Virus record (IMG/VR): IMGVR_UViG_3300035001_000008
Span: 1 to 64,000 of that record
Reading direction: 5' to 3' (one strand)
Length of the DNA stretch: 64,000 nucleotides
From: a virus
In this document: positions 1 to 64,000 of the stretch, piece after piece
Numbering within the stretch: position 1 is the first letter of the stretch
Layout: each line of letters begins with the position of its first letter
Made by a program: the position numbers and the translations under genes
Notes under the pieces: generated by a model
Told to the model about the DNA's origin: nothing
Seen by the model: only the letters and a program-made list of their open reading frames with translations
Database searches by the model: none

Positions 1-1116
1 TCAGGGGGTAGTTGTCTTCCCCGTCTCCGGATCAACGACCAGTTCTTCACAGTCGCGGTCTGGCTCGATGGTGATGTCTTGAGGCAGAGTGGTGATGCAA
101 AGTTTGGCTAGGGCGAGTTGGTCTTGAGTTAAAGTTGCGCTATACAGGAAAGCTCCTGTGAGGTTGGCACCCTCCAAGTTAGCCCCTGTGAGGTTGGCGT
201 TCCCCAGGGAAGCCCCTGTGAGGTTAGTGTTTTTCAGGTCAGCCCCTGTGAAGTTGGCGCCATACAGTTTAGCCCCTTCGAGCTTGGCGTTCTTCAGGTC
301 AGCCCCTGTGAGGTTGGCGTTCTTCAGGATAGCCCTTCTAAGGTGGGCGCTGTCCAGGATAGCCCCTTCGAGGTTAGCGCTGTCCATGATAGCCTCTGTG
401 AGGTTAGCGCTCTCCAGGTTAGCCCCTTTGAGGTTGGCGCCATTCAGGATAGCCTCTTGAAAATCCAAGCGGGACAGATTCACCCGTCGCAAATCTAAGC
501 TGGACAGATTCTGCCACCTGAAGCTAATAACAGGTGCTGCTGAGAGGTCCTCTGTTTTTGATAAATCTATTGCTAATAAATTTGAAGCTTGAAGAAAATC
601 AATAAGTTGGGTTCTTCTAGAGCGATCTAGTTCACGAAGTGCAGCAACCGTTCGCCCTCGAGCCAACACGATCGCACCCTCATTAGGTGTTTCAGCTAAA
701 AGATTCCGTGCAAAGGTCAGCTCCTCAAGCTTGTCAAAATACGTCTTAAGAACCGCATTCTGATTGGCTTCCCTTTGGAGTCGCCCTGTAACAAAGCTAG
801 TGGCAGCAGCTAAGACTAGAGGAAGCGCCAGTATTTTCATCAATTCTCCCAGGTGGGGCAAGAAGAATAGGAGCCACTTCGGGGCATCCCGGGCTATGAA
901 CCTAAAAACTTGCCTTGTAGATTTGCCGTCTTCAGGGACAAGCCGTTGACTGGCAAACAGCCTCATTTTTGTTGGGCTACGGACAATTTTCTCGGCCTCT
1001 ATCCAGTCACTTCGTTCATCCCCTAGTTCACCCAGCCGTAGCCGTTTGTGATAAAGCTCAAGAGCTATACGCGCGATATCCTCTTGAGGCTTCTCTGCCT
1101 TGGGTTTTCGGGGCAC
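1..1116 (-). CDS. Membrane-anchored pentapeptide-repeat protein (host)
   Basis: 371 residues from a GTG start. The N-terminal part is basic and helical, with one hydrophobic segment near residues 92-110 that could anchor it in a membrane. Residues about 204-335 are tandem pentapeptide repeats of the A(N/D)LxG type, which form a right-handed quadrilateral beta-helix. Such proteins are very abundant in cyanobacteria and most have no known biochemical role. The gene is more GC-rich than the DNA after about position 1440 and is separated from the phage genes by a tRNA, so I read it as host DNA flanking the prophage. The repeat class is certain; the function is unknown. Confidence 0.85.
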   Translation of the reverse strand: MPRKPKAEKPQEDIARIALELYHKRLRLGELGDERSDWIEAEKIVRSPTKMRLFASQRLVPEDGKSTRQVFRFIARDAPKWLLFFLPHLGELMKILALPLVLAAATSFVTGRLQREANQNAVLKTYFDKLEELTFARNLLAETPNEGAIVLARGRTVAALRELDRSRRTQLIDFLQASNLLAIDLSKTEDLSAAPVISFRWQNLSSLDLRRVNLSRLDFQEAILNGANLKGANLESANLTEAIMDSANLEGAILDSAHLRRAILKNANLTGADLKNAKLEGAKLYGANFTGADLKNTNLTGASLGNANLTGANLEGANLTGAFLYSATLTQDQLALAKLCITTLPQDITIEPDRDCEELVVDPETGKTTTP

Positions 1117-1211
1117 CGATTGCTATCCTCACGACTAACCCATAGCTTCACCTGAGATGGGCCACATTCCAGACGGTCACCGTGAGCGCACCCCAAGGCT
1201 TTAACTAAGGT

Positions 1212-1241
1212 GGCGCGCTCAGCCATATGGCTGAGCGCGCC
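1212..1241. repeat. Perfect 30-bp palindrome in host intergenic DNA
   Basis: Each 15-base half is the exact reverse complement of the other, centred on CATATG. It lies downstream of the tRNA-Phe 3' end on the minus strand but has no T-run on either strand, so a standard intrinsic terminator is unlikely. It may be a repetitive palindrome or a protein-binding site. Confidence 0.7.
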
Positions 1242-1315
1242 CTGCTCCTACCCGCCTAATCGCGTCACGCAGCAACATATCAGATTAAATTATCGAACTA
1301 GCGAGGCTAGAATAA

Positions 1316-1388
<73 letters not shown>

Positions 1389-1619
1389 TAGGGGCGCAAA
1401 TTTCAGCGCTCAATTAAGATAGCAAGCTGATGTCACCCCTGACAAGGCTATTGGGAAAAAATACTGCAAAATCCTATAAAAACTAGCGTTCAGGTATCGC
1501 TTTAAGCGGCAAAGCCGCAGATACACAAACGTTAACCATTGTCTATGAGTATAGTTACTTATCAAGAGTGACTTAGTAGGCATTTTAGGCTATGTCAGTT
1601 TTAAGTCAGGGTGTCTTAA
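1389..1619. other. Probable host/prophage junction (attachment-site region)
   Basis: No gene is visible between the tRNA and the integrase. Base composition becomes AT-rich at about 1440 and stays so. A small hairpin (GCGGC-AAA-GCCGC) lies near 1506-1518. Tyrosine integrase genes usually sit beside an attachment site, so the core should lie here or in the tRNA, but it cannot be identified without the other prophage end. Confidence 0.45.
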
Positions 1620-2783
1620 GTGAAAGAGATAACGCCTAAAAATAACAATGGATCCATTGTCTTACGTTTCTCAGTAGCAGGTAACAGATATAGCTTTAAC
1701 CCTTCTCCGGGGGGTAAGTACGGAGATCCTAAGGCTATGGCTAAAGCTCAATCTATAGCCTCTCAGATAGCCCTAGACGTACTCTCAGGCAACTTTGACT
1801 ACACACTTACCCGGTATAAGCCCAATGCCCATGTAGGCCGCACAGTAGCCGATGCTCAGCGTGACTTGGATGAGGCTAGACGTATCCAGTCTGATAGAGA
1901 CTTAGTTAACGCAGTAGACTTACCTGATTTATTCAGGCAATTTACCGTATTCAAATCTAAATCCTTAAAGCTTAATAGCCTCATCGATTACAACCGAATT
2001 CAAAATAAACTTAATCGTTGTCCTTATAAGTTAGCCAAACAAGCTACTGAAATTGTTACTTGGTTAGTTGATGACCATAAAGGTAAAACTACTAAAGGGA
2101 TTGAAAAACAACTTAAATTAATTAACGCTTGTTGTAATTGGGCAGTGAGTACAAGAGTTCTTAAATCAAATCCATTTAAGGGCTTAAAAACACTTATCCC
2201 TTTAACTAAAATAACAGCGAGTAACAAACGATTTTTTACAATTGAAGAACGGGATTTAATTATTGAAGCTTTTGATTCAAGTAGATATTACAAACATTAC
2301 AGCCCGTTAGTTAGATTCATTTTCAGCACTGGATGTAGACCGTCTGAAGCGTTAGCGCTTCAATGGAAACATATTAAGCCGCCTAAAATTAACTTTGTTC
2401 AAAAGTTGACTGATTCAGGAGTAATTGAGTTAGGCACTAAAACTGAAGAAAGAAGGGCTATTACTATGAATGCAAAAATAGCCGCTATTGTGACTGGACA
2501 ACGGAAAGAGAACCAAGCACTTGATAGCCTTTTATTTCCTGCCCCTAAAGGCGGGTTTATCGATTGGCATAACTTTAATAACAGGGCTTGGCAAACTGTT
2601 CTAGAAAGCCTCTCAGGCATTGACTACCTAACGCCATACCACATGAGGCATACCTTTATTAGCCTAGCTCTAAGGGCTGGTGTAGATGCTGTGATGATTT
2701 CAAAATGGGTAGGTAATTCACCAGCAACGATTGCTAAATATTATTTAGGCGACGTTTCAGACATTGAAATGCCCGACATTTAG
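1620..2783 (+). CDS. int: Tyrosine recombinase (phage integrase)
   Basis: 387 residues from GTG. It catalyses site-specific integration and excision of the prophage. Residues about 12-68 resemble the Arm-type DNA-binding domain of cyanobacterial integrases, a core-binding region spans about 100-190, and the catalytic domain follows. Visible catalytic residues are R240 in the GCRPSEA box, K274 in the beta-hairpin, box II as Y340-x-x-R343 (Tyr in place of the commoner His), W363, and the nucleophile in the YY pair 374/375, probably Y375. It is the first phage gene and is only 37 bp upstream of the tail-tip module on the same strand. Full length with no damage visible. Confidence 0.95.
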   Translation: MKEITPKNNNGSIVLRFSVAGNRYSFNPSPGGKYGDPKAMAKAQSIASQIALDVLSGNFDYTLTRYKPNAHVGRTVADAQRDLDEARRIQSDRDLVNAVDLPDLFRQFTVFKSKSLKLNSLIDYNRIQNKLNRCPYKLAKQATEIVTWLVDDHKGKTTKGIEKQLKLINACCNWAVSTRVLKSNPFKGLKTLIPLTKITASNKRFFTIEERDLIIEAFDSSRYYKHYSPLVRFIFSTGCRPSEALALQWKHIKPPKINFVQKLTDSGVIELGTKTEERRAITMNAKIAAIVTGQRKENQALDSLLFPAPKGGFIDWHNFNNRAWQTVLESLSGIDYLTPYHMRHTFISLALRAGVDAVMISKWVGNSPATIAKYYLGDVSDIEMPDI

Positions 2784-2820
2784 AAAAGCTAAAATAAGGG
2801 TTAGCCCATTAAGTTGATTT

Positions 2821-3252
2821 ATGTCTTATTTAGGCTACCCTGCAATAGAGTTAACTGGCTTTTGGGAGGATACAAAATCTCTCTCAATTCGTCCCATTGA
2901 AGTATCAACTTCTGAAGGTGGGGTAGTTTCTCGCAGTCCTAGAGACTTTATCAATAAAGCTAGGATTACTTGGTCTATATCGGGTGTAGTTAAAAATGGC
3001 TTAGAAGTTGATCAATTTCTGAAAGATTCTGAAAATGCACCATTTGCTTTTACGCCAGGATTTGATGCAGACCCTAAGCTATTTATTTGTAACGAATGGA
3101 ATCTTGAGCTTTTAAGGGTCGATCCTTCCCCTCTATGGAAATTCACTTCTACATTCAAACAAGTTTTTAGGGCAAGGAATACAGATGCCAATCGTTTCGG
3201 AAATTCAGGCATTAAGCCAGAGTACAACTATTCAGTTGTTCACTTTGTCTAA
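2821..3252 (+). CDS. Minor tail protein, lambda gpM-like
   Basis: 143 residues. Alternating beta segments with the pattern CNEWNLE near the C-terminus fit the gpM-type tail-tip fold. The assignment rests mainly on position: the next four genes match lambda L, K, I and J in order. In lambda, gpM helps form the tail-tip complex near the tape measure. The last 68 nt overlap the next gene, giving tight translational coupling. A related domain is reused at the N-terminus of the 1140-residue protein at 8975. Confidence 0.75.
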   Translation: MSYLGYPAIELTGFWEDTKSLSIRPIEVSTSEGGVVSRSPRDFINKARITWSISGVVKNGLEVDQFLKDSENAPFAFTPGFDADPKLFICNEWNLELLRVDPSPLWKFTSTFKQVFRARNTDANRFGNSGIKPEYNYSVVHFV

Positions 3253-3847
3253 TTACAATAGACAAAGCCCTTATGATGAATTTAATTTTACTAACCATGT
3301 AGGTGTAGTTTTTGGCAGCAAAAGCTATGTACCGTTAGCCTGTGGCATTGATAAACTTAAATTAACTTCTGAAGGTACTCAGCCCGAGATTGGGCTTACT
3401 GTGGCTGACAAAGACGCAACAATTACTAAATTAATTCAAGAGTTTAAGCATATTGAAGGTGCAAAACTTAGAGTTGTAATTACTAAAAAGCGATACCTAG
3501 ATGGTCAGCCTCTAGGCGTTGGTCAATTAAGCGATAGAATTATCACTGAATTAAATATGAGAATTGCCCGTAGGCAGTCCCATAAGCCATCAGACGGCAT
3601 TGTATTTGTACTTGGTAATCCCATAGATGTAGAAGGTGTTTTCCTACCCCGTAGGCTAGCCTTGCGTAAGTGTGTATGGGATTACAGAGGGCCACAATGC
3701 GGATACACAGGGACTCGCTACTTCACTAATCAGGGTACTCCCACACTTGATCCTAACGCTGATAAATGCGGTAGAGAAATTTCAGACTGTGATGCAAGAG
3801 CTAATACTGCCCGCTATGGCGGTTTCCCTTCACTCCAAAGGCGCTAA
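3185..3847 (+). CDS. Minor tail protein, lambda gpL-like, with four-cysteine Fe-S site
   Basis: 220 residues. Lambda gpL is a tail-tip protein whose C-terminal domain binds a [4Fe-4S] cluster through four cysteines. Here C163, C172, C195 and C202 occupy the same pattern, in CVWDYRGPQCGYTG and CGREISDC, followed by a NTARYGGFPS-like tail as in lambda. The N-terminal part is the beta-rich ring domain. It starts inside the M-like gene and is followed almost directly by the K-like gene. The cysteine pattern makes this one of the most secure tail-tip calls. Confidence 0.88.
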   Translation: MPIVSEIQALSQSTTIQLFTLSNYNRQSPYDEFNFTNHVGVVFGSKSYVPLACGIDKLKLTSEGTQPEIGLTVADKDATITKLIQEFKHIEGAKLRVVITKKRYLDGQPLGVGQLSDRIITELNMRIARRQSHKPSDGIVFVLGNPIDVEGVFLPRRLALRKCVWDYRGPQCGYTGTRYFTNQGTPTLDPNADKCGREISDCDARANTARYGGFPSLQRR

Positions 3848-3849
3848 AC

Positions 3850-4716
3850 ATGGAACTAAATCTAACTGAACATTTTCCTATTGAAGTAAAAAAAGAGTTA
3901 GCGGCTTATGCCTTAGAAAACTCTGATATTGAAACTTGTGGATTTTTACTTAAAGACGGAACGTTTAAGCCTGCTGAAAATATAGCAGATACGTTTACAT
4001 CACATGAATTAAAAGAAATGGGTTTAGACTTCATCGGTGATTCCGATGCTAGGTCACATGTGTTTGTAATGGATTCAGAAGCTCAATCATTCTTCAGGGA
4101 TAATCCTGATAAGATTGCTGCTGTATTCCATAGCCATTGTAGAGATGATAAACCTGGCTACCTATCAGACCCAGATATTAGAAATTCTAGAGCATCTAAA
4201 ATACCTTACTTGCTTTATCACTGTCACCCTGATATTGATGATTGGGATTTGTTTGATCCAAAAGCCCTACACCCTTATCCATTAAAAGACAGGCGTAAGT
4301 TTCCAATAACTGACGTTGAGTATTATCTTGGGTGGCCTTACAATCATCCGCGCTGTGATTGTCTAACGTTGTTTAGGTCTTACTATAAAGGTGTTTTAGG
4401 TATTCATGTAAACGATTACCCTAGACCTAAATCAGTACGTGATTATATAAAAGGTGTGTGGAATGCCTATGATGAGAATTTAGGTAATGAAGGTTTTGTT
4501 AAAATTGAATCAAGCCTTAAAAAGCACGATTTAATTCTAATGCGGTTAATAGGCACTATTCCACATCATATAGCCATTATGCTAGACCCTGATAAAGGGA
4601 TAGCTTTAGATTTAGACCCTGCCAAAGGTAGCTCTAAGACTTTTGTGTATGGTGGTACTGAACATATTAATCAAACCCATTCAATTTGGCGGCATACGTC
4701 TTTAATCAATGCCTAA
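3850..4716 (+). CDS. Tail assembly protein K: JAB/MPN plus NlpC/P60 domains
   Basis: 288 residues with two enzyme domains. Residues about 10-130 form a JAB/MPN metalloprotease with H94-x-H96 and an SDPD segment (D107) as zinc ligands. Residues about 155-260 form an NlpC/P60 cysteine peptidase with the C171 nucleophile in CDCLTLF and H240 in HHIAIML. In lambda-like phages K is needed for tail-tip assembly and may cut peptidoglycan peptides at entry. The two genes upstream and the two downstream match lambda order. Overlaps the next gene by 8 nt. Confidence 0.9.
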   Translation: MELNLTEHFPIEVKKELAAYALENSDIETCGFLLKDGTFKPAENIADTFTSHELKEMGLDFIGDSDARSHVFVMDSEAQSFFRDNPDKIAAVFHSHCRDDKPGYLSDPDIRNSRASKIPYLLYHCHPDIDDWDLFDPKALHPYPLKDRRKFPITDVEYYLGWPYNHPRCDCLTLFRSYYKGVLGIHVNDYPRPKSVRDYIKGVWNAYDENLGNEGFVKIESSLKKHDLILMRLIGTIPHHIAIMLDPDKGIALDLDPAKGSSKTFVYGGTEHINQTHSIWRHTSLINA

Positions 4717-5302
4717 TACAAGGATAGTATTACACGGTGAATTAGCGGATATTGCTATCCCTGACTTTGTAGCAAACGTGCATTGCGTAAGGGATGCCGT
4801 TAGATTACTTGAGGTTAATTTCCCTAGGTTCAAACCTTATATGTGCAATGCCCATGAAAATGGCATAGCTTTTTCAGTTAAAGTATTAGACCCTGAAAAA
4901 GAATATTTAGAGAAATGTTGGGAACTTGAAACCGAAGAGTTATTTGATCCTACACAGGGGAAAGAGATTCATATATCTCCTGTGCTGATGGGTTCTGGTA
5001 ACATCGGTAAAATTATTTTAGGTGTTGCTTTAATTGGATTAAGTTTCTCAGGTATTGGCTTACTAGGGTTGTCGCCATTAATGACCGGCCTTATGGGCGG
5101 CTTACTCATTCTCCAAGGTGTGATGGGTGGTAAACCTCCGGCACCTGACCCTAATGAAGAAAATACTAAATCGTTTGTATTTAGTGGTGCTGTAAATACG
5201 GTTTCTAGTGGTACGCGCGTACCAATACTCTTCGGATATGAGCATACCATTGGAAGTATTGTTATTTCAGCAAATATTAGGACGTTTGATATTAGGCAAT
5301 AA
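4709..5302 (+). CDS. Tail assembly protein I (lambda gpI-like)
   Basis: 197 residues. The N-terminal part, about 1-90, resembles the ubiquitin-like fold of gpI. A Gly/Leu-rich hydrophobic stretch at about 95-145 follows, and the C-terminus has the family motif VPILFGYEHTIGSIVISA. In lambda, gpI works with K and J to build the tail tip and is not kept in the mature virion. It overlaps K by 8 nt, and its stop overlaps the J start codon (TAATG). Confidence 0.88.
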   Translation: MPNTRIVLHGELADIAIPDFVANVHCVRDAVRLLEVNFPRFKPYMCNAHENGIAFSVKVLDPEKEYLEKCWELETEELFDPTQGKEIHISPVLMGSGNIGKIILGVALIGLSFSGIGLLGLSPLMTGLMGGLLILQGVMGGKPPAPDPNEENTKSFVFSGAVNTVSSGTRVPILFGYEHTIGSIVISANIRTFDIRQ

Positions 5303-7650
5303 TGGAAAACCCTTTTGAATTTGACCCATTGGATTATCTATTCCAACTTCGCGGTGCAGGCGGAATCATTGGAGGCGGTGGAGGTGGCAAAGGTGGGGGT
5401 GCTAACCGTAGCCCTATTGAGCAGCAAGCCGGTACTCCTAGCTCTGCCTATGCTCAAGTAGTAGAATTATTGTCTGAAGGGCCATGTAGAGGCTTTAGGG
5501 ATGAACAAGATATATTCCTTGAAAATACCCCTATTAAAAATGCAGATGGTACTGAAAACTTCAAAGGTTACGCATTATCTCAGCAAAACGGTTTTAATAA
5601 TCAAGGGCTTCTAAGCGGATTTTCTAGTTTTCAAGGGTCAGAGAAAAGTGTAGGCGTTGAAGTATCTAACGTAATTCCTTCAACCCGTTCAATTATTAAC
5701 AATCAATTAGACGGTGTAATTGTTAGATTTGGTCTTCAATTACAGCGCTTTGAAGAGAACGGGGATATCAATGGTAATACCATGCGATATCAGATTTATA
5801 TCCAGGAAGGTTCAGGGCCATTTACTTTAAGGTTAGACAACACAATTACTGAAAGGTATCCTGATACACGGGAATTTGAACATTATTTTCCCATTAATAA
5901 TCAAAATGGCGCAATAGATAGATTCGCTGTCCGGTTTACTAAAGTCACACCCGATTCAGAATCATCTAAAGTTATTCAAAATTTAAGATGGCAAAGCTAT
6001 ACAGAAGTAATTGATGCTCAATTAACTTATCCAAATAGCTTTGTAGTTGGATTACAATTTAGTGCTGAACAATTTAGTTCAGTTCCTACAAGGTCTTACC
6101 GAATTGGCGGTAGGATGGTGGCTATTCCAACTAATGCTGTAGTTGATACTAACGGCACTAGAAATATTAATAAAGGCTACTCAGGTGGATTAAATTTTAC
6201 AGGTATTTGGGATGGTAATTTATACATCCCTAGCGAACCAACATCCGATGTAGCTTGGCAAGTATATGATTTACTTACCAATGAGGTTTACGGGTTAGGT
6301 AAAACAATTAATCCTAATCAAATTGCTATTTCTGACTTATATGAAATAAGCCAATATAACAATCAAGTTATTAAGGATGGTTTTGGTAACGTTGAGCGTA
6401 GATTTAGATGCTGTACCTACCTTCAATCTAAAGAAGAAGCATTTAAGTATATTCAATCAATGTTGTCTAACTGCAACGCTCATCTTTATTGGGATGGCTC
6501 ACAGTTAAGATTTTGGCAAGATAGACCCGGCATTATCACGCATCAGTTTACCAACGCAGATGTAAGCGATGGTAGCTTTACTTATAGCTCAACTGATATT
6601 AGGTCTAGAAACTCCATTGCCTATGTAACGTGGAATGACCCTGACGACTTCTTTAGACAGGCTGTAGAGCCTGTAGAGCTAGAAGAAGCCGTAGATATTT
6701 ACGGCATTAGAGAAACTGAGTTTACCGCCTATGGCTGCTTCAGTCGTGGTCAAGCGGTAAGGGCTGGCAGGTATCAATTAGCTACTAACTTCTATGAAAC
6801 TGAGACTGTAAACTTTAGAACCCGACATTTAGGCGTTTACTGTAGACCTGGTGACATTATCGCGGTTGCTGATAGCCGTAGGTCGCTAGTACAGGCAGGC
6901 GGCTTAATCATGGAAGCTAGAGCCGATTCAATCAAGCTAGACAGGTCTGTACCACTTAGGGCGGGGGTTCTATACTCAATTCAAATTAAGCTGCCTAGTG
7001 GGGCTGTAGAGTCGCGTAATATAGCTAACCCTACAGGGTCATACACTAGCATTGAAACAACTATTCCTTTTAGTGAAATTCCTAACCCGGAATCAAACTG
7101 GATTGTTGACTTAGTTGATACTCAGTTATTTAGAGTATTGACAATGGAAGCCACAGGCGAAGATTTAAGCGGTATTGAAATAATCGCCGCGCAATATGAG
7201 CCATCCAAGTATGACTTTATTGAAAATGAATTTAGTATTCAGCCTAGGCAGATTCAGTCATTAGCTCCTGTTGTAGCTGAACCTCCTATTAACTTACTAG
7301 GTACGGTTTCAGTAACTAGAAGTTCAACCGGCATTATTTTATCAAACACAATCATTTGTAAATGGCAACCGCCTCCTAACTCTTCTGAATTTGTAACCGC
7401 TTATATTGTTGAACATAAGCGGGGTGTCCTCGGTTCATGGCGAGAAACTAAAACAGTTTATTCAAATCAATTTGAAATTATTGATGCCTTAGATGACAAC
7501 TTTTATTATTTTAGAGTGGCTTGTCTATTAGTGAATGGTAAGGTATCAACTTGGCAAACATCGGCTGAAATCTATATTGGTTACAATGGAATAGGATTGA
7601 ACTTTGAAGATCCATTAGATTTATTGACTTTACCATTAGGATTATTGTAA
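5302..7650 (+). CDS. Tip attachment / central fibre protein J (lambda gpJ-like)
   Basis: 782 residues. After a glycine-rich N-terminus (about 20-40), the protein has the gpJ features: an early SEGPCRGF segment, a long beta-rich hub region, and a fibronectin type III-like domain near 675-765. In lambda, gpJ plugs the tail tube and its C-terminal end binds the receptor. Here the protein is shorter than lambda J (1132 residues) and stops soon after the FnIII-like domain. Receptor binding may therefore have passed to the downstream proteins, which is an inference. It is coupled to I upstream and abuts the next gene exactly. Confidence 0.88.
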   Translation: MENPFEFDPLDYLFQLRGAGGIIGGGGGGKGGGANRSPIEQQAGTPSSAYAQVVELLSEGPCRGFRDEQDIFLENTPIKNADGTENFKGYALSQQNGFNNQGLLSGFSSFQGSEKSVGVEVSNVIPSTRSIINNQLDGVIVRFGLQLQRFEENGDINGNTMRYQIYIQEGSGPFTLRLDNTITERYPDTREFEHYFPINNQNGAIDRFAVRFTKVTPDSESSKVIQNLRWQSYTEVIDAQLTYPNSFVVGLQFSAEQFSSVPTRSYRIGGRMVAIPTNAVVDTNGTRNINKGYSGGLNFTGIWDGNLYIPSEPTSDVAWQVYDLLTNEVYGLGKTINPNQIAISDLYEISQYNNQVIKDGFGNVERRFRCCTYLQSKEEAFKYIQSMLSNCNAHLYWDGSQLRFWQDRPGIITHQFTNADVSDGSFTYSSTDIRSRNSIAYVTWNDPDDFFRQAVEPVELEEAVDIYGIRETEFTAYGCFSRGQAVRAGRYQLATNFYETETVNFRTRHLGVYCRPGDIIAVADSRRSLVQAGGLIMEARADSIKLDRSVPLRAGVLYSIQIKLPSGAVESRNIANPTGSYTSIETTIPFSEIPNPESNWIVDLVDTQLFRVLTMEATGEDLSGIEIIAAQYEPSKYDFIENEFSIQPRQIQSLAPVVAEPPINLLGTVSVTRSSTGIILSNTIICKWQPPPNSSEFVTAYIVEHKRGVLGSWRETKTVYSNQFEIIDALDDNFYYFRVACLLVNGKVSTWQTSAEIYIGYNGIGLNFEDPLDLLTLPLGLL

Positions 7651-8145
7651 ATGGCAGAAGGAACGTATGAATTACCCGTTACAGGTAGAGATAGTAACCT
7701 AGCATCCTTTGATGTTTTTCAAGACGGCCTAGATTCATCAGGTAACGCACTACTACGCTCAATTGTTAAACAAGAGGTTGCATTTACCGCAATTGTCAAC
7801 GCTATTAAAACGGCTGTAGAAACGTCTATTCCCGTTGTAACTGAACCTCTTAAAATTGTTGATACCAATTCTTTCACTGTCGCAGTATCCGCCACTAAAG
7901 CTAACGTAGTCGCAGCCGAACCTAACAGAGGTTCATTCTTTGTTAGAAATATTGGCGCTGAAACTGTTTGGCTACACTTAAAGGTGTCTACAAACGCCAA
8001 TGTAGTAGCAGGCCAGGGTATTCAAATGAATCCCGGTGATGCCTATGAAATCACAGTTAATAACTTGTATACCGGGGCTATCTCTGCTGTATGCGGTGTA
8101 GGTGATACCAGTTCTCTAGCCGGTTTTGAGGGGTATATAGTTTAA
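7651..8145 (+). CDS. Tail-tip accessory protein, beta-sandwich
   Basis: 164 residues. The C-terminal two thirds are Val/Ala/Asn-rich beta strands with a jelly-roll-like pattern, as in small phage decoration or tail-tip proteins. It starts the base after the J stop codon and its last base is shared with the next start (TAATG), so it belongs to the tail-tip operon. I do not recognise a named family. Confidence 0.6.
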   Translation: MAEGTYELPVTGRDSNLASFDVFQDGLDSSGNALLRSIVKQEVAFTAIVNAIKTAVETSIPVVTEPLKIVDTNSFTVAVSATKANVVAAEPNRGSFFVRNIGAETVWLHLKVSTNANVVAGQGIQMNPGDAYEITVNNLYTGAISAVCGVGDTSSLAGFEGYIV

Positions 8146-8975
8146 TGCCTTTTTATCCTTCTCCTTCTACATCTGGTAGCGGTGAGGCTGTAGCTATCAC
8201 TGACTATGGTTTTTCTTTACCTGAAGTAACCATAGCTAACAATGTCACTGATATTAATAACGATATTGATTTTAGTGCCGGTAGGCTTATTGTTACTAAC
8301 GGTACTACTAGATTAAGTGCTTTATTTACTGCAAAAACTAAACGCTTAGATGCTGCATGGGTAGCCGGTAATAATGTAGGCGGTTTGGATACGGGTAACA
8401 TTGCTAATACTACTTATCATTGTTACGCCATTTTTAATCCTGCTACCTCAGCAAACGATTTTATTTTCAGCATTTCAGCAACAGCCCCAACCTTACCAAG
8501 TGGTTATACTCACTATAGGCGAGTAGGTTCAATTATTCGCAATGGTGGCTTTTTAGTTCCTTTTATCCAAAGAAGTGATACGTTTCTATTTGTTACTTCT
8601 AGACTGGACGTTGATACCACGATTGCCACTACTCAGACCAATTACACTGTATCTGTACCTTTAGGTATTTCAGTTAGAGTAATTGGAAATTTAGATGCTG
8701 GGTATACCGTTGCTGCATCGAACAATGAATTGTATATAGCTGTGGGTAGTCCTGCTGTTACGCTTCCATCTAACGCATTTAATAACTCAGCCTACAACTA
8801 CTGGGGTTCTACTGCAATTGACTTTAGACAATCTCCTAGCAAAGCTTCTGGGCATTGGATTACCAACACATCAGCGCAACTAGCTTTTATTAAAGCAGGG
8901 CCAGGTGTTTACTCCCTAAATACAAAATTCTATACCCACGGATGGGAAGATATTAACTTAGCCGTAGGTAAGTAA
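8145..8975 (+). CDS. Putative tail fibre protein
   Basis: 276 residues. It contains the segment APTLPSGYTHYRRVGSI, a pattern often seen in phage tail-fibre and tail-associated proteins, within a beta-rich Ser/Thr/Asn-rich protein. It lies between the J-region genes and the large 1140-residue protein and overlaps both neighbours by one base. A role in adsorption is inferred from position and composition. Confidence 0.65.
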   Translation: MPFYPSPSTSGSGEAVAITDYGFSLPEVTIANNVTDINNDIDFSAGRLIVTNGTTRLSALFTAKTKRLDAAWVAGNNVGGLDTGNIANTTYHCYAIFNPATSANDFIFSISATAPTLPSGYTHYRRVGSIIRNGGFLVPFIQRSDTFLFVTSRLDVDTTIATTQTNYTVSVPLGISVRVIGNLDAGYTVAASNNELYIAVGSPAVTLPSNAFNNSAYNYWGSTAIDFRQSPSKASGHWITNTSAQLAFIKAGPGVYSLNTKFYTHGWEDINLAVGK

Positions 8976-11900
8976 TGGTAGTCCCTGTCTTAACATTAGA
9001 CCCTAGCTTAAATATTAGGGCTAAGCCTAAATATCCGGTATATGAAAATCAATTAGGTGATGGCTATACAGCCAATGAACCCGCAGCCTCTAACATTCTA
9101 ATTGAATGGGAATTATCTGCTGTATTAACTAAGGCTGAATCTGATTCTGTCTCAGCCGATTTAACGCTTTATAACGGGTTTATCCCGTTTCAATGGCAAC
9201 CTTACCCAACTTACCCTAAACGCACTTACGTTTGTAAAGAATGGAAACTTACCAGTAAAGGAACAAATGGCGTTACTAACATCTATGCATTCTCAGCAAC
9301 GTTTTTAGAAGATTCTAGTGGTGCATGTTTAGAACTATTAGATGAATTTAGTGAAAATGATATTCTAGATTTATTGGATGGGGCTGATTTATTCCTATTT
9401 ACCTATACAAGGAATACATTACCCTTCCTACTTAACGCTAATTCTATTTCAGTAAATAGCTTTCACCCTTTATTAAAGAAAGGTAGTTACTTACCTGCTA
9501 GCTCAGGTACTACTCTAGGACAAGCCTTGGGTAGCAAAGCATCTCTAGCAGCCTACCAGCAGACTAACGATGTAGCATGGCTTAACAGGGCTGTAGCAAT
9601 GGCTCAAGCTCTAATCGCTAACTACTATAGAGGCGCTACTATCCCTCTACAAGGTGCTGAAAATACGTTATTTATGCCGCACCGATTAATTAACGTAAAA
9701 GAACCTTTAGTGAGCAAGGGTACTTTAGTTAATCCTCCCCTTAATTCAGGACACTTTAGCGAAGTATTTACTTTTACAAATGGTGTAGCTACTATTCCAG
9801 GTGGTTTACTTTCAAATGTCTACAAAGTATATTCACTTACGGGTAGATTACTTTGGAATTATGTTAAAGCGCCAGTCATCAGCGGTACTGAGTATGTAGT
9901 TAGTTACTGGGTATCTAACTATGAATTAAATGGCACTAACTACGCTATGAATAAAAGTAGTGAAAGTATCACAGGTGATCCCTTCCTACAAACAGCAGAA
10001 CCCGCTGGTAAAGTTGTTTTACAAAACACTTCCTTTAACGGTAATTTAATTGTTGTATACTCTGATTATTCAGGTGAAACGATTGGAACAAATACGTTAT
10101 TTGAAATTGACCCTATTACTAGGCCATTGGTCGGTAATGAGGTAAGTTTTGCGTTTGATGCAGCACCCTACTTATATGAAGCGTTTACTCTGCTAGCTAG
10201 TGAAACTGAAGATACTAGTTGGGCTAGAGCAGCCGCCGCTACACGCTATACCACTATTCAGAATGCCAATGTTCAAGCTACGTCTTACTTTTATAAAAAA
10301 GAAGTATTCCCCGACCCGTTAAGATGGCCAGGTTCACAAATCTTTTATCTCAATAATGCTAACGGAGGTTCAACATCCCGTGTAACATTTGGTGATAAAA
10401 CAGATTGGCTACAAATTAACAGCAATCTATCAGCAACACCTTTAACACAAGCAACTGAGTTTCAAAACGCTTCCACTATTGTTACCGCTTTTACTGATAG
10501 CACTATTACAGTAGAGGCTGAATCTTCCGTAGGTACAGTACTTACAGTTACTCTTTCAACTAGCGCAAATACATCAGCTAAGACTGATTTATATTCAGTT
10601 TATTTAGTTTTGCTAGGGGATATTCTAAGAGGGCGTACTTACAATATCAGAGAATTTATAAGATGGTCTAGAGGGCCAAATATTGGTGATGTTGTAGCTG
10701 GGGGCGATCAGTACCTAGTATGGCATCCAAGGATCTCAGATAACCCTGTATACACATTGGCTGATTCAGAATCAGTGGTTTCCACTTATTTAGCAGACTC
10801 AAGTTATAAATTTGATGAAGGCACTGAACTAGAATTTATAACTGATGTTCTAGTTTCTCGAATTGAATTAACTAGACGGGTAACTGCAAAAGCAGGTTTA
10901 ATTTTAATCCAGGGTAATGGTGCATCCTTTGGTGCTCAAGCATTCGCCCCACCTAAAGTAGTACTTAAAGTGTCTGGTACTGATATCAGACTAGTATTTA
11001 CCGATGCGGCTGATAATAAGTTTGCTGTAACTATTCCTGCTACAGGTGAATGGACTGAATACAATGATGGATGGTTAGGTGTAACGGCTGTAGAACATTC
11101 TTTTGCACCTAATACGGGTGCTCAAATTAAAGCAATTGAATTTGAAGTGCTTACTTCTAGAGTCACTGCCGTTATTGATGTATTTTATGTAGGTAATGCA
11201 CCACTTGAACGATTAAACCTACCCTCTCAGATTTATAAGGGTGTAATCACAAGTAACGTAAGAGGCGCAAATTCTTTATTTATTGGTGATTTTAAGCAAG
11301 ATAGCAACCCGCTAGACCTATTACTCTATAGCCCTGGTATATGGCCTGCTACGGCTACCGCGATAGATGGCGTTGTAGAGGCTTGGACGGGTGAACCCTA
11401 TACAGGATACCAAAACCCGCATATATGGCTTGAATGGGGTGTTACTGCTAATGCTCAGAACGTGTTTAACTTCCTAGCAGCCGCACAAGAAGCCTATGTA
11501 GCTCAAGTACCTAATTCACAGATAGGGCCATTTGCCCCAGTGTTTAATTGGGCATCGTGGGATACTCTATCAGTACGTCAGCAAGATATTAATAAATTTA
11601 GTTGGTTAGGGGCTGACCCTAATGTAGATTGGTCAGTTTATCAATTCAGAGCATTAGAGGCCGCTGCAAAAGCTTGGACGTTAGTACCTACTAATCCAAT
11701 CGCTCAAAAGTTAGTGATGCGGTTTTTGACATTCTTAAATAATAATTACTACGGTAGGTTAACCCTTAAACCCTTAACCACTTTTGACAACTTAGGCGGA
11801 TTACCTTTTGCTGAATCAAATGATCCACAATCAGCCGCTTTATTATTAAAAACCGCTATCTATGCAAACTTAGCAGGCGGTAATGAAAATATTACATTCC

Positions 11901-12397
11901 CTTTAATCCTGCATTGTTACAGATACCTTAAATCTGAGTATATAAATACTGGTGTGATGGCGGGTTCTTTTGCTAAATCACAGTCTACTTTTACTCAAAG
12001 TTCCATTGATTATAAAGAGTATTATTTTAATGCTCATATGGAAGTAGTTGATGCTTTAAGCTTATTAAATCAATATCGGAATGAGTTAACCGTGCCTCCA
12101 TGCGGGTTAATTTACTTAGACGGTAGAGCTTCAGAACTATTTGATGCTACTTTTTATCTTGCTACTTATTCTGATGTTCAACCTTTAATTGCATCAGGTA
12201 CTTATGCAGATGCTTACGACCATTACTTAAAAGTAGGACAGTCTGAGGGTAGGTTCTTTTACTTTGATGAGGAATACTACTTAGCTACTTATAGAGAAAT
12301 TCAGCCTGCTATTGATGCTGGGTTAATTTCACCTGTAGTAATTGACCATTGGTTTATGTTTGGCATATTCCAAGGTAGAAGACCGCATCCTTTTTAG
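8975..12397 (+). CDS. Large tail-associated adsorption protein, possible polysaccharide-active tailspike
   Basis: 1140 residues in several parts. Residues about 1-115 resemble the gpM-like protein at 2821 (compare KEWKLTSK with NEWNLELL) and probably dock the protein on the tail. The middle has helical segments with aromatic residues and repeated SLAAYQQTND / AWARAA-type helices, reminiscent of alpha/alpha-barrel carbohydrate-active enzymes, alternating with beta domains. The C-terminus (about 1050-1140) has two copies of a YYLATY...I/VQP...HY/HW...G..(E)GR unit seen in secreted cyanobacterial and proteobacterial proteins. I infer host recognition, perhaps sheath degradation; no catalytic residues can be named. 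Confidence 0.6.
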   Translation: MVVPVLTLDPSLNIRAKPKYPVYENQLGDGYTANEPAASNILIEWELSAVLTKAESDSVSADLTLYNGFIPFQWQPYPTYPKRTYVCKEWKLTSKGTNGVTNIYAFSATFLEDSSGACLELLDEFSENDILDLLDGADLFLFTYTRNTLPFLLNANSISVNSFHPLLKKGSYLPASSGTTLGQALGSKASLAAYQQTNDVAWLNRAVAMAQALIANYYRGATIPLQGAENTLFMPHRLINVKEPLVSKGTLVNPPLNSGHFSEVFTFTNGVATIPGGLLSNVYKVYSLTGRLLWNYVKAPVISGTEYVVSYWVSNYELNGTNYAMNKSSESITGDPFLQTAEPAGKVVLQNTSFNGNLIVVYSDYSGETIGTNTLFEIDPITRPLVGNEVSFAFDAAPYLYEAFTLLASETEDTSWARAAAATRYTTIQNANVQATSYFYKKEVFPDPLRWPGSQIFYLNNANGGSTSRVTFGDKTDWLQINSNLSATPLTQATEFQNASTIVTAFTDSTITVEAESSVGTVLTVTLSTSANTSAKTDLYSVYLVLLGDILRGRTYNIREFIRWSRGPNIGDVVAGGDQYLVWHPRISDNPVYTLADSESVVSTYLADSSYKFDEGTELEFITDVLVSRIELTRRVTAKAGLILIQGNGASFGAQAFAPPKVVLKVSGTDIRLVFTDAADNKFAVTIPATGEWTEYNDGWLGVTAVEHSFAPNTGAQIKAIEFEVLTSRVTAVIDVFYVGNAPLERLNLPSQIYKGVITSNVRGANSLFIGDFKQDSNPLDLLLYSPGIWPATATAIDGVVEAWTGEPYTGYQNPHIWLEWGVTANAQNVFNFLAAAQEAYVAQVPNSQIGPFAPVFNWASWDTLSVRQQDINKFSWLGADPNVDWSVYQFRALEAAAKAWTLVPTNPIAQKLVMRFLTFLNNNYYGRLTLKPLTTFDNLGGLPFAESNDPQSAALLLKTAIYANLAGGNENITFPLILHCYRYLKSEYINTGVMAGSFAKSQSTFTQSSIDYKEYYFNAHMEVVDALSLLNQYRNELTVPPCGLIYLDGRASELFDATFYLATYSDVQPLIASGTYADAYDHYLKVGQSEGRFFYFDEEYYLATYREIQPAIDAGLISPVVIDHWFMFGIFQGRRPHPF

Positions 12398-12441
12398 GTA
12401 TACGCTACAATGTGTGTACTATTAGGATTATCTGAGGGAAT

Positions 12442-13095
12442 ATGAGACCTAAAAAAGACGAACCAAAATGGCAGACGTTTTTATACTTTTTTGCTAGTCG
12501 GGTAATGGTTCCTCCTGTACTGTATTTAGCAAAACGAACTACAACAAATTATCCTGAAGCTGGGGATGTCTTCGCTAGGGCGCTAGTAATCAGTGGTAGT
12601 ATTCCAGTTGCAGACGTACTAAAAGACATTCATTTTAAGAGTCTTGAAGATGTATTAAACAAACTTAAACCAGAACCATTAAGCCCTCGATGGGTTGACG
12701 ATTTACTTTGGGCGGCGAGAGTCAAGGGTGTGGACATGTGGTTGCTCCTGATTCACCACTCAGTTGAAGGTCTCATTACTCCAAGAGAGGGGCCGCTTCG
12801 GCAGGCAAATCAGGATCTTATGGATATTGATAAACGAATAAACATTGACCTTAGTTTGATTGAAGGTATTGATGCGACAAATGTAGATTCTGTAGCCCGT
12901 TGGGTAGCACATGAAACATTAAAGTCGATGTTCACGACCAGTAACGAGACCAGTTATTACTTTTCATCTGGCAGAGGTCGTAGGGCTAAAACAAACAAAG
13001 ACCTTATTCAAGAATGGCTTGACAGAGGATTTGTTGAGGGAGATGGACAGGTAACAGCAATCGCACTACACAAATACGAACTGGTAGAAAAGTAA
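12442..13095 (+). CDS. Hypothetical protein at end of tail-tip operon
   Basis: 217 residues, helical and mixed charged, with a moderately hydrophobic N-terminus. No family recognised. It is the last plus-strand gene before a hairpin and a convergent small gene, and is preceded by a GAGGGA ribosome-binding sequence. Confidence 0.6.
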   Translation: MRPKKDEPKWQTFLYFFASRVMVPPVLYLAKRTTTNYPEAGDVFARALVISGSIPVADVLKDIHFKSLEDVLNKLKPEPLSPRWVDDLLWAARVKGVDMWLLLIHHSVEGLITPREGPLRQANQDLMDIDKRINIDLSLIEGIDATNVDSVARWVAHETLKSMFTTSNETSYYFSSGRGRRAKTNKDLIQEWLDRGFVEGDGQVTAIALHKYELVEK

Positions 13096-13113
13096 TAACA
13101 CGGTTGACAAAAA

Positions 13114-13145
13114 TCCTAGGGTGTATTAATCCTTAGGCTTTTTTA
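13114..13145 (+). terminator. Probable intrinsic terminator of the tail-tip operon
   Basis: An imperfect stem (CCTAGG with CCTTAGG, one bulge) is followed by a run of six or more T. It lies between convergent genes ending at 13095 (plus) and 13149 (minus). Confidence 0.5.
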
Positions 13146-13148
13146 TTT

Positions 13149-13403
13149 TTAATTACAACCTAGTTCAGTGGATTTTAACTGGTATTGAAGTCTATGATTT
13201 ATTTCTAGGCTAGTCGCCTCTATTTCTTTAACAGGGTTGCCACTAGCTTTTAACATTTTAATTTCTTGAGCAACATCATCAGACTCCCTTGTAAGTTCTT
13301 CACAAGGGGTTAAATTTGATTCGTAGTGATAGTTCCCTAAGATAACCCCTACAGCCCCAGCAAAGCAAATGCCTAGTGCTGCATATTGAATATAGCGTTT
13401 CAT
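13149..13403 (-). CDS. Small single-pass membrane protein
   Basis: 84 residues. A hydrophobic segment at about 7-24 follows a short basic N-terminus, and the rest is helical and charged with cysteines at 34 and 83. The shape (N-terminal anchor plus periplasmic helix) is compatible with an inner-membrane spanin or another small envelope protein, but there is no sequence proof. It lies directly downstream of the tape measure gene on the same strand. Confidence 0.5.
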   Translation of the reverse strand: MKRYIQYAALGICFAGAVGVILGNYHYESNLTPCEELTRESDDVAQEIKMLKASGNPVKEIEATSLEINHRLQYQLKSTELGCN

Positions 13404-13532
13404 ATTATTTAAGTTAGCAATACCTATTAGTAGCTTACCAACGTAACAACGTCAATGAGTTTATGAAAGGTTTATGTTAGCGAAGTTACTTTTAGTTGCT
13501 ACCTTTATAAGAGTTGTATTCAATCTAGTTAG

Positions 13533-16500
13533 TTAACCGTTATACAATTGACCATTAAAACGCTTTTCCCGTTGTATTAGTTGTAATGTAGTTTTTTCAA
13601 TAGCATCCGATAATTTGCGGGTAAAGTCTGCATCATTTTCAGTATTTCCGCTACTTTGAATATTGATAGGAATGCTAATGTTTGGCCCTGTCTTAGTTGC
13701 TGTTTGGCTTAGGTTTACACCAGTACTAACGGCAGCACCAGGCACCACGCCGCCATTCTTAAACCCTAAGACGTTCTCAATGCTTTGTCCTTGATAAGCT
13801 AATACTCCATTTAAGACGTTTTGCATTTTCTCATTGAGAACGTATTCTCCAGGAGTTAAAGTAGCTAGGACAGAATTGCTACCTTCTTTTCTTAAAGCAT
13901 CTTCTATGGTGGTGTTGACCATGCCCATTTGGCCGACTACCCCACCATCCTTAAAGCCTAATAGCCCAGTGACCATACCGATTATGCTCCCTAGACCTCC
14001 TCCAGAACCCCCACCGCCAAACAAGGATCCAATTATTCCCCCTAGACCACCTCCCCCTTGGCCCCCACCGCCGCCGAAGATGTTACCGAATAGGTTTGAG
14101 AAGAACCCGCCGCCTTTCTCAGACCCTTGAACAATGGCTTGACCTAGATTCCTAGCACCGCTTTCAAAGCTCAGGTTTAGGTTGCTAGTGTCTACCTGCA
14201 AGCCGCCTCTACCCGACTTGTTACCTCCTCCACCTAAGAAACTGAAAGCACCTGAGCCAAAGTTCTCAGCCTGTAAACCGCCAAACATGCCGCTATGGCC
14301 TGTAGCATTTAGAGAACTTTCAAAACTCAATGCAGCCTGCTGAATAGTGGCGGCAAATTGGTTTCCTGCTTCGATAAACATTTGAGAGGATACTTGAGCT
14401 GCGTTAGCTAACGTATCACCTGGAGTAGCGCCTTCAAGCGCAAACCCGGTATCTCCAGCCGTATCAGATTCAGACCCAAACAACCCGCCAAATATATTTT
14501 CTGACATACCGGCTGTAAGCTTTTGAGCAACCATGCTAGCGAGAGAAGAAATCATACTGCTGATAAATCCTCTAAAGGCTTCACCTACAGTCTTTGACCC
14601 GTCTAAAATTCCGGTGAACATTTCAGTCATGCTAGATTGCATACTGCTAATAATGGGTGTCAGTTCACTAAATTCTGTGTTTATAGAATCTAAGTTAAGC
14701 CCATTAAGTTGCGTTGCATTATCAGTCATTGCCTTAATAGATTCTGCTGACAATGTGGCATCATTTTGAATCTGCTGTAATTGCTCACGAAACCTTAAAT
14801 TCTCGGCCTGCTGTGCTTGTTGTCTTGCTTGGCCTTGAGTAGCGTAAGCATTGCTAAAGCCAAGTGTGTTAGCCCGTTGCATCCGTGCATCGTTTACGGC
14901 TGAACTTGAATCAAACACAGCACGTTCATCACGCATGGATTGGTCGTTAGTAGTTCTAGCAGCATCTTGACGCTGAATTTGTAAACGATTATTAGAATCA
15001 GTTTCAATAACACTTACTCGCAATTCATAATCTTCTTGAGTAATGTTACCATCTAGCAATTCTTTTCTAAGGGCGTTTAATTGCTCAAGTTTAGCCAAAT
15101 CAATCTCATCAATTTCAATATTGAATTGCATTTGATTAGCTTGAGATTGTTGACCAGCCCTACGTAGTAACTCTATAGTTGGGCCGCTAGTCTCTCTATC
15201 AAAGTCAACCCTAGAACGTAGTTTAGCAATACGTTCAGCTTCAATAGCAATTTCACCAGCAATTATTAATTGCTCTTTTTCTTTGTCATGAAGTTCTTCT
15301 AATTCAGCAAGGTACTCTCTACGTGATTCTAATTCAGGCTCTAGGGTATCTTGAGCAGTCTCAAGAATACCTATTTGAGTTCTAATTGCTTCAATTTGAG
15401 CAGGGTTTGCCCCTTGCGCAATAAGAGCTTTAATTGCTTCATTAAATGCTGCAATCTGAGCATCAGCGTTTTCAGAAGATAGACTCATATCCTCCATTTC
15501 GCGGTATAGCTCACGGTTAGAATCTTCAAACTCACGTTGTAGCTTGATTAAATCTTGAGCTAAAGCGGTATCAGCGGTTTGAGGTGCCAAAGCTAAGGTT
15601 CTGTCTTCTAACTCTCTATCTCTACCACGTTGGGAATCTTCCTCAGCCCACGCATCCTGTAGCAACTGCTGTTCAAGCTTACGGGTATTTAGATTGATTT
15701 GGGCAGTCCTGATCGCATCCCTAGCCGCCTGAGACTGCTGTACCGCATCAATCTGAGCATTAGCCCCTTGTAGCGCTAGGTTCTGCCCCTGCTTAATACC
15801 TGATGTATTAACAGAAGGCTGCATAATCGCGCTAGGTACACCAGTTGCGGTAGACCCACCTCCACCCATAACAGCCGCAGCAATCGCTTGAGCTTCTGCA
15901 TCCCATCGTCTAGGAGCATCTGGGTGGGCTGACCGTTGGACACGGTGAGAAGCCCTATAGATGTCTGAGCGGTCATTTACATCTAGTAAACCGATATTGC
16001 TACCCCTGCCCTGGAAAAAGGACTCAGCAGCAAATTCAGGGTTAGTAATTTGAGAACGATTACCCCATTCCATACTAGGGCGTTGTTGGAACATCCCTAG
16101 TGAGTCTCTATCTCCACCATTTAAGTTCTGTAGAGTAGATTCTTGAATAGCCGTTGCAATAGCCCCCTCAATGTCCCTCTGGGTAGCACCTAAGCGTCTA
16201 CCAGTCTCCGCAATGGTTTGGGCTAGCCTAATTTGCTCTTGTGTGGCTTGAACACCTTTGACTGTCAGGCTAGAGGCTTGAACAGGTGCGGATGATCGTT
16301 GTCCGTGATCATGACCATCACCCTCATGATGCCCAGCCGTTAACTGAGTATTGGATTGATTGTTAGTACGCCCCTTATAGTTAGCAAACACTTGATCTGG
16401 TGCTGCAAAGGGATTGATACCCCGTTGATTCAAATATTGGATAGGGTCAACCGTTCCTCTAGAACCATAACCACCCTGACCCTGGGAGTTAGCATCGTTT

Positions 16501-19500
16501 CTAATTTCGTAGTGGATAACCCCTGTCTGAGTCTCCCCCCTACCTACAGCTTGGCCTGGTGCAATGGTATCTCCTACCTGAACTAGACCCGTTGCAAACT
16601 CAGCAATCCTTTCAACTACGCCTAGAGCTTCATTAAATACATCTACATAGTGACCATAGCCGCCAGGGTCGTTACCTACGTTAGTAACCCTACCGCCGAT
16701 AAAGCTTACGGCATTAGCGTTAGGCCCGCTAATATCAAAGTCTTCCCCAGCGTGTGAACGTGAACCTCCACCCCTAGAAGCACCGTACTTTTGAGCGGCT
16801 AAGGTATTTCGATATTGCTGACTAAGCTGATTGTTTACAGGCCCGCCGCTACTACTAGATCCTCCGCCTAGAGTGGCACTGTTATTAGCCTGATTAAATA
16901 AATCATTACCTTGCTGCATTACCCCGGCTAACTGAGCGTTAATATCAGCAACTTGCTTTGCTGAATTAAGGGAGTCCATAATCCCCTCAAAGATTGTTTC
17001 AAGGGTACTTGTAATTACGTCAAAATAACTACCAAGGAAATCATCAGTAATCCCTGAAATAGAATTAGTTAATTCCGCCTTTAAGTTATCAAAACCGGCT
17101 TGAGCTAAGCTTGCTTTAACGTCAAGCATTGTCGATGTAAAGGATTCTTGAATACCTTTGTAATAATCAGTAATAGACTTGCCTAGTTCAGTTAATTGAT
17201 TTTGAGCCTCAGCGGCAGATTCATCAATTGTCGCTTGAATGTCTAAAATCTGAGATTCAAAATCTTTAACTTGGATTAAACCTTCCAATGCTTTTTGCAT
17301 TTCAGGGGAATCTTTGCCAACATCCTCGGCCATTGTTGCGAGTTCATTTGGCCCAAGGGATGTTAGAGAAGCACTACCACCCATCGAATTAATAGCGGAT
17401 GCTAATTCAGGCGTATTCAATAATGCTTGAATATCAGAAATAGCTTTCTGTGCCGCTATTAACTGGGCTTGCAACGTTTGCCGTTCTAACTGCCCTTGTA
17501 GGTTCGTTACCTGCCCATCGGTAGCGCCTGACATTCTAGCTCTAGCAATAGCGCTACGCCCCACGGAATCGGCATTCTGAGAGCTTAGAACAGCATCTTG
17601 GAATGCTGCACCTACATCCCGTAAAGACTTACCAATTCTATCTAAAGACGTTACCGATTTATCAAGTTCATCAGTCCAAGCCTGTTGCTCTTTCTCAAGT
17701 TTAGTAATTTGAGGTGTAATTTTAGCAACAGCTTCAGCATAAGTATTTTGAGTAATTGCACCTGAATCTCGCATTACGGTAAGCGCTTCTAATGCAGACT
17801 TTTGAGCAGCTAATTGATCATCAACCGCTTGTCTAGTACTGGTAATATCACCAATTAAACCTTTACGTGCTTCTAGCCTGGTGTTAATCTCTTCTTCAAG
17901 CTTAGCTCTACCTTTTACATCTTCAGGGTTTAATGCTTTCAAAGCTCTAAGCTTTTGCTGCATCATATCTATTTGAGCGTCAACTTGCTTAAACTCATCA
18001 AGTTTGGCTCTACCTGCACCTCTTAAAAAGTCATTAGATGCGGCTAAAACTTGATTTGAATTATCTACAGTAGTATCTACAGCCTTAGTAGTATCTGTCT
18101 GTTGCTGGCCTGCTCTAATATTTCTAGCTAACTCAATAGGGTTAGTTGTTAGACCTCTAGCAGCATTTGATAAGAACTTACCACCTACAGGAGACTTTTC
18201 TAGGAATCCATATAGTTTTTCCTTGGCTCCTGCAAGCCCACCTAGTGGGCTATCCATTAACCCACCAATGACACCATCAACTTTTACATCTTTAAGTGAA
18301 TCAGCAGCATTTTTACCGGCCTCTGCTACACCTTCAAGGGATGCCTTAAAGTTATCTAGCTTTTGGGTAGAGCTTTCGGCTACATCGCCCATTTCACCGC
18401 CAGCATCTTGGAATAGCTGAACTACAGCAGCAACAGCCATTACAGCCGCTTGCAACGCTATAGTCTTAAGCATGAATATACCAAAAGCCTTAGCCGCAGC
18501 TAGTGCTGCTAACCTAGTAGCCGCAAAGGTGGCAGGTAGAATACCCATTGCTTGAGCAGCAGCAAAAGCAGCCCCGCCTAATTTAAGCGCAACTGAAGCG
18601 GCTAACGTTGTGATCGCAGTAGATAGCAACGCAGCATTATTAGCTGCAAACTCCATTGCATCAGCAGCAATCTTTAACCCTAGTTGCCTAGCAGGTAATA
18701 TACCTTCTCCAACGTTAGACTGAAGTTCCAATAACGCAGTATTGAAGTTATTAATGGATGCTTGAGCACTGCTGGCCGCACCCGCTACACCTGAATCAGT
18801 TTCAGCACTTAACTGTTGTGCAAACTTGGGCAAAAACTCAGAACTGGTTACTTGCCCAAGCTCTAGTAGCTTGTTCAACTCGCTTGTTGTAGTTCCCATG
18901 GCACGAGCCGAAATCTGAAAAGCACCGGGCAATACTTCACCTAGCTGCCCTCTCAATTCCTCAGCCTGTACTGAACCTTTAGACATGATTTGCTGTAAAG
19001 CAAGCATTGCCCTTTGGGTTTCTTCAGGATTTAATTGATATACAGAGCTAGCTTGTTGAACAGCGCTAAATACTTCTTGAGTACTCTGACCTTCTAATGA
19101 AGTACCTTTAGCCGCCGCCGATAAGCCAACGTAACCGGATACGCTTTGCTTGAAATCAACACCCAGTTCCTTAGATGAGTTCTTAATGTCTTCAATCTTG
19201 TTATTAGCAGATTCGGCATCACCTTCAACAAACTTGAGCACGTTACGATATTTCTGCATTTCAACCGCCGCTTTTGTAGAAGCCGCTGCAAAATCTAAAA
19301 ACATCGGCCCAATAAAGGCTAACGATGTATAACCTAAAAAGCCTCTAAGTACCTCTAAGGCTTGTTCTTTAATACCTTTAAGCATCCCTTCACCGCCTAG
19401 GATACCTTCAGATTTAAGTAATCTATTTACTCTACTAATTAACGTTTCAGCACTTTCACCCTCATTAGCCAGGTTCTTCATTACCCCAGCTTGAGCAGCA

Positions 19501-22490
19501 TTAGCCCGATTATTTATATTGCTTTCAGCGTTATCAAATTTATTAGAGTTCTTTTGAAAGCTAGCGTGTGCGTTATGTGCATCAATTTCAGCATCTTGCA
19601 CAGATACATCTTTAGTTAAATTGCCAATGTAAGATTCAAATAGTTTTTTGATATCTTCCATTGCATAGGCAACATCGTCGTCTAATGCATCATTAACATT
19701 AGGTAATTCGTCTATTTTAATTGAATCAAAGAAAGCATCTACATCGTCAATAGTGCCATCAATTAAATCTTTTTTAGCTTTATCTAATAACGTTTCAATT
19801 GATTCTGTAGACAGGCTAATATTGCCAGATTCTTCACTCGCAGAAGAAACAAGTTTGGCTAATTGTTGCTCTGATTGTTTTATAGCTTTTGTAATCTGAC
19901 CTTTACGGTTAGCTAGTTTATTACCTAAGTCAGAACCAAATTGAGCATCTTGGCCTAAGCTATCTGTTAACTCTTTAATCTCACCCTTAGCTTTATTACC
20001 TAATTCTTTAACATAAGCTAGCAGGTTATTGGCTTTATCAACATCGCCATCCTTAACAGCAGAGTTGATAGCTTTATACGTTTCCCAAAATGACTTGGCA
20101 ATGGTATCAGCTTTCTCTAACGATGCTGTTGGCCCCATACCAGCACTTATATTTAAGCCTTTACCCTGAGTAGCAGCCTTAACTTTGGCTACGCTACTAC
20201 CAGCGCTAGCGGTACTGTAGGGTACTGATTCACCTTTATCGTTAACTGCCATTTTCATGGTATTAGCAGCAACTTTAGGAATTGCTTCAACTAATACCGC
20301 TTCTTTTTCCTGATTAGTTAGTGATAGTGGCTTACCATTGGCCAAATCTTTGAATGTTTTTAATTCAACTAATACAGCTTTTTTAGCAGCCGCTAGGGTA
20401 CTAACTAAAGCCTCTTGAATCGCTTTAATATCTTCAACGGGTAAATCTTCTACATTAGCTAGGGCATCAAGCGCTTTGATAAAGTCTGAATTAATAGAAT
20501 CAAACTTACTAAGTACTTCCTGAGTAGCCGCCCCCATATCTACAGGAGAAGACGCTTTAATCTCAGTCATTAGCTTAAGCGCTTTTAACTGAGTAACTTT
20601 AAGGTCTTCTTGTAAGTTACCCCCACCTACACCCACAGACTCATCCAGACTGCGTAATGCTTGGGTTTTGGCTAGACGTTGTTGAATGGCTGGGGTTTGT
20701 CTATCTGCAAAGGTATAAGCATCGGCTTCAATCTCGCGGCGATAGGCACTATCCCCACCTCTACCACCCTTAGTAGACTTTTCAATTAATGAACCTAGCC
20801 GCTTAGCCTCATCATTATTAGGCTTAAGTGCTTTAACTGCAATTTGTTCACCTTCTACTCTGCCAAAATCAGCCTGTACGGCATGGCGTAATTCGTGAAC
20901 AAGGGTTTCTAGTTGCTTATTGGTTACTGTACCCTGATTAATCGCTTCCAATACTTCAGGGGCTACCTGAACGGTATTGTTGTCTCTTAAATACGCCGCA
21001 TTAGTCCCTTTAGGTAAATCAGCCGCAACTAGTCTAGGGATGTCATCAGTATTGATGTTAACACCTGAAGCCGAACCTACTTCATCGACTACATCTTTGT
21101 AGAATCTAGAAATTTGTCTAGCTTGCTTTGATTTATTATTACTAGCTTTTGAAACTGTTTTATTAGATGCCACCATACTTTGAGGTACATCTAGCAAAGC
21201 ATAGTTTTCAACGGCTGACGTATAGCGTTGCAGTTTCCTTTCCTGAACCGCTAGTTCATCATCAGCTAGTTTAATATCTTGAATGGCACCCTTAAACGTA
21301 TTAGCAACCATGTCTCTTACACGGTCAATTGAAGACGTATAAGATTCAATATCACTACTGATAATAGCGGCCTGAGTTTTTAGTACCGTTAATTTATCAG
21401 TATCGCCTAGCTGAGCAGCCCTTGCAATTTCTTTATTTACAGTGGATAAATCTCTTACCTTTGATTCAAGTGCTTTTGATAAATCTTCTAAACCTAGCTT
21501 TGATTCAAATTCAAATATTTTATCTTGTAGCGCAGCAGCTTTAGCTTTAATAACATTTTGCTGCTTTTCAATAGATGAGCCAAAGTCTTTAACAGCACCA
21601 ATATTATCTTTTACAAAGCCGTATTCTTTAGCTACTTGCTGCTTTGCAATATTGGCATCTGAATTGCTTTTAGCGGATTGTTTACCCCTTACAGCAGCAC
21701 CAGCACTAACAACATTAGTCTTACCTAAGACATCGCTGAAAAGCTTTTCAATCATTTGGGCATCTCTACCCAAAGAATCAAGTATCCCTGAAACGAGTTC
21801 TTTACCTAGTTCTTTACCAACTAAGTCAAAGCTACCCAGCACAAAAGATAACTCTCTCTCAATGCCTGCTGACAACCCCTTAGACAGGTCTTTACTGGCT
21901 TCCCTACCTACACCCTCTAATGCACCTCTACCGACTGCCTGAAAGGGAGAGGCTACAGCTTTAAGTACATTACCAATGGGGTTTGTTTTAGTAGACTTAG
22001 CAACTTCTTTGCCTAAGTTAATAAAGTGCTTCTCAGATGCTTTTGCAACTGCATCGCCAAACTTACCAAAGTTAGATGCATCAAACGCTACCTTAGTGGC
22101 AGGTTGGCTATTAGGATCTCTCCTAACATTCCCGCCATTAGTAACCGTTTGATTAACATTAACTTTAATATTATGAGACTTAGAGCTTAACCCTTTTAAC
22201 TTAGTTTCAAGTTTATCAACTTGAGTAGTATTTACTTTAACGGTTAAAGGGTTTGCATTAAAGTAACTTTGAACTTGCTTAAAGTGTTTTTGTTTTAAGT
22301 CAAGGTGTTTATTAAGTGAAGTTAGCTGACTTTCATCAACAATAGGTTTTAGATTTAAGTTAAGTTTAAGCGAATTTTCAATATCTTTTGCATAATTTAC
22401 AGCATCCTTTTTGAATGCTTCTAAATCTTTTAATGCCTGAGCAGGGCTAAGCCCAATCTCTAAGAGTAATTCGCCTAAACTTTCAGACAT
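13533..22490 (-). CDS. Tape measure protein with three enzyme-like domains
   Basis: 2985 residues. Coiled-coil-rich N-terminus; HELRH zinc-protease motif (H532, E533, H536) with a probable third ligand E588 in REIEADAY; TMP_3-type tape measure domain at about 1073-1260 (ALQQIMSKG, GQLGEVLPGAF); hydrophobic segments at about 1310-1365; M23-like beta domain with HAGED (H1913, D1917) but without the usual YAHL and first His of HxH; lysozyme-like domain around 2075-2200 with ESTLQNLNGGDRDSLGMFQQRP; long coiled coils; Gly-rich, hydrophobic C-terminus with TPGEYVLN. It sets tail length and probably enters the cell envelope at infection. It follows the two chaperone frames, the standard order. At about 1.5 A per residue the tail could approach 400 nm. 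Confidence 0.95.
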   Translation of the reverse strand: MSESLGELLLEIGLSPAQALKDLEAFKKDAVNYAKDIENSLKLNLNLKPIVDESQLTSLNKHLDLKQKHFKQVQSYFNANPLTVKVNTTQVDKLETKLKGLSSKSHNIKVNVNQTVTNGGNVRRDPNSQPATKVAFDASNFGKFGDAVAKASEKHFINLGKEVAKSTKTNPIGNVLKAVASPFQAVGRGALEGVGREASKDLSKGLSAGIERELSFVLGSFDLVGKELGKELVSGILDSLGRDAQMIEKLFSDVLGKTNVVSAGAAVRGKQSAKSNSDANIAKQQVAKEYGFVKDNIGAVKDFGSSIEKQQNVIKAKAAALQDKIFEFESKLGLEDLSKALESKVRDLSTVNKEIARAAQLGDTDKLTVLKTQAAIISSDIESYTSSIDRVRDMVANTFKGAIQDIKLADDELAVQERKLQRYTSAVENYALLDVPQSMVASNKTVSKASNNKSKQARQISRFYKDVVDEVGSASGVNINTDDIPRLVAADLPKGTNAAYLRDNNTVQVAPEVLEAINQGTVTNKQLETLVHELRHAVQADFGRVEGEQIAVKALKPNNDEAKRLGSLIEKSTKGGRGGDSAYRREIEADAYTFADRQTPAIQQRLAKTQALRSLDESVGVGGGNLQEDLKVTQLKALKLMTEIKASSPVDMGAATQEVLSKFDSINSDFIKALDALANVEDLPVEDIKAIQEALVSTLAAAKKAVLVELKTFKDLANGKPLSLTNQEKEAVLVEAIPKVAANTMKMAVNDKGESVPYSTASAGSSVAKVKAATQGKGLNISAGMGPTASLEKADTIAKSFWETYKAINSAVKDGDVDKANNLLAYVKELGNKAKGEIKELTDSLGQDAQFGSDLGNKLANRKGQITKAIKQSEQQLAKLVSSASEESGNISLSTESIETLLDKAKKDLIDGTIDDVDAFFDSIKIDELPNVNDALDDDVAYAMEDIKKLFESYIGNLTKDVSVQDAEIDAHNAHASFQKNSNKFDNAESNINNRANAAQAGVMKNLANEGESAETLISRVNRLLKSEGILGGEGMLKGIKEQALEVLRGFLGYTSLAFIGPMFLDFAAASTKAAVEMQKYRNVLKFVEGDAESANNKIEDIKNSSKELGVDFKQSVSGYVGLSAAAKGTSLEGQSTQEVFSAVQQASSVYQLNPEETQRAMLALQQIMSKGSVQAEELRGQLGEVLPGAFQISARAMGTTTSELNKLLELGQVTSSEFLPKFAQQLSAETDSGVAGAASSAQASINNFNTALLELQSNVGEGILPARQLGLKIAADAMEFAANNAALLSTAITTLAASVALKLGGAAFAAAQAMGILPATFAATRLAALAAAKAFGIFMLKTIALQAAVMAVAAVVQLFQDAGGEMGDVAESSTQKLDNFKASLEGVAEAGKNAADSLKDVKVDGVIGGLMDSPLGGLAGAKEKLYGFLEKSPVGGKFLSNAARGLTTNPIELARNIRAGQQQTDTTKAVDTTVDNSNQVLAASNDFLRGAGRAKLDEFKQVDAQIDMMQQKLRALKALNPEDVKGRAKLEEEINTRLEARKGLIGDITSTRQAVDDQLAAQKSALEALTVMRDSGAITQNTYAEAVAKITPQITKLEKEQQAWTDELDKSVTSLDRIGKSLRDVGAAFQDAVLSSQNADSVGRSAIARARMSGATDGQVTNLQGQLERQTLQAQLIAAQKAISDIQALLNTPELASAINSMGGSASLTSLGPNELATMAEDVGKDSPEMQKALEGLIQVKDFESQILDIQATIDESAAEAQNQLTELGKSITDYYKGIQESFTSTMLDVKASLAQAGFDNLKAELTNSISGITDDFLGSYFDVITSTLETIFEGIMDSLNSAKQVADINAQLAGVMQQGNDLFNQANNSATLGGGSSSSGGPVNNQLSQQYRNTLAAQKYGASRGGGSRSHAGEDFDISGPNANAVSFIGGRVTNVGNDPGGYGHYVDVFNEALGVVERIAEFATGLVQVGDTIAPGQAVGRGETQTGVIHYEIRNDANSQGQGGYGSRGTVDPIQYLNQRGINPFAAPDQVFANYKGRTNNQSNTQLTAGHHEGDGHDHGQRSSAPVQASSLTVKGVQATQEQIRLAQTIAETGRRLGATQRDIEGAIATAIQESTLQNLNGGDRDSLGMFQQRPSMEWGNRSQITNPEFAAESFFQGRGSNIGLLDVNDRSDIYRASHRVQRSAHPDAPRRWDAEAQAIAAAVMGGGGSTATGVPSAIMQPSVNTSGIKQGQNLALQGANAQIDAVQQSQAARDAIRTAQINLNTRKLEQQLLQDAWAEEDSQRGRDRELEDRTLALAPQTADTALAQDLIKLQREFEDSNRELYREMEDMSLSSENADAQIAAFNEAIKALIAQGANPAQIEAIRTQIGILETAQDTLEPELESRREYLAELEELHDKEKEQLIIAGEIAIEAERIAKLRSRVDFDRETSGPTIELLRRAGQQSQANQMQFNIEIDEIDLAKLEQLNALRKELLDGNITQEDYELRVSVIETDSNNRLQIQRQDAARTTNDQSMRDERAVFDSSSAVNDARMQRANTLGFSNAYATQGQARQQAQQAENLRFREQLQQIQNDATLSAESIKAMTDNATQLNGLNLDSINTEFSELTPIISSMQSSMTEMFTGILDGSKTVGEAFRGFISSMISSLASMVAQKLTAGMSENIFGGLFGSESDTAGDTGFALEGATPGDTLANAAQVSSQMFIEAGNQFAATIQQAALSFESSLNATGHSGMFGGLQAENFGSGAFSFLGGGGNKSGRGGLQVDTSNLNLSFESGARNLGQAIVQGSEKGGGFFSNLFGNIFGGGGGQGGGGLGGIIGSLFGGGGSGGGLGSIIGMVTGLLGFKDGGVVGQMGMVNTTIEDALRKEGSNSVLATLTPGEYVLNEKMQNVLNGVLAYQGQSIENVLGFKNGGVVPGAAVSTGVNLSQTATKTGPNISIPINIQSSGNTENDADFTRKLSDAIEKTTLQLIQREKRFNGQLYNG

Positions 22491-22497
22491 ATTTTAA

Positions 22498-22938
22498 CTA
22501 AAGTAAAGATTTAATGTCATCTAATTCCAATATATTGGCTACTACAATATCAGGTAGTTTATCGGCTTTATACAGTTTAACTAATATCTTAGCTGTACGT
22601 TCTGATAGCGTTCTAACCTTAGATACTTCATCAGGAAATGGTAGTAAAGCTTGAGGCTGAATCGCATCACCTTTACCACCACCTAATGATTTAAGACTGT
22701 TTAATATTGCTGTTAAACCTGTAGAGGATGTACGCGACAAAACGTTAGCATCCATCCTCTTAAGTTTCTCAATATTCTCAACACATTGAAAGATTAACCA
22801 CTCAGGCTGACTTCCAAAGTTTTCGGAGTTGAATCGGGTGTCTGAGATTCCGTAGTACTGGATTTTCCAGTAGAGTTCACCGTAGTCGAGACAGACTCGT
22901 TTTCTACTGTTTCGGAGTCCGTCAACAATGGATTGGAC
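22498..22938 (-). CDS. Tail assembly chaperone, T-like part made by -1 frameshift
   Basis: This frame is open from 22956 to the stop at 22498 and lies in the -1 frame relative to the upstream chaperone gene. An ATG at 22755 would give only 85 residues, but the open frame continues far upstream of it and the upstream translation looks protein-like (for example LDYGELYWKIQYY). In lambda the equivalent T domain is made only as a GT fusion and recruits the tape measure and tail tube proteins. Shifting at 22938 adds 146 residues to the first 280 of the G-like protein, a 426-residue fusion. The gene ends 7 nt before the tape measure start. Confidence 0.88.
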   Translation of the reverse strand, partial: VQSIVDGLRNSRKRVCLDYGELYWKIQYYGISDTRFNSENFGSQPEWLIFQCVENIEKLKRMDANVLSRTSSTGLTAILNSLKSLGGGKGDAIQPQALLPFPDEVSKVRTLSERTAKILVKLYKADKLPDIVVANILELDDIKSLL

Positions 22939-23777
22939 TTTCCCAAATCCATCTCTTCATCAAGTGCCCCTGCATCACCATCCGTTTTCATGCCGCGTTC
23001 TGACATGTAGAACTCATAGATTTCTTGAGCAACATCAATAGGTGCGTTAGGTAGCTCTGATTTAGTTAGTTCTAAAGACCAACCATCATATCCCGCAATG
23101 ACGACACCGTTAGAATCGAGAGCAAACCCAACAGTATTATGTTTAATACGGGTAGAGATTTCATCAGTTAGTTTAAGCGTAGTTGCATCACATTCAGCAT
23201 TAGCCGATAGGGTCACTACAACATCGCCAAACTGAGCTTTATCACCCTTAGCCATAGGGAATGCCAAAGGTTCAACGATAAGGGTATCAGCGCCCTCCCT
23301 AGCAGACTTAGACACGATAACCGGGTATAGCGCCCTACGGGCAATCATGCCTGTAGCAACGCTTTCTACAAGAGCACGGTCTTTATTCTTTTTAGCCATT
23401 GCCTTAAGCAATGCTTTATACCGTTCACGACCCATGTACTTAAACATGGCAAACTCTGACGATTCATCAGAAGCTACTACTTCAGCACCTTCATCAGTTT
23501 GAATCGTTTTAACTTTAATGCCAAAGAGTAGATTGTTAGCTTCTTTGTACTCTACTTTTTCCTTTTCCATGATGTCGCGTACAGTCTCTAGAATCAAAGT
23601 CTGAGATTCTAGTTGCTCATCTAGTTTCTTTTCGTCTTCATCGGTAAGTGCATCGTTTACCGTTGTATAGCCCAAAGACAACAGATACATAGTTGTCATA
23701 CCTGGTACAGGAATCGCCTTATACGCGATGTTGGTAGATGCCCGCTGTTTGAAGGGCTTAAAACCTTTGAACGCCAT
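22794..23777 (-). CDS. Tail assembly chaperone, G-like
   Basis: 327 residues. It occupies the slot between the major tail protein and the tape measure, where siphophages encode tail assembly chaperones, and carries the in-phase slippery site at codons 279-280. The first 250 residues look like a folded alpha/beta protein. The last 60, after the slippery site, are Ser/Thr/Glu-rich and low complexity, as expected if they are only the unshifted tail. Larger than lambda G (140 residues). Confidence 0.82.
   Translation of the reverse strand: MAFKGFKPFKQRASTNIAYKAIPVPGMTTMYLLSLGYTTVNDALTDEDEKKLDEQLESQTLILETVRDIMEKEKVEYKEANNLLFGIKVKTIQTDEGAEVVASDESSEFAMFKYMGRERYKALLKAMAKKNKDRALVESVATGMIARRALYPVIVSKSAREGADTLIVEPLAFPMAKGDKAQFGDVVVTLSANAECDATTLKLTDEISTRIKHNTVGFALDSNGVVIAGYDGWSLELTKSELPNAPIDVAQEIYEFYMSERGMKTDGDAGALDEEMDLGKSNPLLTDSETVENESVSTTVNSTGKSSTTESQTPDSTPKTLEVSLSG
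22890..22944 (-). promoter_or_regulatory. Programmed -1 ribosomal frameshift signal (GGGAAAG plus stem)
   Basis: GGGAAAG at 22944-22938 is read as TTG GGA AAG in the G-like frame, exactly the X-XXY-YYZ phase needed for -1 slippage, and is the same heptamer lambda uses. Fourteen nt downstream, GACGGACTC (22923-22915) can pair with GAGTCTGTC (22898-22890): nine base pairs with one G-U and a 16-nt loop. The -1 frame has no stop from here to 22498. Confidence 0.9.
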
Positions 23778-23850
23778 GTTTAATTAATCCCGTATAGGTG
23801 AAATAATCTACTGTTTAATTATAAACAATATTAAATGGTGGATATTTGAC

Positions 23851-24099
23851 CTAGAACACTGAGATAATCTCAAATTCTAGATCATCACGTTCACTCATGA
23901 AGACTGACCAAGTAGCAGAGTTTATTACTTCATCAGGCATCTGAACGTGATAAGTAGTATCACCCCATAGCAAGTTAAGTGTTGGAATGCCGCCCCTAAG
24001 GGCTGCTAGACCACAGTAAAGCTTTCCCTCTTTCTCAGTTACGTTAAATAAATTCCCTAGCATTCCTGTTTTATCAGAAAGCATATCGATGTGATTCAT
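23851..24099 (-). CDS. Hypothetical small protein between chaperone and major tail genes
   Basis: 82 residues, alpha/beta, not recognised. It lies in the tail operon on the minus strand, upstream of the chaperone gene and next to the inserted plus-strand nuclease gene. It could belong to the tail region or have travelled with the insertion. Confidence 0.5.
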   Translation of the reverse strand: MNHIDMLSDKTGMLGNLFNVTEKEGKLYCGLAALRGGIPTLNLLWGDTTYHVQMPDEVINSATWSVFMSERDDLEFEIISVF

Positions 24100-24168
24100 A
24101 TCACAGCCTGTTTGTTTAATCTTGTTTAATATTAGATGGTAGACAGGAATTAGATTTGAAGGTTTGAG

Positions 24169-25716
24169 ATGCCTAAAGGTAAAACAGATACAGCACTAGA
24201 TGTAAAAAGTTTTGTAGAAGGTAGTGGCTATTCGCTACTATCTGAGTACGTTGATAATAAAACTAAAATTAAAGTTGAATGCTGTAAAGGGCATCAGCGT
24301 GATACATTCTTTCAAAGTTTCAAAAAGAGTAAGGGTTGTGCACCTTGCACTAAAGGAGCACCCTCCCAATCAGAAGTAAAAGAATCTTTTGCCAGTGAAG
24401 ACTATCAGTTGATTGGTAGGTATGAAGCCAGTAATAAACCTCTGTCTGTCATTTGCAATAAGGGACACGCAAGCAACACTATTACATGGGGTAATTGGAA
24501 AAAAGGACATAAATGTGCAGTCTGTAAAGGTTTGCGGATAACGCACGATGATGTAAAAAAAGCTTTTGAAAAGAGAAGTTATACACTATTGTCGGAGTAC
24601 AAAGGAGCGCATAAAAAATTAGATTTTATATGCCCAAATGGTCATACCCATAAAATGGCTTGGACACATTTTCAACAAGGGAACGAATGTGCTAAATGTG
24701 TTGGGGGAATTAGGTTGACACTAGGTGAGGTAAAAACAGGGTTTTTATCCCAAGGGTATACGCCATTATTTGAGTCGTACACAAACGCTCAAACTTATTT
24801 AGATTACAAATGTGATAAGGGACACTATAATAAAATATTTTGGAATGCTTTTCAACAAGGACATAGATGCCCAGATTGTGCAGGGAATAAGCCCCTAACC
24901 ACTGATTATGTGCTAGAAGAATTTGCAAAAATCGGATACATATTACTATCCGAATATAAAAATAGCGATAAAAAGCTACGGTTTATTTGTGCAAATAACC
25001 ATATGCACACAACCGATTGGTCTAATTGGCTCTACGGGGTAAGATGCGGCATTTGCGCTGGTAGACATAAAACGACTGAATATGTTTCTATAGATTTTGA
25101 AAAAAGAGGCTATATTCTGTTATCTGAATATAAAAGAGAGTATCTACCTCTAAAAATGATATGCCCTAATAACCATCTACATTCAATTAGATGGGATTCT
25201 TGGGTACAAGGACATGGATGCGGCATTTGTGGTGGTAGGTATGTGGATACTCGGATAGCTAGAGAATCTTTTGAGGCAGAATCTTACAAGCTTGAATCCG
25301 AGTTTGAGCACTCTCAAAAACCCTTAAACTTTACATGCCCTAAAGGCCACAAAAACTCAATAACATGGATGGTATGGAATAGAGGCGGTAGATGCCAATC
25401 TTGTGCTGAACATGGGTTTAACCCAAACAAGCCAGGTATTTTATATTATTTAAGATTTGATATTTTACATGATTCGTACTATAAAATAGGCATAACCAAT
25501 AGATCTATAAAAGAAAGATTTGCCGCTGAACCGCTAGGATTTACGGTATTAAAACAAAGTTACTACGAAAAAGGAAATGATGCAAGAGTGGAGGAAACAA
25601 AAATAAAGAGGTTATATAAAAAGTATAGATATAAAGGAAGCTCTGTACTTCGCAGTGGAAATACAGAGCTTTTTGTAAAAGATATTTTAGAATTAGATTA
25701 TCCTAAAATTATCTAA
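24169..25716 (+). CDS. Zinc-repeat GIY-YIG-type homing nuclease, seven repeats
   Basis: 515 residues. Residues about 10-430 hold seven tandem units of 55-60 residues, each with C-x2/3-(G/N)H, a W-x-x-W/F segment and a closing C-x2-C (for example FICPNGH...CAKC), a zinc-ribbon or treble-clef pattern. Residues about 435-513 are a nuclease-like module with LYYLRF and YYKIGIT standing for GIY and YIG, then ERF, a Glu-bearing helix and GNTELFVKDIL, resembling the T5orf172/MUG113 branch. It is on the plus strand inside the minus-strand tail operon and ends 2 bp from the major tail gene stop. A homing role is inferred. Confidence 0.82.
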   Translation: MPKGKTDTALDVKSFVEGSGYSLLSEYVDNKTKIKVECCKGHQRDTFFQSFKKSKGCAPCTKGAPSQSEVKESFASEDYQLIGRYEASNKPLSVICNKGHASNTITWGNWKKGHKCAVCKGLRITHDDVKKAFEKRSYTLLSEYKGAHKKLDFICPNGHTHKMAWTHFQQGNECAKCVGGIRLTLGEVKTGFLSQGYTPLFESYTNAQTYLDYKCDKGHYNKIFWNAFQQGHRCPDCAGNKPLTTDYVLEEFAKIGYILLSEYKNSDKKLRFICANNHMHTTDWSNWLYGVRCGICAGRHKTTEYVSIDFEKRGYILLSEYKREYLPLKMICPNNHLHSIRWDSWVQGHGCGICGGRYVDTRIARESFEAESYKLESEFEHSQKPLNFTCPKGHKNSITWMVWNRGGRCQSCAEHGFNPNKPGILYYLRFDILHDSYYKIGITNRSIKERFAAEPLGFTVLKQSYYEKGNDARVEETKIKRLYKKYRYKGSSVLRSGNTELFVKDILELDYPKII

Positions 25717-25718
25717 TA

Positions 25719-26444
25719 CTAGGTAAAGGAATACGCAGGGATATACTCATAAGTGTCGCCTTGAACAGACAGTTCGAATGAGTACTTTTTAATCTCATTC
25801 ATATTACCAGGTCGGTTTAGGTTGCCAATTTTAGCAACACCACGATCCTCTGAACCATCAGGATAAGAAAGTAGGAAAAATACCTCGGATCCGAAGAATT
25901 GAGTAGTCTGGCCCGCGCGATAGACAATTTCTGTGAGCGCACGGTCACGAGGTCTTTCGATGCCACTCACACTGATCGTGCGGGCTGCTCTAATTTTCTC
26001 TACTTCCGTACCAGAACCCGATTCAGCAGAGGTGCTATCTACATCAGTATCACTCTGAGCAAAGCTATGGTCAGTGATACCGAACAGGGGGAGCATACCG
26101 GGGATGAAAGAAGCTGTTAGGTTAGCAGCCAAGGGGAAGATAATAGGAGCTACCGCAACTTCTACAGGCGTGCCACTTACGATAGAAGCTTCTTCAGTAA
26201 CAATAACCTGCACACGACGCTTATTAACGGTAAGGTCACTAAAGGTCAATGCTTGACCGGGTAGAAGCTCAATCGTGCCAGCGCTAGCATCAAGCTCTAG
26301 AGTAGTCGCACCGGCTAGGGCAGCAGTTTCTACAGTAAGCGTTACAGGGGTAACGGTACGGCTACCGGGGGGTAGTAGCTTGAGGTTAAGGAATACGTTC
26401 TTGAGCTGAATAGCTCCACTTGCAAAACTAGCCATATTAATCAA
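25719..26444 (-). CDS. Major tail (tube) protein
   Basis: 241 residues, largely beta with Ala/Thr/Val-rich strands, acidic in the middle and ending in a strand-rich domain with PAYSFT. The order tail terminator, this gene, chaperones, tape measure is the standard siphovirus order, and the size fits a tube subunit. An in-frame second Met at residue 4 (MASFASG) is an equally good start. Confidence 0.75.
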   Translation of the reverse strand: MINMASFASGAIQLKNVFLNLKLLPPGSRTVTPVTLTVETAALAGATTLELDASAGTIELLPGQALTFSDLTVNKRRVQVIVTEEASIVSGTPVEVAVAPIIFPLAANLTASFIPGMLPLFGITDHSFAQSDTDVDSTSAESGSGTEVEKIRAARTISVSGIERPRDRALTEIVYRAGQTTQFFGSEVFFLLSYPDGSEDRGVAKIGNLNRPGNMNEIKKYSFELSVQGDTYEYIPAYSFT

Positions 26445-26451
26445 TCTCCAG

Positions 26452-26856
26452 TTAATTTGTAATAAACACGGGTGAACAAATCCAGAAAACTATTTGTTCA
26501 TAGGATTCATCTGTAGCGGGGGAATGAATCGCCCTATCGACTACAAATTCAAGTTTCAAACGTCTTGATGCGGTTGAAAGTTTTACGGATGATCTATCAA
26601 AGTTAATTAACGTTGTTAGATAGTATTGGTCAGCGAATGCACCGCCTGAAACACGGGTATTCTTACCAATAGGTTCTCTTTGTATTGTAACCATTAAACC
26701 ATTTGCAGATTTGCGCCTGGTATCTTCAGGAGGTTCAACAGTTAAAGAAGGTTGACCATCGGAAAAAGTACCCAATAAATCACCAACCACAGCACGTACT
26801 CTATTAACAATGGCTGCTAATTGATAATCGTTAGCTTCTACTACTTGATTACTCAA
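26452..26856 (-). CDS. Probable tail terminator protein
   Basis: 134 residues, alpha/beta, in the slot directly before the major tail protein, where tail terminators (lambda gpU-like) lie. It overlaps its upstream neighbour by 8 nt and is 7 nt from the major tail gene start. The assignment is by gene order and size; no diagnostic motif. Confidence 0.6.
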   Translation of the reverse strand: MSNQVVEANDYQLAAIVNRVRAVVGDLLGTFSDGQPSLTVEPPEDTRRKSANGLMVTIQREPIGKNTRVSGGAFADQYYLTTLINFDRSSVKLSTASRRLKLEFVVDRAIHSPATDESYEQIVFWICSPVFITN

Positions 26857-27235
26857 AAGTCACCTCCTGAGAATCATATAGCTCACCTGTATCGATACGA
26901 TCACGTAAACCCGCTTTAACAAGTTCACCGTTTTTACGCTGTGTATCTCTAGGGTGATACCAACGAATAGCGGCTAAGTTTGATTGCATTTTTAGTGCAA
27001 GCTCTTCGACAAATAAAGCGAAAGCCCTTTTAACATCTCCATCGTAGTTATCTACGAACAAGGCAGGGCAATCTGTTTCTTTTATAGTGGTTAACACCCA
27101 AGGGGAAGCAGGTAAATCAGGACGATTATCTTTATAAGTAGCGCCTTGATGAATTGCTAACGCATGACCAGCGGTGTATTTAATGTTGGCTTTTTGAGGG
27201 GTAAGGGTAATTTTATTCCATTTAGCTTTAACCAT
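26849..27235 (-). CDS. Probable neck / tail-completion protein
   Basis: 128 residues with a helical C-terminal half and a DRIDTGELYDS segment, a (D/T)GxL pattern common in HK97 gp10-like neck proteins. The position between head-closure and tail-terminator candidates supports this. It overlaps both neighbours slightly, so the block is translationally coupled. Confidence 0.6.
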   Translation of the reverse strand: MVKAKWNKITLTPQKANIKYTAGHALAIHQGATYKDNRPDLPASPWVLTTIKETDCPALFVDNYDGDVKRAFALFVEELALKMQSNLAAIRWYHPRDTQRKNGELVKAGLRDRIDTGELYDSQEVTFE

Positions 27236-27639
27236 TACCCACCCCCAACAGTTAAAAAATAACCGCTTATCTGTGTCCCTAATGCTTTTGAAACTGCTTT
27301 GAAACGTTGTGGTACTAATACCTCAATTGAAAAATCACCAGTGTAAGTAACACCTGAAGCAGGGTCAACAAACTTAGCCTTTATTAATTGATTTAAGGGT
27401 AAGTCTGTTGGTTGCAACTTAGGCTCTACTAAATTACCAGTTACGTACATTCTAGAAACCGCAGGGCCATCATTAAATGTTTCTGATGGGTTAAGCGTTC
27501 CTTGATATACACTAGCGGTAACTGTCTTTTCAACTGGATTAACAGGTCTTTGAATCCCTAAAGAATCGGTCTCATATTGCCCACTATCCGTAGAATAAGT
27601 GAGCCATAGATTAGTGAATTTCTTAAAGGGAGAACCCAT
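27235..27639 (-). CDS. Probable head-closure (stopper) protein
   Basis: 134 residues, mostly beta strands, in the third slot after the major capsid gene. Stoppers or head-closure proteins normally lie here. It shares single-base overlaps with both neighbours. Functional assignment by order only. Confidence 0.55.
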   Translation of the reverse strand: MGSPFKKFTNLWLTYSTDSGQYETDSLGIQRPVNPVEKTVTASVYQGTLNPSETFNDGPAVSRMYVTGNLVEPKLQPTDLPLNQLIKAKFVDPASGVTYTGDFSIEVLVPQRFKAVSKALGTQISGYFLTVGGG

Positions 27640-28118
27640 TAATTAAATTTAGCCTCAATTTCAGATTCACTAAATTTAACGCCTTCATTTAGGCTTTTGA
27701 ACTCATCAAGGGATGAAAAGCCAGAATCAGGCATCTTTTTTAGAATCAATTTAGCTGCTACATTGCCGATACCCTCTAGCGCTACCAGCTCAGGCTGTGA
27801 AGGCTTCCAGTTAGTAGATTTAAGTACTGGTGCAACATTGAGCTTAGGCTGTTGTACTGGCAGGGGTTGACCACTTAGAGGGTCATCTTTAAGGGATACC
27901 TGTAGACCATCTTTATCGGCGGTAGATGGCTCTACAAATAGTTCATCTAGGATGCCTAGTTCTAGAGCCATCTTTACTGAAGGATGGCGTTTAGCTACTA
28001 CCCATTCACTATCATCAACGTTGATGTTTACACCGGGAAGTAATTGTAGAAAATTACGCTTACCCCCGGAATAATTTACGTCAAGGCTAGTGGGTCGATT
28101 ATGCTTGATTGTTGCCAT
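27639..28118 (-). CDS. Head-tail connector candidate with helix-hairpin-helix motif
   Basis: 159 residues. The C-terminal part has a helix-hairpin-helix signature (LVALEGIGNVAAKLILKK), normally a DNA-backbone-binding element, then a second helix pair. The N-terminal part (about 1-55) looks like a small structural domain. It is the first gene after the major capsid protein, where connectors are usual. It is preceded by the palindromic motif at 28129. Confidence 0.6.
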   Translation of the reverse strand: MATIKHNRPTSLDVNYSGGKRNFLQLLPGVNINVDDSEWVVAKRHPSVKMALELGILDELFVEPSTADKDGLQVSLKDDPLSGQPLPVQQPKLNVAPVLKSTNWKPSQPELVALEGIGNVAAKLILKKMPDSGFSSLDEFKSLNEGVKFSESEIEAKFN

Positions 28119-28128
28119 GATTAACCCT

Positions 28129-28144
28129 TATCTAATATTAGATA
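28129..28144. promoter_or_regulatory. Perfect palindrome TATCTAATATTAGATA
   Basis: A 16-bp exact palindrome just upstream of the connector gene start, overlapping the major capsid gene stop. On the minus strand it is followed by AAGGGTTAATC and ATG. It is the strongest member of the RTTAGAY motif family found upstream of many genes in the window; it could be an operator or part of a promoter. Confidence 0.5.
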
Positions 28145-29055
28145 CCGTAGGCCATGCGCATAGACAGCGGCTTACGGCACTCGACACCACCCGTAGAAGC
28201 GCGGCAAATAACCTTAAAGGCCAGGTTAAACTGTTGAGTAGGTTGCTGATCAAAGTCACGGGGAACGTGATACTTAATCTTGTCAGCCCGCTTGCGCCAG
28301 CTAATCATGAGGTCAGTACCACCAGTACCCTTACCAGCTAGGTAAGGGAGGGGCATGACGTTCTGAACACCCGCACGGGATGCCCGCTGAGTACGCAAGA
28401 ACATCTCTAGGATGGTGGTATCAGACCCGGTTTGCATAGGAGTTGAGCTAATCTGCTCAAACTGCGCTACAGGCAAACCAATATTCTCAGGAATCTCTAC
28501 CATGTTGGTAGCTACTTTTGTGGCGCTAGCAAAGTTAACTAGGTCACGGTAGATTTTATCGGGGGTTTTAGATGCCCAAGTCGTACCAGACGCAGTACCG
28601 TCATTTAGTACAGTCGCGGTAGGCACGTTGGGATGGTTCAGGAAACCCAGTAGATTGTTGGCAGTATCGCCATCGTACCCGATGAAATCTAGCTTAGCTT
28701 CGATTACATCGCGGGCTGCAATGGCCATAGAAGCATCGAGGTTGGTTCTAGCGTATTGAGCGCTTTCTAGGTCATCCAACGTATAGGAATAACCATCGGC
28801 GATAGTACGAACGTACCCTACCCGCTCTTCTGCATTCAGATCCACCATGGGAATGTCATCCCCACCGTTGGCGAGGATTTTAGCTTCCCCTACATAAGTC
28901 AGCAGTTTGTAGGAATAAGTCCGAGCACCAATAGGGATTTCAGAAGATACAGGAAGAATGGCACCAGAAGCCATGAGCCTTTCTGGAAAATCCTGCTCAA
29001 CAACTTGGGTTTGAACGTATTTAAGTTGGTCGCGAAGAAAAAGAGAAGAAACCAT
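28138..29055 (-). CDS. Major capsid protein, DUF2184-like HK97 fold
   Basis: 305 residues. The sequence has the look of the DUF2184 capsid family: an N-terminal helix with LKYVQTQVVEQDFPER, an IPIGARTYSYK segment, and a C-terminal segment with KYHVPRDFDQQP. It follows the protease-scaffold and decoration genes and precedes the connectors, the normal order. No separate delta domain is obvious; scaffolding is probably supplied by the protease gene upstream. Confidence 0.85.
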   Translation of the reverse strand: MVSSLFLRDQLKYVQTQVVEQDFPERLMASGAILPVSSEIPIGARTYSYKLLTYVGEAKILANGGDDIPMVDLNAEERVGYVRTIADGYSYTLDDLESAQYARTNLDASMAIAARDVIEAKLDFIGYDGDTANNLLGFLNHPNVPTATVLNDGTASGTTWASKTPDKIYRDLVNFASATKVATNMVEIPENIGLPVAQFEQISSTPMQTGSDTTILEMFLRTQRASRAGVQNVMPLPYLAGKGTGGTDLMISWRKRADKIKYHVPRDFDQQPTQQFNLAFKVICRASTGGVECRKPLSMRMAYGI

Positions 29056-29066
29056 AATTATTACTC

Positions 29067-29606
29067 CTATGCCGTGGGCATATTAATGCGTAGAGGAACA
29101 AGCCCAGCAGCCGTAACCGCTTCAGTAAATCGAGCACCTGGTACAGCAAAAGCGCCAGTGGTATCGGCGTTATTGCGGAAACGTCCAATTACCGTATTAC
29201 CACCAGAAACTACTGCACGGGTAAACACAGGGCTGGTAGGGTTAACCGCAACTTCGGCGTAAACGTAAAGAGAACCTTTAATCATCACAGGAATGGGAGT
29301 ACCTGGAAGATAGTACATGTCTTGGGTGGAGTTCACCACACCAAGGCCATCTACAACACCTTGCAGTTCCTCATTACGCACTTTCTCAACAATACCTGCA
29401 AGGGTAAAGCCAGTGATAGCGGTGGGGTGAATAACGCGAGGGCGACCACTAGCATCTTCAGCATAGGACGTAGTAAATGCTACAGCCCGTCCAGGGTACA
29501 CAATGGTTTCACTGTAACAAGTAATGATTTCTTTAGGGCCGACACCGTAGGAAAGACCTTCTTCCCCAACAGCGTGAGTAAATCCGTAAGTCGTTTGAAT
29601 AGGCAT
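29067..29606 (-). CDS. Capsid decoration or head structural protein
   Basis: 179 residues, beta-rich and Gly/Val/Thr-rich, between the protease-scaffold and major capsid genes, where cement or decoration proteins lie. Segments such as GLVPLRINMPTA and TVIGRFRNNADT fit a trimeric decoration protein. No precise family can be named from the sequence alone. Confidence 0.65.
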   Translation of the reverse strand: MPIQTTYGFTHAVGEEGLSYGVGPKEIITCYSETIVYPGRAVAFTTSYAEDASGRPRVIHPTAITGFTLAGIVEKVRNEELQGVVDGLGVVNSTQDMYYLPGTPIPVMIKGSLYVYAEVAVNPTSPVFTRAVVSGGNTVIGRFRNNADTTGAFAVPGARFTEAVTAAGLVPLRINMPTA

Positions 29607-29607
29607 A

Positions 29608-31041
29608 TTAATTCATGGCCTCGCGTACAGGTTTCATAGAACGTTCCCGACGCTTTTTAGCGATAGGAGATTCTTTTTCTTTAGAGCCGCTTGCATAGTT
29701 AGCCCCGCCATACGTACCACTATCGGCACGTTCTTCCGCAGCATCTTCTACAGTTTCGCCACTATCCTTACGGGCTTGATTAATCATTTCCAGAAGAGAC
29801 ATGGAAATGTTTTCTTGAGCGTCTGCACGTTCAGCAGTTTCTTCTTTTTCTGGCTCAGTAACAACAGTGCTAGGTTGAAGCGCAGTATACAAACCGGCAA
29901 CATAACCAGAGTCACTATTAAAGCGCTCATTTTGCGCCAATTCAGGCTTTTGGGAAAGCAAATATAGGCGCTGAATGTTGGTAGAATCTAGTTTGAAGTC
30001 AGGGGTAAAATCAGAATCCTTACGGATTACAGGAAGCACCGTAGACCACAACTCAATTCGTTCTGACATTTGCTCAGCCATAGTCGCTGCCTGTTCATCG
30101 GCATTAAACTTAGGAGCTTTCTCAGCATCGGATAGCTTAGCTTCTACAACTTCAAGCAAGCCATCTTTACGACTGGACTCAGTTTTAACAGTTACTAGCT
30201 CATTTTCTAGTGCAGTCTTTTCAGACTTAGTAGAATTAAGTTCAGTTTCAAGATTGTCTAGACGGGTTTGAAGGTCTGCAACAGATGCGGCTAGCGCTGC
30301 ACTATCGTCACCATCAACGTTAAATACCCGGTTTTTAATCGGAATGGAAGTAGGCATACGCTTACCTTTTTGAATGTTTACGAGTTGATTAGTTAAATCA
30401 ATTATAGATTTACTAAAAACAGTTTGATTTGAACTATCTAATCTATTGAGGATTGAATTAATGTATTCCTCATCAAAATCAGTTTTATAAATGTCAGGGT
30501 CAGAATTTATCCATAGCTCACTATCAGTTGAATCCAACTTAAATGAAACTTCTGGGCCATGTCGCCCTCGCGTACATGCCGCAATATGATTGGCAATCCT
30601 CCCACCTTGACAATAAGGGTCTGATTCAGACCCGTCACCTTGAATTAGCGTGGTGCTATACCCTGGTGAAATCTGAGAGTAGGTGCCATCTTTAACGCTG
30701 TTGATCAAACTTCGATCAACTAGCGTAGCGACAATGCCTAAAAACTCACTATCCTCAACAACCATGTGATGGCCAGTCATACCTTTAAGATATTTAGTAG
30801 TGTTATCACTGTTTAATATCTCTGGAGGATGACCTTTAGTAACTGGAACCATTTTGAAAGAATCCAAAGTTTCCCTACTAAAAAGGTGCTCTGGCCTAAT
30901 GATTTCAGTTCTACTAGTACCGTCTTGGTTGATGTACTTTAATGGATAATTAGCACGGCCAATTCTGCCATAAATTCTCAAGTGACCATTGCTAGTCTCT
31001 TGAGATTTAAGAATAGGAGTAGAATCTTGCCTAAATTGCAT
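29608..31041 (-). CDS. DUF2213-type capsid maturation protease with scaffold
   Basis: 477 residues from ATG at 31041; a TTG three codons upstream is less likely. Residues about 1-170 match the DUF2213 head protein style (LKGMTGHHMVVE, YSQISPGYS, IAACTRGRHGPEV), thought to act as a prohead protease. Residues about 240-310 are a strong coiled coil, and the end is acidic then basic, as in scaffolding proteins. A protease-scaffold fusion upstream of the decoration and capsid genes is a common arrangement. In lysogeny it should be silent; its upstream region is shared with a divergent nuclease gene. Confidence 0.8.
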   Translation of the reverse strand: MQFRQDSTPILKSQETSNGHLRIYGRIGRANYPLKYINQDGTSRTEIIRPEHLFSRETLDSFKMVPVTKGHPPEILNSDNTTKYLKGMTGHHMVVEDSEFLGIVATLVDRSLINSVKDGTYSQISPGYSTTLIQGDGSESDPYCQGGRIANHIAACTRGRHGPEVSFKLDSTDSELWINSDPDIYKTDFDEEYINSILNRLDSSNQTVFSKSIIDLTNQLVNIQKGKRMPTSIPIKNRVFNVDGDDSAALAASVADLQTRLDNLETELNSTKSEKTALENELVTVKTESSRKDGLLEVVEAKLSDAEKAPKFNADEQAATMAEQMSERIELWSTVLPVIRKDSDFTPDFKLDSTNIQRLYLLSQKPELAQNERFNSDSGYVAGLYTALQPSTVVTEPEKEETAERADAQENISMSLLEMINQARKDSGETVEDAAEERADSGTYGGANYASGSKEKESPIAKKRRERSMKPVREAMN

Positions 31042-31183
31042 GTAAAACAATGCATAGATATTTCTAATAATAAAGTACTATTACTCAATTGTGTTTAATG
31101 CTAGATGTTATCTACTAGCCGATTATTGCTACTTATTTAATATTAAGCTACAATTAGATAAATGGGTTAAAAATTTAGGAATA

Positions 31184-32215
31184 ATGACTAGAAAGCTTGA
31201 CCGCGCATTTGTTAAAAATGAAATTGAAAATGTAGGGTATAGCCTAAATAGCACTTATATAAATTCTCAGTCTAAATTAACTATTATTTGCGATAAAGGT
31301 CACACTAACCAACTAGCGTGGAGTAAATGGAAAAGTGGATCTAGGTGTAAAACATGTAAAGGTATCGAATTTGCAAATTCTCTAAGAAATGACCCTAATC
31401 ATATAAAACAAGAAATTGAAGCAGAGGGATGGTTAGTACACGATTTGTATCACGACGCTAAAGTAAAAATGAAAGTTACGTGTCCTAGAGGTCATGAAAC
31501 ATCTATATGTTGGTCTAACTGGAAAGCTGGTAAAAGGTGCGGATTATGCGCAAGGGTAAATAATGGTAATAAACTTAGACTAACTTCTGACTTTGTCAAA
31601 GTTAGTGTTGAAGCAGAAAACTACGTTCTTAATAGCGTCTATAAAGGTTCTAAAACACATTTAGACATGACCTGCAAAAACGGTCATTCTATTTCCATGA
31701 CTTGGGATAATTGGAACGCTGGAAAACGCTGTGGTAAGTGCAACGGTAAACATAAGACTACGGAAGAAGTCTCTAAAGCTTTTGCGTTAGAAGGTTGTAC
31801 GCTTTTATCTCAATACGAAAGAAATAACAAGAAACTAGATTTTATCTGCCCTCAGGGTCACAGACATTCGATAACTTGGGCTGATTGGATAAGTGGTAGT
31901 AGGTGTGCAAAGTGCGCTGGTTATGGGTTTAATCCAAATAAACCAGCAAGTCTCTATTATCTAAAGTTTATAGTTGACTCAACACCTTATTACAAATTAG
32001 GAATTACTAACAGAACAATTCAAGAACGATATGCCCGTGAAAGGCTACCATATACAATATTAAAAGAGAATAGATACCTTTTTGGCAGTCTAGCCAAACA
32101 AAAAGAATCCGCACTATTAAAAAAGTTTAGCAATTACCTATACAAAGGTTTGCCAATTCTAAAAGACGGAAATACAGAAATTTTCATTAAGGACGTTCTT
32201 AAACTCGATGCATAA
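31184..32215 (+). CDS. Zinc-repeat GIY-YIG-type homing nuclease, four repeats
   Basis: 343 residues from ATG at 31184, which has AGGA just upstream; the frame is open back to a GTG at 31091. Same plan as the gene at 24169 but with four zinc units (TIICDKGH, KVTCPRGH, DMTCKNGH, DFICPQGH, each closed by C-x2-C) before the shared nuclease module (LYYLKF, YYKLGIT, ERY, GNTEIFIKDVL). The linker GFNPNKP before the nuclease is identical in both. It is divergent from the capsid protease gene and overlaps the Xre gene by 8 nt. Confidence 0.82.
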   Translation: MTRKLDRAFVKNEIENVGYSLNSTYINSQSKLTIICDKGHTNQLAWSKWKSGSRCKTCKGIEFANSLRNDPNHIKQEIEAEGWLVHDLYHDAKVKMKVTCPRGHETSICWSNWKAGKRCGLCARVNNGNKLRLTSDFVKVSVEAENYVLNSVYKGSKTHLDMTCKNGHSISMTWDNWNAGKRCGKCNGKHKTTEEVSKAFALEGCTLLSQYERNNKKLDFICPQGHRHSITWADWISGSRCAKCAGYGFNPNKPASLYYLKFIVDSTPYYKLGITNRTIQERYARERLPYTILKENRYLFGSLAKQKESALLKKFSNYLYKGLPILKDGNTEIFIKDVLKLDA

Positions 32216-32432
32216 CGAAAATACTATTCACGCTAATCTAAAAGCCCTCAGAAACACTACAAACAAAAGTCAATCTACACTAGCTAAAGAATTAAACCTC
32301 AGCGTGGATGCTTACAGAAAATGGGAGCATGGTAAGAAGTCTATTGATATTTTAGATTGTCACCGCTTAGCTGATGTTTTTGAACTTACACCAGTAGAAA
32401 TATTTATCCAACTAAACAAAGGACTCCTATAA
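32208..32432 (+). CDS. Xre-family helix-turn-helix regulator
   Basis: 74 residues, nearly all one Cro/CI-type HTH: SQSTLAKELNLSVDAYRKWEHGKKSID. It binds DNA as a small dimer and probably controls nearby genes. It starts within the end of the zinc-repeat nuclease gene and its last base is shared with the next start, so the three are co-transcribed. It could be the nuclease regulator or a phage switch protein; it is too short to be a classical CI repressor. Confidence 0.82.
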   Translation: MHNENTIHANLKALRNTTNKSQSTLAKELNLSVDAYRKWEHGKKSIDILDCHRLADVFELTPVEIFIQLNKGLL

Positions 32433-32806
32433 TGGAAAACCCTAACGCTTTTCACATCAACCTAAAAACATATACTGAAAATAACTTTGCTTTAGACTAT
32501 AAGCCTGCTATTGCTGATGGCATTGAACGTTGGCTTATTATGTATAACACACCAGTAATTATTGAATGTTCAGAAGTAAATACAATATTCACCATTTACC
32601 TAAACAGTCTTTTAGCTGATTTAATTCATCGTCTAGGTGTAGAACGTAGCGGTTCAATGGTTTCATTCAGTAATTTAAGTGAATTAAATAATAGAGTATT
32701 GGAACTTAGCCGTAAACACGTTTTTAATTACTTTAATGACCCTAAATATAAAGAAGCGGTAGATAGCATTCAGGGTAGTGTAATTGGGGTATTTGATGAT
32801 AACTAA
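32432..32806 (+). CDS. Hypothetical protein, STAS-like, paralogue A
   Basis: 124 residues. The core (NTPVIIECSEVN...LNSLLADLIHRLG) has the strand-helix pattern of STAS-like domains. It is a divergent paralogue of the gene at 33060: both have an A-x-DYxP segment, the strand-helix core and a DPKYKEAV / DPRYKHAV motif near the C-terminus. Function unknown; it follows the Xre gene with one shared base. Confidence 0.6.
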   Translation: MENPNAFHINLKTYTENNFALDYKPAIADGIERWLIMYNTPVIIECSEVNTIFTIYLNSLLADLIHRLGVERSGSMVSFSNLSELNNRVLELSRKHVFNYFNDPKYKEAVDSIQGSVIGVFDDN

Positions 32807-32811
32807 AATAG

Positions 32812-32841
32812 TTGCACATGTCGGTAAATATTAGATATAAT
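32812..32841 (+). promoter_or_regulatory. Sigma-70-type promoter
   Basis: TTGCAC (32812-32817) and a perfect TATAAT (32836-32841) separated by 18 nt, with ATTAGA inside the spacer, 29 nt upstream of the start at 32870. It lies in the gap after paralogue A. Confidence 0.6.
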
Positions 32842-32869
32842 AAGTGTATTCTTTAGGATTAAACAAACA

Positions 32870-33070
32870 ATGCTTGCTGTATGGCCAGGTGATTTAGTCC
32901 GGTACAAAGGTAAAAGTTTTGGTGGAAAACCTGATATATTTGAAATTGTAGAATATGACCCTATCCTAAAGATTGCATTATTTAAAAATACTAGAAGCGG
33001 TTTGGCTGCTGGATGGGGGCCAATCAGCGACTTAATCTTAATAAAGTCAGGTAAAAAAATTGATAATTGA
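32870..33070 (+). CDS. Hypothetical small protein, SH3-like
   Basis: 66 residues, beta-rich and basic, beginning LAVWPGDLVRYKGKSFGGKPDIFEIV, a pattern like small SH3/KOW-type barrels. No name can be given. It has its own promoter upstream, AGGA before the start, and an 11-nt overlap with the next gene. Confidence 0.55.
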   Translation: MLAVWPGDLVRYKGKSFGGKPDIFEIVEYDPILKIALFKNTRSGLAAGWGPISDLILIKSGKKIDN

Positions 33071-33407
33071 AGTTTACAAATACACAGGGCGTTACGCATT
33101 AGCCTACGATTACCCTCCATGTAGACATTTAATTAAAGACTCAATCAAATTAGTACATAAGTGGAATTACCCTGTAAAATTTGATTTAACTTCAGTGGAA
33201 TTGCTTTTACCAGAATTCGCTACTGATATGCTCAAAGACTTCTACACAACTTTAGGATATAAAAAGCCTAAAAAGTTTGTCAATTGGATTAATGGCAATG
33301 ATTTAGTAACTGCCATTTGTGAATCAAGTTTATTGCATGTTGATACTTGGTGGCGTGACCCTAGGTATAAACATGCGGTTGAGTTGTTGGAATCGAATGT
33401 AGTTTAA
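33060..33407 (+). CDS. Hypothetical protein, STAS-like, paralogue B
   Basis: 115 residues from TTG. Shares with the gene at 32432 the ALAYDYPP / ALDYKP region, a strand-helix STAS-like core (VKFDLTSVELLLPEF) and DPRYKHAVELLESNV near the end. The two copies, separated by one small gene, suggest an old duplication. Convergent with the minor head gene, 2 bp apart. Confidence 0.55.
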   Translation: MIIEVYKYTGRYALAYDYPPCRHLIKDSIKLVHKWNYPVKFDLTSVELLLPEFATDMLKDFYTTLGYKKPKKFVNWINGNDLVTAICESSLLHVDTWWRDPRYKHAVELLESNVV

Positions 33408-33409
33408 GG

Positions 33410-34096
33410 TTAAACGCTCAATCCCCTAGCTACCGCTTCTTCTAAAGTTAATTGAATTAATTCGCAGCGGCACCGATTGTAACAAGTGCAATCCTGAGAA
33501 GGAAGAGGTAACACCCCTAGCTTCTGTATGCCTCTAGAAGCGTGGGCAATACAACTACCGCAGTGTCTAGCTAAAGGGTCTAATACTCTCACCTCCCAGG
33601 GCTTATCACGCGCCCTATCGCGTTTCATCTGCCAATAGGATTGTTGCCCACTGTCAGCATACATAGCTAATCGTTGTTTCAATCTAGCTACTGAAACATT
33701 ACCAGCCTCAATATCCATTGCAAGGAATTTCAGGCCGTATCGTTTTCCATCCTCCCCAATGCCTGAGTAATATTGATTTTTAAGTTTCCTAGCAATTGTT
33801 AAAAAGTCATTTGAAGTTAAATATTCAGATCCACCCGCTCCTAAAATGCCACTCGAAACATGTATATGCTTCAAATGCTCAGCAGCCCTTAATTGAAATT
33901 GAAATAAAGTAATCTCACCACTTTCTAACTTATCAGCAAGTTCAATTAATTTAACTTTCTCACGTTCAATATACCCTTTTGTTAAATTTAAGGCGGCTTC
34001 TTTTTTAAGAAATTGACCAGTATCAATATAGCGATACCGCTTTACACGGGGGTCAAATCTTACATTTGGGGTAATAGCGTCAATATTAAATTCCAT
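33410..34096 (-). CDS. Minor head protein, Mu gpF-like
   Basis: 228 residues. The C-terminal region has the cysteine-rich signature of phage minor head proteins: CGSCIAHASRGIQ followed by a CTCYNRCRC segment. The N-terminal two thirds are helical. These proteins are encoded beside the portal and are packaged in the head; here the portal gene is 9 kb upstream on the same strand, with other modules between. Downstream along the minus strand the capsid protease gene follows after the plus-strand insertion. Confidence 0.8.
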   Translation of the reverse strand: MEFNIDAITPNVRFDPRVKRYRYIDTGQFLKKEAALNLTKGYIEREKVKLIELADKLESGEITLFQFQLRAAEHLKHIHVSSGILGAGGSEYLTSNDFLTIARKLKNQYYSGIGEDGKRYGLKFLAMDIEAGNVSVARLKQRLAMYADSGQQSYWQMKRDRARDKPWEVRVLDPLARHCGSCIAHASRGIQKLGVLPLPSQDCTCYNRCRCELIQLTLEEAVARGLSV

Positions 34097-34133
34097 TTGA
34101 ATTAAAATAAAGTTATACCACTATTTTAATTGA

Positions 34134-34451
34134 ATGACTTTAATACACTTTGAGGAACAAGACCCAAAGAAATTAATTAAAAGTCAAAGGGCAGAAATAT
34201 TAAATCACTTTAAGCATACTTGTGTTTATTGCAAATCAAAAACTAAGCACATGACTATAGATCATGTGATACCCATTAAATATGGTGGCAGTGAAAGAAC
34301 TTCAAATAAAGTAACTGCGTGCCGTAGTTGTAATTTAGATAAAGCTCATGAGCCTTGGATTCCTTGGTATAGGCGACAATCTTTTTATGATGCTGTAACT
34401 GAGGTTTTTATTAAAGAATGGATTGATGTTGAGTTGAGAGAAGCGAGTTAA
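34134..34451 (+). CDS. HNH endonuclease
   Basis: 105 residues. Shows the full HNH-Zn motif: CVYC, IDHVIPIKYGG, N-x-VTACRSCN. The His-Asn-His residues act with a metal to cut DNA, and the two C-x2-C pairs bind structural zinc. It sits on the plus strand, divergent from the minor head gene, as a free-standing homing-type gene; HNH proteins that assist packaging terminases also look like this, but no terminase is adjacent. Confidence 0.88.
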   Translation: MTLIHFEEQDPKKLIKSQRAEILNHFKHTCVYCKSKTKHMTIDHVIPIKYGGSERTSNKVTACRSCNLDKAHEPWIPWYRRQSFYDAVTEVFIKEWIDVELREAS

Positions 34452-34609
34452 ACGTACAACGCAACTATGCAAATTACAACGCCAGTAACAATACTGGCAA
34501 AACCCCATACCTTTTTATAAAAAGAATTTCGCCATCCACACAACCATTCAAACCCACTTAAAATCAAGCTGAATCCAATAAAGCCTAAAAATGTACCTAC
34601 AATTATCAT
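34448..34609 (-). CDS. Small two-helix membrane protein
   Basis: 53 residues with two hydrophobic helices (about 3-18 and 34-52) around a short WRNSFYKK loop. The start codon overlaps the exonuclease stop as ATGA, a typical coupled start, which supports reality. It overlaps the end of the HNH gene on the other strand by 4 nt. Possible second holin or superinfection protein; not established. Confidence 0.6.
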   Translation of the reverse strand: MIIVGTFLGFIGFSLILSGFEWLCGWRNSFYKKVWGFASIVTGVVICIVALYV

Positions 34610-35361
34610 TTAATTAAAAGTCCCATTTGTTTGTACTTTCTAAACCTATCGCGGTACATATCTAGGTAAAACTCAAGTTCACTTTTATCTAAAGTGAAAA
34701 TTTGCGGTTCATGCTCAGGTACAGCAATAACAATTTTTGCTTGTTCAATAGGAGCGCATTCATTTTTATAAACGTGATTAAAGGCTGTAGCGTATGCTCC
34801 AGCTTGCATTAAATAACCTTCAATCCATTCTTTCTTTTTAGGCTTACCTTTATTCTTTCCCTTACCTGGCTTAGAAGTCTTCCAGTCTAATAGCGTTACA
34901 ATCCCGTCTACTATGCCTACCGAGTCCATTCTGCCAGCGTAGCAGCCAGGAAACCACACTACAGACTCAGTTAATATGAAATGCTCAACAGTCACTAAAA
35001 ACTGTTCTAGGCTGTACCACCAATCAGCCCATATATCAGAATCAACTATTACCTTTTTACCCGCTTGAAAATCCTCAGCTTTAGCGTGAGTCCAATTACC
35101 TCTATCTAATGAATCATCGTTAGGGTTTTCAGTCCTCCACTTTTTGAAAAATTCCTTTTTCTCCGGTGGATCAGTATTGCTACAAACAGTAGTAACTGAA
35201 GGCAGGAACTCATAGTAGGGCAGGTACTTTTTTACTTCAGATGGATAAAGTTTATCTGTTTTAAGTTCAAATTCCTTAGGAATGCTATCAACTAAAGGAA
35301 CCGTGTAATGCCGCTTCCAATTGATAGACACCGTTTGATAATCGTATGATTGTAATTTCAT
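34606..35361 (-). CDS. PD-(D/E)XK exonuclease, Cas4/lambda-exo-like
   Basis: 251 residues. The C-terminal half shows the nuclease core: GRMDSVGIVDG (metal-binding Asp), LLDWKTSK (the D-x-K motif), and a downstream QAGAYATAF helix with the usual Gln/Tyr. Such phage nucleases resect double-strand ends so that an annealing protein can work on the single strands; the ERF and SSB genes at 56435 and 55841 would be partners. It is downstream of four small genes on the same strand. Confidence 0.82.
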   Translation of the reverse strand: MKLQSYDYQTVSINWKRHYTVPLVDSIPKEFELKTDKLYPSEVKKYLPYYEFLPSVTTVCSNTDPPEKKEFFKKWRTENPNDDSLDRGNWTHAKAEDFQAGKKVIVDSDIWADWWYSLEQFLVTVEHFILTESVVWFPGCYAGRMDSVGIVDGIVTLLDWKTSKPGKGKNKGKPKKKEWIEGYLMQAGAYATAFNHVYKNECAPIEQAKIVIAVPEHEPQIFTLDKSELEFYLDMYRDRFRKYKQMGLLIK

Positions 35362-35365
35362 TCCT

Positions 35366-35527
35366 TTATTTATTCTTAAGTAGGTTAATTAAACGTGCAA
35401 GGTCATCATTAGATAACTTACCTAGTAACCTTTGATATTTAAGCAAGTCGCCTACATATAACGCCTCTATTGTTTCAGATAACGTAGATGACATTGGCGC
35501 AAGGTTGGCAGCATCAGGAAGGCTCAT
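35366..35527 (-). CDS. Small helical hypothetical protein
   Basis: 53 residues, almost entirely helical, acidic N-terminal half and basic end. The start has AAGGA 9 nt upstream with an AT-only spacer, and the frame fits exactly between two genes, 4 bp from each. No family recognised. Confidence 0.55.
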   Translation of the reverse strand: MSLPDAANLAPMSSTLSETIEALYVGDLLKYQRLLGKLSNDDLARLINLLKNK

Positions 35528-35530
35528 TAA

Positions 35531-35722
35531 TTAGTCCTTATTTAAGTAAAATGTCGTTATACACCCCAAGTATATGGTAACTAACGTTAGTTGTGCAATA
35601 TCAGATGCACTTAAAAAGCCGTCTAACATCCCAGTATATAACCGCTCAGACCCACCAAATAGGAAACTAGCTAGTAAAAAGTCTTTACTACCCTTTTGGA
35701 ACAGCTCTATTAAATTGTCCAT
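35531..35722 (-). CDS. Small membrane protein
   Basis: 63 residues with a hydrophobic segment at about 41-59 and a helical N-terminus. Abuts the next gene upstream without a gap. Function unknown. Confidence 0.5.
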   Translation of the reverse strand: MDNLIELFQKGSKDFLLASFLFGGSERLYTGMLDGFLSASDIAQLTLVTIYLGCITTFYLNKD

Positions 35723-35974
35723 TTAATTCAAGTGTTCATTGGTAGTGATCCTATCAAAATCGGCATCCCTAGTAGATTCTGAATTATAAGCCCATTCAAT
35801 ATCACATCCCTCAAAAACAATAGATGCAATACCATCATTGTCTGGATACCACCTCAATCTTGACTTTTTGATAGAGTTACACAGGCTTAGATTGACAGGG
35901 TTATTAGCTCTAGCATGTCCTCGGTATCTTGTACTTTCTACAGAACACTTAACAAAAAATGGATTAATACTCAT
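35723..35974 (-). CDS. Hypothetical protein
   Basis: 83 residues, mixed charge, with an N-terminal basic half and a DGIASIVFEGCDIEW strand region. Starts 1 nt after the preceding gene stop. Not recognised. Confidence 0.5.
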   Translation of the reverse strand: MSINPFFVKCSVESTRYRGHARANNPVNLSLCNSIKKSRLRWYPDNDGIASIVFEGCDIEWAYNSESTRDADFDRITTNEHLN

Positions 35975-35975
35975 T

Positions 35976-36170
35976 TTACTTTCCTTGATTGGGTGTTTCC
36001 TTCAATTTAGATTGAATTTGTTTAATGACATCATCAGCGCTTACTGAGTTCTCTAGGCGGTAACGTTCAATCTCAGTGTAGTTAATGGTTGCAGTTGGCA
36101 TACGTCTACCTAATGAAACAGCCTCAATGTTACCACTATCTAATTGAATTGACAGTATGGGAATTACCAC
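35976..36170 (-). CDS. Hypothetical protein
   Basis: 64 residues, with a beta N-terminal half and a helical C-terminal half ending in a lysine-rich tail. Its first base is the last base of the upstream gene. Not recognised. Confidence 0.5.
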   Translation of the reverse strand: MVIPILSIQLDSGNIEAVSLGRRMPTATINYTEIERYRLENSVSADDVIKQIQSKLKETPNQGK

Positions 36171-36478
36171 TAGACGGATTTATCTAAATTTGATTCGTAT
36201 AGATGTTGCTGCAATAGATACCCTTTAAGTAACCACAATTGATCCTCGGCATCTTGTCTAGCAACAAAACGACCTACATCAAGATCAAAGTTATTAGGGT
36301 CTATACAAGCGCCTCTACCAGTAACAGCAAACCCGTTAGGTAATTTGTAAGATACAAGTAACTCTTTGCCCCAAAAAATATGCTCTGAGGTTTCAGAGGC
36401 GTCTAGCAAAGCGTTGATGCCTTCTATAGTTACTTTGTTGTCTGGATACCAAACAGAGTAATCTTTAGACATAATCAT
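36170..36478 (-). CDS. Hypothetical protein
   Basis: 102 residues, or 100 from the second Met, which is better spaced from the AAGGA just upstream. Acidic alpha/beta protein without a recognised family, at the head of a run of six tightly packed minus-strand genes ending with the exonuclease. Confidence 0.55.
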   Translation of the reverse strand: MIMSKDYSVWYPDNKVTIEGINALLDASETSEHIFWGKELLVSYKLPNGFAVTGRGACIDPNNFDLDVGRFVARQDAEDQLWLLKGYLLQQHLYESNLDKSV

Positions 36479-36586
36479 CCTTAATTTAAAATATCTACGT
36501 TATAAGACTGGGGTTATAGCTTACCCTTAAATTGGTATCTAGCTTTTACAGTGAATACCCTTTTAGGTGGTATAGGTTCATATTCA

Positions 36587-36763
36587 CTAGGCATACAAAA
36601 CCTCTTGTTGAACAGAGCTAACCAGTACGGACTTAGCAACTACCATCCAAGTTTCTTTTACTTCACTCTGCAAGTCTTCCCATACCGTAGTGTATTGCCC
36701 ATTGAGAGTACACAACCAATAAGCGTTATAAGCTTCACTTGCGATTACTTCAATTGGAGTCAT
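36587..36763 (-). CDS. Small hypothetical protein
   Basis: 58 residues, helical, rich in Trp/Val/Glu (for example YTTVWEDLQSEVKETW). Followed immediately by a second possible 26-codon frame (36512-36592) that overlaps its stop. Codon use and direction match its neighbours; no family recognised. Confidence 0.5.
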   Translation of the reverse strand: MTPIEVIASEAYNAYWLCTLNGQYTTVWEDLQSEVKETWMVVAKSVLVSSVQQEVLYA

Positions 36764-36832
36764 AGGACTAAGTAAATTAGGTAAAAAATAACTTGAAAAT
36801 CTAACAAGACAATATTTGTGAATTGATAGATG

Positions 36833-37114
36833 CTATTCATTCAAAGCAGCCTCAGCAATTTCAACGAAATCAGCAGCAGATATCTGACTTAGAGTTTCAT
36901 ATTCTGAATCAGTTAAAATGCTTCCATTAATCTGCATTGGCTCAACTGCATCAACCCTTTGAATGCTTACTTGTTTGTCGCAAGTACCCAAAGGGTTAAT
37001 TTTCGTATCAGTAATAGTGCAAGAGCCTGAATCGTAATATTCACAGTTGACGCAGACTGAATTAAAGTGTGTTTCAGAATCTACGTTATATCCAAGCTCT
37101 TTTAGAGTTACCAT
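36833..37114 (-). CDS. Cysteine-containing hypothetical protein
   Basis: 93 residues. The N-terminal half has CVNCEYYDSGSC...GTC, four cysteines spaced like a small metal-binding knuckle; the C-terminal half is an acidic helix pair. Preceded by the palindrome at 37120, only 5 nt from its start. Function unknown. Confidence 0.55.
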   Translation of the reverse strand: MVTLKELGYNVDSETHFNSVCVNCEYYDSGSCTITDTKINPLGTCDKQVSIQRVDAVEPMQINGSILTDSEYETLSQISAADFVEIAEAALNE

Positions 37115-37119
37115 TTATG

Positions 37120-37131
37120 TCTAATGTTAGA
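37120..37131. promoter_or_regulatory. Perfect palindrome TCTAATGTTAGA
   Basis: A 12-bp exact palindrome directly before the start of the gene at 37114 and after the endolysin stop on the same strand. Member of the recurrent RTTAGAY family. Function inferred only. Confidence 0.45.
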
Positions 37132-37152
37132 TGAGTCTATTCTAACTAAATA

Positions 37153-37884
37153 CTAAAACCCGTACCGCCAGCGGGCATAATATCCGCGAACATCAGCATG
37201 GGTGAAAACAGATGAGCTTGCTAAGCCCCCTCGATTACCCCACCAAGGATCTAGCTTTGCATATACATCAGCAGGGAGCATACCCTCTACTCTAAAATCA
37301 ACACCAAGCCCCGTCATGTGGGTGCTCTGTGTTGCCCCATTAACCCTACGGTTAGTAGCTGGGTCGCGATACCAGGAATTAATATAAATAGGTCTATCTA
37401 GAAATTCTCTAATATCTTGCATAGCCTTAGCAGATGAAATGATGCCATCTACTACCCTAGCATTGGCAGGGGGTCTATAAGCTTTACCTGAGAAGTGCAA
37501 AGCCTCACCCCAAGTAAAATTACCATTCTGGATAATAGGCTGATTGCTGTAGAACGTACTGCTTTGACCCGGTAGCTTAAAAGCTACTCCAGGGTTCTTT
37601 ACATCAGGCGGTTCATCTTTAGGCTTGTTATTAGGGCTGTACCCTGCTGCATCCTCAACGTGTGGTTTATAAACGTGCCAAGTATTGCGGCCTGTTGGGT
37701 GAATATCTTTAATATTAAATTTAGTAGGGTCAAACGTTACCAATAGGTAATCATCAAGCTCACTATAAGACTGAATCGGGTATGTCCCTGCTTTAATAAA
37801 AGCTTTGTCAGAGTCAGGTAAAACTGAAGCTGCTTTAGTTGAGGTTTTAACCCAAGTAGGTGCCGTGATAGTTAGAGTATGCAT
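37153..37884 (-). CDS. Endolysin, peptidase M15 (D-Ala-D-Ala carboxypeptidase type)
   Basis: 243 residues. An SH3-like N-terminal domain (about 1-75) and a Pro-rich linker precede an M15 catalytic domain. Visible motifs are NFTWGEALHFSG, INSWYRDPATNRRVNGA, and the zinc ligands H189 and D196 (HMTGLGVD) with H229 (FTHAD). This form is common in cyanobacterial genomes and phages and cleaves peptidoglycan cross-links. Next to a holin-like gene, it makes a lysis cassette. No signal peptide is seen, so it needs the holin for release. Confidence 0.9.
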   Translation of the reverse strand: MHTLTITAPTWVKTSTKAASVLPDSDKAFIKAGTYPIQSYSELDDYLLVTFDPTKFNIKDIHPTGRNTWHVYKPHVEDAAGYSPNNKPKDEPPDVKNPGVAFKLPGQSSTFYSNQPIIQNGNFTWGEALHFSGKAYRPPANARVVDGIISSAKAMQDIREFLDRPIYINSWYRDPATNRRVNGATQSTHMTGLGVDFRVEGMLPADVYAKLDPWWGNRGGLASSSVFTHADVRGYYARWRYGF

Positions 37885-38151
37885 TTATTCTTCAGTCCCA
37901 CTTACATTTTCAGATTGAATAGATGCGGCTACTGGAGTGCCTACAATAGCTTCAGTAGCTTTCTTACGTCCCTCGATAGTGCCGTGTAGAGTAATAGCAC
38001 CTGCAAACAAGGCCGCGATTTCAATTTGATTAGGAACTCTGAATTTACCCGTATCAGGATTGTATAGAGCAACTACTGTACTAAGTACAAGTACAACAAA
38101 AGCACCTACAGCATTCTGAACGGTACTTGATTTATAAACTGGCTTAGACAT
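37885..38151 (-). CDS. Holin-like membrane protein
   Basis: 88 residues with two hydrophobic helices (about 11-29 and 42-59), a short connecting turn and a polar C-terminal tail. Small size, topology and direct adjacency to the endolysin support a holin that opens the inner membrane at lysis. Overlaps the upstream gene by 8 nt. Confidence 0.78.
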   Translation of the reverse strand: MSKPVYKSSTVQNAVGAFVVLVLSTVVALYNPDTGKFRVPNQIEIAALFAGAITLHGTIEGRKKATEAIVGTPVAASIQSENVSGTEE

Positions 38152-38575
38152 TTTTAATTACCCTTTTATAGTGCTGATAGGCATCGTAAGAATGCTGACC
38201 TTCAATCTTGAATGTGTTATTGGTAGGAATACCGCTGAATGCTGCAAGCATAGTTAGACCGTATAGAGTCTCATACCCATGTGTAAGTTCTTCAAACTTA
38301 TCGCCATGCTTGAGATAAAGCGCTTCAAGGTAATGTCGTACTCTAGCGGCTTCTACATCGTCTGTAATAGGCCCAACAGATTGAGCGTAAGCATAGACAG
38401 TATCTACAATAGAAACGGTTGCAGGCGCTTCAGGCGTAGGCTCAACCTCTTCTATAGGGCCAATAATAGATTCGATAATCTCTTCAACTACTGGCAAATC
38501 TTCATCATGAATGTCTACGTTCACATTCTCAACAAGTTCTTTGCCAATTAACTCGCTTACTTTTCGTCTGACCAT
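38144..38575 (-). CDS. Hypothetical acidic protein
   Basis: 143 residues from ATG at 38575, one base after the preceding stop; an in-frame GTG four codons upstream would overlap that gene. The first half is Glu/Pro-rich with a flexible look, the second half helical with several Tyr/His. Adjacent to the holin, so a lysis-related role is possible but not shown. Confidence 0.55.
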   Translation of the reverse strand: MVRRKVSELIGKELVENVNVDIHDEDLPVVEEIIESIIGPIEEVEPTPEAPATVSIVDTVYAYAQSVGPITDDVEAARVRHYLEALYLKHGDKFEELTHGYETLYGLTMLAAFSGIPTNNTFKIEGQHSYDAYQHYKRVIKNV

Positions 38576-38588
38576 ATCAAATAGCACT
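38572..38588. repeat. 17-bp direct repeat at a gene junction, copy 1
   Basis: Identical to 38885-38901. It spans the end of one minus-strand gene (codons Ser-Ala-Ile-stop) and the ATG of the next, in the arrangement TGATATG. The second copy lies at the next gene junction, so the whole gene between is bounded by the repeat. Confidence 0.85.
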
Positions 38589-38888
38589 GTGAGGTTTAGT
38601 ATGCAGTTTTTTAAGGGTGTGCCTAACGTTTTGGGTTTCAGCCGGGTTTACAGGAATTGAAAACCAAATGCTAATTACATAGGACAATGCAGTAGAGATT
38701 ACAGCCCAAGTATCAATCAACCTAAACTTAAACCAATAAACTAACCACATCAACGGATAGTAATCAGTTCTGACTATGTAAACTAACTGTCTGCTGTAAT
38801 CGGTTTGCACAACCTTATAAGACACTTGAGCGTTTACACCAAGATCATAAGGTGAAACTAATACACATTGTGATTCAGGTATATCCAT
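38577..38888 (-). CDS. Membrane-associated hypothetical protein
   Basis: 103 residues from ATG at 38888 (a GTG four codons upstream is also open). A hydrophobic, Trp/Tyr-rich region at about 45-80 could span or lie in the membrane; the C-terminus is basic. Not recognised. It is bounded by the two copies of the 17-bp repeat. Confidence 0.55.
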   Translation of the reverse strand: MDIPESQCVLVSPYDLGVNAQVSYKVVQTDYSRQLVYIVRTDYYPLMWLVYWFKFRLIDTWAVISTALSYVISIWFSIPVNPAETQNVRHTLKKLHTKPHSAI

Positions 38889-38901
38889 ATCAAATAGCAC
38901 T
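38885..38901. repeat. 17-bp direct repeat at a gene junction, copy 2
   Basis: Exact match to 38572-38588. Both upstream proteins end in Ser-Ala-Ile and both downstream genes begin with ATG after TGAT. Confidence 0.85.
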
Positions 38902-39117
38902 AGCTTGAGGAATAAGATTCAAATTACGTTCAGGTGTGCCCGCTACCCTACGTCGCCAATAAGTTACACCTGTTACCTCTTTACTTTCAACTACTCCATC
39001 TAACTTAAGTTTACTCAAAATGATTGAAGTAACAGGTCTAATAGTGCCTGAAAGGTTTGTGATTTCATAAATGGATTTCCAATGAAAATTAAGATTGCGG
39101 TAAACTAAATCCTGCAT
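38890..39117 (-). CDS. Small winged-helix-like protein
   Basis: 75 residues from ATG at 39117. A longer frame to 39159 would run through a terminator hairpin, so the shorter start is preferred. The helix-helix-strand pattern (KSIYEITNLSGTIRPVTSIILSKLKLDGVVESKEVTGVTYWRR) fits a winged-helix DNA-binding domain, where the last part would be the wing. Possible regulator; not assigned. Confidence 0.55.
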   Translation of the reverse strand: MQDLVYRNLNFHWKSIYEITNLSGTIRPVTSIILSKLKLDGVVESKEVTGVTYWRRRVAGTPERNLNLIPQASAI

Positions 39118-39121
39118 TAAA

Positions 39122-39145
39122 TAAAAAAGGGTAGACGGGCTACCC
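39122..39145 (-). terminator. Intrinsic terminator on minus strand
   Basis: GGGTAG-CCCGT-CTACCC followed by six T. It lies downstream of the gene at 39176 and before the winged-helix-like gene. A TATAAC-ATTAGA motif sits at 39151-39164 beside it. Confidence 0.7.
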
Positions 39146-39175
39146 CCATTGTATAACATTAGATTGTTTGATTAA

Positions 39176-39799
39176 TTAGAGTAAGTCTAACTGTTTCTGC
39201 ATCTCTGCAATGATTGTAGACATAAACTCTTTTTGACTAGGAGGCATCACTCGATTACCAACATCCTTAGTACCTGGTGAATCCATATCAGGGTAGGCAG
39301 TCTTAACCGCTTGATTGAATACGCAGTCTGCATACTCTAAACATGCTTCCCATGCATTATCAAAACTGAGTGACCATTGGAGGTAATCATTGCGCCATTC
39401 CCAAATGAAGATGTCGCAGAAAAAACTAGGGTCTTTATCCCTGAGTAGGTGCAAGTCCTCTACAGCAGTATCTAACCATTCAAAAGATGCTGATAGGATT
39501 TTGTCTTTATCGTGAATAAGATTCCATGTCTCCGCATTAATAGAGTGAGTCTGCATTGCATACCCAGCAGGTAGACCTTCCACAGCCTCTACTATCTGCC
39601 AATGCCCTAGAGTCTTAAATTCTATATCAATCATCCTTACAGGAGCACCATGCCATGTAACAGGAGTGATATAGAAACAGCTACCTTGTTTAGGCTTACG
39701 CTTAATCGCTTTAGTGTAAGGGATAGCTTCAAACTCACCTGAAGCATTAGCCCGTTGTAAGTCTAACTTATTGAACATATTACTCCTATATTTACTCAT
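39176..39799 (-). CDS. Hypothetical protein
   Basis: 207 residues. Alpha/beta, rich in Trp (for example FIWEWRNDYLQWSLS) with a Pro-rich C-terminal linker and a final helix. The N-terminal part has a CFYITPVTWHGAPV strand pair. No family recognised. First gene of the minus-strand series left of the inverted-repeat element. Confidence 0.55.
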   Translation of the reverse strand: MSKYRSNMFNKLDLQRANASGEFEAIPYTKAIKRKPKQGSCFYITPVTWHGAPVRMIDIEFKTLGHWQIVEAVEGLPAGYAMQTHSINAETWNLIHDKDKILSASFEWLDTAVEDLHLLRDKDPSFFCDIFIWEWRNDYLQWSLSFDNAWEACLEYADCVFNQAVKTAYPDMDSPGTKDVGNRVMPPSQKEFMSTIIAEMQKQLDLL

Positions 39800-39912
39800 C
39801 CATTATACGACATTAAACAAACTCAGCATTTACTTAAAGTGCGGTTGACGGTAGGTAAGCATCACTATAAAAGCTGTCGCAATGTGAGACTTAGTTATCT
39901 AATTAAGTGTAA

Positions 39913-40101
39913 GTATATCAACTTATATCCACATAATTCAATATGTTTATGTATACCCTAGCGCTCACCTTGCTTCGCAGGTCGCTACTATGCCAAGTGG
40001 TTATCTATAAAACCTCAGCTATTGTAGTCAGCCCGCGAAGCAAGGGCTGGCGACCACGTATTTATATACTTAATGAATTATGTGGATATAAGTTGATATA
40101 C
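39913..40101. repeat. 189-bp inverted-repeat element in a 411-bp gene-free gap
   Basis: The ends 39913-39940 and 40074-40101 are perfect 28-bp inverted repeats. Inside, CCTTGCTTCGC (about 39970) and GCGAAGCAAGG (about 40035) are again inverted, as are parts of their surroundings, so nearly the whole element could fold into one long hairpin. No clear target-site duplication flanks it. It could be a MITE-like or palindromic mobile repeat, or an origin/operator region; the rest of the gap (39800-40210) shows only promoter-like AT-rich DNA. Confidence 0.75.
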
Positions 40102-40210
40102 CTAGAGCCTCTATCTAAATGTTTGAATAAAAAAATAGCGCCTCTGTCGTTGCACGTTAGACAGAAAAGCGCTATACTTGATTTAGTAATAATCAACTTA
40201 AGTATAACTC

Positions 40211-41164
40211 ATGAACAGCACGTTAGACAACGTTCCTCTATATTTTCTAGATATTGACCCAGACTGGAAAGACAAAATCGACACATGGGCATCTAATATG
40301 CCTAAGTCTTCCCTACTAGGTGTCATCGGTCTAACTCAGCATTTACTCTACTCACCAGCACACGCCATAGGAGCCTTAAAGAAGGATGTTGTAAGGCTTG
40401 ATGGGTGTTTGCTGTATAGCGTTGAGGAAGATGCCCTAGCAGAGCTAAATCAGCCTAGGTCATTTCAATGTGCATTAACTCACATTCAGAAGCATCTAGT
40501 TAGATACTGGATAGGTGCTACCTCAAATAGAATCACCCTCAGAAAGTACATTGCTAAGCTTTCCGGTCTAGGTGCATTCAGAACTGAGTCAGAATGGCAC
40601 CCAGGCGGCAAACAGCCTATGTTGTTCCATAACCTGAACTTTGATTTACTACTGGGTATTTACGAAAGGCTAGAAAAAGCTTGGTTTGAACGTGGGTTTA
40701 CAGTTCATGCATTCCCTAAGCATCGTGGGTTTGTAGGTAACTTACTGTTTCAAGCATGGACTAAGGTAATCTACGGTGTAGAGAATGCTAAGCCTAACCG
40801 AAGTGGGCAAGGTTCTACATTCGATTATGTATCTAAGGCTAGACACTCTCAGATAGCCTCTGACAAAGATGAGAGAGCTTTTCTAGAGTATTCTGCCCGT
40901 GTAGATGCTGAGCCTAGTAAAAGGTCTATTGAGCCTCCTAAGCCCGTCCTAACGGCTGTATATGAGGCAGCTAAGGCTAAGATTGATTTTGTATTCACTG
41001 ATTGGTTTTATCGCTTTGACTTTAAGCCTAAAAATCCTATCAAAGTTGAAAACCTTGTAACTAACCCTTATAGCCCTGAGCATTCCAGTTTGTATTGTGA
41101 ACCTCCTATGGAAGAATATGACGACGATATGAGAGCTTATGTAGAATCAATTCCTTTTAATTAA
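40211..41164 (+). CDS. Hypothetical protein, possible DNA-binding or replication role
   Basis: 317 residues, helical and basic in the middle with an acidic C-terminal tail. Features include a helix-rich region with CALTHIQKHLVRYWIG and a WHPGGKQPMLFHNLN segment that could be a wing. It lies directly after the long inverted-repeat element, which would suit an initiator protein, but no known initiator motif is visible. A GTTAGAC motif lies upstream (40151) and another occurs within its first codons. Confidence 0.5.
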   Translation: MNSTLDNVPLYFLDIDPDWKDKIDTWASNMPKSSLLGVIGLTQHLLYSPAHAIGALKKDVVRLDGCLLYSVEEDALAELNQPRSFQCALTHIQKHLVRYWIGATSNRITLRKYIAKLSGLGAFRTESEWHPGGKQPMLFHNLNFDLLLGIYERLEKAWFERGFTVHAFPKHRGFVGNLLFQAWTKVIYGVENAKPNRSGQGSTFDYVSKARHSQIASDKDERAFLEYSARVDAEPSKRSIEPPKPVLTAVYEAAKAKIDFVFTDWFYRFDFKPKNPIKVENLVTNPYSPEHSSLYCEPPMEEYDDDMRAYVESIPFN

Positions 41165-41200
41165 TTAAAAACTCAACCTAACTATACAAAGGACTTCAAA

Positions 41201-41980
41201 ATGACTAGAGGCGTTTATACAATTTGTTGCGTTCCAACGGGAAAAGTTTATGTAGGTTCAAGCAAGAATATTGAATCGAGATGGATAAGACATAAACGAG
41301 ACTTAAAAAAGAATAGACATCATTCTAAAAACTTGCAAGATGCATGGAATAAATACTCTGAAACCGATTTTAAGTTTTGTATTGTTGAAGAAGTGATTGA
41401 TGGTAATTTACTAGAGTTTGAATATAGATGGACACGAAAGCTAGACGCTTACAAAATAGGGTTTAATAGTTCACCTTTTATACAAAGACCTACTATTGTT
41501 TATTATCTTGAAGTCACTAAAAACGGCAATACAGTTTATAAAGTAGGTAAGACTCAGCAAAGCATCGAAAAACGCTTTGAAGAAGATACTTGCGAAATTA
41601 AAGTATTGGGTTTAGTGAAAATGGCTAATAAAGCAGATGCTACTTGGTTCATTCAATATATACTCACAAAGTATGAAGAATTTAAGTATGATGGCAGTGA
41701 TTTATTAATTAGCGGAAATACTCAGTTGTTTAGTAAAGATATTTTTAATTTAAGCAGCAAGTTTAGCAATAACCCTGACAACCTAGAATGTATCATCAAG
41801 GAATACATTAAGAAGACTCGCAAAAAACCTAACATTGTAGGTAGGCAACTAAGTGAGTATGAAAAATCCCTCAAACCTAGAGTATGGAGATCTCATATGG
41901 CGGGTTCCCCAAAAGAACTATTAGAGAAATACGGAATTATAGAACTCTGTAGAGATTACAGTGATAGAAAACGTTCTTAA
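41201..41980 (+). CDS. GIY-YIG endonuclease with second, degenerate nuclease-like module
   Basis: 259 residues. N-terminal GIY-YIG domain (about 3-95): GVYTI, KVYVGSS, a conserved Arg in SRWIRHK and a Glu in LLEFEYRW. The second part (about 100-185) is related to the C-terminal module of the two zinc-repeat nucleases (VYYLEV, VYKVGKT, EKRF, KYDG, GNTQLFSKDIF), but the helix Glu and the Glu of GNTE are replaced, so it may be inactive. A basic C-terminus follows (PRVWRSHMAGSPKE). Likely a homing endonuclease. It is 36 bp after the gene at 40211 with AAGGA upstream. Confidence 0.85.
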   Translation: MTRGVYTICCVPTGKVYVGSSKNIESRWIRHKRDLKKNRHHSKNLQDAWNKYSETDFKFCIVEEVIDGNLLEFEYRWTRKLDAYKIGFNSSPFIQRPTIVYYLEVTKNGNTVYKVGKTQQSIEKRFEEDTCEIKVLGLVKMANKADATWFIQYILTKYEEFKYDGSDLLISGNTQLFSKDIFNLSSKFSNNPDNLECIIKEYIKKTRKKPNIVGRQLSEYEKSLKPRVWRSHMAGSPKELLEKYGIIELCRDYSDRKRS

Positions 41981-41983
41981 CTC

Positions 41984-42003
41984 AAAAGCCCCTCTAAAGG
42001 GGC
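41984..42003 (-). terminator. Hairpin, probable terminator
   Basis: GCCCC-TCTAAA-GGGGC. The T-run is on the minus strand (AAAA at 41984-41987 on plus), though the gene it follows is on the plus strand, so it may work weakly in both directions. Confidence 0.4.
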
Positions 42004-42088
42004 GTTAAACTTCACCCTAATTTCATCTAACGCTATATGCTTTTAAGCTTTAGGGGTGTTATAGTAGGAGTAATTAAGAGGAAAGGAA

Positions 42089-42367
42089 ATGTCAACCGTT
42101 AAATTAGAATACCCAAGTGACAACGGCCTGAGTTTGGTAGAATACCGTTTTTATTTAATGGATACTATTTTGTATTTAGATGACTACACTGAATATAATC
42201 GTCCCAGTAAACGGCATTCTTTCAAGTCTGTAAAATCTTATGCCAGGTTGGATAAACGTAGGTCTACTATTGACGTAAGCGAAGTCCCACTTACTGAAGA
42301 AATTAAACAAGATGCCTTAAATGCATATATTTCCAAGCTTCAAGTTAAACTGTGGGATAAAAAGTAA
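42089..42367 (+). CDS. Hypothetical protein
   Basis: 92 residues, basic with a Tyr-rich middle (YLDDYTEYNRPSK). Preceded by a strong GAGGAAAGGA ribosome-binding sequence and a TATAGT box. Shares its last base with the next start. Not recognised. Confidence 0.55.
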   Translation: MSTVKLEYPSDNGLSLVEYRFYLMDTILYLDDYTEYNRPSKRHSFKSVKSYARLDKRRSTIDVSEVPLTEEIKQDALNAYISKLQVKLWDKK

Positions 42368-42552
42368 TGAATAAGACTCACTTGCAAATGGATTTAGATA
42401 TGATCCATGAAAGAGATAGACTTAAAAAGCTAGTTGAGCAGATTAAATATAAATGTGAGTTAGTATCAGGCGACGTTTCACCCGGTATTGTAGATGCTAC
42501 CTATTTAGCTGAGGATATCTTAGAATTGATTAGTAAGACTGAGGTTGAATAA
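42367..42552 (+). CDS. Small helical hypothetical protein
   Basis: 61 residues, a predicted coiled-coil-like helix with heptad-like Leu/Ile spacing. Coupled to the upstream gene by TAATG. Not recognised. Confidence 0.5.
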   Translation: MNKTHLQMDLDMIHERDRLKKLVEQIKYKCELVSGDVSPGIVDATYLAEDILELISKTEVE

Positions 42553-42590
42553 TGGAGTTGGCTAAATCTGTAGGCGGCATAGCAAACATA

Positions 42591-42622
42591 AGCAAGGGAA
42601 CAATTGTTTCCCCTCCCTTGCT
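42591..42622 (+). promoter_or_regulatory. 9-bp hairpin covering the upstream region of the next start codon
   Basis: AGCAAGGGA and TCCCTTGCT pair perfectly across a 14-nt loop and end 9 nt before the ATG at 42632. The AAGGG is inside the stem, so the structure may control translation of the next gene. No T-run follows, so it is not a terminator. Confidence 0.45.
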
Positions 42623-42631
42623 CAATATGCT

Positions 42632-42901
42632 ATGGCTAAAAGCGCTAAGAATAGACATCACGCTAACCGTTTAGTTAAAAACTATACTAAGTTACTCAAG
42701 CAGACTCATCCTAGTATGCTTACTTTTGTAGGGTTTGGTTACAGCTACAATAAAGACCCGTTTGATTGCGGTAATCCTGGCTGTTTTGTTTGCCATCATG
42801 AGCCTACAGGTAAATCTAGCTCAGCCAATAAAAAGAAAGATGCTAATGTAAGTACTGATTCAATTGAGGATTACTATGAACAGTTGGAAGGCAGAGGGTA
42901 A
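42632..42901 (+). CDS. Small basic protein with Cys/His cluster
   Basis: 89 residues. The basic N-terminus (KNRHHANRLVKNYTK) is followed by CGNPGCFVCHH, a compact cluster likely to hold a metal. Similar short KNRHH...CGNP proteins are common in phages and bacteria without a known role. Confidence 0.6.
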   Translation: MAKSAKNRHHANRLVKNYTKLLKQTHPSMLTFVGFGYSYNKDPFDCGNPGCFVCHHEPTGKSSSANKKKDANVSTDSIEDYYEQLEGRG

Positions 42902-43058
42902 ACCACAGGTTAAGCCTAAAAAGCGGCTTAAAAAACTAAAGCAGTGGAATAAGGCTAATAAACAATTAGCCGCTAAACTAAAGACTGGACTCAACCAAGG
43001 CCCACAAGGGTCTTTTTATTTGTACTCTAACTTAGCCAATTGCTTAAGTTCACTCTGA
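42876..43058 (+). CDS. Doubtful small lysine-rich protein
   Basis: 60 residues from ATG at 42876. The start overlaps the end of the previous gene in another frame. Lys-rich for about 40 residues; the last third runs through a terminator hairpin and into the antisense of the portal gene, which argues against the full length. Confidence 0.3.
   Translation: MNSWKAEGKPQVKPKKRLKKLKQWNKANKQLAAKLKTGLNQGPQGSFYLYSNLANCLSSL
42998..43018 (+). terminator. Intrinsic terminator between convergent transcripts
   Basis: AAGGCCC-ACAA-GGGTCTT (one G-U pair) followed by TTTTT. It ends the plus-strand run that began at 40211 and abuts the portal gene stop on the other strand. Confidence 0.65.
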
Positions 43059-44995
43059 CTCAATTCAGCAGCCCTTTCAAGAGGTATATACTTTCTATCA
43101 GATACTCTGCTATCTAATTCAATAGGGTCGCTTACAGACCCATCTAGACGTAGCTCTACCCATTCATCGCTACGCTTAGCGACATCAAAAGATTTAAGTT
43201 CACTTAATTTAATTTCTTTAATGCTTTTCATAAACTCAGATGGCATCGCACCTAAGTAAGTAGCCTTAGCTTCTTTTAATGACGTTACACCTAAGATAAA
43301 TTTATATTCGTCAAATTCACCGTTAATTACTTGTTCAACTACGAATAGTTTAGGTGAATCTAATTTAGTGCCGACATAACAATCAAGTGCCATGCCATCA
43401 GCACCTTTAGTATTTTGGATATATCCATAACCCGCAGTTAAAGTTTTACCGTGTCTGGTATCAAAAGGTAGGTATTGCAGACCAATAGAAAGACCTTGCC
43501 ATTTAATTACTTTTTTAGCTTTAGTTAAATCATCCAAATTAAATTTAGAATCCCAATCTTCTCTAGGTTTAGTTTTTTCTTTAGGTTCAGGTTCTTTTAC
43601 TTCAGGGGTAGTGCCATCTTCCATTGAATCAGTGTCAGCCTCTATAACGGCTTCTAAGGCTTCAGTAAAATCATCTCTAAGTGTAATCTGCTGATTGAAC
43701 TTGTAACCGTTGAGCCTCTGTCTAGATTCACTTGGGTGCATTGAACCCGATTCAATACGGATTTTATCAGTTTCAGCAAATAACTTTTCAATTTCAGCTT
43801 GTTCTTTACCAGTTAGTTGTAACGCAGATTCCCAAGTAAAACCGAATCCTTTAGGAATGGTGCCGCCTGTCGGCCCGTCTTTTGAGAGCAGCACGTATTC
43901 CCCTAAACGTCTACGTGGTGCAGTCCATATGGTGTTTTGGAAATTTGCTACAAACTCAGACCATAATCTTTCGTCAGTTTTACCCCCTTCACTTAATGCA
44001 TTTTGTCCAGAATGGCCTAATAGTTTAGATTTGGGGAAACCTGTAGCAGTTAATAGAAAATCTTCCATTCTTTGTAGAACAGGGTCGATACCTCCAAACG
44101 ACCTATTCAAATATGAGACTGTCTCCGACTCAGAATCGTGCATTACGCCCTTAAGGGACGAAATTCCCATCTGAATAGCGACAAATCTATTAACTAAAGC
44201 TGACGTATCGCCGCTTTGAGCAAGTGTTGCTAGCCCTTTTAGTCCATAGGTAAAAACTGAATAATCAGCAAGCATTCCACCTACTGAATAATAAGATTGT
44301 AAATAAGTAGATAATTCCGAAAAGCAAGCTTGAATAGCCGAGTCATTATACCCACCGTTATATCTCAATCCCCTAGCCATTAACCTTTTGCCAGGGAATC
44401 TAAGAACTCTATCACTATGAATTATCTGCGTATTTAATGACTTAAATTCATCGGATACATCTTGATTAATATTAAATCGGTAATCTTTAGGATTAACAAT
44501 AGAACCCGATGTATTTGGTTGAAGCATATCCCGTTCAAGTACTTCAAGCCAAGCAACACTTTTTATGTTGTCACGGTCTACAGGTTCATTTATTTCTCTT
44601 CCATCTTGTAGATCTAGGACTATCCAGCCATCTCCATTTAAACGACCTTCTACTGAAGCTTCTGTAAATGCTTCAATTACTCCTAAGTTTGAGCAATACT
44701 CATCCATTGCCGATACTAAATCGGATGAATCCTCTCCCTCAGTATGGCCGAATGAAAAGGTGCCCCAGTGCTTTGAAGCCGCCTCACAAGGCAATAGCAC
44801 AAGCTTCTCAACAATTTTATTTGAACGGAATAAACCTAGACGTTCTTCAGATGTAAGAATCCTAGGAGCGATATTGACTTCTACCCCTTCGATTTTACTA
44901 CGCGCACTACCATGACCCGTATTATTATTAGACACAGATGCACTGAGAGCTGAAATCAGCGACCCATCGTTCCTAAAGTCGTCTAAGTCTGTCAT
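43016..44995 (-). CDS. Portal protein, DUF1073-like, with inorganic-pyrophosphatase-like C-terminal domain
   Basis: 659 residues. Residues about 1-440 look like a DUF1073 portal: EERLGLFRSNKIVEKLV, the long stem/wing region, SYLNRSFGGIDPVLQRM, and TGFPKSKLLGHSGQNALSEGG. Residues about 500-620 match the phage InPase-like domain (KTLTAGYGYIQNTKGADGMALDCYVG, LFVVEQ, GEFDEYKFILG). That domain is found attached to phage head proteins; its substrate is not known. The portal forms the ring for DNA packaging. It starts the minus-strand head operon, but no terminase is adjacent. Confidence 0.85.
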   Translation of the reverse strand: MTDLDDFRNDGSLISALSASVSNNNTGHGSARSKIEGVEVNIAPRILTSEERLGLFRSNKIVEKLVLLPCEAASKHWGTFSFGHTEGEDSSDLVSAMDEYCSNLGVIEAFTEASVEGRLNGDGWIVLDLQDGREINEPVDRDNIKSVAWLEVLERDMLQPNTSGSIVNPKDYRFNINQDVSDEFKSLNTQIIHSDRVLRFPGKRLMARGLRYNGGYNDSAIQACFSELSTYLQSYYSVGGMLADYSVFTYGLKGLATLAQSGDTSALVNRFVAIQMGISSLKGVMHDSESETVSYLNRSFGGIDPVLQRMEDFLLTATGFPKSKLLGHSGQNALSEGGKTDERLWSEFVANFQNTIWTAPRRRLGEYVLLSKDGPTGGTIPKGFGFTWESALQLTGKEQAEIEKLFAETDKIRIESGSMHPSESRQRLNGYKFNQQITLRDDFTEALEAVIEADTDSMEDGTTPEVKEPEPKEKTKPREDWDSKFNLDDLTKAKKVIKWQGLSIGLQYLPFDTRHGKTLTAGYGYIQNTKGADGMALDCYVGTKLDSPKLFVVEQVINGEFDEYKFILGVTSLKEAKATYLGAMPSEFMKSIKEIKLSELKSFDVAKRSDEWVELRLDGSVSDPIELDSRVSDRKYIPLERAAELSQSELKQLAKLEYK

Positions 44996-45119
44996 ATTAA
45001 ATAAAAATTTGATATAATGCCTTACCTAAGTCTATCTAATCTTTATCTAATGAGTATTGACGATTAAACAAGCAAGCGTTAAACTAAAAGGGTAAGTTTG
45101 AAATTAAGGAATTAATTAA

Positions 45120-45242
45120 ATGTCTAACCAAGCTAAGATTGCTCAACTACGGCAACAATACCAACAAGCTAAATCTGAGCCAGAAGCACGTAAGATTTTG
45201 CTTGAGATTCAAAAGCTGGAAAGGGAAGATTTCGGCATTTAA
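45120..45242 (+). CDS. Small helical protein
   Basis: 40 residues, a single Gln/Glu/Lys-rich helix with coiled-coil character. The start has AAGGA, an AT-only spacer and ATG, the same layout as its neighbours. Not recognised. Confidence 0.5.
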   Translation: MSNQAKIAQLRQQYQQAKSEPEARKILLEIQKLEREDFGI

Positions 45243-45304
45243 GTTAACGTTAAATTAATGCATCTACCTTATCTAAAACTAACTAAGGATTAAATTAAAT
45301 AGAT

Positions 45305-45442
45305 ATGCAACCAGGTTTGACTAAACTAAAAGCAGAGTTAGCATTGTCTGCTGAGATTGAAGCCAAACGTGCTTCAATCTCTGTTGAGCAAGCAGTGAAA
45401 GCTAACATTATATCTACCCTTGCTCAAGCTGCTGACTGGTAG
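45305..45442 (+). CDS. Small helical protein
   Basis: 45 residues, Ala-rich helix (LKAELALSAEIEAKRASIS) ending in DW. Ribosome-binding AAGGA is 15 nt before the ATG. Codon use matches the phage genes around it. Not recognised. Confidence 0.45.
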   Translation: MQPGLTKLKAELALSAEIEAKRASISVEQAVKANIISTLAQAADW

Positions 45443-45493
45443 ACTTAAAGGGTACATCTACCTTAAAGTAAATCTAAATAAGGACTTAATCAA

Positions 45494-45736
45494 ATGGCTT
45501 TATCTACAGAGACAATTAATAACAAACTGGCTAACGATTACGCAACAAGGTTTATCCTACTTCTCAAAAGTGAACCCTGGGATGTTGAATCAAAAAGCCA
45601 ACTTTCTATGCTCTTTGATTTTTACTCTGCTGGTGTGCTAGAAACAACCGCACCGATAAGCAGAGAAATTCTAAAACTAGACGCTGTAATCGGTATAGCT
45701 AAGTCAATTGTTCTAAATCAAAATGGATTGCTTTAG
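45494..45736 (+). CDS. Hypothetical small protein
   Basis: 80 residues, helical, with a FILLLKSEPW start region and hydrophobic helices that are not clearly membrane-spanning. Preceded by AAGGACTTAATCAA and ATG. Not recognised. Confidence 0.5.
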   Translation: MALSTETINNKLANDYATRFILLLKSEPWDVESKSQLSMLFDFYSAGVLETTAPISREILKLDAVIGIAKSIVLNQNGLL

Positions 45737-45772
45737 TTAAACTTAAAGGGGTTTAATCACCCCTTGAAATAT

Positions 45773-45848
45773 CTCTCATTAACTCAGCGCATAGAGTAGC
45801 GGGTTTCTACCCCGTTTGTCCTAGGTTGGAATCCTAGATGAGAGGCCA
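45773..45848 (+). tRNA. tRNA-Arg (UCU) with encoded CCA
   Basis: Acceptor CTCTCAT/ATGAGAG, D stem ACTC/GAGT, anticodon loop TTTCTAC (anticodon TCT), T stem CTAGG/CCTAG, discriminator G and then CCA at 45846-45848. The D loop lacks the usual GG pair and the T loop is TTGGAAT rather than TTCGAAT, so it is somewhat divergent. The phage genes use AGA often, so the tRNA may supplement the host pool. Confidence 0.85.
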
Positions 45849-45921
45849 GGGCGTTTGGCAGAGCGGATTATGCACCATGCTCATAACGTGGTTTAGACTG
45901 GTTCAATTCCAGTAGCGCCCA
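45849..45921 (+). tRNA. tRNA-Met (CAU) or tRNA-Ile2
   Basis: Starts the base after the CCA of the tRNA-Arg. Acceptor GGGCGTT/AGCGCCC, three-pair D stem, anticodon stem CCATG/CGTGG with loop CTCATAA (CAT), T stem ACTGG/CCAGT with loop TTCAATT. No CCA is encoded. CAU could be elongator Met or, if C34 becomes lysidine, Ile for AUA codons; the sequence alone does not decide. Confidence 0.85.
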
Positions 45922-45943
45922 TCTCAATTAAATAAAGGAAACA

Positions 45944-46159
45944 ATGACAGATAAACCAACGCCTAAACGAATGTCAATTAATTTAACGGGTGATGCTGCT
46001 GAGTATCTAGAAGATCTTGCTGAATCGCAGGGCATAACTCAAACTGAAGCACTACGTAGAGCTATTGCAACCGAATCTTATATTCAGAAATCAATCAAAG
46101 AAGGCTATAGGGTTTTACTTCAGAACAAGGATGAAATTAGAGAAATTGTTTTTAGGTAA
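45944..46159 (+). CDS. Ribbon-helix-helix regulator
   Basis: 71 residues. RMSINLTGDAAEYLEDLAES is the strand-helix part and ITQTEALRRAIATESYI the second helix of a CopG/Arc-type ribbon-helix-helix fold, which binds DNA as a dimer. Directly downstream of the tRNAs, with AAGGAAACA before the start. Confidence 0.78.
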   Translation: MTDKPTPKRMSINLTGDAAEYLEDLAESQGITQTEALRRAIATESYIQKSIKEGYRVLLQNKDEIREIVFR

Positions 46160-46227
46160 GGGTTAATTAAAACAACAGACTCATCTAAAATAGGTATTAC
46201 TATACTTATTTCAAAAGTGCATCAAAC

Positions 46228-46437
46228 ATGCTCAGCAAACATTTATTTGTCAAAAGAAATACTGTTGTTCTTAAATCAACGGCTACTGCTTGGGATCTAT
46301 CTACTGAGTACGATGTTAATTTATTCACCGTTGAAAGACAATTAAAGTTATTTGGAATATGTCTACATTCCAAAGCAATCTTTGCTGATTTTGATGTAAA
46401 TGTCTGTAATGAGTATATTAGGGAATTTAAGGATTAA
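46228..46437 (+). CDS. Hypothetical protein with HTH-like region
   Basis: 69 residues. The segment ATAWDLSTEYDVNLFTVERQLKLFG resembles a helix-turn-helix, and the rest is short. It is 4 nt before the next gene, which suggests an operon. Assignment tentative. Confidence 0.5.
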   Translation: MLSKHLFVKRNTVVLKSTATAWDLSTEYDVNLFTVERQLKLFGICLHSKAIFADFDVNVCNEYIREFKD

Positions 46438-46441
46438 ATAA

Positions 46442-46666
46442 ATGGAAACTAATTATCAAAATGAACTTGAAGAAGTTCTAAATTACTGCCTTAAACACAA
46501 ATACTCATTTAATTATTCCTATACGCCGCATTCAAGTAGACATTACTTCTACATCACTTCAGATGACTTTGATGTAATGGAGCAAGGAATAGCACACACT
46601 AAAGAAAAAGCGTTTGCAGATTTTATGTTAGATTTTAAGGCACGTAGAATTAAATATAAGGATTAA
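46442..46666 (+). CDS. Hypothetical protein
   Basis: 74 residues, Tyr/His/Phe-rich with a helix at each end and strands between. Preceded by AAGGATTAAATAA and ATG. Not recognised. Confidence 0.5.
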   Translation: METNYQNELEEVLNYCLKHKYSFNYSYTPHSSRHYFYITSDDFDVMEQGIAHTKEKAFADFMLDFKARRIKYKD

Positions 46667-46670
46667 TTAA

Positions 46671-47069
46671 ATGATTTTCCTTTTAATTGAAAAATATCTA
46701 AAAGACTCAAGTATTGAAGTTACTAAAGTTAATAATTCACTGAGAGTTAAGTTATTAAACAGCACTGGATACTTTTATGCTGACATGGCGCTATCTGATG
46801 AGCATTTAGTTACAGTATCAGAACTACCTTACACTTTAGAATATGCGGGTAAGTCATCAGGGTATGGAGAAAAGGGTATTCTAACACTCAATACTAGATT
46901 AAACTCTGCTTGGTTAGCTACTCAAGACAATAAGTTAATTCTTAAAAGCACTCAACCAGAAAGAGATTTAACTAAATATACGCTCCTAAGAGATTTAGCT
47001 TACTTTGTTAAAGCACATGCCTATATTTGCTACAAAATTGAAAATGGTGTGATGGGTAAAAGAGAATAA
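46671..47069 (+). CDS. Hypothetical protein
   Basis: 132 residues, beta-rich centre and helical ends. Preceded by AAGGATTAATTAA and ATG, the same leader as its neighbours. It ends just before a strong terminator. Not recognised. Confidence 0.5.
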   Translation: MIFLLIEKYLKDSSIEVTKVNNSLRVKLLNSTGYFYADMALSDEHLVTVSELPYTLEYAGKSSGYGEKGILTLNTRLNSAWLATQDNKLILKSTQPERDLTKYTLLRDLAYFVKAHAYICYKIENGVMGKRE

Positions 47070-47073
47070 AAAC

Positions 47074-47097
47074 AAAGCCCCAATTAAGGGGCTTTTT
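47074..47097 (+). terminator. Strong intrinsic terminator
   Basis: AAAGCCCC-AATTAA-GGGGCTTT, eight perfect pairs, followed by TTTTT. It ends the small-gene operon that follows the tRNAs. Confidence 0.85.
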
Positions 47098-47162
47098 AGT
47101 TTGATTTAATACTCTTATGTATAATCTTGTATCACGTTAGATATTTGTGTTAAAATTATAGA

Positions 47163-48356
47163 ATGAGAAACGTAGCCAAGGTTAGAATTTATCCCACTCC
47201 TGAGCAACAGCAGTTGTTAACGCAGTCTTTTGGTTGTGCTAGGTGGTTTTGGAATTATGCTCTAGCTTTGAATAACGAAACTTATAAAGAGACTGGAAAA
47301 GGTTTATCTAGGCAAGGCTATAACGACTTGCTGCCCGACTTAAAGAAAGAGCATCCTTGGTTAAAGGATTGCTATTCTCAAGTTTTGCAGTCTGTCAGCT
47401 TAAACTTGTCTAGGGCTTTTATCAACTTCTTTGAAGGACGGGCAAAATACCCTAACTTCAAGAGCAAGCATGGAAAACAATCTATCCAGTATCCTCAACA
47501 TGTTAAATTGCTAAATGGCAAAATTAAGCTACCTAAAATAGGAGAAGTTAAAGCAAAACTACACCGTACATTTGAAGGAAAGCTAAAGACTGTAACCATT
47601 AGCCTAAACAAAGCAGGTAAGTATCACGCTTCTTTATTGTTTGATGATGGTACACCTGATTTAGTGCCTAGCTCAGAAGGTAAAGCTATTGGAATTGACT
47701 TAGGGTTAACTCACTTCGCTATCACCTCAGATGGTTCTAAATATGATAACCCCAGACATTTAAGCAAGCGGGCTAAGAATCTAAAGCGTAAGCAACAGAA
47801 ACTATCTCGCAAACAAAAAGGGTCTGGTAAGCGTAACAAAGCCCGCAAGATTGTCGCACGGGTACATGATCGTATTGCCAATACTCGTAAAGATTTTCAG
47901 CATAAACTATCCCGTAAAATTGTTGACGAAAACCAAGTCATCATTACTGAGGATTTAGCTGTTAAGAACATGGTTAAAAATCACAATCTAGCCAAAGCAA
48001 TCTCTGATTGTGGATGGTCTAGCTTTACAACCATGCTCAAATACAAGGCCGAGAAAGAAGGTAAAGTCTATTTACAGATTGGTAGATTTTTTCCTTCAAG
48101 TAAGACTTGTAATGTATGCCTACATCAAGTTGATAGCTTATCTCTAAATATTCGTAGTTGGGAATGTCCTAGCTGTAAAACAAAGCATGATAGAGATGTG
48201 AATGCTGCTATCAATATCAGAGATGAAGGTCTAAGGATTCTAGCGTTAGGAACTAGCGCTACTGCCCAAGGAGGGAAGGTAAGTCCAAAGCGGGGGCGTA
48301 GGTCATCCGTAGAGGCTCATCCTGTTGAGTTGGGAAATCCAAAACTTACCATATAG
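47163..48356 (+). CDS. tnpB: TnpB, IS605/IS1341-type RNA-guided nuclease
   Basis: 397 residues. RuvC-like catalytic residues are all present: D179 (GIDLGL), E263 (ITEDL) and D345 (HDRDVNAA). A zinc finger is formed by C316/C319 and C335/C338. The N-terminal helix-turn-helix/wedge domain begins ARWFWNYALALN. TnpB cuts DNA using an RNA made from the 3' end of its own gene and the transposon right end. No tnpA is nearby, so this is an IS1341-type single-gene element that needs a helper to move. It seems intact. Confidence 0.93.
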   Translation: MRNVAKVRIYPTPEQQQLLTQSFGCARWFWNYALALNNETYKETGKGLSRQGYNDLLPDLKKEHPWLKDCYSQVLQSVSLNLSRAFINFFEGRAKYPNFKSKHGKQSIQYPQHVKLLNGKIKLPKIGEVKAKLHRTFEGKLKTVTISLNKAGKYHASLLFDDGTPDLVPSSEGKAIGIDLGLTHFAITSDGSKYDNPRHLSKRAKNLKRKQQKLSRKQKGSGKRNKARKIVARVHDRIANTRKDFQHKLSRKIVDENQVIITEDLAVKNMVKNHNLAKAISDCGWSSFTTMLKYKAEKEGKVYLQIGRFFPSSKTCNVCLHQVDSLSLNIRSWECPSCKTKHDRDVNAAINIRDEGLRILALGTSATAQGGKVSPKRGRRSSVEAHPVELGNPKLTI

Positions 48357-48374
48357 ATTAGGTAAGTTTTGGAT
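48337..48374 (+). mobile_element. Right-end hairpin of the TnpB element and likely guide-RNA scaffold
   Basis: ATCCAAAACTTACC and GGTAAGTTTTGGAT pair perfectly over 14 bp across a 10-nt loop, overlapping the tnpB stop codon. In IS200/IS605 elements the right end carries such a hairpin and the guide RNA runs through it into the flanking DNA. There is no T-run, so a terminator is less likely. The left end was not located. Confidence 0.6.
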
Positions 48375-48381
48375 AGTTCAC

Positions 48382-48741
48382 TTAACTATCTTCTCTCCAA
48401 AATCCTACTACTTTAAGGTTTTTATTTAGACCCATAACACTATGTAAGACTTTACAGATAAGGTCTTTGTTAGCCTCAAAGTCTTTTTGAAGTTCATCGT
48501 CTAAAATACCATCCTCCTTAGCGGATTGATTCGCATATACACATAACTGAAATACCTTTTCCATATACATTGAATCAATGTGATCTGCTGATGTGTAATT
48601 AGCTAACTTAGTTAAAACAGTTGGGTTTACTGAATCATTAGCCCCTACAACATTAGAGAAATGAGCACCTACGTTTAATACAGTTTTATACAAAAAGTCA
48701 GCAGTCTTACCATCCCAATTGTCACCTTTAATTGTATTCAT
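48382..48741 (-). CDS. Hypothetical protein
   Basis: 119 residues, helical, acidic, with Asn/Asp-rich loops. It is downstream of thyX on the same strand, 11 nt apart, so probably in its operon. The right end of the TnpB element stops close to its 3' end. Not recognised. Confidence 0.55.
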   Translation of the reverse strand: MNTIKGDNWDGKTADFLYKTVLNVGAHFSNVVGANDSVNPTVLTKLANYTSADHIDSMYMEKVFQLCVYANQSAKEDGILDDELQKDFEANKDLICKVLHSVMGLNKNLKVVGFWREDS

Positions 48742-48752
48742 TGATTACCGTC

Positions 48753-49541
48753 CTAGGGTGCTAGCTTTGCCCGCTTAAATCGGTTCTTTTCGTAAAACTC
48801 CCAAACCTCAGGAACCCATTCTTCTAGATAAGGAACCATCAGTTCACAAAGCCATTGTATTTCAAGTTGGGCATCGGCCTTTGCCCTTAAGTCTAAAAAG
48901 TGTAGCAGACTTCTAAGGTTAAAGCTAACTACAAAGTGTTGTCTTACATCAAATGGAATTAAGCCTCTAGCATGTTCTTCTGAAAAACCTTGCTCAATCC
49001 TATCACGGTAATGAAAAGCAGCATTCATGGCTAGGTTAATATCTTCAGCCCTATCAGATTTTGTATATTCATACTTTTTACCCTTCCTATCGGTGTAAAA
49101 ACCCACAGGCCGTAGGTAGAACGTTTTCTCGATAGCTTCTAGTACGTCATCAGCCTCTATAGCATTGCAGATACGCTTACCAGAGTATCGAAAACTCTGC
49201 ACATCGAAAGAGGTAGAAATGCGATGTGTGCGGGCTTGCTGCATTACTGAATGGGGAAAATAGCCCACGTTGAATGTAATTTGCGGGTGTTCTATGACGC
49301 CCCAATGCCCAAACTTGACACAATGGCTAATTACCCGTCTACCAGCCTCAGACTCCTTTAGAATCTCACTAGGGTTCATCGGGTCTACCCATAGCCCGTT
49401 GTATGCTGTTACAGGTTCGACAGGATTAAACAACTCATCTGATACTAGTTTCTCTGAGTAGTCAGTATGCATAGCTGCATAACATAGCTTTTGCGGGTTG
49501 GGTGTTTTGGCTAACAACTCAACTCTAAATAATTTATCCAT
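48753..49541 (-). CDS. thyX: Flavin-dependent thymidylate synthase ThyX
   Basis: 262 residues from ATG at 49541 with AAGGGA upstream; the frame is open to a TTG at 49559. ThyX makes dTMP from dUMP with FAD and methylene-tetrahydrofolate. The signature RTHRISTSFDVQSFRYSG matches the ThyX motif, and HVVSFNLRSLLHFLDLRA-type residues (here FVVSFNLRSLLHFLDLR) complete the dUMP site. Phages often carry it to raise thymidine supply for replication. Divergent from the gene at 49624 across a shared motif-bearing gap. Confidence 0.95.
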   Translation of the reverse strand: MDKLFRVELLAKTPNPQKLCYAAMHTDYSEKLVSDELFNPVEPVTAYNGLWVDPMNPSEILKESEAGRRVISHCVKFGHWGVIEHPQITFNVGYFPHSVMQQARTHRISTSFDVQSFRYSGKRICNAIEADDVLEAIEKTFYLRPVGFYTDRKGKKYEYTKSDRAEDINLAMNAAFHYRDRIEQGFSEEHARGLIPFDVRQHFVVSFNLRSLLHFLDLRAKADAQLEIQWLCELMVPYLEEWVPEVWEFYEKNRFKRAKLAP

Positions 49542-49623
49542 AAATCCCTTATATAACAAGCGTTTACCATACCATTCTACTCTATCTAATGTTAAACTAG
49601 GGGAGTGATTAGGACTAAATTAA

Positions 49624-50439
49624 ATGAAATACGCAACGTCGCTATACTACGGTGGAAATCTAGTTAATGCTATTCAGTGCAAACATCAAGACTTTCTAAA
49701 AATTATACCGATGTGCCCTGAGTGCAAAGAACCCGTATTCCTTAGACAGGCATCTAAAACTGCTAGTGCTTGCTGGTGCCATTTTAAGGGAAGTAAGTCT
49801 GATATTGCACTGTGTGAGCTAAGGGTAAACAGTTATTCAGATAACAAGCGTAAAAGACTAGCTAATACAGCAAGAAATCAATTACTCGCATTGTTACGTA
49901 AACACTTTTGGAAAGTATGGCATTCCGAACCAAATAAAATAAAAACTCATGAACTGAATGAAGCTAACTTATTGACAAATCATAAGAGCGAATGGAAGAC
50001 TGAGCTTTATAAAATTATGTGGTGGCACCACATAAACCACGCTGAAAACTCTAAGCAGATGCTTGAGTTTTATATTAATCACTATCTCGTAGAAACTAGG
50101 AACTTTACAGATGGTATGAAAGGTGAGGATAACGTTTTAAGGGATCTTGAAAAGTGCTATCAAGAAAGTACGTTACTGCATAGACATTATCAACAAAACG
50201 TTGTAAGCGTGGTGTTTGATTTCTTGAGTACTGCAAAGACTCGCGAGATAACATGTGCTATGTATTTACTTGCCATACATAGCGCCAATACAATGGATGC
50301 TTTTAACTTAGGTGATAACGGAATATTAGACCTTAACTTACTCAAAACAAATAAAGATGTGAGGTTCAAGCTTACTGAAAACGTTTTAATTTCTCTTACA
50401 GTTGCACCTTGGTGGGATATGTTGAGGGAGGTTATTTAA
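49624..50439 (+). CDS. CoiA-like zinc-binding protein
   Basis: 271 residues. The N-terminus (about 10-75) has the layout of competence protein CoiA: an AIQCKH strand, PMCPECKEPVFLRQ and a CHFK...C region, giving a small zinc knuckle. The remainder is helical and could be a nuclease-like or unrelated domain; no catalytic motif is clear. It is 2 nt before the helicase gene, so the two are probably co-expressed. Confidence 0.55.
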   Translation: MKYATSLYYGGNLVNAIQCKHQDFLKIIPMCPECKEPVFLRQASKTASACWCHFKGSKSDIALCELRVNSYSDNKRKRLANTARNQLLALLRKHFWKVWHSEPNKIKTHELNEANLLTNHKSEWKTELYKIMWWHHINHAENSKQMLEFYINHYLVETRNFTDGMKGEDNVLRDLEKCYQESTLLHRHYQQNVVSVVFDFLSTAKTREITCAMYLLAIHSANTMDAFNLGDNGILDLNLLKTNKDVRFKLTENVLISLTVAPWWDMLREVI

Positions 50440-50441
50440 TA

Positions 50442-52127
50442 ATGGATACCGTTCAACTAGGATTACTTGAATACCATGCAATACCCGCTAAAAATGTAGT
50501 TATTCAAAAAGCAGCAACGTTAAGTATAATTGACTCCCTTAAGCAACCTCAATTAGAAATAGTTGAAAGTGCTTATATAAAAGTAGCTAATGGTTACAAA
50601 AAAATACTATTAGTTGCGCTGATGGGAGTCGGGAAGACGATCCTTGCTGGTTGGATAATTAGAGATGCCGTTAAAGCTTCTAAAGAGTGTGTGTTCTTTG
50701 TTCACTTCGACACGCTAGTTAATCAAACTGTAGAAGAATTTAGCCGATTAGGGTTAACGGCTAATGTTTTGCAAGGTAATAAAAAGTTTAACAAGCATTC
50801 ATGTGTTGCTGTTGTTTCAATTCAGTCCCTTGAATCTAAATTAAAAAAGGGTGCTTCTGTATCAGACATTCTAGGGCATAGAGATGTTTTATTTTTTGAT
50901 GAATGTCACGAATTAGCTTTTAGAGAATCGTTTGATTTAATTGATAAGCATTACCCCGATGCAATTAAGTTTGGTTTAACGGCTACACCTTGGCGATTGT
51001 CTAAGAAGGAATGGTTAGGGCAGAAATTTGAGACTACTGTAGAGGGTTGGCAACCGCCTAAGTTGATTAAGGAGGGTATTAGCGTACATGCCAGGTGCTA
51101 TGCCATTGGCGGGGGTGTTATCCACGTTACAGAGGCCGATGTAGGCTTTGATGGGGATTACTCTGAAGGGTTGATGGGTAAGCAGGCTAGTGAGGATGCA
51201 GCGCTAGAGTATACATTTCAGGAATGGCAACGCTTGAGCGGTGATAGACCCACGATCATGGTAGGCTCTACCATTGAACAAGCTAAGGCCACTACCGCGA
51301 AGTTTCTAGAGCATGGCATCCCTACTGAGATGGTTATAGGATCTACCTCTAAGAAGCAACGCAAGGATATCTTTGCTAGGGTTGCCTGTGGTCAGACTCA
51401 AGTTATAACGTCTGTGGGTGCCCTGGTAGCTGGGTTTAATCTACCCATCCTCTCATCCATACTATTTGTCAGAGCTACTAAATCAAAGTCTCTGTTCTTT
51501 CAGTGCTGTGGTCGCCCAGCAAGGTCTTATCCTGGTAAGGAAGACTACCTAATTTTAGACTTTGGAGGTAACTTAAAACGTTTTGGCAATCCTATGGATT
51601 TTCAGGACTATTCAATCGATGGTGAAATGCCTGAAGATAACGGAGAATCATTCAAAGATTGTCCTAACTGTGGTCATACGCAGAGAGTATTTAACTCTAA
51701 GTGTGAAAAGTGCGGATATGAATTTAATTCACCTGAAGAAGAAATAGAAGAGGAAACCCATTACCAAGAGTTAGTCGAATATACAAATGGATTAACCAAA
51801 CAAAAGATTAAAAATATCAGAGCTTGGCGTAAGATGGCATTTAAGCAATGGTCTATTAATAGACAAGCTTCAGATACTACATCGCCTGATAGAGCTATTC
51901 AATTATTTTTAGATGAGTACGGACATAACCCACCAGCAGACTGGATTATTAATTCAGCTCTTACCCGTAGGTACTCAAAATCAAAACTACGTGATTACAT
52001 TGCTTACTTAAAAGCTCACATTAAAAATCCTAAGTATGCAAAAGGATGGTTAAACTATCATTATCGACTTGAAACAGGGCAAGATATACCGGATAATCAA
52101 TTAGATTTGTTATTGAGGGATGTTTGA
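50442..52127 (+). CDS. SF2 DEAD/DEAH-like helicase with C-terminal zinc knuckle
   Basis: 561 residues from ATG at 50442, 11 nt after GGGAGG; an earlier in-frame start at 50409 would overlap the upstream gene. Motif I is MGVGKT, motif II DECH, motif III TAT in GLTATPW, motif VI QCCGRPAR. Near residue 410 a CPNCGHTQ...CEKCGYEF zinc ribbon follows. Related to RadD-like and phage replication/recombination helicases that unwind duplex DNA using ATP. The last 70 residues are helical. Overlaps the next gene by 4 nt. Confidence 0.88.
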   Translation: MDTVQLGLLEYHAIPAKNVVIQKAATLSIIDSLKQPQLEIVESAYIKVANGYKKILLVALMGVGKTILAGWIIRDAVKASKECVFFVHFDTLVNQTVEEFSRLGLTANVLQGNKKFNKHSCVAVVSIQSLESKLKKGASVSDILGHRDVLFFDECHELAFRESFDLIDKHYPDAIKFGLTATPWRLSKKEWLGQKFETTVEGWQPPKLIKEGISVHARCYAIGGGVIHVTEADVGFDGDYSEGLMGKQASEDAALEYTFQEWQRLSGDRPTIMVGSTIEQAKATTAKFLEHGIPTEMVIGSTSKKQRKDIFARVACGQTQVITSVGALVAGFNLPILSSILFVRATKSKSLFFQCCGRPARSYPGKEDYLILDFGGNLKRFGNPMDFQDYSIDGEMPEDNGESFKDCPNCGHTQRVFNSKCEKCGYEFNSPEEEIEEETHYQELVEYTNGLTKQKIKNIRAWRKMAFKQWSINRQASDTTSPDRAIQLFLDEYGHNPPADWIINSALTRRYSKSKLRDYIAYLKAHIKNPKYAKGWLNYHYRLETGQDIPDNQLDLLLRDV

Positions 52128-52495
52128 TGAAAGTCTATATAATTCAAGATTACGATTACGCAGAGTCAACAAATACATTTGGCGCTGTCATGTCACATGA
52201 AGCCTTAAATATACAAAACCTTTGGGATGAGTTTAGGCGTATTTATAAAGTTCCACTTGAAAACGCTAATAAGTGGAACTTTGAACTGAGTGATTACAGC
52301 ATTAAAGCTTTTGATAAATTAAAGGCGGATGGTATTATTGAGGTTAAGTGCTCTAATAACTTTAGCCCAGATTCTTTTATACCTTACTTTGTTGATTGGC
52401 TGCTTAAACGTAAGGGATGTTTATTAGTAGACTTTGAGTATTCTAAAGTTGCAACTAAAACTAAGTATCTGAAAGAGTCTAGAAAATCAACTTGA
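52124..52495 (+). CDS. Hypothetical protein
   Basis: 123 residues, alpha/beta with aromatic residues and a KxxxLKESRKS basic end. It starts inside the helicase stop (ATGA). Not recognised; the coupling suggests a shared role with the helicase. Confidence 0.5.
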   Translation: MMKVYIIQDYDYAESTNTFGAVMSHEALNIQNLWDEFRRIYKVPLENANKWNFELSDYSIKAFDKLKADGIIEVKCSNNFSPDSFIPYFVDWLLKRKGCLLVDFEYSKVATKTKYLKESRKST

Positions 52496-52509
52496 TTTAC
52501 TTTTAAGGG

Positions 52510-52761
52510 ATGTCGAATACCATGAATTGTAAATTTGATATTTCCGTCAATAAATATGAAGACACTTTTATTGCTTACTCAAAAGCGTTTAACTTGCGTG
52601 GAGTATCTAATACAAAAGATGGTGCTCTTAAAGCTCTATCATCCAACCTACATGCAGACTATAAAAGCCTATCAAGTGAAAAGCTTGAAGACCTAGATAA
52701 AAGTGCAATTAAATTACTTGAGTTGTATAAATTAGTGTTTGGGATTTTTGGTAATGCTTAA
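52510..52761 (+). CDS. Hypothetical small protein, possible HicB-like fold
   Basis: 83 residues, or 79 from the second Met. The strand pattern CKFDISVNKYEDTFIAYSKAF...GVSNTKDGALKALSSNL resembles the partial RNase H-like fold of HicB antitoxins, but no HicA partner is seen. Follows the previous gene by 14 nt. Confidence 0.45.
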   Translation: MSNTMNCKFDISVNKYEDTFIAYSKAFNLRGVSNTKDGALKALSSNLHADYKSLSSEKLEDLDKSAIKLLELYKLVFGIFGNA

Positions 52762-52921
52762 ATACAACGTCTATGTAAATGGTAAATACCATCACTCTAA
52801 TGCTTCCTTTAAAGATTACACTCATGATGTTGGCAAAGAAGGTATTAACTCAATAGGAACAACTACAGCCGTAGTAAAGGTTGAAGTTATTGGCAGTAAT
52901 GGCGATAGAATATGGTTTTAA
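52754..52921 (+). CDS. Hypothetical small protein
   Basis: 55 residues from ATG at 52754, overlapping the preceding gene by 8 nt; an in-frame TTG at 52739 is less likely. Beta-rich, His/Asn/Gly-containing. Not recognised. Confidence 0.45.
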   Translation: MLKYNVYVNGKYHHSNASFKDYTHDVGKEGINSIGTTTAVVKVEVIGSNGDRIWF

Positions 52922-53071
52922 TTTCGGTTAAACCGATAAAACTATTCGGTTTTCAATAATTAACCCTTGAATTTTGATTGATTAAAATTGAATAGTAGAG
53001 TTCAATTAGTATTATGGGTGCTATTAAAAAAGAAGTATTTAACTCTGGATGCCCACCTTAACAACATTAAG

Positions 53072-53104
53072 AACCCCTAGCCATAAACTAGGGGTTTTGT
53101 TTTA
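53072..53104 (+). terminator. Strong intrinsic terminator
   Basis: AACCCCTAG-CCATAAA-CTAGGGGTT, nine perfect pairs, followed by TTGTTTT. It ends the plus-strand helicase operon and reaches the stop of the convergent SLOG gene. Confidence 0.85.
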
Positions 53105-53605
53105 TACATATTTAACAAACCTATTCCATACATTCACTACAGGTTTACCAGTAGCCTCAGCATACTTAATGCAATTGTAAGTACCCCCATCCTCAACACC
53201 ATCCCACAGGGCTATCATTTTATTTGAGTTATCGACAATGGCTTTATTACGGTGCTGAAACTTCCATGCTGAATAAGGGGGAGGTGAACAGTAGTTAACC
53301 TCAGTAGCATAACTAAGTAAATTAAAGTAGATATCCTTGTCTGACTTATTCCATACACTTTCTTGACCCTCAAAGGGCACCATAGCGATTAAAGGTAATC
53401 CTAGTAGCTTTGCCACCTTAGCGGCGGCTATATCCAGCCCTAGAGCCATACCGCTAACTATATTTAAATCGCATCCAATCAACTCAATTTCAAGTTGAAT
53501 TACAGCAGTCATTAAATCTACTAAACGGTTGTCTATATTGGCAGAGTGCTTAATTAAGCGCTGTCTGCGATGGCCTGTAAAACCTAGCGATGTAAGGTGA
53601 ATCAT
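53102..53605 (-). CDS. SLOG-domain protein, YpsA/DUF1273-like
   Basis: 167 residues. Family features: GFTGHRR at the N-terminus, IVSGMALGLDIAAAKVAKLLG, a MVPF strand, RNKAIVDNSNKMIALWDG and a GGTYNCIKYA helix. This Rossmann-like fold binds nucleotide-derived ligands and appears in stress and defence systems; the ligand here is unknown. A single-gene transcript between two plus-strand operons. Confidence 0.85.
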   Translation of the reverse strand: MIHLTSLGFTGHRRQRLIKHSANIDNRLVDLMTAVIQLEIELIGCDLNIVSGMALGLDIAAAKVAKLLGLPLIAMVPFEGQESVWNKSDKDIYFNLLSYATEVNYCSPPPYSAWKFQHRNKAIVDNSNKMIALWDGVEDGGTYNCIKYAEATGKPVVNVWNRFVKYV

Positions 53606-53693
53606 TGAATAAAGTTTATTTAATTCCTGCTATGTCTATTTTACACCTTATCTAAAGGCTGTGTTATATTAGACAAAGTTAAAGGACATTTAA

Positions 53694-53957
53694 ATGCTAA
53701 CTAAAACTTCTCTAATCGACCAACTAGACGACGTTACAGCTAAATCAGAAACGCTTGAATCTAAGGTATCTACCCTAACCGATGCCCTTGATTCAGTTCA
53801 ATACGTTCTAGCTTGTCTGTGTCGTGCTAAATGTATTGAGCCTACAGACTTTGGACACACGGCTATCGACGTAGTTAATAAATCAATTGACTCTGAATTT
53901 ATATCAGCGCTTATCGCTGAACATGGCGAGGATGGATTAATTGAATTAATGGCTTGA
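53694..53957 (+). CDS. Hypothetical coiled-coil protein
   Basis: 87 residues. The first half is a coiled-coil-like helix (DDVTAKSETLESKVSTLTDALDSV); the second half has an LACLCRAKC motif and an acidic helix end. Preceded by TTATATTAGAC and AAAGGA. Not recognised. Confidence 0.55.
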   Translation: MLTKTSLIDQLDDVTAKSETLESKVSTLTDALDSVQYVLACLCRAKCIEPTDFGHTAIDVVNKSIDSEFISALIAEHGEDGLIELMA

Positions 53958-53981
53958 CATTCAATCTATAGCCTATATAAT
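53954..53981 (+). promoter_or_regulatory. Consensus sigma-70 promoter
   Basis: Perfect TTGACA (53954-53959) and perfect TATAAT (53976-53981), 16 nt apart. The -35 box overlaps the stop codon of the preceding gene, and ATTAGAC follows the -10 box. The expected start, about 53988, coincides with the first bases of the hairpin below. Confidence 0.75.
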
Positions 53982-53986
53982 ATTAG

Positions 53987-54010
53987 ACAGGGGTAACACC
54001 CTGTTTTTTA
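53987..54010 (+). terminator. Hairpin with T-run immediately after the promoter
   Basis: ACAGGG and CCCTGT pair over 6 bp around a 6-nt loop, followed by six T. It may terminate the upstream transcript, or it may be the 5' hairpin of the new transcript and attenuate or protect it. Confidence 0.6.
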
Positions 54011-54025
54011 TTTAAGGAACCTAAT

Positions 54026-54184
54026 ATGCCTGTTACTTTTTTGACCGATACCGAATTGTTTGCTGTCCTATCTAACCCACTAAATCCCGACTATAGTACT
54101 GAATATTATGTTTCAGCTACTAATGAACTGAGTAAGCGTCATGCATTTATCAAACTACAAGATGGCCTGGGCAATGCCCAGTAG
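54026..54184 (+). CDS. Small hypothetical protein
   Basis: 52 residues, acidic, with FLTDTELFAVLSNP at the N-terminus, starting 14 nt after AAGGAA. Its stop overlaps the probable start of the next gene. Not recognised. Confidence 0.55.
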   Translation: MPVTFLTDTELFAVLSNPLNPDYSTEYYVSATNELSKRHAFIKLQDGLGNAQ

Positions 54185-54434
54185 CACCGTAAAGACCCCC
54201 TTACCTTTAAGGCAGTCTATTCTAGCTAACCCTATATTCCATCAGTTCTTAGCCTGTTATAGAAGGTCTGACGATAAACCTAACTACTATCCCATGTGGG
54301 TTAAATATAATCCTTTCAACTTAGATTGGGGACATCTAAAAAAGTTAGGTATTCAAACTATCAACACTGGAAAACTACCTCCTTACTTTACTTTTGAACA
54401 ACTTCTAAATGCTGTAGGCTATCAAATAAATTAA
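54174..54434 (+). CDS. Hypothetical protein
   Basis: 86 residues from ATG at 54174, which overlaps the preceding gene by 11 nt; the frame is open further upstream to 54141. Pro/Tyr-rich, basic, with a helical end. Followed by a clear terminator. Not recognised. Confidence 0.5.
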   Translation: MPSSTVKTPLPLRQSILANPIFHQFLACYRRSDDKPNYYPMWVKYNPFNLDWGHLKKLGIQTINTGKLPPYFTFEQLLNAVGYQIN

Positions 54435-54440
54435 ACTCTT

Positions 54441-54462
54441 AGCCCCTATAAAGGGGCTTTTT
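54441..54462 (+). terminator. Intrinsic terminator
   Basis: AGCCCC-TATAAA-GGGGCT with TTTTT. It ends the two-gene unit started by the promoter at 53954. Confidence 0.85.
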
Positions 54463-54522
54463 CGTGCTTACCGTACTTATCAGTAACAGCCCTTAGGTTA
54501 AAATTAAAATAAAAGGTAAACT

Positions 54523-54828
54523 ATGGATGCTGAAACTGAATTTAAGTTAATTACTGACTTTAAGGCTTTGACAAAAGAAGACCTTGAAAGAATTGCTTTG
54601 CAATTGACAAAAGCTTATAACAATTCCACTAACTTAAATAGTCAAGCTTCAGTTAAACTTGCATTGCAAGCTGATGTAATTAATAGTTTAATGGCTGAGG
54701 TTGAAAGATCTTCACCATTGCTAGAAGGTGCCGAAAAGATTAAAAAAGCGTTTAGCTTTTGGGTACTTTATTCAATGTTAACGACTGTTGGAATATTGGC
54801 AATGTTTATCCTGGTACTGTTCAAATAA
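54523..54828 (+). CDS. Tail-anchored membrane protein
   Basis: 101 residues. A long helical, amphipathic cytoplasmic part and a single C-terminal hydrophobic segment (about 78-99) ending just before a final Lys. Topology suggests a C-tail-anchored phage membrane protein, perhaps for exclusion or lysis timing; not established. Confidence 0.6.
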   Translation: MDAETEFKLITDFKALTKEDLERIALQLTKAYNNSTNLNSQASVKLALQADVINSLMAEVERSSPLLEGAEKIKKAFSFWVLYSMLTTVGILAMFILVLFK

Positions 54829-54851
54829 AAACCCTAGGGGTTAGCTAGGGT
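54825..54851 (-). terminator. Terminator on minus strand
   Basis: ACCCTAG-CTAACCC-CTAGGGT followed by TTTTATTT when read on the minus strand, 9 nt after the HD-domain gene stop. It also lies directly after the plus-strand gene end. Confidence 0.65.
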
Positions 54852-54859
54852 AGAGTGAT

Positions 54860-55321
54860 TTAAGGAACAAATGCGCCTGACTGTATATCAAGTAAATCTT
54901 GCTTAGCTATGGCGTATTTTCTATTACGCTTAATATCTTTCTCAGTCACATTAGGCAGTCTACTTAAATCCATATTATCTTCTAAGTCTGCCAATTTAAC
55001 TTTAATAGCATCGGGATTAAAACCGATTACCCTTGTGATGTAAGCATCATAGTCAATTCCTATAACTTTAGTCATAGCTTTTAGACCAGCAATAACCCTA
55101 TCACTGAAGCCCGCCGCTTTGATGTCTTCAAGGGTCACATCTGAATCTTCAATCACATCATGCATAACCGCTATACATTGAAGTTCAATATCATCAGGGT
55201 ATTTAGTTTTAACAGTATCCAATACTCTTAGGGGATGCTCAATATAATCTTTACCAGCTTTGTCTAGTTGCCCTTTATGAGCATTAGATGCCATCTCAAT
55301 AGCTACGTCTAAGTCAGTCAT
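54860..55321 (-). CDS. HD-domain phosphohydrolase, ppGpp-hydrolase (MESH1/SpoT-like) type
   Basis: 153 residues. HD-family residues typical of (p)ppGpp hydrolases: AHKGQLDKAGKDYIEHPLRV (first His), AVMHDVIEDSD (the HD pair plus ED), and KLADLEDNMDLSRL (the final Asp and LxDNxD region). Such enzymes remove the 3' pyrophosphate from ppGpp with a metal ion. In a phage it could blunt the stringent response or alarmone-based defence. No synthetase domain is attached. Single-gene unit with its own terminator. Confidence 0.85.
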   Translation of the reverse strand: MTDLDVAIEMASNAHKGQLDKAGKDYIEHPLRVLDTVKTKYPDDIELQCIAVMHDVIEDSDVTLEDIKAAGFSDRVIAGLKAMTKVIGIDYDAYITRVIGFNPDAIKVKLADLEDNMDLSRLPNVTEKDIKRNRKYAIAKQDLLDIQSGAFVP

Positions 55322-55363
55322 TTTAGTTACCCTTTATTACTCTTCCATTATACCAAACCTAAA

Positions 55364-55391
55364 ATAGAAAAACCCTTAATTAAAAGGGTTT
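55364..55391 (-). terminator. Terminator on minus strand
   Basis: AAACCCTT-TTAATT-AAGGGTTT followed by TTC on the minus strand, just after the gene ending at 55403. Confidence 0.7.
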
Positions 55392-55402
55392 GTTGAATCT
55401 AT

Positions 55403-55615
55403 TTAGTTGTTAATGACTAATTTAATTTCAATAAGACTAATTTTGTAAGGGCTGTCATCATTTTCATAAAAATGTTGCAATTCAGTCGTATACAATTGTT
55501 CTACAGAATGCAAGCAATCACTTTTGTTTTTAGAGGCCGTGTCTAGATAAACGGCATCTGAAGTTGTGTTATGGAATACCCAATACTTAGGCGTAAACTT
55601 TTGAGTACTTTTCAT
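55403..55615 (-). CDS. Hypothetical protein
   Basis: 70 residues, strand-helix-strand pattern with aromatic residues, 12 nt after the next upstream gene. Not recognised. Confidence 0.5.
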   Translation of the reverse strand: MKSTQKFTPKYWVFHNTTSDAVYLDTASKNKSDCLHSVEQLYTTELQHFYENDDSPYKISLIEIKLVINN

Positions 55616-55627
55616 TTAATTAATTCC

Positions 55628-55780
55628 TTAATCTAGATTAGTTTTGATTAATACACCGTCGCTAAACTCAAATTGACTATTTAATACGTCTGAAGTGTCT
55701 CGCCTATACACATGCTCAAGTCTTACTTGATAATGTTTAGGTAAGTCTTGACCTTTGATTACTCCGTTAAGTTTATTCAT
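55628..55780 (-). CDS. Small hypothetical protein
   Basis: 50 residues, basic then acidic, with strands around HYQVRLEHVYRR. Preceded by AAAGGAAAACGA and ATG. Fits neatly between the SSB terminator and the next gene. Not recognised. Confidence 0.5.
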   Translation of the reverse strand: MNKLNGVIKGQDLPKHYQVRLEHVYRRDTSDVLNSQFEFSDGVLIKTNLD

Positions 55781-55800
55781 TCGTTTTCCTTTAATTAAAT

Positions 55801-55820
55801 TAAACCCCGCTTATGCGGGG
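55801..55820 (-). terminator. Hairpin after the SSB gene
   Basis: CCCCGC-ATAA-GCGGGG on the minus strand, followed by TTTAATTTAATT. It separates the SSB gene from the small gene at 55628. Confidence 0.65.
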
Positions 55821-55840
55821 AATTGACTACTTTAGTTTGC

Positions 55841-56386
55841 CTAGAAAGGGATCAATTCGAGAGCTTTAGCATCGTACTCAGCCTTAAACGATTCAAAAGC
55901 AATACCTTTAGCTAGTGCTTTTTCTTTAACAGCATCTAGCGCGGCATCGTCTTCAGCATTAGCAATGGCTTTAAGCAATGCTGCTGAGGGCTTAACGATG
56001 GTTGTGGGAGAGGCTACTGCTACTTGCTCAGCGTCTTGGGTATAATCCCCTCCATTGTTACTGGTGGCGGCTTCTAGGGCAAATACAGTTAGGTATAGCT
56101 TAGTCTGCTTCTTACCGTCACGTTCCCATTCATCATGCGATAGTTTAGATTCAGTAATAGCAACTCGATCACCCTTATCAAATTGCATAAGTGAATCAGC
56201 CGCATCATTCCAAGCTTTAATGGTAATCCAGGTAGAAGGATTCCATTCATCAGTCTTTTTATTCTTACCTTGGCTAACAGCTACGTTAACCTCAGCTACC
56301 CGTGAACCACTATCAAATGTTTTTAGTTCTGGAGGTTTGCCTAGATTACCGACAATTTGAACTTTATTTTTAACTACGTCATTCAT
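55841..56386 (-). CDS. ssb: Single-stranded DNA-binding protein (OB fold)
   Basis: 181 residues. The OB-fold core (about 1-115) has NKVQIVGNLGKPPELKTF, VAEVNVAVSQG, WITIKAWNDAAD and GDRVAITESKLSHDEW. The C-terminal part is a flexible then helical region ending in ELIPF, similar to the IPF tip that recruits partner proteins in SSBs. It lies directly downstream of the ERF annealase gene, 48 nt apart, which fits a recombination or replication pair. Confidence 0.85.
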   Translation of the reverse strand: MNDVVKNKVQIVGNLGKPPELKTFDSGSRVAEVNVAVSQGKNKKTDEWNPSTWITIKAWNDAADSLMQFDKGDRVAITESKLSHDEWERDGKKQTKLYLTVFALEAATSNNGGDYTQDAEQVAVASPTTIVKPSAALLKAIANAEDDAALDAVKEKALAKGIAFESFKAEYDAKALELIPF

Positions 56387-56434
56387 TGTTATTCACCTCT
56401 AATTTTGTTTAACGTTAAGCGTAGCAAGCAGGAG

Positions 56435-57061
56435 TTAGAAATCAACCTCCTGTTGAGTCTTCATCAACTTAAAAGCATTTTCAAAATGAACAATGCGATT
56501 ATCTTGAATATCCTTAGTGTTACCTGTAGGTACACCTTGCTCAATTAGATATTGCTTGAGCTTGGCCCCATCCTTGTTAAAAGCATCCATGCCCATAGCA
56601 TAAAGCTTGGCTGAGGTAGGCTTAGCTCCGCTAGCAGGGGCTTTAGATGCGGGTGTAGTAGTCTTACCGGGTGTAGGTGACAAGGAATTACCATCATCAT
56701 CAATATCAGCATTCACATCAAAGAATGCACACTTTTGCCCCCTACGCGCATAGGTTATTTCACCTAAAAGCTTCTGTGGATCACCCGATGAATTAAGTGG
56801 ATACATACCGGCATCTACAGACTGTCCTGATACGTGATAAAGCGTACCTTGTAGGTATTGTTTACCTTCAAATACAACAGTTTTATGGGTAAAGAACAAG
56901 CCGTTTGAAAGTAAAGCAGCATCTACTGATTCAGCAACATCTGAGTTAGATGAATACTTACCTTTGGTTGGCCCTGAAATAAATCGAGTGTTAGTAGCAG
57001 TTCTACCCAAAGGCTTAAACTCTGCTTTAGCTTTAACAACAGCTTTGATAAGATCTTCCAT
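56435..57061 (-). CDS. ERF-family single-strand annealing protein
   Basis: 208 residues. The ERF core (about 1-120) shows KYSSNSDVAESVDAAL, GQSVDAGMYPL and the hallmark LGEITYARRGQKCAFFDVNADIDDDGN, close to the family GxxxTYARRYxL...DDDG. A Pro/Thr/Ala-rich linker and a small C-terminal helical domain follow. ERF proteins anneal complementary strands in phage recombination; a nuclease partner is encoded at 34606. The start is followed upstream by a GTATAACATTAGATAAGGA leader (57120-57102). Confidence 0.85.
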   Translation of the reverse strand: MEDLIKAVVKAKAEFKPLGRTATNTRFISGPTKGKYSSNSDVAESVDAALLSNGLFFTHKTVVFEGKQYLQGTLYHVSGQSVDAGMYPLNSSGDPQKLLGEITYARRGQKCAFFDVNADIDDDGNSLSPTPGKTTTPASKAPASGAKPTSAKLYAMGMDAFNKDGAKLKQYLIEQGVPTGNTKDIQDNRIVHFENAFKLMKTQQEVDF

Positions 57062-57127
57062 TACCTTCCACTACCCCTATCACCAGGTTTCATTTTGTTA
57101 ATCCTTATCTAATGTTATACGCTTAAC

Positions 57128-57418
57128 CTAAAACCAATCGGGATTCTCATCGACTGCACTAAAGCAAGCGCAATGGCCTAGGTAATCAGCCTTATAGGTT
57201 TCAGATAGGTAGTCTGCAATAAAGCTTACTTGAGGCTCTACAGGCTTCAGCGTGTCAACCTCTACCATGTGCCGTACAACATCGCTATCGTACCAGCATC
57301 GCTCATTATCAGAGTCTACATAAGAAGCGTGTAGACGAAAGGTAAGCTCAACTAGACCCGGTGAATCGGCTTCAGGGTCTTGGATTACGATGTCTTGCTT
57401 AACAGTGGTGTAGGTCAT
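57128..57418 (-). CDS. Hypothetical protein
   Basis: 96 residues from ATG at 57418 with AGGAAA upstream; the frame is open to 57454. Beta-rich N-terminus and a CxCFSAV segment near the C-terminus. Not recognised. Same strand as the ERF-SSB genes. Confidence 0.5.
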   Translation of the reverse strand: MTYTTVKQDIVIQDPEADSPGLVELTFRLHASYVDSDNERCWYDSDVVRHMVEVDTLKPVEPQVSFIADYLSETYKADYLGHCACFSAVDENPDWF

Positions 57419-57453
57419 TGGTTTGTTTCCTAAGCGATGTAACCATACTAGCA

Positions 57454-57465
57454 TCTAACATTAGA
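57454..57465. promoter_or_regulatory. Perfect palindrome TCTAACATTAGA
   Basis: A 12-bp exact palindrome upstream of the gene at 57418 and near two more related motifs (57106 and about 57501). Member of the recurrent RTTAGAY family. Confidence 0.45.
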
Positions 57466-57525
57466 CATTGCGCAACAAAAACCAAGCTTCACACAAGCTT
57501 TATCTAATGCTACATGTCGCTGTAG

Positions 57526-57912
57526 CTATACAACAGCGGTTTTAATCAGATCTACTTCGATAATAAATGAAGCAAATCCTGTTAACGGCTCCCGTGTATA
57601 AACTTCGGAGCCATCATTCTTGGCTATCTGAAGCTCATAGAAGTACTTCTTACCGTTCCCGGCTATCTGGAGGGCTGATGTGTCACTAGGCGCTAGCACA
57701 GTCTCAGCTACTAGGTTAGATATGACTGTAATACCATTACCTGTACGTTTTGTAATCTCAGCATCTTCATCAGGTAGTGTAAGGGCTGACTTAACTACAA
57801 AACGGGTTGTGTATCCCGGTGTATTAAAATGTGGTACTGCACCACTCTCTAAGGTATGCGTAAGTTTAACTGTGTCACCCTGTCTAATCGTTCCACCGTT
57901 CAATCCTGCCAT
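57526..57912 (-). CDS. Probable virion protein, beta-rich
   Basis: 128 residues, beta-rich, starting GTIRQGDTVKLTHTL and with repeated strands, similar in style to upper-baseplate or fibre-attachment domains. Overlaps the next gene by 13 nt. Part of the second adsorption block. Confidence 0.5.
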   Translation of the reverse strand: MAGLNGGTIRQGDTVKLTHTLESGAVPHFNTPGYTTRFVVKSALTLPDEDAEITKRTGNGITVISNLVAETVLAPSDTSALQIAGNGKKYFYELQIAKNDGSEVYTREPLTGFASFIIEVDLIKTAVV

Positions 57913-58220
57913 ATCTGCGTAGTGCTTCCTTTAATTGATTCAAAAGTTGTTAGACAAGGCTTAATACTTTCTATTTTAGTTTCTATAGCTTTACGAATTT
58001 CTAAGGTAGTTAGTACAAATTTTGTAGTTTCAATTTCAGTGGCCATTTTAGAGTGATACTCAAAAGTAGTTAGACTTGATTGAATTAACTTAAGTGAGGT
58101 AATAGCACCTAAATAATTACCAATTAAGATTAATTCTTCTGGTGTAAAGCCATCTTTGGCTACAGCTAGTGAGCCATAGCCTATACCATCTTTAGCAATA
58201 GATAGAGCATTAACAGGCAC
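57900..58220 (-). CDS. Virion protein with DGIGYG motif, paralogue 1
   Basis: 106 residues. Its N-terminus LSIAKDGIGYGSLAVAKDGF is closely like that of the gene at 58631, so the two share an attachment-type N-terminal segment. The rest is helical with many Thr/Ile. Overlaps its upstream neighbour by one base. Likely a small structural or fibre accessory protein. Confidence 0.55.
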   Translation of the reverse strand: MPVNALSIAKDGIGYGSLAVAKDGFTPEELILIGNYLGAITSLKLIQSSLTTFEYHSKMATEIETTKFVLTTLEIRKAIETKIESIKPCLTTFESIKGSTTQIWQD

Positions 58221-58627
58221 TACCTACCCGCTTTAGATTCTTTTTCAACAATAAACTTGCCGTCAAACCCACCACCTTTATGTACGCGAATGGGCACACC
58301 TCCAACGGGAGTAATAGACCAGGCATAACCTACCGTAACCGTTTCATCTTCGCCTAGTAATACAGCTAGATTAGATTCTGAAATTGTCAATAATACAGTT
58401 TGTACCGACTCAGTATCTAAAAGCTTAGTAAGCCCGTTATCAGTATCTAAGATAACTGTAGGCTCTGAGGCTGATGGATTATTATACAAAACTAATTCAA
58501 TAGCAGCCCCTACAAAGTCTGTAGGATTGTCTGAACTAGTATCTAAGGCTGCACGTGTAAACGTAAATAATTTAGCGGTAATTGCAGCACCCGCTAGATA
58601 CGTTTTATCAGCTAAAACATCAACCAT
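58220..58627 (-). CDS. Probable virion protein, beta-sandwich
   Basis: 135 residues with strands alternating with Asp/Thr-rich turns and a GGVPIRVHKGG loop. It resembles the protein at 57526 in size and style (a short upper-baseplate-like domain). Lies between the two DGIGYG proteins. Confidence 0.5.
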   Translation of the reverse strand: MVDVLADKTYLAGAAITAKLFTFTRAALDTSSDNPTDFVGAAIELVLYNNPSASEPTVILDTDNGLTKLLDTESVQTVLLTISESNLAVLLGEDETVTVGYAWSITPVGGVPIRVHKGGGFDGKFIVEKESKAGR

Positions 58628-58630
58628 AAT

Positions 58631-59074
58631 CTAATCTCCAAAAGTACCGCTAGGTTTTAATTCAATCGAATTAAGAGTTATTACATAATCAATACTGTCA
58701 ACTACAATACCAAAGCTAACTGAACCTAATTCAGGTTCTTTTGCTATAAAATCAAGTGTTACAGGGCTATCGTAACTACCTAATGATGGTGCGCTTATTG
58801 TAGAAGACATAATTAAATCATAACTGATTGAATCTAATGCTAATAAGTACTCAAAATAATCAACGGTTAAACTTAAATCAATTGAACTTAATTCATTAAA
58901 TCCTATTTGAATTGAATTAAAATTAGTGATTGATGAATAACTAACTAGGTTGGGTGGGCTTATTGTTAGATTTGATGTTTTAAGTTTGTTGCTTGTGTTA
59001 AACCCATCGCTAGCTGTAACTAAACCGCCATAACCTATACCATCCCTTGCTAAAGTTAAGCCGCTTAAAGTCAT
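58631..59074 (-). CDS. Virion protein with DGIGYG motif, paralogue 2
   Basis: 147 residues. N-terminus LTLARDGIGYGGLVTASDGF matches the protein at 57900; the remainder is beta-rich with Ser/Asp/Tyr repeats (SIDLSLTVDYFEY, SVSFGIVVDSIDY). Its first base is the last base of the upstream gene. Probable fibre component. Confidence 0.55.
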   Translation of the reverse strand: MTLSGLTLARDGIGYGGLVTASDGFNTSNKLKTSNLTISPPNLVSYSSITNFNSIQIGFNELSSIDLSLTVDYFEYLLALDSISYDLIMSSTISAPSLGSYDSPVTLDFIAKEPELGSVSFGIVVDSIDYVITLNSIELKPSGTFGD

Positions 59075-60234
59075 TAGTTAGGGGTAGCCGTATAGCTACC
59101 AGATCCATTATCAGTTAGCATAATGTCTACATCAGAATCACTTGAAGTAATCGATGTATTTGTATAAGTAGTCGATACCCCATCAACTAAAGCAAAGCGT
59201 TTAGCTAACTTAGTAATTGGCAAAACTGTAGTTTGAAGTGCTAAGCTTGAAACATCAGACTTAAATATGTTTTGTCTATTATCTGCTGTAAAGTATCCGT
59301 AGATATCAGCAGCATTCACAGTTACAGGCGTTGTGGCAGCGTCAAAAGTGCTACGTGATGTAATATTAGCGTCGATTCGTGCTAGTTCAATAGCCAATTC
59401 AGCCCTAACGGCTTGAGCAATGGCTTGTTGTTCTGCCGCCGGTAAATCAAACTGTGCATTAATGACCTGCAAAAATGCGTCAATAACTTTACTTGGATCC
59501 CCCTCATCGATAATCGCAACTTCAACAGCAACGGCAATAGCATTGCGTTCTTCTGTGGTTAAGGCAAACCCTACTTTATCAGTGAGGCTTCTAGTTGCGT
59601 ACTCCCATACCTGCTGAGCGTTTAACGTGCTAAACCCTGTAGCCTTGAATGCATTAGCCCTAGTACCCTCAGTAAAATAAGTATATATTTCAGCTTCGGT
59701 TGGGGCATTACCTGACCCAGATCCACCCGTGGGAGCATTGGCTAAAGCTGTTGTACTGAATGCCGTCGCCCCATTGCCTGAGGTTGTTGCGTTGAATAAG
59801 GTTGTTAACTGCGTTGATTGCGTGCTATCTAACCCGCTACCAGTTGAAACCATAATAATTTCAACTTGAGGCGGTTGATAGTCAATATCTACAATAGAAA
59901 GTAGGGAAGACCTATCAAATAGATCAGCACCTTCTGATTGATCTTCCGCACTAATTAAAGAGCCTCTAATTTTTAGCGTATGTGTGGCGTCATAGGGTAC
60001 AATTTTCACCCCTGAATTTAAGTCAGTGAATCTAGGTGTAAATTTTGCAGCGCCAATTTGTTGATTGCCAAACGCTGAAACCATAGGCGGAAATTTACGC
60101 TCATTGTTAACATTTAATCGCCGCCTAAGCCGATGTTCTTTGTAAATGTCAATGGGTTGAATATCAATACCAATTGAATCAACGCTTAGATAAATCCGGT
60201 TAGTTGTGTAATCCTCTGACGCGATTAAAACCAT
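59074..60234 (-). CDS. Probable tail fibre or baseplate protein
   Basis: 386 residues. A beta-rich N-terminal domain (about 1-130), then a Gly/Ser/Ala/Thr-rich region with helical QAVRAELAIELARID segments and TFDAATTPVTVNAADIYGYFT, a pattern common in phage tail fibres of environmental bacteria. The C-terminus is again beta-rich. It is the central gene of the second adsorption block. Confidence 0.65.
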   Translation of the reverse strand: MVLIASEDYTTNRIYLSVDSIGIDIQPIDIYKEHRLRRRLNVNNERKFPPMVSAFGNQQIGAAKFTPRFTDLNSGVKIVPYDATHTLKIRGSLISAEDQSEGADLFDRSSLLSIVDIDYQPPQVEIIMVSTGSGLDSTQSTQLTTLFNATTSGNGATAFSTTALANAPTGGSGSGNAPTEAEIYTYFTEGTRANAFKATGFSTLNAQQVWEYATRSLTDKVGFALTTEERNAIAVAVEVAIIDEGDPSKVIDAFLQVINAQFDLPAAEQQAIAQAVRAELAIELARIDANITSRSTFDAATTPVTVNAADIYGYFTADNRQNIFKSDVSSLALQTTVLPITKLAKRFALVDGVSTTYTNTSITSSDSDVDIMLTDNGSGSYTATPN

Positions 60235-60238
60235 TTAT

Positions 60239-60565
60239 TTACTCTGTAGTCCAACCCGTAATAGGGTCAATTGGTTTTTCAATGTCTTCGCTAATCCAAC
60301 GGTTTGCTAGTTTAGTCATTACACTTTGTAAACCGGCAATTGAAATAGAACCGGATAACTTAGTAATAGGGTCGGTGAATGCTATAGTTTCTTGCACCAC
60401 TTCCATAGCATTACGATACACTCTATCAGTATTACCAATAATAGCGACAACCTTATTGTCTGCGTCTAGTTCTACTTTTTGAACCAAAATACTTAAAATA
60501 GGTAAGGAGTTTGGCCTAACAGTATCAATCGTAATTTGTTGAGGTCTATGCGCTTTTTTATTCAT
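60239..60565 (-). CDS. Hypothetical virion-associated protein
   Basis: 108 residues with strand-helix structure. It abuts the upstream fibre gene by one base and lies 4 nt before the next. No family recognised; operon position suggests a structural or assembly role. Confidence 0.5.
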   Translation of the reverse strand: MNKKAHRPQQITIDTVRPNSLPILSILVQKVELDADNKVVAIIGNTDRVYRNAMEVVQETIAFTDPITKLSGSISIAGLQSVMTKLANRWISEDIEKPIDPITGWTTE

Positions 60566-62073
60566 TAAATATTAGTCTCTGCTTCTGACAGAGCTTGTGC
60601 CGAAATGGTAGACTGTCGAGTAATCGTAATCTCAGCTAGAGCAGCTTGTGCGCCACCGTCGCCTTCGGCAAGAAAGACGACTACTTTATCAATCCCAGCA
60701 ACTAACCCAGCTTGAACGTTACCGTCATAATCAAACGAGAAGACGATGCGCTTGCTTCCTGTGGAGCCTGTTGCAGCCGATGACGTACCCACTACAGGGA
60801 CTCCTGATGCGTTGTTGACAATTACAGCTCCAGTCGTGTCAAAGTCAGCGGTAGATGCCCCATCCTTAAACATGCACTGATACCATGCGTTAGGATCATT
60901 TGCCCATGCATCAGATACAAATACTGTCACCTGTACGTTAAATGGATAGGTTTTTAAGTTTCCGGAGTTGTCAGTAAAGGCGACACTTTGTTGGTCAGCA
61001 GTGGGAACATTTTCAATAAACAACCCCTGCCTTGGTCTGAGTCGGCCTACGTCATCAATCGTATAAAGACGCGCTGCTCGCTTTGGCTTAAACCCATTGA
61101 GGTTAGTATCAATATCCGTATCTAGCTGCATCCAAGCATCCATACGCGCCCGAATCTGCGCTAATGTTGCTCCTGCCGAGTTACTGATTACGTCAGTGAA
61201 AAGACCGCTGGCTTGCACAAAACCTGTCTTGGTTTGAGGTGAAGCAAAACGAGTGAATAGAATACCCGTGTAGGGAGAGATAGCTGAGCCGCCGTACACT
61301 TGAGACAAAGTAAATGTACTTGTGGGGCTAAGGACTTCACCTAAGCCAAATCCAGCGGAGAACCCTTGAAGAGTCTCTACACCTGAACCACCAACACCCT
61401 TGGAAAATGCTACCCCTTGGGTATAACCAAAGGTGCGGACTTTGGAGAATAGTACCCTAGAAGTTGTGAAGTCAAAATTACCCGCACCTGAGTCTCCGTT
61501 AGCTGTGCTACCAAACACTTGGAAAGCTTCATCGAGGGGGCCGAGTCTGGAGGCATTAATAGGTGCGGCTGCTAATAGGTCAACCTCAGACTGTGAAGCG
61601 GATAGCTGGATATAGGGTTGACTGGTTGGCTGAATATCGTTAAGAGAACGAACACCAAAATAAATGCGATCAATAGCGCGAGTGGCCGAATATTCGATCC
61701 ACCCAGACTGTCTAATCTTGGTTCTATCTGTGCCTGCTAGCTTAATCCCATTCTCAAACACCCATGCCCCTGCAAACTGAAATACACCATCAGTACCGGG
61801 CAGAAACTTTCTAAGGCTTGTATTAGTGCGTCTAATGCGCCGCTCAAATGCGTAGAGAGCCTGAAGGGTAATACCGAAAGCGTTAGTTAGTGGATTGGCT
61901 TCTAGCCCACTACCTAGGTTAACTTGGGATAACTCTTCAGCGGTAATAATTTCAATACGATCATTTACTGTATCAATGAAAATATTTCCGTCGGGGGTGC
62001 CTGCTCTACCTTGAGTAGACTGTACTAATAGAGTGGTTTGATTAGTGCGTGTAATTAACTGCGGGGTTGCCAT
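60565..62073 (-). CDS. Large tail fibre or adsorption protein
   Basis: 502 residues. The opening segment (TLLVQSTQGRAGTPDGNIFIDTVNDRIEIITAEELSQV) is a recurrent N-terminal module of phage fibres, followed by beta-rich and Ser/Gly-rich domains and a carbohydrate-binding-like C-terminal beta sandwich. It is 1 bp from the upstream gene. Receptor recognition is inferred. Confidence 0.65.
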   Translation of the reverse strand: MATPQLITRTNQTTLLVQSTQGRAGTPDGNIFIDTVNDRIEIITAEELSQVNLGSGLEANPLTNAFGITLQALYAFERRIRRTNTSLRKFLPGTDGVFQFAGAWVFENGIKLAGTDRTKIRQSGWIEYSATRAIDRIYFGVRSLNDIQPTSQPYIQLSASQSEVDLLAAAPINASRLGPLDEAFQVFGSTANGDSGAGNFDFTTSRVLFSKVRTFGYTQGVAFSKGVGGSGVETLQGFSAGFGLGEVLSPTSTFTLSQVYGGSAISPYTGILFTRFASPQTKTGFVQASGLFTDVISNSAGATLAQIRARMDAWMQLDTDIDTNLNGFKPKRAARLYTIDDVGRLRPRQGLFIENVPTADQQSVAFTDNSGNLKTYPFNVQVTVFVSDAWANDPNAWYQCMFKDGASTADFDTTGAVIVNNASGVPVVGTSSAATGSTGSKRIVFSFDYDGNVQAGLVAGIDKVVVFLAEGDGGAQAALAEITITRQSTISAQALSEAETNI

Positions 62074-62074
62074 A

Positions 62075-63589
62075 TTAAATAAATACCTCTAATTCTAAGT
62101 TTGATGCTAGGTCTAACGTTTGCGAAGTTGCCGGTATACTGCCTGCGATATTAAATTCTCGATACAGAGCAGAATCGCCGGTATTTGGAACGAACTGAAA
62201 GATCACAGAATTTCCTGCTGTACCCACGTAACTAATATTGCTGCCTGTCGTAGGGTTAGTTACTTGTAAAGCTGTACCTAGATCTTGAGCATCTGATTCC
62301 TCATCATCCCAAATAGTAAAAATACCTCCAGCAGGTATACCTGAAAGTGTTAATGTCGGTGTCGGTGCAATAATGTTTACTGTCCCGGCTACTACGGTTA
62401 CATCAGATAGAGTAAAGTTGCCTGATGTTTGAATATTTAAGGTTTTACCGGAGGCATCAACTCTAACTTTTCGTGTCCCTGGAGTACCGAAGATAATACC
62501 CGTTACATCAAGTGTTGCACCTGAGGTAAAATTAGAGCCGCTACAATTAATAAAATGGGCGTTACTAGTGCCTGTGAGATTTAACCCATTAAACGTAGTG
62601 GTGCCGTTCCACTCAATGGCATAACTAGCTGTGTTGCTCCGTACAGCACCGCCAAAGCTCGTACCACCAGTGATAGAGCCTGTCCCGCTAGCTAACACTC
62701 CATTAAAAACAGCTAATCCTAGGCTAACCGTTGAGTGTCTAAGAATTAGAACGTCACTACTGTAAGTATTAATAAATATACTTACATCAGCAAATGTAAA
62801 TTCTTCGCTTGCAGTTCCTACAAATTGAACTCCTGAAAAAGTTTGAGATGCGGTAGAATCAATTCTGAATACCCTATTTGTTAAAGATATTCTAGGGGTG
62901 CTAGTTCCTGAGCTTATACTATAAGCGTTTGGTTGAAATGCTAAACAACCGTTTAGAAAACTACTAACCGTTGGGGCTAACGTTAGCGGTACAGGCATCC
63001 CAACATAGTTACCTGAAATTAATTCAGCACCATCGGATGAACCGTTCAACAACGATTGAATAAGAGTATAAGTACTTCCAGGTGTTAACGGATTACCAAC
63101 TTCACCAGCCCCAAAATTTATACCTGTGCTCTTAAGGTATGAGTAGGGACGGTAAAGTGATACTTCTCTACTGGTGGTAGTAGTTGAACTTGTTACATAA
63201 AATCTAATTTTATTAACAGCAGTAATGTCAAAAGTTCCAGTATCCGCGAAGTTAGATCCTTGAGCTTCTAAATAAAACTCGGTGATGTTATTAGGGCCAC
63301 AAAGTATGTTCCATCTTCTTTCACCATTAGTAGAAAGAAAAGCGAAAGAAGCAGCAGTTAAACTAAATGTATGACGGAAACCAAAAAATATCCCGCGCCC
63401 AGTTAAATCAAAGGTTCCATCGGCTGTGAACTCTACCCACATCTCAACGTTAGCTGTCGGGTTGAGAGAACTAACAGCTACAGATGTTGTGCCAGTCGAA
63501 ATTGAAATCGTAGCATCAGACGACACAATCCCGGTATTAGACGTTGTTGATCTTAGTAGTGTTGCGCCAGTAATACTTGGAACTGCCAT
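62075..63589 (-). CDS. Beta-helix-like adhesin or tail fibre protein
   Basis: 504 residues, almost all beta strand with Ser/Thr/Gly/Asn-rich repeats (SIFINTYSSDVLILRHS, IEWNGTTTFNGLNLTG, FINCSGSNFTSGATLDVTG), the look of a right-handed beta-helix. A TIWDDEES segment and a C-terminal beta sandwich follow. Beta-helices are common in tailspikes that bind or cut polysaccharide. No catalytic motif can be named. Confidence 0.65.
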   Translation of the reverse strand: MAVPSITGATLLRSTTSNTGIVSSDATISISTGTTSVAVSSLNPTANVEMWVEFTADGTFDLTGRGIFFGFRHTFSLTAASFAFLSTNGERRWNILCGPNNITEFYLEAQGSNFADTGTFDITAVNKIRFYVTSSTTTTSREVSLYRPYSYLKSTGINFGAGEVGNPLTPGSTYTLIQSLLNGSSDGAELISGNYVGMPVPLTLAPTVSSFLNGCLAFQPNAYSISSGTSTPRISLTNRVFRIDSTASQTFSGVQFVGTASEEFTFADVSIFINTYSSDVLILRHSTVSLGLAVFNGVLASGTGSITGGTSFGGAVRSNTASYAIEWNGTTTFNGLNLTGTSNAHFINCSGSNFTSGATLDVTGIIFGTPGTRKVRVDASGKTLNIQTSGNFTLSDVTVVAGTVNIIAPTPTLTLSGIPAGGIFTIWDDEESDAQDLGTALQVTNPTTGSNISYVGTAGNSVIFQFVPNTGDSALYREFNIAGSIPATSQTLDLASNLELEVFI

Positions 63590-63656
63590 TTATTAAATAC
63601 CTATAAGCGCTTATGCTGTTTAATATTAAAAACTTGAATATACTTTAATTGTAGCT

Positions 63657-64000
63657 TTAATCAATTTTTAGAACTCCGGTACTAGGTATTTGAAATTCTA
63701 ACGTATCCCCTAAAGACGTTTTAGTTGTATATGCACCGGGTGCAGAAATTTGAAGTGTGAATGTACCTGAAGTGGTAGTGTTTTTTGTTAATACTAATTG
63801 ATTGGATGAAGGGATAGATAGAATTTTTGAATCTGGTGAAATGCCTGTACCTATAACAGCCATACCATTTGTAAATTCACTAAAGCTATTTATTGTTGTA
63901 ACAATGGGAGATCCACTAGTCACGGTGCAACTTGATATAGGTGTTGCTTGCACGTAAGGGTGAAACGCTACAAATTCATCACTATTTGAGGGTGATGCCC
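63657..64000 (-). CDS. Virion protein, start beyond the window edge (partial)
   Basis: At least 113 codons; the frame stays open past a GTG at 63953 to the end of the window, and the upstream translation continues protein-like, so the true start lies to the right. Beta-rich, Ser/Thr-rich, with TVTSGSPIVTTINSFSEFTNGMAVIGTGIS, a pattern common in phage fibre and head-spike-like domains. It shows the structural block, and so the prophage, extends beyond 64000. Confidence 0.65.
   Translation of the reverse strand, partial: ASPSNSDEFVAFHPYVQATPISSCTVTSGSPIVTTINSFSEFTNGMAVIGTGISPDSKILSIPSSNQLVLTKNTTTSGTFTLQISAPGAYTTKTSLGDTLEFQIPSTGVLKID

Follow-up and report, generated by a model that had tools for sequence, protein, structure and literature searches.

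The window analysed here, i.e. positions 1 to 64,000 of the IMG/VR virus record IMGVR_UViG_3300035001_000008, contains three genes, referred to below as P1, P2 and P3, whose products carry one nuclease-like module behind different N-terminal parts. This raises the question of whether they represent a hitherto undescribed type of modular homing nuclease, and what the module may do in P3, where it follows a complete GIY-YIG domain and lacks two glutamates. The genes and their parts were as follows.

24169..25716, plus strand: P1, predicted T5orf172-type homing endonuclease gene (515 amino acids), seven zinc units and a C-terminal nuclease module (ORF; PHROG 681; Pfam CapR; zinc units)
24280..25404, plus strand: P1 zinc array, seven C-x3-H...C-x2-C units, residues 38-412 (pattern match; Pfam CapR, DUF4379)
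25417..25713, plus strand: P1 T5orf172/MUG113-like nuclease module, Arg and both Glu intact (outside-relative HMM; residue census)
31184..32215, plus strand: P2, predicted T5orf172-type homing endonuclease gene, four zinc units and the module, starting at the ATG at 31184, inside a longer ORF that opens with a GTG at 31091, and ending at 32215 (ORF; PHROG 681; CapR; AlphaFold)
31925..32212, plus strand: P2 nuclease module, catalytic residues intact (outside-relative HMM; residue census)
41201..41980, plus strand: P3 (259 amino acids), predicted GIY-YIG nuclease followed by a T5orf172-like module without the two Glu and by a tail of 74 residues (ORF; HMMs; residue census; AlphaFold)
41201..41470, plus strand: P3 N-terminal GIY-YIG domain, motif residues all present (PF01541, E = 6.2e-11; TIGR01453; alignment with 27 relatives)
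41483..41755, plus strand: P3 T5orf172-like module, very probably inactivated, residues 95-185, Arg kept, helix Glu and GNTE Glu gone (outside-relative HMM; residue census; predicted fold)
41756..41977, plus strand: P3 C-terminal tail, helical by low-confidence prediction, pLDDT about 60 (AlphaFold; homologue search)

The shared module and its family

The full ORF set of the 255,358-bp contig was searched for the module by means of an HMM built from 29 viral-contig relatives, from which the window proteins were left out to avoid circularity. All three proteins were retrieved (P1, E = 1.8e-32; P2, E = 1.9e-30; P3, E = 3.9e-23), their C-terminal homology being far beyond chance. The initial annotation, which had claimed a common unit in the three genes, thus described its motifs accurately. 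Similarly, the seven and four zinc units counted ahead of the module in P1 and P2, respectively, agreed with matches to the C-x3-H...C-x2-C pattern. Profile searches revealed two more members on the same contig (C36:213997-215049, minus strand, and 192612-193463, plus strand), giving five copies in total. In a tree of 106 modules, these two grouped together with P2 (100/100), and the modules of P1 and P3 were unplaced. The GFNPNKP linker was identical in P1 and P2, as noticed at the outset, but it is no pointer to a recent exchange between them, since the motif is family-wide; it occurred in exact form in five of 106 proteins, and most had similar GF-N/D-type linkers.

The AlphaFold model of P2 (mean pLDDT 89.5, pTM 0.40) displayed four repeated units followed by a C-terminal nuclease domain, and the secondary-structure elements after the zinc units were the same as in the model of the second half of P3. 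The module is assigned to the GIY-YIG superfamily on the basis of Pfam similarity and published work, since comparing its profile with that of classical GIY-YIG domains gave no significant result and Foldseek searches of the PDB with the two AlphaFold models returned nothing meaningful.

Concerning family identity, P1 and P2 matched PHROG 681 (E = 2.8e-67 and 1.9e-47, respectively). Pfam CapR was matched by P1 (38.6 bits; cutoff 24.2) and, slightly under the cutoff, by P2 (22.7 bits); P1 and P3 matched Pfam T5orf172 and MUG113 below the curated cutoffs, and P2 had no such match. A set of 99 family proteins was drawn from viral contigs, one phage record, and bacterial and archaeal genomes. PHROG 681, annotated as 'endonuclease', was found in 96 of them, and the Pfam families matched (E <= 0.01) were DUF4379 (68 proteins), T5orf172 (52), CapR (41), MUG113 (40), and DUF723 (39). 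The number of zinc units per protein ranged from one to about eight, and some members had Myb-like parts or another kind of repeats in front of the module. Across 107 aligned modules, the columns of the catalytic Arg, Gly, and Glu were nearly invariant, and both P1 and P2 possessed the catalytic Arg and Glu residues.

Barth, Dunham and Seed (2023) described the T5orf172 homing endonucleases, of which 200 out of 229 carry CapR, DUF723 or DUF4379-type units; repeats recombine in this family, and fronts and nuclease modules are swapped (PMC10448857). Judged by sequence, the module family of P1, P2 and P3 is this already described family of T5orf172 homing endonucleases with zinc arrays. The initial annotation, which knew of no such described system, had correctly recognised the kind of family, i.e. 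modular homing nucleases whose targeting parts are exchanged and expanded; the family is not new, however, because zinc arrays and domain swapping are already covered by the study mentioned (PMC10448857), and its status as undescribed was rejected. P1 and P2 are the same in kind as ICP1 gp174 and its relatives (PHROG 681; PMC10448857), with which they share a C-terminal nuclease module, a variable number of zinc units, exchange of the front, and a location near virion genes. Both proteins enlarge the known family and call for no new concept.

The GIY-YIG front and the glutamate-less module of P3

Compared with the T5orf172 family, P3 differs in that a GIY-YIG domain replaces the zinc units, the module is internal, and the catalytic Glu residues are gone. 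A complete classical GIY-YIG domain was indeed found at its front, as first annotated: residues 4-82 matched PF01541 (42.9 bits; cutoff 22.6), and P3 also matched NCBIfam TIGR01453 (60.4 bits; cutoff 56.05). The motifs GVY and YVG were intact, and G4, Y6, Y17, G19, R27, E74, and N89 were present, the motif residues being conserved or nearly so in 27 aligned relatives. Among the 99 module proteins, only P3 had a GIY-YIG domain, the module was present in none of 83 other GIY-YIG relatives (0/83), and an additional scan, in which P3 headed the profile, revealed no second fusion of this type. P3, one sequence, is unusual in that what reads as a GIY-YIG nuclease is joined to a module from another, remote branch of the same superfamily. 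An origin of P3 by tandem duplication of a single domain was discarded, as its halves had no significant sequence similarity to each other (E 0.53) and profile comparison of the two families gave none either.

As for the residues of the module, glutamate was found both at the helix Glu position and at that of the GNTE Glu in 106 of the 107 aligned modules, P3 being the sole exception both times. The catalytic Arg was kept in 106 modules as well, the exception being a protein other than P3. The loss of the two glutamates, noticed from the translation, is real and the only case in the alignment. In ICP1 Odn, cleavage depends on the equivalent helix Glu, the E180A variant being catalytically dead (PMC8263062). 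Together with the absence of both glutamates, this supports the earlier suggestion that the P3 module lost its nuclease role; the T5orf172-like module of P3 is very probably a dead nuclease. The second half of P3, modelled alone with AlphaFold, was predicted to form a strand-strand-helix-strand-helix domain with a core block of high confidence (pLDDT 93-98). Behind it follows the tail of 74 residues, for which no homologue was found; relatives stop 0-31 residues past the module.

The main rival to the best explanation of P3, which is given below, is that the module is simply decaying. P3 would then be a decaying fusion of two homing nucleases, of which the second half is drifting as a dead module without present function. 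Such decay would agree with the long branch of the P3 module (1.19, compared with a median of 0.5, in the tree of 106 modules), with its being the sole module without the glutamates, and with the reportedly frequent disruption of homing genes by frameshifts or deletions (PMC10448857). However, the frame of P3 is open for 259 codons and its GIY-YIG motif is complete; in addition, the module still scored 77 bits with the outside-relative HMM, retained its core motifs, and had a confidently predicted fold. Decay is rather unlikely, albeit an alternative of some weight.

Genomic setting and proposed function

The contig ends matched many relatives of the host genus, in stretches of up to 94% identity, whereas none of the other 26 genomes searched matched the region 22000-32500. 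Because of this difference, the element with P1-P3 seems integrated and strain-specific, and it is most likely a large prophage. P2 adjoins the gene for the head maturation protease, the decoration and major head proteins coming next. P1 lies downstream of the head genes in a minus-strand virion cluster, ahead of a very long ORF that was taken as the tape measure gene. All three genes are on the plus strand and the neighbouring virion genes on the minus strand, and P1-P3 have a GC content of 0.33-0.36, the window as a whole one of 0.395; both the opposite strand and the lower GC content fit mobile insertions. Indeed, T5orf172 homing genes are often located near virion and other essential genes in phages (PMC10448857). 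An empty allele was found at none of the three sites among the relatives reached, whose divergence precluded aligning the sites at the nucleotide level (head-protein identity of 33-36% for two viral contigs and of 57% for one prophage, the closest relative). Furthermore, a search of window positions 20000-46000 revealed no group I intron.

Probably, P1 and P2 are free-standing T5orf172-type homing genes, and P3 cuts by means of its GIY-YIG domain, with the dead module serving as a platform or linker. In P1 and P2, a long stretch of target DNA would be bound by the zinc array and cut by the C-terminal GIY-YIG-superfamily module, and the gene would spread via repair from the HEG-bearing copy; we infer DNA binding, cutting and homing, as well as the role of the dead module, from domain content and position. 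The zinc proteins could instead be domesticated weapons or repressors directed against competing phages or satellites, such as Odn and CapR, which share domains with them and take part in conflicts between phages and satellites (PMC10448857, PMC8263062). The PLE-satellite protein CapR (PMC10448857), compared via the Pfam CapR model only, has the same zinc domain as P1 and P2 and is a homing-nuclease relative turned repressor; yet CapR represses, with no cutting described, whereas all nuclease residues are kept in P1 and P2. Moreover, the five scattered copies on the one contig, with P1 and P2 between virion genes, follow the pattern of homing genes, so that a role as weapon or repressor is improbable.

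In the preferred explanation of P3, an intact I-TevI-type GIY-YIG domain, placed before the T5orf172 module, would take over cutting, and the module would retain its fold minus the catalytic glutamates. Probably together with the helical tail, the dead module may then act as a linker or spacer or as a DNA-binding platform, filling the place of the NUMOD or helix-turn-helix parts of ordinary GIY-YIG homing nucleases; no Pfam or PHROG match to such parts was found in P3. That the module still cuts with other residues, making P3 a two-nuclease enzyme, is highly improbable: the module retains the Arg, the YKVG motif and the Tyr pair but lacks both acidic residues, which are invariant in the 106 other modules, and Odn requires the equivalent helix Glu (PMC8263062).

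With regard to known systems, residues 1-92 of P3 resemble I-TevI-type GIY-YIG enzymes (PF01541, TIGR01453) in having the full motif and a nuclease ahead of other modules; P3 differs from them in that a predicted dead T5orf172 module and an unmatched tail replace the C-terminal NUMOD or helix-turn-helix parts. Odn (ICP1 Gp88; PMC8263062) is, like P3, a chimera in which a swapped-in front part precedes a T5orf172 module. In Odn, however, the front consists of a RepA_N DNA-binding domain and the nuclease is active, whereas the front of P3 is itself a nuclease domain and its module is predicted to be inactive.

P3 may, as a possible but doubtful proposal, exemplify an evolutionary route in which one nuclease domain replaces the targeting part of a second, and this displaced nuclease persists as a dead DNA-binding or spacing domain, i.e. 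a natural pseudo-nuclease targeting module. It can be regarded as a natural experiment, since the fold of a very probably dead nuclease has been retained, without interruption of the reading frame, downstream of an intact one. If the dead part binds DNA, homing enzymes could gain targets by stacking nuclease domains, and P3 would provide a small fusion with separately assayable parts. Finally, although too short to count, a stretch common to P2 and P3 at their GFN codons, GGGTTTAAT, may mark the fusion point.

Genes near the putative homing endonuclease genes

Three genes in the window lie beside the nuclease genes or among the virion genes.

32208-32432 (+), Cro/C1-type helix-turn-helix gene of 74 codons (PF01381, 38.4 bits; cutoff, 23)
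34134-34451 (+), HNH endonuclease ORF of 105 amino acids (PF01844, 6.2e-11)
40211-41164 (+), gene for a 317-amino-acid protein, directly upstream of P3

The start of the helix-turn-helix gene is contained in the last codons of P2, a putative zinc-array T5orf172-type homing endonuclease gene, and its stop codon abuts the following gene at 32432; this gene possibly codes for a regulator that is co-expressed with P2. The HNH ORF, whose virion-gene neighbours are located on the opposite strand, probably represents a further mobile nuclease. The 317-amino-acid gene is separated by 36 bases from P3 (the GIY-YIG fusion gene), on the same strand, and had no match in Pfam, PHROG or phage records.

Relatives and other architectures of the nuclease module

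Two zinc-array T5orf172-type genes were retrieved elsewhere on the contig (C36), and one ORF among the collected relatives carried two modules.

C36:192612-193463 (+), L011
C36:213997-215049 (-), L012
1164-3368 (+), L148, ORF with two T5orf172 modules

In a tree of 106 modules, L011 and L012 clustered with P2 (100/100 support); P1, another zinc-array gene, and P3 were unplaced. Both modules of L148 (residues 281-376 and 638-733) possess the catalytic residues.

In L033, L090, L097, L111, L113, L160 and L164, the zinc units before the nuclease module are replaced by repeats resembling W...EA.KY.TR.EF.....AY..A......HM, a candidate for a different repeat DNA-binding element; in L164, these occur alongside one zinc unit. 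Further, bacterial proteins from host-class genomes (L256-L269) combine a zinc-type N-terminal part, presumably CoiA-like, with a weak T5orf172-like module, and may constitute a chromosomal branch of this module family.

tRNA genes

1316-1388, tRNA-Phe, near the left end of the window
45773-45921 (window), tandem pair tRNA-Arg/tRNA-Met, within the element

The prophage may have its attachment site at the tRNA-Phe gene.
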